This document shows, piece by piece, positions 1-32,839 of a stretch of 32,839 nucleotides of DNA. The stretch comes from Saccoglossus kowalevskii (Eukaryota; Hemichordata; Enteropneusta; Harrimaniidae). Below the pieces are notes generated by a model, which was not told the DNA's origin, did not search any database, and saw only the letters and a list, made by a program, of their open reading frames with translations. Made by a program: the position numbers and the translations under genes. The number at the start of each line of letters is the position of its first letter. Position 1 is the stretch's first letter. Location: NCBI RefSeq assembly GCF_000003605.2, contig NW_003138455.1, positions 1 to 32,839 on the forward strand, in the 5' to 3' direction.

Positions 1-155
1 TCATTTCTCGTCTATCAGATTGTTATGCATTGCTTAATTATTTGCCGTGAATATTTGTTGGATTTCAACATGCGAAAAAAACATGTGCATAGTCGTAAAC
101 ACTGAAATTGTATTATGCCAGCATAAATGACAGTTGTGCAAAATACTCAACAACA
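1..155 (-). repeat. Partial type-B spacer at left edge
   Basis: This is the 3' flank of copy 1, truncated by the window edge. It carries the type-B marks (gcttaattatttgccg, caacatgcgaaa, gccagcataaatgacag). The first 25 bases are slightly rearranged relative to other units (tcgtctatcag instead of tcgtctaatcag). Confidence 0.85.
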
Positions 156-237
156 AGGCAGCGGTGGGATACGAACCCACGCCATCGAAATGACTGGTGC
201 CTTAAACAAGCGCCTTTGACCGCTCGCCCACGCTACC
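156..237 (-). pseudogene. tRNA-Leu(AAG) type-B pseudogene, copy 1
   Basis: The 82-nt body has discriminator T instead of A, T58 in the T loop (breaks the B box), a T29-C41 mismatch in the anticodon stem and C11 to G in the D stem/A box. It shares a distinctive leader (tgtgtatggg) with copies 14, 18, 24 and 26. Confidence 0.85.
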
Positions 238-572
238 CTTAATTACAAGCAAAAACGACGCAATTACCCTGAAACACAAGCATTTCATGTGTGTATGGGT
301 ATTTACCGAGACGACTGAAGTGATATTTTTAACAATGCAAATACCAAAAATTCGAATACTATTTCCTGGGAATTGTTGACGCTGTAGATACTCACTAAAA
401 TCACGTTCACCGGGTTTCATTTCGTCATCTAATCAGATTGTATGAATTGCTTAGTTACTTGCCGTGAATATTTGTTGGATTTCAAAGTGCGACTAAAACA
501 TGTGCATAACCGTATACACAGAAATTGAATAACGGCAGCATGAATGACATTTGTGCAAAATACCGAACAACC

Positions 573-654
573 TGGCAGCGGTGGGATTCGAACCCACGCC
601 ATCGAAATGACTGGTGCCTTAAACCAGCGCCTTAGATCGCTCGGCCACGCTACC
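573..654 (-). tRNA. tRNA-Leu: tRNA-Leu(AAG), copy 2, G19 changed
   Basis: The body matches the reference except that G19 is A. G19 normally pairs with C56 to join the D and T loops, so folding may be weakened. Stems, anticodon AAG, B box and discriminator A are intact, and the T4 terminator is present. Confidence 0.75.
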
Positions 655-978
655 CATAGTTACATTGCCAAAACGACGCAATTACCCTGAAACACAAGCA
701 TTTCATGTGTGTTTGGGTATTTACCGAGACGACTGAAGTGATATTTGTAACAATGCAATGCCAAAAATGCGAATACTATTTTCTGAGAATTTTGACGCTG
801 TGGTTACTCATTGAAATGTGTTCACCGGGTTTCATTTCATCATCTAATCAGATGTATGCATTGCTTAATTATTTGCCGTGAATATTTGTTGGATTTCAAC
901 ATGCGAAAGAAACATGTGCATAGTCGTAAACACTGAAATTGTATTATGCCAGCATAAATGACAGTTGTGCAAAATACA

Positions 979-1060
979 AGGCAGCGGTGGGATACGAACC
1001 CACGCCATCGAAATGACTGGTGCCTTAAACAAGCGCCTTTGACCGCTCGGCCACGCTACC
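979..1060 (-). pseudogene. tRNA-Leu(AAG) type-B pseudogene, copy 3
   Basis: It has T73, T58 and T29-C41. Eight bases of the 3' flank next to the body are missing (aaatacaagg), bringing the T4 terminator to within a few bases of the tRNA end. Confidence 0.85.
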
Positions 1061-1396
1061 CTTAATTACATTGCAAAAACGACGCAATTACCCTGAAACA
1101 CAAGCATTTCATGTGTGTTTTGGTATTTGCCTAGACGACTGAAGTGATATTTGTAACAATGCAAATGCCACAAATTCGAATACTATTTTCTGGGAATTGT
1201 TGACGCTGTAGATACTCACTAAAATGACGTTCACCGGGTTTCATTTCATCATCTAATCAGATTGTATGAATTGCTTAGTTACTTGCCATGAATATTTGTT
1301 GGATTTCAAAGTGCGACTAAAACATGTGCATAACCGTATACACAGAAATTGAATAACGGCAGCTTGAATGACAGTTGTGCAAAATACTTAACAACC

Positions 1397-1478
1397 TGGC
1401 AGCGGTGGGATTCGAACCCACACCATCGAAATGACTGGTGCCTTAAACCAGCGCCTTAGACCGCTCGGCCACGCTACC
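1397..1478 (-). tRNA. tRNA-Leu: tRNA-Leu(AAG), copy 4
   Basis: It differs from the reference by one C to T at the base of the variable arm (plus strand ccacaccatcg). Acceptor, D, anticodon and T arms are intact. The spacer on its 3' side is type A. Confidence 0.88.
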
Positions 1479-1679
1479 CAAAATTACATTGCAAAAACGA
1501 CGCAATTACCCTGAAACACAAGCATTTCATGTGTGTTTGGGTATTTACCGAGACGACTGAAGTGATATTTGTAACAATGCAAATACCAAAAATTCGAATA
1601 CTATTTCCTGGGAATTGTTGACGCTGTAGATACTCACTAAAATGACGTTCACCGGGTTTCATTTCATCATCTAATCAGA

Positions 1680-2100
1680 TTGTATGCATTGCTTAGTTAC
1701 TTGCCGTGAATATTTGTTGTATTTCAAAGTGCGACTAAAACATGTGCATAACCGTATACACAGAAATTGAATAACGGCAGCTTGAATGACAGTTGTGCAA
1801 AATACTGAACAACCTGGCAGCGGTGGGATTCGAACCCACGCCATCGAAATGACTGGTGCCTTAAACCAGCGCCTTAGACCACTCGGCCACGCTACCCATA
1901 ATTACATTTCAAAAACGACGAAATTACCCTGAAACACAAGCATTTCATGTGTGTTTTGGTATTTGCCGAGACGACTGAAGTGATATTTGTAACAATGCAA
2001 ATGCCACAAATTCGACTGGAATACTATTTTCTGGGAATTGTTGACGCTGTAGATACTCACTAAAATGACGTTCACCGGGTTTCATTTCATCATCTAATCA
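1680..2100 (-). repeat. Unit with 5-bp insertion, shared with 5861-6281
   Basis: Contains copy 5 and a 5-bp insertion near 2016-2020 (attcgactggaatac). The same insertion recurs near 6197-6201, exactly 4181 bp away, with matching surroundings. Confidence 0.75.
1815..1896 (-). tRNA. tRNA-Leu: tRNA-Leu(AAG), copy 5
   Basis: A single D-loop C to T change just before the G18G19 pair separates it from the reference; copy 15 has the same change. Its upstream spacer carries a 5-bp insertion that copy 15 also shares. Confidence 0.9.
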
Positions 2101-2237
2101 GATTGTATGCATTGCTTAGTTACTTGCCGTGAATATTTGTTGGATTTCAACGTGCGAAAGAAACATGTGCATTGTCGTAAACACTGAAATTGTATTATGC
2201 CTGCATAAATGACAGTTGTGCAAAATACCGAACAACC

Positions 2238-2319
2238 TGGCAGCGGTGGGATTCAAACCCACGCCATCGAAATGACTGGTGCATTAAACAAGCGTCTTTG
2301 ACCGCTCGGCCACGCCACC
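2238..2319 (-). pseudogene. tRNA-Leu body with AAT anticodon, copy 6
   Basis: The anticodon loop reads TTAATGC, giving anticodon AAT (isoleucine box) on a leucine body. Other changes are C56 to T, T29-C41, A4 to G and a D-arm change. Discriminator A is kept. The damage suggests a pseudogene rather than a working mischarging tRNA. Confidence 0.8.
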
Positions 2320-2655
2320 CATAATTACATTGCAAAAACAACGCAATTACCCTGAAACACAAGCATTTCATGTGTGTTTTGGTATTTGCCGAGACGACTG
2401 ATGTGATATTTGTAATAATGCAAATGCCAAAAATGCGAATACTATTTTCTGAGAATTTTTGACGCCGTGGTTACTCATTAAAATGTGTTCGCCGGGTTTC
2501 ATTTCATCGTCTAATCAGATTGTTATGCATTGCTTAATTATTTGCCGTGAATATTTGTTGGATTTCAACATGCGAAAGAAACATGTGCATAGTCGTAAAC
2601 ACTGAAATTGTATTATGCCAGCATAAATGACAGTTGTGCAAAATACTCAACAACA

Positions 2656-2737
2656 AGGCAGCGGTGGGATACGAACCCACGCCATCGAAATGACTGGTGC
2701 CTAAAACCATCGCCTTAGACCGCTCGGCCACGCTACC
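2656..2737 (-). pseudogene. Chimeric tRNA-Leu with TAG anticodon, copy 7
   Basis: The T half is type B (T73, T58) while the D arm is reference-like. The anticodon loop is TTTAGGC, anticodon TAG. The first anticodon-stem base is A instead of C, so pair 27-43 is lost. A recombinant copy. Confidence 0.8.
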
Positions 2738-3072
2738 CATAATTACTTTGCGAAAACGACGCAATAACCCTGAAACACAAGCATTTCATGCGTGTTTGGG
2801 TATTTACCGAGACGACTGAAGTGATATTTGTAACAATGCAAATGCCACAAATGCGAATACTATTTTCTGAGAATTTTTGACGCTGTGGTTACTCATTAAA
2901 ATGTGTTCACCGGGTTTCATTTCATCATCTAATCAGATTGTATGCATTGCTTAGTTACTTGCCGTGAATATTTGTTGGATTTCAAAGTGCGACTAAAACA
3001 TGTGCATAACCGTATACACAGAAATTGAATAACGGCAGCTTGAATGACAGTTGTGCAAAATACTGAACAACC

Positions 3073-3154
3073 TGGCAGCGGTGGGATTCGAACCCACGCC
3101 ATCGAAATGACTGGTGCCTTAAACCAGCGCCTTAGACCGCTCGGCCACGCTACC
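3073..3154 (-). tRNA. tRNA-Leu: tRNA-Leu(AAG), copy 8, reference body
   Basis: Identical over 82 nt to the reference body described at 3908-3989. First of six consecutive reference copies. Type-A 3' flank with T4 terminator. Confidence 0.96.
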
Positions 3155-3490
3155 CATAATTACTTTGCAAAAACGACGCAATTACCCTGAAACTCAAGCA
3201 TTTCGTGTGTGTTTCGGTATTTACCGAGACGACTGAAGTGATATTTGTAATAATGCAAATGCCAGAAATGCGAATACTATTTCCTGGGAATTGTTGACGC
3301 TGTAGATACTCACTAAAATGACGTTCACCGGGTTTCATTTCATCATCTAATCAGATTGTATGCATTGCTTAGTTACTTGCCGTGAATATTTGTTGTATTT
3401 CAAAGTGCGACTAAAACATGTGCACAACCGTATACACAGAAATTGAATAACGACAGCTTGAATGACAGTTGTGCAAAACACTCAACAACC

Positions 3491-3572
3491 TGGCAGCGGT
3501 GGGATTCGAACCCACGCCATCGAAATGACTGGTGCCTTAAACCAGCGCCTTAGACCGCTCGGCCACGCTACC
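3491..3572 (-). tRNA. tRNA-Leu: tRNA-Leu(AAG), copy 9, reference body
   Basis: Reference body. The 3' flank has the gtgcacaaccg and cgacagcttg variants also seen next to copy 12, three units away, which marks a local duplication. Confidence 0.96.
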
Positions 3573-3891
3573 CATAATTACTTTGCAAAAACGACGCAAT
3601 TACCCTGAAACTCAAGCATTTCATGTGTGTTTGGGTATTTACCGAGACGACTGAAGTGATATTTGTAATAATGCAAATGCCACAAATGCGAATACTATTT
3701 TCTGAGAATTGTTGACGCTGTGGTTACTCATTAAAATGTGTTCACCGGGTTTCATTTCATCATCTAATCAGATTGTATGCATTGCTTAGTTACTTGCCGT
3801 GAATATTTGTTGGATTTCAAAGTGCGACTAAAACATGTGCATAACCGTATACACAGAAATTGAATAACGGCAGCTTGAATGACAGTTGTGC

Positions 3892-3895
3892 AAAA
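3892..3895 (-). terminator. RNA polymerase III T4 terminator (representative, copy 10)
   Basis: TTTT on the minus strand, 12 nt after the discriminator base, predicts a primary transcript with a short 3' trailer. Nearly every unit keeps it. It is reduced to TTT at copies 25, 33 and 35. Confidence 0.85.
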
Positions 3896-3918
3896 TACTG
3901 AACAACCTGGCAGCGGTG

Positions 3919-3929
3919 GGATTCGAACC
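3919..3929 (-). promoter_or_regulatory. Internal B box (representative, copy 10)
   Basis: GGTTCGAATCC on the minus strand, the TFIIIC-binding consensus. It is conserved in reference copies. It is broken by A58 to T in type-B copies and by C61 to A in type-C copies. Confidence 0.9.
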
Positions 3930-3971
3930 CACGCCATCGAAATGACTGGTGCCTTAAACCAGCGCCTTAGA

Positions 3972-3982
3972 CCGCTCGGCCA
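3972..3982 (-). promoter_or_regulatory. Internal A box (representative, copy 10)
   Basis: TGGCCGAGCGG on the minus strand fits TRGYNNARNNG. Copies 1, 14, 18, 24 and 26 have TGGGC here, changing the conserved pyrimidine. Confidence 0.9.
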
Positions 3983-4003
3983 CGCTACCCATAATTACTT
4001 TGC

Positions 4004-4008
4004 AAAAA
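4004..4008 (-). terminator. Second T run upstream of tRNA (representative, copy 10)
   Basis: TTTTT on the minus strand at -15 to -19 from the tRNA 5' end. It could stop transcripts that read through from the upstream neighbour, or it may simply be part of a T-rich leader. L2-type units have TTTT here. Confidence 0.45.
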
Positions 4009-4048
4009 CGACGCAATTACCCTGAAACACAAGCATTTCATGTGTGTT

Positions 4049-4062
4049 TCGGTATTTACCGA
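4049..4062. repeat. Short inverted repeat in spacer (representative)
   Basis: TCGGTA-TT-TACCGA, six-base arms around a two-base centre. It recurs in most units. Other units have an imperfect left arm (tgggtatttaccga or ttggtatttgccga). Confidence 0.5.
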
Positions 4063-4087
4063 GACGACTGAAGTGATATTTGTAATA

Positions 4088-4095
4088 ATGCAAAT
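4088..4095 (-). promoter_or_regulatory. Octamer-like ATGCAAAT (representative, copy 10)
   Basis: ATGCAAAT (ATTTGCAT on the tRNA strand) at about -99 to -106 recurs in most units. It equals the POU/Oct-1 octamer. Function here is unproven, since tRNA genes normally need only internal boxes. Confidence 0.3.
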
Positions 4096-4325
4096 GCCAG
4101 AAATGCGAATACTATTTTCTGAGAATTGTTGACGCTGTAGATACTCACTAAAATGACGTTCACCGGGTTTCATTTCATCATCTAATCAGATTGTATGCAT
4201 TGCTTAGTTACTTGCCGTGAATATTTGTTGGATTTCAAAGTGCGACTAAAACATGTGCATAACCGTATACACAGAAATTGAATAACGGCAGCTTGAATGA
4301 CAGTTGTGCAAAATACTGAACAACC

Positions 4326-4407
4326 TGGCAGCGGTGGGATTCGAACCCACGCCATCGAAATGACTGGTGCCTTAAACCAGCGCCTTAGACCGCTCGGCCA
4401 CGCTACC
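4326..4407 (-). tRNA. tRNA-Leu: tRNA-Leu(AAG), copy 11, reference body
   Basis: Reference body. Its leader (actcaagcatttcgtg, tttcctggg) is the same as that of copy 8, three units away. Confidence 0.96.
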
Positions 4408-4743
4408 CATAATTACTTTGCAAAAACGACGCAATTACCCTGAAACTCAAGCATTTCGTGTGTGTTTCGGTATTTACCGAGACGACTGAAGTGATATTTG
4501 TAATAATGCAAATGCCAGAAATGCGAATACTATTTCCTGGGAATTGTTGACGCTGTAGATACTCACTAAAATGACGTTCACCGGGTTTCATTTCATCATC
4601 TAATCAGATTGTATGCATTGCTTAGTTACTTGCCGTGAATATTTGTTGTATTTCAAAGTGCGACTAAAACATGTGCACAACCGTATACACAGAAATTGAA
4701 TAACGACAGCTTGAATGACAGTTGTGCAAAATACTCAACAACC

Positions 4744-4825
4744 TGGCAGCGGTGGGATTCGAACCCACGCCATCGAAATGACTGGTGCCTTAAACCAGCG
4801 CCTTAGACCGCTCGGCCACGCTACC
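4744..4825 (-). tRNA. tRNA-Leu: tRNA-Leu(AAG), copy 12, reference body
   Basis: Reference body. The 3' flank shares the rare gtgcacaaccg variant with copy 9. Confidence 0.96.
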
Positions 4826-5161
4826 CATAATTACTTTGCAAAAACGACGCAATTACCCTGAAACACAAGCATTTCATGTGTGTTTCGGTATTTACCGAGA
4901 CGACTGAAGTGATATTTGTAATAATGCAAATGCCAGAAATGCGAATACTATTTTCTGAGAATTGTTGACGCTGTAGATACTCACTAAAATGACGTTCACC
5001 GAGTTTCATTTCATCATCTAATCAGATTGTATGCATTGCTTAGTTACTTGCCGTGAATATTTGTTGGATTTCAAAGTGCGACTAAAACATGTGCATAACC
5101 GTATACACAGAAATTGAATAACGGCAGCTTGAATGACAGTTGTGCAAAATACTGAACAACC

Positions 5162-5243
5162 TGGCAGCGGTGGGATTCGAACCCACGCCATCGAAATGAC
5201 TGGTGCCTTAAACCAGCGCCTTAGACCGCTCGGCCACGCTACC
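5162..5243 (-). tRNA. tRNA-Leu: tRNA-Leu(AAG), copy 13, reference body
   Basis: Reference body, last of the six-copy intact run that starts at 3073. Type-A 3' flank and T4 terminator are intact. Confidence 0.96.
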
Positions 5244-5578
5244 CATAATTACTTTGCAAAAACGACGCAATTACCCTGAAACTCAAGCATTTCGTGTGTG
5301 TTTCGGTATTTACCGAGACGACTGAAGTGATATTTGTAACAATGCAAATGCCAAAAATGCGAATACTATTTTCTGAGAATTTTTGACGCTGTGGTTACTC
5401 ATTAAAATGTGTTCACCGGGTTTCATTTCATCATCTAATCAAATTGTATGCATTGCTTAATTATTTGCCGTGAATATTTGTTGGATTTCAACATGCGAAA
5501 GAAACATGTGCATTGTCGTAAACACTGAAATTGTATTATGCCAGCATAAATGACAGTTGTGCAAAATACTCAACAACA

Positions 5579-5660
5579 AGGCAGCGGTGGGATACGAACC
5601 CACGCCATCGAAATGACTGGTGCAATCAACAAGCGCCTTTGACCGCTCGCCCACGCTACC
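5579..5660 (-). pseudogene. Type-B tRNA pseudogene with ATT anticodon, copy 14
   Basis: The anticodon loop is TGATTGC: anticodon position reads ATT (asparagine box) and the universal T33 is G. It also has T73, T58, T29-C41 and C11 to G. Copy 27 has the same anticodon loop. Confidence 0.82.
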
Positions 5661-5995
5661 CATAATTGCAAGCAAAAACGACGCAATTACCCTGAAACAC
5701 AAGCATTTCATGTGTGTATGGGTATTTACCGAGACGACTGAAGTGATATTTTTAACAATGCAAATACCAAAAATTCGAATACTATTTCCTGGGAATTGTT
5801 GACGCTGTAGATACTCACTAAAATGACGTTCACCGGGTTTCATTTCATCATCTAATCAGATTGTATGCATTGCTTAGTTACTTGCCGTGAATATTTGTTG
5901 TATTTCAAAGTGCGACTAAAACATGTGCATAACCGTATACACAGAAATTGAATAACGGCAGCTTGAATGACAGTTGTGCAAAATACTGAACAACC

Positions 5996-6077
5996 TGGCA
6001 GCGGTGGGATTCGAACCCACGCCATCGAAATGACTGGTGCCTTAAACCAGCGCCTTAGACCACTCGGCCACGCTACC
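5996..6077 (-). tRNA. tRNA-Leu: tRNA-Leu(AAG), copy 15
   Basis: Carries the same single D-loop C to T as copy 5, and its upstream spacer has the same 5-bp insertion. The two units are 4181 bp apart (ten units). Confidence 0.9.
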
Positions 6078-6418
6078 CATAATTACATTTCAAAAACGAC
6101 GCAATTACCCTGAAACACAAGCATTTCATGTGTGTTTTGGTATTTGCCGAGACGACTGAAGTGATATTTGTAACAATGCAAATGCCACAAATTCGACTGG
6201 AATACTATTTTCTGGGAATTGTTGACGCTGTAGATACTCACTAAAATGACGTTCACCGGGTTTCATTTCATCATCTAATCAGATTGTATACATTGCTTAG
6301 TTACTTGCCGTGAATATTTGTTGGATTTCAAAGTGCGACTAAAACATGTGCATAACCGTATACACAGAAATTGAATAACGGCAGCTTGAATGACAGTTGT
6401 GCAAAATACTGAACAACC

Positions 6419-6499
6419 TGCAGCGGTGGGATTCGAACCCACGCCATCGAAATGACTGGTGCCTTAAACCAGCGCCTTAGACCGCTCGGCCACGCTACC
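6419..6499 (-). pseudogene. tRNA-Leu(AAG), acceptor-stem deletion, copy 16
   Basis: 81 nt: one C is missing from the 3' acceptor strand (plus strand cctgcagcgg), so the end reads GCTGCA. The rest matches the reference. The shortened acceptor should impair 3' end processing. A sequencing slip is possible, since only one base is lost. Confidence 0.7.
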
Positions 6500-6835
6500 C
6501 ATAATTACATTGCAAAAACGACGCAATTACCCTGAAACACAAGCATTTCATGTGTGTTTCGGTATTTACCGAGACGACTGAAGTGATATTTGTAATAATG
6601 CAAATGCCAGAAATGCGAATACTATTTTCTGAGAATTGTTGACGCTGTAGATACTCACTAAAATGACGTTCACCGGGTTTCATTTCATCATCTAATCAGA
6701 TTGTATGCATTGCTTAGTTACTTGCCGTGAATATTTGTTGGATTTCAACGTGCGACTAAATCATGTGCATAACCGTATACACAGAAATTGAATAACGGCA
6801 GCTTGAATGACCGTTGTGCAAAATACTGAACAACC

Positions 6836-6917
6836 TGGCAGCGGTGGGATTTGAACCCACGCCATCGAAATGACTGGTGCCTTAAACGAGCGCCTTAGAC
6901 CGCTCGGCCACGCTACC
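6836..6917 (-). tRNA. tRNA-Leu: tRNA-Leu(AAG), copy 17, stem mismatch
   Basis: G29 to C makes a C29-C41 mismatch in the anticodon stem. G57 to A in the T loop is a tolerated purine change. Acceptor and D arms match the reference. Function is doubtful. Confidence 0.55.
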
Positions 6918-7252
6918 CATAATTACATTTCAAAAACGACGCAATTACCCTGAAACACAAGCATTTCATGTGTGTTTGGGTATTTACCGAGACGACTGAA
7001 GTGATATTTGTAACAATGCAAATGCCAAAAATGCGAATACTATTTTCTGAGAATTTTTGACGCTGTGGTTACTCATTAAAATGTGTTCACCGGGTTTCAT
7101 TTCATCATCTAATCAAATTGTATGCATTGCTTAATTATTTGCCGTGAATATTTGTTGGATTTCAACATGCGAAAGAAACATGTGCATTGTCGTAAACACT
7201 GAAATTGTATTATGCCAGCATAAATGACAGTTGTGCAAAATACTGAACAACC

Positions 7253-7334
7253 TGGCAGCGGTGGGATTCGAACCCACGCCATCGAAATGACTGGTGCCTT
7301 AAACCAGCGCCTTTGACCGCTAGCCCACGCTACC
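7253..7334 (-). pseudogene. Chimeric tRNA-Leu(AAG), copy 18
   Basis: The T arm and anticodon arm are reference type, but the D arm and A box are type B with C11 to G and a further change (TGGGCTAG). The 3' flank is type B until about 50 bases before the tRNA and then switches to type A. Two exchange points lie close together. Confidence 0.8.
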
Positions 7335-7669
7335 CTTAATTACAAGCAAAAACGACGCAATTACCCTGAAACACAAGCATTTCATGTGTGTATGGGTATT
7401 TACCGAGACGACTGAAGTGATATTTTTAACAATGCAAAAACCAAAAATTCGAATACTATTTCCGGGGAAGTGTTGATGCTGTAGATACTCACTAAAATGA
7501 CGTTCACCGGGTTTCATTTCATCATCTAATCAGATTGTATGCATTGCTTAGTTACTTGCCGTGAATATTTGTTGGATTTCAAAGTGCGACTAAAACATGT
7601 GCATAACCGTATACACAGAAATTGAATAACGGCAGCTTGAATGACAGTTGTGCAAAATACTGAACAACC

Positions 7670-7751
7670 TGGTAGCGGTGGGATTCGAACCCACGCCATC
7701 GAAATGACTGGTGCCTTAAACCAGCGCCTTAGACCGCTCGGCCACGCTACC
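7670..7751 (-). tRNA. tRNA-Leu: tRNA-Leu(AAG), copy 19, U3-A70 acceptor
   Basis: G70 is A, turning the reference U3-G70 wobble into a Watson-Crick pair (GGTAGCG/CGCTACC). All other positions are reference. The base after the leader junction is also changed (accgataatt). Copy 20 shares both. Confidence 0.9.
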
Positions 7752-8086
7752 GATAATTACTTTGCAAAAACGACGCAATTACCCTGAAACACAAGCATTT
7801 CATGTGTGTTTTGCTATTTGCCGAGACGACTGATGTGATATTTGTAATAATGCAAATGCCAAAAATGCGAATACTATTTTCTGAGAATTTTTGACACTGT
7901 GGTTACTCATTAAAATGTGTTCACCGGGTTTCATTTCATCATCTAATCAGATTGTATGAATTGCTTAGTTACTTGCCGTGAATATTTGTTGGATTTCAAA
8001 GTGCGACTAAAACATGTGCATAACCGTATACACAGAAATTGAATAACGGCAGCTTGAATGACAGTTGTGCAAAATACTGAACAACC

Positions 8087-8168
8087 TGGTAGCGGTGGGA
8101 TTCGAACCCACGCCATCGAAATGACTGGTGCCTTAAACCAGCGCCTTAGACCGCTCGGCCACGCTACC
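8087..8168 (-). tRNA. tRNA-Leu: tRNA-Leu(AAG), copy 20, U3-A70 acceptor
   Basis: Body and first leader bases are identical to copy 19, but the deeper leader differs (actcaagcatttcgtg versus acacaagcatttcatg). The shared tract is therefore shorter than one unit. Confidence 0.9.
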
Positions 8169-8504
8169 GATAATTACTTTGCAAAAACGACGCAATTACC
8201 CTGAAACTCAAGCATTTCGTGTGTGTTTCGGTATTTACCGAGACGACTGAAGTGATATTTGTAATAATGCAAATGCCAAAAATGCGAATACTATTTTCTG
8301 AGAATTTTTGACGCCGTGGTTACTCATTAAAATGTGTTCGCCGGGTTTCATTTCATCGTCTAATCAGATTGTTATGCATTGCTTAATTATTTGCCGTGAA
8401 TATTTGTTGGATTTCAACATGCGAAAGAAACATGTGCATAGTCGTAAACACTGAAATTGTATTATGCCAGCATAAATGACAGTTGTGCAAAATACTCAAC
8501 AACA
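8169..8504 (-). repeat. Type-B spacer (representative)
   Basis: No gene is seen. The half next to copy 21 shows the type-B marks: gcttaattatttgccg, caacatgcgaaagaaac, agtcgtaaacactg, gccagcataaatgacag, ending caacaa before the tRNA, so the discriminator position becomes T. This flank goes with type-B T arms. Confidence 0.85.
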
Positions 8505-8586
8505 AGGCAGCGGTGGGATACGAACCCAGGCCATCGAAATGACTGGTGCCTTAAACAAGAGCCTTTGACCTCTCGGCCACGCCACC
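8505..8586 (-). pseudogene. tRNA-Leu(AAG) type-B pseudogene, copy 21
   Basis: T73, T58, T29-C41 and A4 to G, with extra changes in the T stem (cccaggcc) and D arm (gacctctcgg). Copy 65 shares the D-arm changes. Confidence 0.85.
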
Positions 8587-8921
8587 CATAATTACATTTC
8601 TAAAACGACGCAATTACCCTGAAACACAAGCATTGCGTGTGTGTTTCGGTATTTACCGAGACGACTGAAGTGATATTTGTAATAATGCAAATGCCAAAAA
8701 TGCGAATACTATTTTCTGAGAATTTTTGACACTGTGGTTACTCATTAAAATGTGTTCACCGGGTTTCATTTCATAATCTAATCAGATTGTATGAATTGCT
8801 TAGTTACTTGCCGTGAATATTTGTTGGATTTCAAAGTGCGACAAAAACATGTGCATAACCGTATACACATAAATTGAATAACGGCAGCTTGAATGACAGT
8901 TGTGCAAAATACTGAACAACC

Positions 8922-9003
8922 TGGCAGCGGTGGGATTCGAACCCACGCCATCGAAATGACTGGTACCTTAAACCAGCGCCTTAGACCGCTCGGCCACGCT
9001 ACC
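8922..9003 (-). tRNA. tRNA-Leu: tRNA-Leu(AAG), copy 22, C38 to T
   Basis: The only change is C38 to T in the anticodon loop. Copies 60 and 67 are identical to it, and copy 76 is a more damaged relative. Confidence 0.88.
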
Positions 9004-9838
9004 CATAATTACTTTGCAAAAACGACGCAATTACCCTGAAACTCAAGCATTTCGTGTGTGTTTCGGTATTTACCGAGACGACTGAAGTGATATTTGTAAT
9101 AATGCAAATGCCAAAAATGCGAATACTATTTTCTGAGAATTTTTGACGCTGTGGTTACTCATTAAAATGTGTTCGCCGGGTTTCATTTCATAGTCTAATC
9201 AGATTGTTATGCATTGCTTAATTATTTGCCGTGAATATTTGTTGGATTTCAACATGCGAAAGAAACATGTGCATAGTCATAAACACTGAAATTGTATTAT
9301 GCCAGCATAAATGACAGTTGTGCAAAATACTCAACAACAAGGCAGCGGTGGGATACGAACCCACGCCATCGAAATGACTGGTGCCTTAAACCAGCGCCTT
9401 AGACCGCTCGGCCACGCTACCCATAATTACTTTGCAAAAACGACGCAATTACCCTGAAACTCAAGCATTTCGTGTGTGTTTCGGTATTTACCGAGACGAC
9501 TGAAGTGATATTTGTAATAATGCAAATGCCAAAAATGCGAATACTATTTTCTGAGAATTTTTGACGCTGTGGTTACTCATTAAAATGTGTTCGCCGGGTT
9601 TCATTTCATAGTCTAATCAGATTGTTATGCATTGCTTAATTATTTGCCGTGAATATTTGTTGGATTTCAACATGCGAAAGAAACATGTGCATAGTCATAA
9701 ACACTGAAATTGTATTATGCCAGCATAAATGACAGTTGTGCAAAATACTCAACAACAAGGCAGCGGTGGGATACGAACCCACGCCATCAAAATGACTGGT
9801 GCCTTAAACAAGCACCTTTGATCGCTCGCCCACGCTAC
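9003..9838 (-). repeat. Near-identical tandem unit pair
   Basis: The unit upstream of copy 22 (9003-9420) and the next (9421-9838) match base for base through spacer and T arm of copies 23 and 24. They differ once the bodies reach the anticodon side. Points to a recent unequal exchange. Confidence 0.75.
9340..9421 (-). pseudogene. Chimeric tRNA-Leu(AAG), copy 23
   Basis: T73 and T58 (type-B T half) join a reference anticodon stem, D arm and 5' acceptor strand. The switch lies within the variable arm or 3' anticodon stem. The broken B box and wrong discriminator argue against function. Confidence 0.8.
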
Positions 9839-9839
9839 C
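9758..9839 (-). pseudogene. tRNA-Leu(AAG) type-B pseudogene, copy 24
   Basis: T73, T58, T29-C41, C11 to G and G19 to A, plus changes in the variable arm and the base of the anticodon arm. One of the most damaged type-B copies. Confidence 0.87.
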
Positions 9840-10174
9840 CTTAATTACAAGCGAAAACGACGCAATTACCCTGAAACACAAGCATTTCATGTGTGTATGG
9901 GTATTTACCGAGACGACTGAAGTGATATTTTTAACAATGCAAATACCAAAAATTCGAATACTATTTCCGGGGAATTGTTGATGCTGTAGATACTCACTAA
10001 AATGACGTTCACCGGGTTTCATTTCATCATCTAATCAGATTGTATGCATTGCATAGTTACTTGCCGTGAATATTTGTTGGATTTCAACGTGCGACTAAAA
10101 CATGTGCATAACCGTATACACAGAAATTGAATAACGGCAGCTTGAATGACAGTTGTGCAAAGTACTGAACAACC

Positions 10175-10256
10175 TGGCAGCGGTGGGATTCGAACCCACG
10201 CCATCGAAATGACTGGTGCCTTAAACCAGCGCCTTAGACCGCTCGGCCACGCTACC
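10175..10256 (-). tRNA. tRNA-Leu: tRNA-Leu(AAG), copy 25, weak terminator
   Basis: Reference body. The usual T4 just downstream is reduced to TTT (plus strand gcaaagtact), so its transcript may extend further into the spacer. Confidence 0.93.
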
Positions 10257-10591
10257 CATAATTAATTTGCAAAAACGACGCAATTACACTGAAACACAAG
10301 CATTTCATGTGTGTTTGGGTATTTACCGAGACGACTGAAGTGATATTTGTAACAATGCAAATGCCAAAAATGCGAATACTATTTTCTGAGAATTGTTGAC
10401 GCTGTGGTTACTCATTAAAATGTGTTCACCGGGTTTCATTTCATCATCTAATCAAATTGTATGCATTGCTTAATTATTTGCCGTGAATATTTGTTGGATT
10501 TCAACATGCGAAAGAAACATGTGCATTGTCGTAAACACTGAAATTGTATTATGCCAGCATAAATGACAGTTGTGCAAAATACTCAACAACA

Positions 10592-10673
10592 AGGCAGCGG
10601 TGGGATACGAACCCACGCCATCGAAATGACTGGTGCCTTAAACAAGCGCCTTTGAACGCTCGCCCACGCTACC
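10592..10673 (-). pseudogene. tRNA-Leu(AAG) type-B pseudogene, copy 26
   Basis: T73, T58, T29-C41, C11 to G, and another D-loop change that hits the G18G19 region (gaacgctcgccc on the plus strand). Confidence 0.86.
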
Positions 10674-11007
10674 CTTAATTACAAGCAAAAACGACGCAAT
10701 TACCCTGAAACACAAGCATTTCATGTGTGTATGGGTATTTACCGAGACGACTGAAGTGATATTTTTAACAATGCAAATACCAAAAATTCGAATACTATTT
10801 CCTGGGAATTGTTGACGCTGTGGTTACTCATTAAAATGTGTTCACCGGGTTTCATTTCATCATCTAATCAGATTGTAGGCATTGCTTAATTATTTGCCGT
10901 GAATATTTGTTGGATTTCAACATGCGAAAGAAACATGTGCACAGTCGTAAACACTGAAATTGTATTATGCCAGCATAAATGACAGTTGTGCAAAATACTC
11001 AACAACA

Positions 11008-11089
11008 AGGCAGCGGTGGGATACGAACCCACGCCATCGAAATGACTGGTGCAATCAACAAGCGTCTTTGACCGCTCGGCCACGCCACC
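11008..11089 (-). pseudogene. Type-B tRNA pseudogene with ATT anticodon, copy 27
   Basis: Same TGATTGC loop (ATT, T33 lost) as copy 14, with T73, T58, T29-C41 and A4 to G. The D arm lacks copy 14's C11 change, so the anticodon-loop allele exists in two backgrounds. Confidence 0.82.
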
Positions 11090-11425
11090 CATAATTACAT
11101 TGCAAAAACGACGCAATTACCCTGAAACATAAGCATTTCATGTGTGTTTTGGTATTTGCCGAGACGACTGATGTGATATTTGTAACAATGCAAATGCCAC
11201 AAATTCGAATACTATTTCCTGGGAATTGTTGATGCTGTAGATACTCACTAAAATGACGTTCACCGGGTTTCATTTCATCATCTAATCAGATTGTATGCAT
11301 TGCTTAGATACTTGCCGTGAATATTTGTTGTATTTCAAAGTGCGACTAAAACATGTGCATAACCGTATACACAGAAATTGAATAACGACAGCTTGAATGA
11401 CAGTTGTGCAAAATACTGAACAACC

Positions 11426-11508
11426 TGGCAGCGGTGGGATTCGAACCCACGCCATCGAAATGACTGGTGCCTTAAACCAGCGCCTTTAGACCGCTCGGCC
11501 ACGCTACC
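11426..11508 (-). tRNA. tRNA-Leu: tRNA-Leu(AAG), copy 28, 83 nt
   Basis: One extra T in the D loop (GGTCTAAAGG) lengthens it to 83 nt. D-loop length is variable in tRNAs, so this may be tolerated. All else is reference. Confidence 0.75.
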
Positions 11509-11845
11509 CAAAATTACTTTTACTAAAACAAGGCAATTACCCTGAAACAAAAGCATTTCATGTGTGTTTCGGTATTTACCGAGACGACTGAAGTGATATT
11601 TTTAACAATGCAAATGCCACAAATTCGAATACTATTTCCTGGGAATTGTTGACGTTGTAGATACTCACTAAAATGACGTTCACCGGGTTTCATTTCATCA
11701 TCTAATCAGATTGTATGCATTGCTTAGTTACTTGCCGTGAATATTTGTTTTATTTCTAAATGCGACTAACACATGTGCATAGCCGTATACACAGAAATTG
11801 AATAACGGCAGCTTGAATGACAGTTGTTCAAAATACTCAACATCC

Positions 11846-11927
11846 TGGCAGCGGTGGAATTCGAACCCACGCCATCGAAATGACTGGTGCCTTAAACCAG
11901 CGCCTTAGACCGCTCGGCCACGCTACC
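11846..11927 (-). tRNA. tRNA-Leu: tRNA-Leu(AAG), copy 29, C61 to T
   Basis: C61 to T turns the conserved G53-C61 pair into G-U and weakens the B box (plus strand gtggaattcg). Otherwise reference. Copies 31 and 38 share the change. Confidence 0.65.
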
Positions 11928-12262
11928 CATAATTACACTGCAAAAACAAGTTAATTACCCCGAAACACAAGCATTTCATGTGTGTTTCGGTATTTACCGA
12001 GACGACTGAAGTGATATTTGTAACAATGCATATGCCAAAAACGCGAATACTATTTTCTGGGAATTTTTGACGCTGTAGTTACTCATTAAAATGTGTTCAC
12101 CGGGTTTCAATTCGTCATCTAATCAGATTGTATGCACTGCTTAATTATTTGCCGTGAATATTTGTTGGATTTCAACATGCGAAATAAACATGTGCATAGT
12201 CGTAAACACTGAAATTGTATTATGCCAGCATAAATGACTGTTCTGCAAAATACTAAACAACA
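11928..12262 (-). repeat. Type-C spacer (representative)
   Basis: No gene is seen. Its 3'-flank half resembles type B but has gcactgcttaatt, gcgaaataaacatg and gactgttctgcaaaa, and ends aaacaacat before copy 30. It goes with the C61 to A bodies. Confidence 0.8.
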
Positions 12263-12344
12263 TGGCAGCGGTGGTATTCGAACCCACGCCAGCGAAATGA
12301 CTGGTGCCTTAATCAAGCGCCTTTGACTGCTCGGCCACGCTACC
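12263..12344 (-). pseudogene. tRNA-Leu(AAG) type-C pseudogene, copy 30
   Basis: G53-A61 mismatch in the T stem/B box, T29-C41 and a further 31-39 mismatch in the anticodon stem, and a weakened variable arm. Discriminator A is kept. Confidence 0.82.
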
Positions 12345-12679
12345 CATAATAACATTGCAAAAACGACACAATTACCCGGAAACACAAGCATTTCATGTGT
12401 GTTTGGGTATTTACCGAGACGACTGAAGTGATATTTGTAATAATGCAAATGCCGAAAATGCGAATACTATTTTCTGAGAATTTTTGACTCTGTGGTTACT
12501 CATTAAAATGTGTTCACCGGGTTTCATTTCATCATCTAATCAGATTGTATGCATTGCTTAGTTACTTGCCGTGAATATTTGTTTTATTTTAAAGTGCGAC
12601 TAAAACATGTGCATAGCCGTATACACAGAAATTGAATTACGGCAGCTTGAATGACAGTTGTGCAAAATACTAAACAACA

Positions 12680-12761
12680 TGGCAGCGGTGGAATTCGAAC
12701 CCACGCCATCGAAATGACTGGTGCCTTAAACCAGCGCCTTAGACCGCTCGGCCACGCTACA
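12680..12761 (-). tRNA. tRNA-Leu: tRNA-Leu(AAG), copy 31, G1 and C61 changed
   Basis: G1 to T opens the terminal acceptor pair and C61 to T gives G53-U61. Anticodon and D arms are reference. Borderline between gene and pseudogene. Confidence 0.5.
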
Positions 12762-13097
12762 CATAATTACTTTACTAAAACAAGGCAATTACCCTGAAAC
12801 AAAAGCATTTCATGTGTGTTTCGGTATTTACCGAGACGACTGAAGTGATATTTTTAACAATGCAAATGCCACAAATTCGAATACTATTTCCTGGGAATTG
12901 TTGACGTTGTAGATACTCACTAAAATGACGTTCACCGGGTTTCATTTCATCATCTAATCAGATTGTATGCATTGCTTAGTTACTTGCCGTGAATATTTGT
13001 TGTATTTCAAAGTGCGACTAAAACATGTGGATAACCGTATACACAGAAATTGAATAACGGCAGCTTGAATGACAGTTGTGCAAAATACCGAACAACC

Positions 13098-13180
13098 TGG
13101 CAGCGGTGGGATTCGAACCCACGCCATCGAAATGACTGGTGCCTTAAACCAGCGGCTTAGAGCGCTCGGGCCACGCTACC
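13098..13180 (-). pseudogene. tRNA-Leu(AAG), D-arm broken, copy 32
   Basis: 83 nt. The D arm has an inserted C, G19 to C and a disrupted 3' D-stem strand, which spoils the A box. T, anticodon and acceptor arms are reference. Confidence 0.75.
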
Positions 13181-13516
13181 CATAATTACTTTGCTAAAAC
13201 AAGGCAATTACCCCGAAACACAAGCATTTCATGTGTGTTTCGGTATTTACCGAGACGAGTGAAGTGATATTTGTAATAATGCAAATGTCAGAAATGCGAA
13301 TACTATTTTCTGAGAATTGTTGACGCTGTAGATACTCACTAAAATGACGTTCACCGGGTTTCATTTCATCATCTAATCAGATTGTATGCATTGCTTAGTT
13401 ACTTGCCGTGAATATTTGTTGGATTTCAAAGTGCGACTAAAACATGTGCATAACCGTATACACAGAAATTGAATAACGGCAGCTTGAATGACAGTTGTGC
13501 AAATTACTGAACAACC

Positions 13517-13598
13517 TGGCAGCGGTGGGATTCGAACCCACGCCATCGAAATGACTGGTGCCTTAAACAAGCGCCTTTGACCGCTCGGCCACGCCACC
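13517..13598 (-). pseudogene. Chimeric tRNA-Leu(AAG), copy 33
   Basis: The T half is reference (A73, A58) but the 5' half is type B (T29-C41, A4 to G), the reverse arrangement to copy 23. The T4 terminator is lost (gcaaattact). Confidence 0.75.
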
Positions 13599-13933
13599 CA
13601 TAATTACATTTCAAAAACGACGCAATTACCCTGAAACACAAGCATTTCATGTGTGTTTCGGTATTTACCGAGACGACTGAAGTGATATTTGTAATAATGC
13701 AAATGCCAAAAATGCGAATACTATTTTCTGAGAATTTTTGACACTGTGGTTACTCATTAAAATGTGTTCACCGTGTGTCATTTCATCATCTAATCAGATT
13801 GTATGAATTGCTTAGTTACTTGCCGTGAATATATGTTGGATTTCAAAGTGCGACTAAAACATGTGCATAACCGTATACACAGAAATTGAATAACGGCAGC
13901 TTGAATGACAGTTGTGCAAAATACTGAACAACC

Positions 13934-14015
13934 TGGCAGCGGTGGGATTCGAACCCACGCCATCGAAATGACTGGTGCCTTAAACCAGCGCCTTAGACCG
14001 CTCGGCCACGCTACC
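13934..14015 (-). tRNA. tRNA-Leu: tRNA-Leu(AAG), copy 34, reference body
   Basis: Reference body with type-A flank and intact T4 terminator. Confidence 0.96.
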
Positions 14016-14351
14016 CATAATTACTTTGCAAAAACGACGCAATTACCCTGAAACTCAAGCATTTCGTGTGTGTTTCGGTATTTACCGAGACGAGTGAAGT
14101 GATATTTGTAATAATGCAAATGTCAGAAATGCGAATACTATTTTCTGAGAATTGTTGACGCTGTAGATACTCACTAAAATGACGTTCACCGGGTTTCATT
14201 TCATCATCTAATCAGATTGTATGCATTGCTTAGTTACTTGCCGTGAATATTTGTTGGATTTCAAAGTGCGACTAAAACATGTGCATAACCGTATACACAG
14301 AAATTGAATAACGGCAGCTTGAATGACAGTTGTGCAAATTACTGAACAACC

Positions 14352-14433
14352 TGGCAGCGGTGGGATTCGAACCCACGCCATCGAAATGACTGGTGCCTTA
14401 ATCCAGCGCCTTAGACCGCTCGGCCACGCTACC
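14352..14433 (-). tRNA. tRNA-Leu: tRNA-Leu(AAG), copy 35, 31-39 mismatch
   Basis: T31 to A makes an A31-A39 mismatch at the top of the anticodon stem. The T4 terminator is lost by the same change as at copy 33, so that flank was probably copied between units two apart. Confidence 0.6.
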
Positions 14434-14767
14434 CATAATTTCTTTGCAAAAACGACGCAATTACCCTGAAACTCAAGCATTTCGTGTGTTTCGGTATTTA
14501 CCGAGACGACTGAAGTGATATTTGTAATAATGCAAATGCCAGAAATGCGAATACTATTTCCTGGGAATTGTTGACGCTGTAGATACTCACTAAAATGACG
14601 TTCACCGGGTTTCATTTCATCATCTAATCAGATTGTATGAATTGCTTAGTTACTTGCCATGAATATTTGTTGGATTTCAAAGTGCGACTAAAACATGTGC
14701 ATAACCGTATACACAGAAATTGAATAACGGCAGCTTGAATGACAGTTGTGCAAAATACTTAACAACC

Positions 14768-14849
14768 TGGCAGCGGTGGGATTCGAACCCACGCCATCGA
14801 AATGACTGGTGCCTTAAACCAGCGCCTTAGACCGCTCGGCCACGCTACC
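14768..14849 (-). tRNA. tRNA-Leu: tRNA-Leu(AAG), copy 36, reference body
   Basis: Reference body. The 3' flank with ttgccatgaat and tacttaacaacc is the same variant seen next to copy 4. Confidence 0.96.
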
Positions 14850-15185
14850 CATAATTACATTGCAAAAACGACGCAATTACCCTGAAACACAAGCATTTCA
14901 TGTGTGTTTGGGTATTTACCGAGACGACTGAAGTGATATTTGTAACAATGCAAATGCCAAAAATGCGAATACTATTTTCTGAGAATTTTTGACGCTGTGG
15001 TTACTCATTAAAATGTGTTCACCGGGTTTCATTTCATCATCTAATCAGATTGTTATGCATTGCTTAATTATTTGCCGTGAATATTTCTTGGATTTCAACA
15101 TGCGAAAGCAACATGTGCATAGTCGTAAACACTGAAATTGTATTATGCCAGCATAAATGACAGTTGTGCAAAATACTCAACACCA

Positions 15186-15267
15186 AGGCAGCGGTGGGAT
15201 ACGAACCCACGCCATCGAAATGACTGGTGCCTTAAACAAGCGCCTTTAACCGCTCGGCCACGCTACC
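15186..15267 (-). pseudogene. tRNA-Leu(AAG) type-B pseudogene, copy 37
   Basis: T73, T58 and T29-C41, with an extra D-loop change (cctttaaccgc). Its flank has caccaagg instead of caacaagg. Confidence 0.85.
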
Positions 15268-15602
15268 CTTAATTACATTGCAAAGACGACGCAATTACCC
15301 TGAAACACAAGCATTTCATGTGTGTATGGGTATTTACCGAGACGACTGAAGTGATATTTGTAATAATGCAAATGCCAGAAATGCGAATACTATTTTCTGA
15401 GAATTGTTGACGCTGTAGATACTCACTAAAATGACGTTCACCGGGTTTCATTTCATCATCTAATCAGATTGTATGCATTGCTTAGTTACTTGCCGTGAAT
15501 ATTTGTGTATTTCAACATGCGAAATAAGCATGTGCATAGTCGTAAACACTGAAATTGTATTATGCCAGCATAAATGACTGTTGTGCAAAATACTAAACAA
15601 CA

Positions 15603-15683
15603 TGGCAGTGTGGAATTCGAACCCACGCCATCGAAATGACTGGTGCCTAAAACCAGCGCCTTAGACCGCTCGGCCACGCTACC
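15603..15683 (-). pseudogene. tRNA-Leu(TAG), acceptor/T-stem deletion, copy 38
   Basis: 81 nt. Anticodon stem is intact with anticodon TAG, but the 3' acceptor/T-stem junction has lost a base and is changed (ggcagtgtgg). C61 is T. Confidence 0.75.
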
Positions 15684-16019
15684 CATAATTACTTTACTAA
15701 AACAAGGCAATTACCCTGAAAGAAAAGCATTTCATGTGTGTTTCGGTATTTACCGAGACGACTGAAGTGATATTTTTAACAATGTAAATGCCACAAATTC
15801 GAATACTATTTCCTGGGAATTGTTGACGCTGTGGATACTCACTAAAATGACGTTCACCGGGTTTCATTTCATCATCTAATCAGATTGTATGCATTGCTTA
15901 GTTACTTGCCGTGAATATTTGTTTTATTTCAAAGTGCGATTAAAACATGTGCATAGCCGTATACACAGAAATTGAATAACGGCAGCTTGAATGACGGTTG
16001 TGCAAAATACTCAACAACC

Positions 16020-16101
16020 TGGCAGCGGTGGGATTCGAACCCACGCCATCGAAATGACTGGTGCCTTAAACCAGCGCCTTAGACCGCTCGGCCACGATAC
16101 C
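16020..16101 (-). tRNA. tRNA-Leu: tRNA-Leu(AAG), copy 39, G5 mismatch
   Basis: G5 to T creates a T5-C68 mismatch in the acceptor stem; otherwise reference. The same change sits in copy 40. Confidence 0.6.
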
Positions 16102-16894
16102 CATAATTACTTTGCAAAAACAAGGCAATTACCCCGAAACACAAGCATTTCATGTGTGTTTCGGTATTTACCGAGACGACTGAAGTGATATTTGTAACAA
16201 TGCAAATGCCAAAAACGCGAATACTATTTTCTGGAAATTTTTGACGCTGTAGTTACTCATTAAAATGTGTTCACCGGGTTTCATTTCGTCATCTAATCAG
16301 ATTGTATGCACTGCTTAATTATTTGCCGTGAATATTTGTTGGATTTCAACATGCGAAATAAACATGTGCATAGTCGTAAACACTGAAATTGTATTATGCC
16401 AGCATAAATGACTGTTCTGCAAAATACTAAACAACATGGCAGCGGTGGTATTCGAACCACGCCAGGGAAATGAGTGGTGCCTTAAACCAGCGCCTTAGAC
16501 CGCTCGGCCACGATACCCATAATTACTTTGCAAAAACAAGGCAATTACCCCGAAACACAAGCATTTCATGTGTGTTTCGGTATTTACCGAGACGACTGAA
16601 GTGATATTTGTAACAATGCAAATGCCAAAAACGCGAATACTATTTTCTGGAAATTTTTGACGCTGTAGTTACTCATTAAAATGTGTTCACCGGGTTTCAT
16701 TTCGTCATCTAATCAGATTGTATGCACTGCTTAATTATTTGCCGTGAATATTTGTTGGATTTCAACATGCGAAATAAACATGTGCATAGTCGTAAACACT
16801 GAAATTGTATTATGCCAGCATAAATGACTGTTCTGCAAAATACTAAACAACATGGCAGCGGTGGTATTCGAACCACGCCAGGGAAATGAGTGGT
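16102..16894 (-). repeat. Near-identical 416-bp tandem duplicate
   Basis: 16102-16478 matches 16518-16894 as far as I can read, including the rare tctggaaattt spacer variant and the damaged T arm of copies 40 and 41. The duplicates differ only beyond the anticodon. A very recent unequal exchange, or an assembly duplication. Confidence 0.75.
16437..16517 (-). pseudogene. tRNA-Leu(AAG) type-C pseudogene, copy 40
   Basis: 81 nt. One base of the T stem is missing (gaaccacgcc on the plus strand) and C61 is A. The variable arm has lost pairing (gccagggaaa) and the anticodon-stem base has a change at its outer end. G5 is T. Confidence 0.82.
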
Positions 16895-16933
16895 GCCTTA
16901 AACAAGCGCCTTTGACCACTCGGCCACGCTACC
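16853..16933 (-). pseudogene. tRNA-Leu(AAG) type-C pseudogene, copy 41
   Basis: Same 81-nt damaged T and variable arms as copy 40, but with a type-B anticodon stem (T29-C41) and reference G5. The body switches type inside the anticodon arm. Confidence 0.82.
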
Positions 16934-17269
16934 CATAATTACTTTACTAAAACAAGGCAATTACCCTGGAACAAAAGCATTTCATGTGTATTTCGGTATT
17001 TACCGAGACGACTGAAGTGATATTTTTAAAAATGCAAATGCCACAAATTCGAATACTATTTCCTGGGAATTGTTGACGCTGTAGATACTCACTAAAATGA
17101 CGTTCACCTGGTTTCATTTCATCATCTAATCAGATTGTATACACTGCTTAATTATTTGCCGTGAATATTTGTTGGATTTCAACATGCGAAATAAACATGT
17201 GCATAGTCGTAAACACTGAAATTGTATTATGCCAGCATAAATGACTGTTCTGCAAAATACTAAACAACA

Positions 17270-17351
17270 TGGCAGCGGTGGTATTCGAACCCACGCCAGC
17301 GAAATGACTGGTGCCTTAAACAAGCGCCTTTGACCGCTCGGCCACGCTACC
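17270..17351 (-). pseudogene. tRNA-Leu(AAG) type-C pseudogene, copy 42
   Basis: G53-A61, T29-C41 and a weakened variable arm (gccagcgaaa). Apparently identical in body to copies 64 and 78. Confidence 0.83.
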
Positions 17352-17677
17352 CATAATAACACTGCAAAAACGACACAATTACCCGGAAACACAAGCATTT
17401 CATGTGTGTTTGGGTATTTACCGAGACGACTGAAGTGATATTTGTAATAATGCAAATGCCGAAAATGCGAATACTATTTTCTGAGAATTTTTGACTCTGT
17501 GGTTACTCATTAAAATGTGTTCACCGGGTTTCATTTCATCATCTAATCAGATTGTATGCATTGCTTAGTTACTTGCCGTGAATATTTGTTTTATTTTAAA
17601 GTGCAACTAAAACATGTGCATAGCCGTATACACAGAAATTGAATTACGGCAGCTTGAATGCAAAATACTAAACAACA

Positions 17678-17759
17678 TGGCAGCGGTGGGATTCGAACCC
17701 ACGCCATCGAAATGACTGGTGCCTAAAACCAGCGCCTTAGACCGCTCGGCCACGCTACC
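17678..17759 (-). tRNA. tRNA-Leu: tRNA-Leu(TAG), copy 43, intact
   Basis: Identical to the reference body except A34 to T, giving loop TTTAGGC and anticodon TAG, which reads CUA and CUG leucine codons. All stems, the A and B boxes and discriminator A are intact. Nine bases (acagttgtg) are missing from the 3' flank, but the T4 terminator remains. The best TAG candidate in the window. Confidence 0.93.
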
Positions 17760-18095
17760 CATAACTACTTTACTAAAACAAGGCAATTACCCAGGAACAA
17801 AAGCATTTCATGTGTATTTCGGTATTTACCAAGACGACTGAAGTGATATTTTTAACAATGCAAATGCCACAAATTCGAATACTATTTCCTGGGAATTGTT
17901 GACGCTGTAGATACTCACTAAAATGACGTTCACCGGGTTTCATTTCATCATCTAATCAGATTGTATGCATTGCTTAGTTACTTGCCGTGAATATTTGTTT
18001 TATTTTAAAGTGCGACTAAAACATGTGCATAGCCGTATACACAGAAATTGAATAACGGCAGCTTGAATGACAGTTGTGCAAAATACTAAACAACC

Positions 18096-18177
18096 TGGCA
18101 GCGGTGGGATTCGAACCCACGCCATCGAAATGACTGGTGCCTAAAACCAGCGCCTTAGACCGCTCAGCCACGCTACC
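18096..18177 (-). tRNA. tRNA-Leu: tRNA-Leu(TAG), copy 44
   Basis: Anticodon TAG. C12 to T gives a U12-G23 wobble in the D stem. Everything else is reference. Type-D flank. Confidence 0.85.
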
Positions 18178-18513
18178 CATAATTAATTTACTAAAACAAG
18201 GCAATTACCCTGGAACAAAAGCATTTCATGTGTGTTTCGGTATTTACCGAGACGACTGAAGTGATATTTTTAACAATGCAAATGCCACAAATTCGAATAC
18301 TATTTCCTGGGAATTGTTGACGCTGTAGATACTCACTAAAATGACGTTCACCGGGTTTCATTTCATCATCTAATCAGATTGTATGCATTGCTTAGTTACT
18401 TGCCGTGAATATTTGTTTTATTTTAAAGTGCGACTAAAACATGTGCATAGCCGTATACACAGAAATTGAATAACGGCAGCTTGAATGACAGTTGTGCAAA
18501 ATACTCAACAACC
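18178..18513 (-). repeat. Type-D spacer (representative)
   Basis: No gene is seen. Leader has ttactaaaacaaggc and ggaacaaaagcatttc. The 3'-flank half has tttgttttattttaaag and gcatagccgtatac. This spacer type surrounds most TAG copies but also two reference AAG bodies (copies 45 and 46). Confidence 0.8.
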
Positions 18514-18595
18514 TGGCAGCGGTGGGATTCGAACCCACGCCATCGAAATGACTGGTGCCTTAAACCAGCGCCTTAGACCGCTCGGCCACGCTACC
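18514..18595 (-). tRNA. tRNA-Leu: tRNA-Leu(AAG), copy 45, reference body
   Basis: Reference AAG body embedded in type-D spacer on both sides, unlike most reference copies. Confidence 0.95.
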
Positions 18596-18931
18596 CATAA
18601 TTACTTTACTAAAACAAGGCAATTACCCTGGAACAAAAGCATTTCATGTGTGTTTCGGTATTTACCGAGACGACTGAAGTGATATTTTTAACAATGCAAA
18701 TGCCACAAATTCGAATACTATTTCCTGGGAATTGTTGACGCTGTAGATACTCACTAAAATGACGTTCACCGGGTTTCATTTCATCATCTAATCAGATTGT
18801 ATGCATTGCTTAGTTACTTGCCGTGAATATTTGTTTTATTTTAAAGTGCGACTAAAACATGTGCATAGCCGTATACACAGAAATTGAATAACGGCAGCTT
18901 GAATGACAGTTGTGCAAAATACTGAACAACC

Positions 18932-19013
18932 TGGCAGCGGTGGGATTCGAACCCACGCCATCGAAATGACTGGTGCCTTAAACCAGCGCCTTAGACCGCT
19001 CGGCCACGCTACC
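18932..19013 (-). tRNA. tRNA-Leu: tRNA-Leu(AAG), copy 46, reference body
   Basis: Reference body with type-D 3' flank but an A-like leader (acattgcaaaaac). The spacer type changes across the tRNA. Confidence 0.95.
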
Positions 19014-19348
19014 CATAATTACATTGCAAAAACAACGCAATTACCCTGAAACACAAGCATTTCATGTGTGTTTGGGTATTTACCGAGACGACTGAAGTGA
19101 TATTTGTAACAATGCAAATGCCAAAAATGCGAATACTATTTTCTGAGAATTTTTGACGCTGTGGTTACTCATTAAAATGTGTTCACCGGGTTTCATTTCA
19201 TCATCTAATCAGATTGTATGCATTGCTTAATTATTTGCCGTGAATATTTGTTGGATTTCAACATGCGACTAAAACATGTGCATAGTCGTAAACACTGAAA
19301 TTGTATTATGCCAGCATAAATGACAGTTGTGCAAAATACTCAACAACA

Positions 19349-19430
19349 AGGCAGCGGTGGGATACGAACCCACGCCATCGAAATGACTGGTACCTTAAAC
19401 AAGCGCCTTTGACCGCTCGGCCACGCCACC
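19349..19430 (-). pseudogene. tRNA-Leu(AAG) type-B pseudogene, copy 47
   Basis: T73, T58, T29-C41 and A4 to G, plus C38 to T. Flank is type B with an A-like gcgactaaaac patch. Confidence 0.85.
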
Positions 19431-19765
19431 CATAATTACATTTCAAAAACGACGCAATTACCCTGAAACACAAGCATTTTATGTGTGTTTGGGTATTTAC
19501 CGAGACGACTGAAGTGATATTTTTAACAATGCAAATACCAAAAATTCGAATACTATTTCCTGGGAATTGTTGACGCTGTAGATACTCACTAAAATGACGT
19601 TCACCGGGTTTCATTTCATCATCTAATCTGATTGTATGCGTTGCTTAGTTACTTGCCGTGAATATTTGTTGTATTTCAAAGTGCGACTAAAACATGTGCA
19701 TAACCGTATAAAAGAAATTGAATAACGGCAGCTTGAATGACAGTTGTGCAAAATACTGAACAACC

Positions 19766-19847
19766 TGGCAGCGGTGGGATTCGAACCCACGCCATCGAAA
19801 TGACTGGTGCCTTAAACCAGCGCCTTAGACCGCTCGGCCACGCTACC
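19766..19847 (-). tRNA. tRNA-Leu: tRNA-Leu(AAG), copy 48, reference body
   Basis: Reference body. The 3' flank has a short loss in ccgtataaaag (normally ccgtatacacag). Confidence 0.96.
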
Positions 19848-20183
19848 CATAATTACTTTGCAAAAACGACGCAATTACCCTGAAACTCAAGCATTTCGTG
19901 TGTGTTTCGGTATTTACCGAGACGACTGAAGTGATATTTGTAATAATGCAAATGCCAGAAATGCGAATACTATTTTCTGAGAATTGTTGACGCTGTAGAT
20001 ACTCACTAAAATGACGTTCACCGGGTTTCATTTCATCATCTAATCAGATTGTATGCATTGCTTAGTTACTTGCCGTGAATATTTGTTGTATTTCAAAGTG
20101 CGACTAAAACATGTGCACAACCGTATACTCAGAAATTGAATAACGGCAGCTTGAATGACAGTTGTGCAAAATACTGAACAACC

Positions 20184-20265
20184 TGGCAGCGGTGGGATTC
20201 GAACCCACGCCATCGAAATGACTGGTGCCTTAAACCAGCGCCTTAGACCGCTCGGCCACGCTACC
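20184..20265 (-). tRNA. tRNA-Leu: tRNA-Leu(AAG), copy 49, reference body
   Basis: Reference body with the gtgcacaaccgtatactc flank shared with copies 70 and 72. Confidence 0.96.
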
Positions 20266-20600
20266 CATAATTTCTTTGCAAAAACGACGCAATTACCCTG
20301 AAACTCAAGCATTTCGTGTGTGTTTCGGTATTTACCGAGACGACTGAAGTGATATTTGTAATAATGCAAATGCCAAAAATGCGAATACTATTTTCTGAGA
20401 ATTTTTGACACTGTGGTTACTCATTAAAATGTGTTCACCGGGTGTCATTTCATCATCTAATCAGATTGTATGAATTGCTTAGTTACTTGCCGTGAAAATT
20501 TGTTGGATTTCAAAGTGCGACTAAAACATGTGGATAACCGTATACACAGAAATTGAATAACGGCAGCTTGAATGACAGTTGTGCAAAATACTGAACAACC

Positions 20601-20682
20601 TGGCAGCAGTGGGATTCGAACCCACGCCATCGAAATGACTGGTGCCTTAAACCAGCGCCTTAGACCGCTCGGCCACGCTACC
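20601..20682 (-). tRNA. tRNA-Leu: tRNA-Leu(AAG), copy 50, G7-U66
   Basis: C66 to T makes a G7-U66 wobble at the base of the acceptor stem; otherwise reference. First of three adjacent copies with this change. Confidence 0.9.
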
Positions 20683-21018
20683 CATAATTACTTTGTAAAA
20701 ACGACGCAATTACCCTGAAACTCAAGCATTTCGTGTGTGTTTCGGTATTTACCGAGACGACTGAAGTGATATTTGTAATAATGCAAATGCCAGAAATGCG
20801 AATACTATTTTCTGAGAATTGTTGACGCTGTAGATACTCACTAAAATGACGTTCACCAGGTTTCATTTCATCATCTAATCAGATTGTATGCATTGCTTAG
20901 TTACTTGCCGTGAATATTTGTTGGATTTCAAAGTGCGACTAAAACATGTGCATAACCGTATACACAGAAATTGAATAACGGCAGCTTGAATGACAGTTGT
21001 GCAAAATACTGAACAACC

Positions 21019-21100
21019 TGGCAGCAGTGGGATTCGAACCCACGCCATCGAAATGACTGGTGCCTTAAACCAGCGCCTTAGACCGCTCGGCCACGCTACC
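21019..21100 (-). tRNA. tRNA-Leu: tRNA-Leu(AAG), copy 51, G7-U66
   Basis: Body identical to copy 50, including the C66 to T acceptor change. Confidence 0.9.
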
Positions 21101-21436
21101 CATAATTACTTTGTAAAAACGACGCAATTACCCTGAAACTCAAGCATTTCGTGTGTGTTTCGGTATTTACCGAGACGACTGAAGTGATATTTGTAATAAT
21201 GCAAATGCCAGAAATGCGAATACTATTTTCTGAGAATTGTTGACGCTGTAGATACTCACTAAAATGACGTTCACCGGGTTTCATTTCATCATCTAATCAG
21301 ATTGTATGCATTGCTTAGTTACTTGCCGTGAATATTTGTTGGATTTCAAAGTGCGACTAAAACATGTGCATAACCGTATACACAGAAATTGAATAACGGC
21401 AGCTTGAATGACAGTTGTGCAAAATACTGAACAACC

Positions 21437-21518
21437 TGGCAGCAGTGGGATTCGAACCCACGCCATCGAAATGACTGGTGCCTTAAACCAGCGCCTTAGA
21501 CCGCTCGGCCACGCTACC
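21437..21518 (-). tRNA. tRNA-Leu: tRNA-Leu(AAG), copy 52, G7-U66
   Basis: Body identical to copies 50 and 51. Its leader lost two bases (cgtgtgtttcgg), as also seen upstream of copy 35. Confidence 0.9.
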
Positions 21519-21853
21519 CATAATTACTTTGTAAAAACGACGCAATTACCCTGAAACTCAAGCATTTCGTGTGTTTCGGTATTTACCGAGACGACCGAAG
21601 TGATATTTGTAATAATGCAAATGCCAAAAATGCGAATACTATTTTCTGAGAATTTTTGACGCTGTGGTTACTCATTAAAATGACGTTCACCGGGTTTCAT
21701 TTCATCATCTAATCAGATTGTTACGCATTGCTTAATTATTTGCCGTGAATATTTGTTGTATTTCAACATGCGAAAGAAACCTGTGCATAGTCGCAAACAC
21801 TGAAATTGTATTATGCCAGCATAAATGACAGTTGTGCAAAATACTCAACAACA

Positions 21854-21935
21854 AGGCAGCGGTGGGACACGAACCCACGCAATCGAAATGACTGTTGCCT
21901 TAAACAAGCGGCTTAGAGCGCTCGGCCACGCTACC
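21854..21935 (-). pseudogene. tRNA-Leu(AAG) type-B pseudogene, copy 53
   Basis: T73, changed T loop (gggacacgaac), T29-C41, changes in the variable and anticodon arms (gcaatcg, actgttgcc) and a broken D arm like copy 32. The T half matches copy 74. Confidence 0.85.
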
Positions 21936-22027
21936 CATAATTACTTTGCTAAAACAAGGCAATTACCCCGAAACACAAGCATTTCATGTGTGTTTCGGTA
22001 TTTACCGAGACGAGTGAAGTGATATTT

Positions 22028-22135
22028 GTATAATGCAATGTCAGAAATGCGATACTATTCTGAGATGTGACTCTGTGGTACTCATAAAATGTGTCACCGG
22101 GTTCATTCATCATCTAATCAGATGTATGCATTGCT
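22028..22135. other. Spacer with clustered single-base losses
   Basis: About 14-15 single A or T bases are missing relative to neighbouring units, nearly all from runs or doubled letters (gtataatg, gcgatac, attctg, ggtactc, gtgtcacc, gttcattcat). The unit is 403 bp instead of 418. The pattern resembles homopolymer under-calling in a draft assembly more than natural decay. Confidence 0.7.
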
Positions 22136-22256
22136 TAGTTACTTGCCGAGAATATTTGTTTTATTTTAAAGTGCGACTAAAACATGTGCATAGCCGTATA
22201 CACAGAAATTGAATTACGGCAGCTTGAATGACAGTTGTGCAAAATACTAAACAACA

Positions 22257-22338
22257 TGGCAGCGGTGGGATTCGAACCCACGCCATCGAAATGACTGGTG
22301 CCTAAAACCAGCGCCTTAGACCGCTCGGCCACGTTACC
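22257..22338 (-). tRNA. tRNA-Leu: tRNA-Leu(TAG), copy 54, acceptor mismatch
   Basis: Anticodon TAG with intact stem, T arm and discriminator. G5 to A gives an A5-C68 mismatch in the acceptor stem, so charging may be reduced. Confidence 0.65.
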
Positions 22339-22673
22339 CATAATTACTTTGCAAAAACAAGGCAATTACCCCGAAACACAAGCATTTCATGTGTGTTTCG
22401 GTATTTACCGAGACGACTGAAGTGATATTTGTAACAATGCAAATGCCAAAAACGCGAATACTATTTTCTGGGAATTTTTGACGCTGTAGTTACTCATTAA
22501 AATGTGTTCACCGGTTTTCATTTCGTCATCTAATCAGATTGTATGCACTGCTTAATTATTTGCCGTGAATATTTGTTGGATTTCAACATGCGAAATAGAC
22601 ATGTGCATAGTCGTAAACACTGAAATTGTATTATGCCAGCATAAATGACTGTTCTGCAAAATACTAAACAACA

Positions 22674-22755
22674 TGGCAGCGGTGGTATTCGAACCCACGC
22701 CATCGAAATGACTGATGCCTAAAACCAGCGCCTTAGACCGCTCGGCCACGCTACA
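22674..22755 (-). pseudogene. tRNA-Leu(TAG) type-C pseudogene, copy 55
   Basis: Anticodon TAG, G53-A61 mismatch, G1 to T and a G30-U40 wobble. The next spacer on the right has further small losses (ctattcctgg, gatgcatgcatgc). Confidence 0.75.
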
Positions 22756-23088
22756 CATAATTACATTACTAAAACAAGGCAATTACACTGGAACAAAAGC
22801 ATTTCATGTGTGTTTCGGTATTTACCGAGACGACTGAAGTGATATTTTAAAAAATGCAAATGCCACAAATTCGAATACTATTCCTGGGAATTGTTGACGC
22901 TGTAGATACTCACTAAAATGACGTTCACCGGGTTTCATTTCATCATCTAATCAGATGCATGCATGCTTAGTTACTTGCCGTGAATATTTGTTTTATTTTA
23001 AAGTGCGACTAAAACATGTGCATAGCCGTATACACAGAAATTGAATAACGGCAGCTTGAATGACAGTTGTGCAAAATACTCAACAACC

Positions 23089-23170
23089 TGGCAGCGGTGG
23101 GATTCGAACCCACGACATCGAGATGACTGGTGCCTTAAACCAGCGCCTTAGACCGCTCGGCCACGCTACC
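23089..23170 (-). tRNA. tRNA-Leu: tRNA-Leu(AAG), copy 56
   Basis: Three changes, all in the variable arm region (cgacatcgagatg on the plus strand). The CAT/ATG hairpin survives with loop CTCG. All other arms are reference. Confidence 0.8.
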
Positions 23171-23504
23171 CATAATTACTTTGCAAAAACAAGGCAATTA
23201 CCCTGAAACACAAGCATTTCATGTGTGTTTCGGTATTCACCGAGACGACTGATGTGATATTTGTAACAATGCAAAAGTCAAAAATGAGAATACTATTTTC
23301 TGGGAATTTTTGACGCTGTAGTTACTCATTAAATGTGTTCACCGGGTTTCATTTCGTCATCTAATCAGATTGTAAGAACTGCTTAATTAGTTGCCGTGAA
23401 TAATTGTTGGATTTCAACATGCGAAATAAACATGTGCATAGTCGTAAACACTGTAATTGTATTATGCCAGCATAAATGACTGTTGTGCAAAATACTAAAC
23501 AACA

Positions 23505-23586
23505 TGGCAGCAGTGGTATTCGAAACCACACCATCGAAATGACTGGTGCCTAAAACCAGCGCCTTAGACCGCACGGCCACGCTACC
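23505..23586 (-). pseudogene. tRNA-Leu(TAG), compensated T stem, copy 57
   Basis: C61 to A is matched here by G53 to T, so the T-stem pair becomes T53-A61. However A14, which stacks with T8, is T, and G7-U66 is present. Anticodon TAG. Probably inactive because the B box and A14 are both altered. Confidence 0.7.
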
Positions 23587-23921
23587 AATAATTACTTTAC
23601 TAAAACAAGGCAATTACCCTGAAACCAAAGCATTTCATGTGTGTTTCGGTATTTACCGAGACGACTGAAGTGATATTTGTAACAATGCAATTGCCAAAAA
23701 CGCGAATACTATTTTCTGGGAATTTTTGACGCTGTAGTTACTCATTAAAATGTGTTCACCGGGTTTCATTTCGTCATCTAATCAGATTGTATGCACTGCT
23801 TAATTATTTGCCGTGAATATTTGTTGGATTTCAACATGCGAAATAAACATGTGCATAGTCGGAAACACTGAAATTGAATAACGGCAGCTTGAATGACAGT
23901 TGTGCAAAATACTCAACAACC

Positions 23922-24003
23922 TGGCAGCGGTGGGATTGGAACCCACGCCATCGAAATGACTGGTGCCTTAAACCAGCGCCTTAGACCGCTCGGCCACGCT
24001 ACC
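23922..24003 (-). tRNA. tRNA-Leu: tRNA-Leu(AAG), copy 58, G57 to C
   Basis: The only change is G57 to C in the T loop (plus strand gattggaacc). A purine is expected at 57 and it lies in the B box, so activity may be lowered. The 3' flank joins a type-C left part to a type-A/D right part near aaattgaataacgg. Confidence 0.68.
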
Positions 24004-24339
24004 CATAATTACTTTACTAAAACAAGGCAATTACCCTGGAACAAAAGCATTTCATGTGTGTTTCGGTATTTACCGAGACGACTGAAGTGATATTTTTAAC
24101 AATGCAAATGCCACAAATTCGAATACTATTTCCTGGGAATTGTTGACGCTGTAGATACTCACTAAAATGACGTTCACCGGGTTTCATTTCATCATCTAAT
24201 CAGATTGTATGCATTGCTTAGTTACTTGCCGTGAATATTTGTTTTATTTTAAAGTGCGACTAAAACATGTGCATAGCCGTATACACAGAAATTGAATAAC
24301 GGCAGCTTGAATGACAGTTGTGCAAAATACTCAACAACC

Positions 24340-24421
24340 TGGCAGCGGTGGGATACGAACCCACGCCATCGAAATGACTGGTGCCTTAAACAAGCGCCTT
24401 TGACCACTCGGCCACGCCACC
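24340..24421 (-). pseudogene. Chimeric tRNA-Leu(AAG), copy 59
   Basis: Discriminator A and 3' flank are non-B, but the body is type B from T58 onward (T29-C41, A4 to G). The switch falls within the last 15 bases of the tRNA. Confidence 0.8.
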
Positions 24422-24756
24422 CATAATTACATTTCAAAAACGACGCAATTACCCTGAAACACAAGCATTTCGTGTGTGTTTCGGTATTTACCGAGACGAC
24501 TGAAGTGATATTTGTAATAATGCAAATTCCAAAAATGCGAATACTATTTTCTGAGAATTTTTGACACTGTGGTTACTCATTAAAATGTGTTCACCGGGTT
24601 TCATTTCATAATCTAATCAGATTGTATGAATTGCTTAGTTACTTGCCGTGAATATTTGTTGGATTTCAAAGTGCGACAAAAACATGTGCATAACCGTATA
24701 CACATAAATTGAATAACGGCAGCTTGAATGACAGTTGTGCAAAATACTGAACAACC

Positions 24757-24838
24757 TGGCAGCGGTGGGATTCGAACCCACGCCATCGAAATGACTGGTA
24801 CCTTAAACCAGCGCCTTAGACCGCTCGGCCACGCTACC
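24757..24838 (-). tRNA. tRNA-Leu: tRNA-Leu(AAG), copy 60, C38 to T
   Basis: Body identical to copy 22. Confidence 0.88.
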
Positions 24839-25174
24839 CATAATTACTTTGCAAAAACGACGCAATTACCCTGAAACTCAAGCATTTCGTGTGTGTTTCG
24901 GTATTTACCGAGACGACTGAAGTGATATTTGTAATAATGCAAATGCCAAAAATGCGAATACTATTTTCTGAGAATTTTTGACGCTGTGGTTACTCATTAA
25001 AATGTGTTCGCCGGGTTTCATTTCATAGTCTAATCAGATTGTTTTGCATTGCTTAATTATTTGCCGTGAATATTTGTTGGATTTCAACATGCGAAAGAAA
25101 CATGTGCATAGTCATAAACACTGAAATTGTATTATGCCAGCATAAATGACAGTTGTGCAAAATACTCAACAACA

Positions 25175-25256
25175 AGGCAGCGGTGGGATACGAACCCACG
25201 CCGTCGAAATGACTGGTGCCTTAAACCAGCGCCTTAGACCGCTCGGCCACGCTACC
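25175..25256 (-). pseudogene. Chimeric tRNA-Leu(AAG), copy 61
   Basis: Type-B T half (T73, T58) on a reference 5' half, as in copy 23. One extra variable-arm change (gccgtcg). Confidence 0.8.
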
Positions 25257-25590
25257 CATAATTACTTTGTAAAAACGACGCAATTACCCTGAAACTCAAG
25301 CATTTCGTGTGTGTTTCGGTATTTACCGAGACGACTGAAGTGATATTTGTAATAATGCAAATGCCAAAAATGCGAATACTATTTTCTGAAATTTTTGACA
25401 CTGTGGATACTCATTAAAATGTGTTCACCGGGTTTCATTTCATCATCTAATCAGATTGTATGAATTTCTTAGTTACTTGCCGTGAATATTTGTTGGATTT
25501 CAAAGTGCGACTAAAACATGTGCATAACCGTATACACAGAAATTGAATAACGGCAGCTTGAATGACAGTTGTGCAAAATACTGAACAACC

Positions 25591-25671
25591 TGGCAGCGGT
25601 GGGATTCGAACCCACGCCATCGAAATGACTGGTGCCTTAACCAGCACCTTAGACCGCTCGGCCACGCTACC
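25591..25671 (-). pseudogene. tRNA-Leu, anticodon-loop deletion, copy 62
   Basis: 81 nt. One T is missing so the anticodon loop is six bases (TAAGGC) and the frame of the anticodon is lost. One further change lies below the anticodon stem. T and acceptor arms are reference. Could be a sequencing slip. Confidence 0.7.
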
Positions 25672-26007
25672 CATAATTACTTTGCAAAAACGACGCAATT
25701 ACCCTGAAACTCAAGCATTTCGTGTGTGTTTCGATATTTACCGAGACGACTGAAGTGATATTTGTAATAATGCAAATGCCAAAAATGCGAATACTATTTT
25801 CTGAGAATTTTTGACGCTGTGGTTACTCATTAAAATGTGTTCGCCGGGTTTCATTTCATCGTCTAATCAGATTGTTATGCATTGCTTAATTATTTGTCGT
25901 GAATATTTGTTGGATTTCAACATGCGAAAGAAACATGTGCATAGTCATAAACACTGAAATTGTATTATGCCAGCATAAATGACAGTTGTGCAAAATACTC
26001 AACAACA

Positions 26008-26089
26008 AGGCAGCGGTGGGATACGAACCCACGCCATCGAAATGACTGGTGCCTTAAACAAGCGCCTTTTACCGCTCGGCCACGCCACC
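26008..26089 (-). pseudogene. tRNA-Leu(AAG) type-B pseudogene, copy 63
   Basis: T73, T58, T29-C41, A4 to G and a D-loop change (cctttt on the plus strand). Confidence 0.85.
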
Positions 26090-26424
26090 CATAATTACAT
26101 TTCAAAAACGACGCAATTACCCTGAAACACAAGCATTTCGTGTGTGTTTCGGTATTTACCGAGACGACTGAAGTGATATTTGTAACAATGCAAAAGCCAA
26201 AAATGAGAATACTATTTTCTGGGAATTTTTGACGCTGTAGTTACTCATTAAAATGTGTTCACCGGGTTTCAATTCGTCATCTAATCAGATTGTATGCACT
26301 GCTTAATTATTTGCCGTGAATATTTGTTGGATTTCAACATGCGACATAAACATGTGCATAGTCGTAAACACTGAAATTGTATTATGCCAGCATAAATGAC
26401 TGTTCTGCAAAATACTAAACAACA

Positions 26425-26506
26425 TGGCAGCGGTGGTATTCGAACCCACGCCAGCGAAATGACTGGTGCCTTAAACAAGCGCCTTTGACCGCTCGGCCAC
26501 GCTACC
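26425..26506 (-). pseudogene. tRNA-Leu(AAG) type-C pseudogene, copy 64
   Basis: G53-A61, T29-C41 and weakened variable arm; same body as copies 42 and 78, but here the type-D partner unit is not next to it. Confidence 0.83.
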
Positions 26507-26842
26507 CATAATAACATTGCAAAAACGACACAATTACCCGGAAACACAAGCATTTCATGTGTGTTTGGGTATTTACCGAGACGACTGAAGTGATATTTGT
26601 AATAATGCAAATGCCAAAAATGCGAATACTATTTTCTGAGAATTTTTGACGCTGTGGTTACTCATTAAAATGTGTTAGCCGGGTTTCATTTCATCGTCTA
26701 ATCAGATTGTTATGCATTGCTTAATTATTTGCCGTGAATATTTGTTGGATTTCAACATGCGAAAGAAACATGTGCATAGTCGTAAACACTGAAATTGTAT
26801 TATGCCAGCATAAATGACAGTTGTGCAAAATACTCAACAACA

Positions 26843-26924
26843 AGGCAGCGGTGGGATACGAACCCACGCCATCGAAATGACTGGTGCCTTAAACAAGAGC
26901 CTTTGACCTCTCGGCCACGCCACC
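26843..26924 (-). pseudogene. tRNA-Leu(AAG) type-B pseudogene, copy 65
   Basis: Shares the D-arm changes of copy 21 (aagagcc, gacctctcgg) with T73, T58, T29-C41 and A4 to G. It lacks copy 21's T-stem change. Confidence 0.85.
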
Positions 26925-27259
26925 CATAATTACATTTCTAAAACGACGCAATTACCCTGAAACACAAGCATTTCGTGTGTGTTTCGGTATTTACCGAGAC
27001 GACTGAAGTGATATTTGTAATAATGCAAATGCCAAAAATGGGAATACTATTTTCTGAGAATTTTTGACACTGTGGTTACTCATTAAAATGTGTTCACCGG
27101 GTTTCATTTCATAATCTAATCAGATTGTATGAATTGCTTAGTTACTTGCCGTGAATATTTGTTGGATTTCAAAGTGCGACAAAATCATGTGCATAGCCGT
27201 ATACACAGAAATTGAATTACGGCAGCTTGAATGACAGTTGTGCAAAATACTAAACAACA

Positions 27260-27341
27260 TGGCAGCGGTGGTATTCGAACCCACGCCATCGAAATAACTG
27301 GTGCCTAAAACCAGCGTCTTAAACCGCTCGGCCACGCTACC
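27260..27341 (-). pseudogene. tRNA-Leu(TAG) type-C pseudogene, copy 66
   Basis: Anticodon TAG with intact stem, but G53-A61, a D-stem mismatch (cgtcttaaacc on the plus strand) and a variable-arm change. It sits as an extra unit between copies 65 and 67, which are otherwise laid out like copies 21 and 22. Confidence 0.78.
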
Positions 27342-27676
27342 CGTAATTACTTTACTAAAACAAGGCAATTACCCTGAAACCAAAGCATTTCATGTGTGTT
27401 TCGGTATTTACCGAGACGACTGAAGTGATATTTGTAATAATGCAAATGCCAAAAATGCGAATACTATTTTCTGAGAATTTTTGACACTGTGGTTACTCAT
27501 TAAAATGTGTTCACCGGGTTTCATTTCATAATCTAATCAGATTGTATGAATTGCTTAGTTACTTGCCGTGAATATTTGTTGGATTTCAAAGTGCGACAAA
27601 AACATGTGCATAACCGTATACACATAAATTGAATAACGGCAGCTTGAATGACAGTTGTGCAAAATACTGAACAACC

Positions 27677-27758
27677 TGGCAGCGGTGGGATTCGAACCCA
27701 CGCCATCGAAATGACTGGTACCTTAAACCAGCGCCTTAGACCGCTCGGCCACGCTACC
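27677..27758 (-). tRNA. tRNA-Leu: tRNA-Leu(AAG), copy 67, C38 to T
   Basis: Body identical to copies 22 and 60. Confidence 0.88.
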
Positions 27759-28094
27759 CATAATTACTTTGCAAAAACGACGCAATTACCCTGAAACTCA
27801 AGCATTTCGTGTGTGTTTCGGTATTTACCGAGACGACTGAAGTGATATTTGTAATAATGCAAATGCCAAAAATGCGAATACTATTTTCTGAGAATTTTTG
27901 ACGCTGTGGTTACTCATTAAAATGTGTTCGCCGGGTTTCATTTCATCGTCTAATCAGATTGTTATGCATTGCTTAATTATTTGCCGTGAATATTTGTTGG
28001 ATTTCAACATGCGAAAGAAACATGTGCATAGTCATAAACACTGAAATTGTATTATGCCAGCATAAATGACAGTTGTGCAAAATACTCAACAACA

Positions 28095-28176
28095 AGGCAG
28101 CGGTGGGATACGAACCCACGCCATCGAAATGACTGGTGCCTTAAACCAGCGCCTTAGACCGCTCGGCCACGCTACC
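28095..28176 (-). pseudogene. Chimeric tRNA-Leu(AAG), copy 68
   Basis: Type-B T half (T73, T58) with reference 5' half, same composition as copy 23. Confidence 0.8.
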
Positions 28177-28511
28177 CATAATTACTTTGCAAAAACAACG
28201 CAATTACCCTGAAACACAAGCATTTCGTGTGTGTTTCGGTATTTACCGAGACGACTGAAGTGATATTTGTAATAATGCAAATGCCAAAAATGCGAATACT
28301 ATTTTCTGAGAATTTTTGACACTGTGGTTACTCATTAAAATGTGTTCACCGGGTTTCATTTCATCATCTAATCAGATTGTATGAATTGCTTAGTTACTTG
28401 CCGTGAATATTTGTTGGATTTCAAAGTGCGACTAAAACATGTGGATAACCGTATACACATAAATTGAATAACGGCAGCTTGAATGACAGTTGTGCAAAAT
28501 ACTGAACAACC

Positions 28512-28593
28512 TGGCAGCGGTGGGATTCGAACCCACGCCATCGAAATGACTGGTGCCTTAAACCAGCGCCTTAGACCGCTCGGCCACGCTACC
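28512..28593 (-). tRNA. tRNA-Leu: tRNA-Leu(AAG), copy 69, reference body
   Basis: Reference body, first of five consecutive reference copies (28512-30264). The 3' flank has gtggataacc and cacataaattg. Confidence 0.96.
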
Positions 28594-28930
28594 CATAATT
28601 ACTTTGCAAAAACGACGCAATTACCCTGAAACACAAGCATTTCGTGTGTGTTTCGGTATTTACCGAGACGACTGAGGTGATATTTGTAATAATGCAAATG
28701 CCAGAAATGCGAATACTATTTTTCTGAGAATTGTTGACGCTGTAGATACTCACTAAAATGACGTTCACCGGGTTTCATTTCATCATCTAATCAGATTGTA
28801 TGCATTGCTTAGTTACTTGCCGTGAATATTTGTTGTATTTCAAAGTGCGACTAAAACATGTGCACAACCGTATACTCAGAAATTGAATAACGGCAGCTTG
28901 AATGACAGTTGTGCAAAATACTGAACAACT

Positions 28931-29012
28931 TGGCAGCGGTGGGATTCGAACCCACGCCATCGAAATGACTGGTGCCTTAAACCAGCGCCTTAGACCGCTC
29001 GGCCACGCTACC
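28931..29012 (-). tRNA. tRNA-Leu: tRNA-Leu(AAG), copy 70, reference body
   Basis: Reference body. Flank base just past the tRNA is changed (gaacaact instead of gaacaacc), outside the mature tRNA. Confidence 0.96.
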
Positions 29013-29347
29013 CATAATTTCTTTGCAAAAACGACGCAATTACCCTGAAACTCAAGCATTTCGTGTGTGTTTCGGTATTTACCGAGACGACTGAAGTGAT
29101 ATTTGTAATAATGCAAATGCCAAAAATGCGAATACTATTTTCTGAGAATTTTTGACACTGTGGTTACTCATTAAAATGTGTTCACCGGGTGTCATTTCAT
29201 CATCTAATCAGATTGTATGAATTGCTTAGTTACTTGCCGTGAAAATTTGTTGGATTTCAAAGTGCGACTAAAACATGTGGATAACCGTATACACAGAAAT
29301 TGAATAACGGCAGCTTGAATGACAGTTGTGCAAAATACTGAACAACC

Positions 29348-29429
29348 TGGCAGCGGTGGGATTCGAACCCACGCCATCGAAATGACTGGTGCCTTAAACC
29401 AGCGCCTTAGACCGCTCGGCCACGCTACC
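29348..29429 (-). tRNA. tRNA-Leu: tRNA-Leu(AAG), copy 71, reference body
   Basis: Reference body. It occupies the position held by a G7-U66 body (copy 50) in the left block, within otherwise matching spacer. Confidence 0.96.
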
Positions 29430-29765
29430 CATAATTACTTTGCAAAAACGACGCAATTACCCTGAAACTCAAGCATTTCGTGTGTGTTTCGGTATTTACC
29501 GAGACGACTGAAGTGATATTTGTAATAATGCAAATGCCAGAAATGCGAATACTATTTTCTGAGAATTGTTGACGCTGTAGATACTCACTAAAATGACGTT
29601 CACCGGGTTTCATTTCATCATCTAATCAGATTGTATGCATTGCTTAGTTACTTGCCGTGAATATTTGTTGTATTTCAAAGTGCGACTAAAACATGTGCAC
29701 AACCGTATACTCAGAAATTGAATAACGGCAGCTTGAATGACAGTTGTGCAAAATACTGAACAACC

Positions 29766-29847
29766 TGGCAGCGGTGGGATTCGAACCCACGCCATCGAAA
29801 TGACTGGTGCCTTAAACCAGCGCCTTAGACCGCTCGGCCACGCTACC
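29766..29847 (-). tRNA. tRNA-Leu: tRNA-Leu(AAG), copy 72, reference body
   Basis: Reference body with the gtgcacaaccgtatactc flank also next to copies 49 and 70. Confidence 0.96.
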
Positions 29848-30182
29848 CATAATTTCTTTGCAAAAACGACGCAATTACCCTGAAACTCAAGCATTTCATG
29901 TGTGTTTGGGTATTTACCGAGACGACTGAAGTGATATTTGTAATAATGCAAATGCCACAAATGCGAATACTATTTTCTGAGAATTTTTGACGCTGTGGTT
30001 ACTCATTAAAATGTGTTCACCGGGTTTCATTTCATCATCTAATCAGATTGTATGCATTGCTTAGTTACTTGCCGTGAATATTTGTTGGATTTCAAAGTGC
30101 GACTAAAACATGTGCATAACCGTATACACAGAAATTGAATAACGGCAGCTTGAATGACAGTTGTGCAAAATACTGAACAACC

Positions 30183-30264
30183 TGGCAGCGGTGGGATTCG
30201 AACCCACGCCATCGAAATGACTGGTGCCTTAAACCAGCGCCTTAGACCGCTCGGCCACGCTACC
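30183..30264 (-). tRNA. tRNA-Leu: tRNA-Leu(AAG), copy 73, reference body
   Basis: Reference body, last of the five-copy intact run. Confidence 0.96.
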
Positions 30265-30600
30265 CATAATTACTTTGCGAAAACGACGCAATTAACCTGA
30301 AACTCAAGCATTTCGTGTGTGTTTCGGTATTTACCGAGACGACTGAAGTGATATTTGTAATAATGCAAATGCCAAAAATGCGAATACTATTTTCTGAGAA
30401 TTTTTGACGCTGTGGTTACTCATTAAAATGTGTTCACCGGGTTTCATTTCATCATCTAATCAGATTGTTACGCATTGCTTAATTATTTGCCGTGAATATT
30501 TGTTGTATTTCAACATGCGAAAGAAACCTGTGCATAGTCGCAAACACTGAAATTGTATTATGCCAGCATAAATGACAGTTGTGCAAAATACTCAACAACA

Positions 30601-30682
30601 AGGCAGCGGTGGGACACGAACCCACGCAATCGAAATGACTGTTGCCTTAAACAAGCGCCTTTGACCGCTCGGCCACGCCACC
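30601..30682 (-). pseudogene. tRNA-Leu(AAG) type-B pseudogene, copy 74
   Basis: T half and anticodon arm match copy 53 (gggacacgaac, gcaatcg, actgttgcc), but the D arm is ordinary type B with A4 to G. Confidence 0.85.
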
Positions 30683-31017
30683 CATAATTACATTTCAAAA
30701 ACGACGCAATTACCCTGAAACACAAGCATTTCATGTGTGTTTTGGTATTTGCCGAGACGACTGAAGTGATATTTTTAACAATGCAAATACCAAAAATTCG
30801 AATACTATTTCCTGGGAATTGTTGACGCTGTAGATACTCACTAAAATGACGTTCACCGGGTTTCATTTCATCATCTAATCAGATTGTATGCATTGCTTAG
30901 TTACTTGCCGTGAATATTTGTTGTATTTCAAAGTGCGACTAAACATGTGCATAACCGTATACACAGAAATTGAATAACGGCAGCTTGAATGACAGTTGTG
31001 CAAAATACTGAACAACC

Positions 31018-31099
31018 TGGCAGCGGTGGGATTCGAACCCACGCCATCAAAATGACTGGTGCCTTAAACCAGCGCCTTAGACCGCTCGGCCACGCTACC
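31018..31099 (-). tRNA. tRNA-Leu: tRNA-Leu(AAG), copy 75
   Basis: One change, in the variable-arm loop (TTCG to TTTG). All stems and boxes are reference. Confidence 0.9.
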
Positions 31100-31434
31100 C
31101 ATAATTTCTTTGCAAAAACGACGCAATTACCCTGAAACTCAAGCATTTCGTGTGTGTTTCGGTATTTACCGAGACGACTGAAGTGATATTTGTAATAATG
31201 CAAATGCCAAAAATGCGAATACTATTTTCTGAGAATTTTTGACACTGTGGTTACTCATTAAAATGTGTTCACCGGGTTTCATTTCATAATCTAATCAGAT
31301 TGTATGAATTGCTTAGTTACTTGCCGTGAATATTTGTTGGATTTCAAAGTGCGACAAAAACATGTGCATAACCGTATACACATAAATTGAATAACGGCAG
31401 CTTGAATGACAGTTGTGCAAAATACTGAACAACC

Positions 31435-31516
31435 TGGCAGCGGTGGGATTCGAACCCACGCCATCGAAATGACTGGTACCTTAAATCAGCGCCTTAGACC
31501 GCTCAGCCACGCTACC
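31435..31516 (-). tRNA. tRNA-Leu: tRNA-Leu(AAG), copy 76, stem mismatch
   Basis: C38 to T as in copy 22, plus G30 to A (A30-C40 mismatch) and C12 to T in the D stem. Probably weak or inactive. Confidence 0.55.
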
Positions 31517-31852
31517 CATAATTACTTTGCAAAAACGACGCAATTACCCTGAAACTCAAGCATTTCGTGTGTGTTTCGGTATTTACCGAGACGACTGAAG
31601 TGATATTTGTAATAATGCAAAGGCCAAAAATGCGAATACTATTTTCTGAGAATTTTTGACGCTGTGGTTACTCATTAAAATGTGTTCGCCGGGTTTCATT
31701 TCATAGTCTAATCAGATTGTTATGCATTGCTTAATTATTTGCCGTGAATATTTGTTGGATTTCAACATGCGAAAGAAACATGTGCATAGTCATAAACACT
31801 GAAATTGTATTATGCCAGCATAAATGACAGTTGTGCAAAATACTCAACAACA

Positions 31853-31934
31853 AGGCAGCGGTGGGATACGAACACACGCCATCGAAATGACTGGTGCCTT
31901 AAACCAGCGCCTTAGACCGCTCGGCCACGCTACC
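31853..31934 (-). pseudogene. Chimeric tRNA-Leu(AAG), copy 77
   Basis: Type-B T half with a further T-stem change (cgaacacacgcc) on a reference 5' half. Confidence 0.8.
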
Positions 31935-32267
31935 CATAATTACTTTGCAAAAACGACGCAATTACCCTGAAACTCAAGCATTTCGTGTGTGTTTCGGTAT
32001 TTACCGAGACGACTGAAGTGATATTTGTAATAATGCAAAAGCCAAAAATGCGAATACTATTTCTGGGAATTTTTGACGCTGTAGTTACTCATTAAATGTG
32101 TTCACCATGTTTCATTTCATCATCTAATCAGATTGTATGCACTGCTTAATTATTTGCCGTGAATATTTGTTGGATTTCAACATGCGAAATAAACATGTGC
32201 ATAGTCGTAAACACTGAAATTGTATTATGCCAGCATAAATGACTGTTCTGCAAAATACTAAACAACA

Positions 32268-32349
32268 TGGCAGCGGTGGTATTCGAACCCACGCCAGCGA
32301 AATGACTGGTGCCTTAAACAAGCGCCTTTGACCGCTCGGCCACGCTACC
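32268..32349 (-). pseudogene. tRNA-Leu(AAG) type-C pseudogene, copy 78
   Basis: G53-A61, T29-C41 and weakened variable arm; same body as copies 42 and 64. Confidence 0.83.
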
Positions 32350-32684
32350 CATAATAACATTGCAAAAACGACACAATTACCCGGAAACACAAGCATTTCA
32401 TGTGTGTTTGGGTATTTACCGAGACGACTGAAGTGATATTTGTAATAATGCAAATGCCGAAAATGCGAATACTATTTTCTGAGAATTTTTGACTCTGTGG
32501 TTACTCATTAAAATGTGTTCACCGGGTTTCATTTCATCATCTAATCAGATTGTATGCATTGCTTAGTTACTTGCCGTGAATATTTGTTTTATTTTAAAGT
32601 GCGACTAAAACATGTGCATAGCCGTATGCACAGAAATTGAATTACGGCAGCTTGAATGACAGTTGTGCAAAATACTAAACAACA

Positions 32685-32766
32685 TGGCAGCGGTGGGATT
32701 CGAACCCACGCCATCGAAATGACTGGTGCCTAAAACCAACGCCTTAGACCGCTCGGCCACGCTACC
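32685..32766 (-). tRNA. tRNA-Leu: tRNA-Leu(TAG), copy 79
   Basis: Anticodon TAG. C27 to T leaves a U27-G43 wobble at the base of the anticodon stem; all else is reference. A plausible working TAG gene. Confidence 0.85.
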
Positions 32767-32839
32767 CATAACTACTTTACTAAAACAAGGCAATTACCCA
32801 GGAACAAAAGCATTTCATGTGTATTTCGGTATTTACCAA
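32767..32839 (-). repeat. Partial leader spacer at right edge
   Basis: Type-D leader of copy 79 (ttactaaaacaaggc, ccaggaacaaaag), cut by the window end. Matches the leader of copy 43. Confidence 0.85.

Follow-up and report, generated by a model that had tools for sequence, protein, structure and literature searches.

Tandem tRNA Gene Arrays in Eukaryotes

The tRNA-Cys cluster on chromosome 5 of Arabidopsis thaliana is built of head-to-tail units of ~420 bp bearing one tRNA each. In the accessible portions of its description, the clusters of different accessions share ~80–100% identity, vary in unit number and have an adjacent pseudogene, and the cluster is apparently epigenetically silenced except for its boundary gene (PMC10701932). 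Other plant clusters include Arabidopsis tRNA-Pro and Ser-Tyr-Tyr, maize tRNA-Ile, and one in a bryophyte labelled Cpu (PMC12652284, PMC11700998), and clusters of up to 110 tRNA genes are on record (PMC12652284). Against this background, we analyzed a 32,839-nucleotide stretch of the hemichordate Saccoglossus kowalevskii (contig NW_003138455.1, hereafter the window), in which a tRNA-Leu gene is repeated 79 times.

The Saccoglossus array shares with A. thaliana tRNA-Cys its single isotype, head-to-tail arrangement and near-equal unit size (~420 bp), but the A. thaliana reference holds four units of a plant tRNA-Cys where the window holds 79 of tRNA-Leu (PMC10701932). Unlike the plant cluster as portrayed in those portions, more than half of the Saccoglossus tRNA bodies are damaged by the rules applied here and their variants are thoroughly recombined. 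The remaining plant clusters are likewise homogeneous or repeated tandem tRNA genes, yet of other isotypes in other hosts, and clusters of identical tRNAs reach 26 genes in the sections consulted (PMC12652284, PMC11700998). The human 1q23.3 locus is also a tandem tRNA array that includes tRNA-Leu and varies in copy number; its units, however, are 7.3 kb long, GC-rich and 98% identical, and each carries five tRNA genes representing four isotypes (PMC4041453, in part). The arrays of Entamoeba resemble ours in their tandem tRNA-bearing units, many copies of which, it is suggested, may be transcriptionally inactive, but differ in carrying up to five tRNAs per unit and, in two species, intergenic short tandem repeats. 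Their copies are mostly uniform within an isolate, and in E. histolytica nearly every tRNA gene is arrayed, according to the available text (PMC2652664). Titles and abstract openings of the open-licence literature, in which animal work is thinly covered, yielded no tRNA-Leu satellite with 0.4 kb units, and the parts consulted of PMC10161547 (Diplonema) and PMC10875847 (Biomphalaria) describe no such array. The original prediction of an unusual locus therefore needs qualification: the array is unusually large, dense and decayed, but homogeneous tandem tRNA arrays, including one of ~420 bp tRNA-Cys units, have been published (PMC10701932, in part). Judged by its sequence, the Saccoglossus array is a large example of an already known type, single-isotype arrays with ~420 bp units.

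A tRNA-Leu Array That Fills the Window

Tandem Repeats Finder, run on the full window, returned a single row spanning positions 1–32837 with a period of 417, 78.7 copies and 92% matches. Unit alignment resolves the array (1..32839; tRNA-coding strand minus) into 79 units, 78 whole and one truncated at the window end, and the repeat extends to both edges, as predicted. The predicted 418-bp unit proved regular but not strictly 418: the period is 417–418, and body-to-body spacing equals 417 or 418 in 57 of 78 intervals, with a range of 404 to 423.

With ARAGORN and Rfam combined, every unit has a single minus-strand class II tRNA body, which bears out the predicted 79 same-strand, head-to-tail copies. 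ARAGORN reports 78 tRNAs, all minus, and Rfam supplies the remaining one. Seventy-four of the ARAGORN calls are Leu (64 AAG, nine TAG, one TAA), and the four others comprise two Asn-ATT, one Ile-AAT and one unassigned. The Rfam tRNA model RF00005, used in place of tRNAscan-SE, reaches its gathering score at 71 of the 79 bodies, with a top score of 59.1 bits, so the possibility that nearly all bodies are non-tRNA did not materialize. Neither the plus strand of the window nor any of 20 control windows shuffled in two-base blocks contains a tRNA. With neighbors less than 1 kb apart, one strand and one isotype (Leu in 74 of 78 ARAGORN calls), the locus is a homogeneous tRNA cluster; as a long head-to-tail monomer array whose partly homogenized copies diverge by 7.7% on average, it also has the layout of satellite DNA. 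The evidence supports a satellite-like array confined to one strand, near single-isotype for tRNA-Leu, in which intact and broken copies are interspersed.

The consensus body forms all 23 listed pairs, including a seven-pair acceptor stem, and has a long variable arm; by resemblance, the tRNA body most likely belongs to an animal. The 82-base body version found most often, a complete tRNA-Leu, is common to 18 of 79 units; 82-base windows outside the body have a commonest version in 5 to 18 of 78 units. A representative intact tRNA-Leu-AAG body is that of unit u05 (1815..1896, minus; 57.7 bits), followed 13–16 bases downstream by a TTTT run (1799..1802, minus), the likely Pol III terminator, which recurs at the equivalent position in 75 of 79 units. 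The predicted terminator of every unit holds for 76 of 79, which have TTTT within 16 bases 3′ of the body, and not for the other three. The two top-scoring bodies, at 59.1 bits, lie at 7670..7751, where a T-A acceptor pair replaces T-G, and at 8087–8168 (both minus). Structurally intact bodies with a TAG anticodon occur on the same strand in u43 (17678..17759, 58.9 bits), u44 (18096–18177) and u79 (32685–32766). At the other extreme stand the degenerate body of u30 (12263..12344, minus), overlooked by ARAGORN and scored at 32.3 bits by Rfam, and the 81-base body of u62 (25591..25671, minus), which has lost one base beside the anticodon and receives no ARAGORN isotype.

tRNA-derived SINEs are common, and tandem amplification of SINEs is possible, so such an element rather than a tRNA gene might have seeded the satellite. 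The seed is, however, most improbably a SINE, given a consensus body that keeps all listed pairs including the seven-pair acceptor stem, a TTTT run close behind it, and a unit consensus from which an A-rich tail after the body is absent. Moreover, a lenient Rfam scan of 840 bases returned just two tRNAs and four sub-gathering matches, the tRNA model alone reaching threshold. Across the whole window, no further RNA gene in the spacer attains an Rfam gathering score. An imperfect inverted repeat 35–61 bases upstream of the u05 body (1931..1957, minus) was considered as a conserved hairpin and rejected by pairing across units, since, for 4 of its 11 pairs, pairing is lost in 13 to 29 of the 79 units.

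Exact patterns drawn from tRNA and spacer had no match in viral or prokaryotic contigs, a result that bears on those groups alone. A BLAST search with one unit hit seven phage and 18 plasmid records, none spanning 80% of the unit. Four of the seven phage places fall in annotated tRNA-Leu genes, one in a hypothetical protein and two in unannotated records. In the plasmid records, which contribute 35 places, the best place of each of the 18 aligns with the tRNA portion of the query, starting at base 183 or later and ending at 262, and carries no annotated feature there. We take these matches to reflect ordinary tRNA similarity.

Intact and Damaged Copies

By the rules of this analysis, a body counts as intact if it retains every listed pair and all 14 of the conserved positions examined. 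Of the 79 bodies, 34 qualify (31 AAG, three TAG), 38 carry lesions and seven carry indels, for 45 damaged; the predicted mixture of functional-looking and broken versions is borne out. All 34 intact units have discriminator A73 and a Leu anticodon; A73T occurs in 18 of 79. The claim that every unit has consensus Pol III boxes stands for the consensus, which contains the box positions tested and a TTTT run, but not for each copy: A58 of the B box is lost in 19 of 79 units, and intact bodies number only 34. Unit u14 (5578..5661, minus) exemplifies the broken lineage, combining A58T, A73T, an anticodon-stem mismatch and further changes, and is called Asn-ATT by ARAGORN. This lineage (A58T plus A73T), which mostly has a 3′ flank of its own, is dispersed through the array.

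Pol III could use the internal boxes of the 34 intact copies to transcribe them. Intact units are weakly clustered along the array (32 runs versus 39.7 expected, one-sided p = 0.045), and the longest intact run, six consecutive units u08–u13 (2919..5423, minus), has a permutation chance of 0.21 for its length. Such slight clustering leaves room for an active sub-block within the array.

Conceivably, the bodies matter less as tRNA genes than as B boxes that bind TFIIIC, the array acting as a boundary or heterochromatin organizer independently of tRNA output. A role as boundary element has been suggested for the human 1q23.3 tandem tRNA repeat (PMC4041453, in the part consulted), the tested B-box positions hold in 7 of 38 lesion-bearing bodies, and mean divergence is 0.028 at unit positions 240–259, which include the B box. 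Yet a tested B-box position is altered in the other 31 of these 38 bodies, and with A58 lost as often as it is, this architectural role seems distinctly unlikely.

Divergence and Mixing of Units

Whole-unit divergence averages 7.7% over 3003 pairs, with means of 6.9–8.6% at lags of 1 to 20 units. Units at lags 1–3 are slightly more similar than average (6.9–7.2% versus 7.7%), which may reflect some local duplication. A higher-order repeat structure was sought and rejected: lags up to 20 show no period, and no more than five similar units stand in a row.

The array meets both window ends and is known from assembled sequence alone, and the assembler might have expanded a few real units. Repetition of this kind would leave long exact copies. 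Instead, only 4 of 3003 unit pairs are identical at aligned bases, and the longest exact repeat in the window is 603 bases, none spanning two full units. Because units differ by 7.7% and exact repeats do not exceed 603 bases, assembly duplication of a few units, the hazard named in the original prediction, is very unlikely as judged from that same assembled sequence; errors in the order or number of units are possible.

Linkage among 45 common sites falls steeply with distance. Mean r2 is 0.54 below 50 bases, 0.29 at 50–100, 0.14 at 100–150, 0.07 at 150–200, 0.04 at 200–250 and 0.02 at one whole unit, against a floor of ~1/79, and is thus near background within ~200 bases. Since linkage decays over so short a range, the pattern points to short-tract gene conversion that mixes variants among units.

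Selection on tRNA Bodies

Were the array maintained for dosage, supplying tRNA-Leu-AAG in bulk as rDNA does rRNA, broken copies would be tolerated passengers. Consistent with this, 34 of 79 bodies are intact, 76 of 79 have TTTT no more than 16 bases downstream, the most frequent body makes up a complete tRNA-Leu, and mean per-site divergence from consensus is 0.031 in the body versus 0.058 in the remainder of the unit. For its number of rare variants, the body also has few that recur in at least 12 units (4 to 51, versus 43 to 137 in the flanks; p = 0.006), a deficit that could mean that broken variants are prevented from spreading. After thinning of linked sites, the contrast becomes 2 to 51 versus 14 to 137 (p = 0.25). 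The lower mean divergence of the body rests on common, linked variants.

Rare variants tell against dosage selection. Spacer rates lead one to expect 20.6 singletons in the body, where 22 occur; 15 of these are disruptive, against 68% expected. Within the power of this test, rare body variants do not fall below the spacer-based prediction in number or severity. The broken lineage was also considered for relaxed selection. Units with the B flank haplotype carry about threefold more rare body variants (2.10 per unit in 29 units versus 0.72 in 50), but their flanks are also richer in rare variants (4.55 versus 2.54 per unit), and the idea was rejected on a non-significant body-to-flank comparison: the body-to-flank share of rare variants does not differ significantly between founder-lesion units and others (p = 0.09 to 1 across lesion and 3′-flank groupings). 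With 45 of 79 copies damaged by our intactness rules besides, selection for bulk supply appears rather unlikely.

We consider it probable that the locus is a tRNA-gene satellite, amplified in tandem, mixed by conversion and mostly decaying. Head-to-tail amplification of one tRNA-Leu-AAG gene with ~335 bases of flank would have produced the satellite-like array, whose copies then spread and mixed through unequal exchange and, chiefly, short-tract gene conversion, as the decay of linkage suggests. Once copies are many, selection on each would be too weak to see, so that new body variants appear at spacer frequency or above, as they do here within the power of the singleton test.

Mutation Pattern

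Rare variants at G/C sites are in excess in the body (43 at 50 sites versus 54 at 115 in the spacer, p = 0.004), as are C to T changes on the RNA-like strand (13 at 22 sites versus 13 at 60, p = 0.003). Neither singletons at G/C sites (19 at 50 versus 31 at 115, p = 0.28) nor A/T sites (8 at 32 versus 75 at 204, p = 0.42) show an excess, and the strand asymmetry reaches only p = 0.044. Several such tests were run and their p values are uncorrected for multiplicity, so the signal is weak. CpG decay through methylation finds no support as its source: the window has a CpG observed/expected ratio of 1.16, and non-CpG G/C sites keep the body excess (27 at 34 sites versus 43 at 96, p = 0.02). It is imaginable, though doubtful, that a germ-line-transcribed tRNA satellite raises its own mutation and exchange, while per-copy selection stays invisible and conversion reshuffles intact, broken and AAG-to-TAG versions. 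If true, the array would serve as a natural test bed for tRNA variants that arise without selection.

Implications

Genome annotations can report inflated tRNA counts where an array consists mostly of copies that do not look usable, and the present one serves as a warning. Seventy-nine aligned copies in one stretch also give a direct measure of tRNA concerted evolution, from the scale of conversion tracts and the pattern of mutation to the absence of visible selection on single copies. The Saccoglossus locus presents a family of tRNA genes poised between a cluster and a satellite.

Array structure and extent

The window is a single tandem array, and no other content was found in it. Tandem Repeats Finder returned one row, spanning 1–32837 with a period of 417, 78.7 copies and 92% matches. 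ARAGORN called 78 tRNAs, all on the minus strand and 74/78 of them leucine, while the Rfam tRNA model reached its gathering score or better at 71 places, including the sole unit without an ARAGORN call. Together the two methods yield 79 bodies, the tRNA portions of the consecutive units u01–u79, with a start-to-start spacing of 404–423 bases. No tRNA was found on the plus strand of the window or in 20 control windows shuffled in two-base blocks, and no RNA family besides tRNA passed the Rfam threshold in the window. Because unit 1 opens at base 1 and the window end truncates the last unit, the array exceeds the length of the window.

In the orientation of the tRNA, the consensus unit consists of a 5′ spacer of 181 bases, a class II body of 82 bases without an intron, and a 3′ spacer of 154 bases, the cut point that defines the unit start being a choice of this analysis. 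The consensus body, which we take to resemble animal tRNA-Leu-AAG, forms 23/23 listed pairs across its acceptor, D, anticodon, variable and T arms. A TTTT run occupies bases 13–16 after the body in 75/79 units and bases 5–8 in 1/79; in a further 3/79, the run comes only at base 75. An imperfect inverted repeat lies 35–61 bases upstream of the tRNA (window 1931–1957, and the equivalent place in other units). Pairing is lost at several of its positions in many units, and conservation of the structure is therefore improbable.

Exchange among units

Units differ from one another by 7.7% on average. Of 3003 pairs of whole units, 4 show no difference at aligned positions, and no exact repeat in the window is longer than 603 bases. 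This diversity makes it very unlikely that the assembly expanded a few units into many; the order and number of units do depend on that assembly. Divergence is nearly independent of separation, ranging from 6.9 to 8.6% at lags 1 to 20. Lags 1 to 3 give values near the bottom of that range, and no sign of a higher-order period was seen across the 20 lags. Within units, 45 common variable sites group into short blocks, the mean r2 among them falling from 0.54 within 50 bases to 0.14 at 100–150 bases, 0.04 at 200–250 bases and 0.02 at one unit. Plain unequal crossing-over would shift whole units, preserving the linkage inside them. The disappearance of linkage within about 200 bases instead suggests that conversion is frequent and has tracts on the scale of 100 bases.

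Intact and damaged bodies

A body was scored as intact if it had 82 bases, formed 23/23 standard pairs and kept 14 conserved positions, among them T8, A14, G18, G19, the first five T-loop bases and A73. By these rules, made for this analysis and distinct from those of tRNAscan-SE, 34/79 bodies are intact (31 AAG and 3 TAG), 38/79 carry lesions and 7/79 carry indels. The 79 units hold 53 distinct body sequences, with the consensus version common to 18. Intact units are weakly clustered along the array (32 runs versus 39.7 expected, one-sided p 0.045); their longest stretch is 6 units (p 0.21).

Several lesions recur: A58T in 19 units, A73T in 18, an anticodon-stem mismatch in 21 and a D-loop change in 21. 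They tend to accompany one 3′ flank haplotype, and the damage is thus not merely scattered. With A58 being part of the B box and A73 serving as discriminator base, the lineage bearing A58T and A73T is, judged from sequence, probably impaired in both transcription and charging. Bodies of 81 bases occur in three nearby units, u38, u40 and u41 (window 15602–16933). Of these, u40 and u41 have in common a set of linked changes affecting the anticodon stem, the variable arm and the T stem, and constitute a second broken sub-lineage.

The anticodon is TAG, not AAG, in nine units (u07, u38, u43, u44, u54, u55, u57, u66 and u79), exemplified by the ARAGORN calls at 17678–17759, 18096–18177 and 32685–32766 on the minus strand. 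Three of the nine are structurally intact. Such a change would preserve the leucine isotype and decode a different leucine codon.

Selection and mutation

Rare variants in bodies were compared with the expectation from spacer rates by base change. Singletons numbered 22 against 20.6 expected, and 15/22 were disruptive, the expectation being 68%. For variants present in no more than 3 units the count was 46 against 30.5 (28/46 disruptive versus 62%), and with the limit raised to 6 units it was 51 against 35.3 (30/51 versus 62%). New body variants are therefore neither fewer nor milder than expected and, if anything, more numerous. Against this stands the mean divergence from consensus, 0.031 in the body versus 0.058 in the remainder of the unit, which arises because common variants are relatively scarcer in bodies: common to rare variants stand at 4:51 in the body and 43:137 in the flanks (p 0.006). 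Those counts are not independent, since sites are linked, and after thinning of linked sites the ratios become 2:51 and 14:137 (p 0.25). Units with and without founder lesions did not differ significantly in how their rare variants divide between body and flank, under lesion or 3′-flank groupings (p 0.09 to 1). The window therefore shows no visible selection on single copies; the array as a whole may still be under selection that keeps broken bodies from spreading.

Counting variants carried by at most 6 units, the rare-variant excess sits at G/C sites of the body, where 43 variants fall on 50 sites, versus 54 on 115 flank sites (p 0.004, uncorrected, among several tests). It persists at non-CpG sites (uncorrected p 0.02). 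Singletons alone gave no body excess at G/C sites (p 0.28), nor was there a rare-variant excess at A/T sites of the body (p 0.42). On the RNA-like strand, C to T changes number 13 at 22 body sites versus 13 at 60 flank sites (uncorrected p 0.003), with a strand asymmetry at uncorrected p 0.044. Transcription-associated mutation of tRNA genes has been described, and might conceivably lie behind this weak G/C signal. Rare variants are most frequent in the 5′ part of the body, mainly its 5′ half, and in the bases directly before it. There, the 30-base windows listed hold 18–22 rare variants versus a mean of 11.7; the maximum for any 30-base window is 24 (permutation p 0.04, uncorrected for base composition). 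This peak, too, is possibly a mutational effect of transcription.

Relation to known tRNA gene arrays

Tandem tRNA arrays are already known and, in the portions of the literature drawn on here, comparable plant, human and Entamoeba examples place the present array among them. Eukaryotic tRNA gene clusters have many independent origins (PMC2888827), and plant clusters reach 110 genes (PMC12652284). Anatomically closest is the Arabidopsis tRNA-Cys cluster, whose units of about 420 bp carry one gene each; it has a pseudogene alongside, varies in unit number, and is apparently silenced epigenetically except for its boundary gene (PMC10701932). The array at human 1q23.3 is 98% uniform, and each of its 7.3 kb units contains five tRNA genes (PMC4041453). 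In Entamoeba, a unit carries at most five tRNAs and the arrays of one isolate are mostly uniform (PMC2652664). The Saccoglossus kowalevskii array stands out by combining a single isotype with at least 79 short units, damage in 45/79 bodies by the rules of this analysis, and variants thoroughly shuffled beyond about 200 bases.
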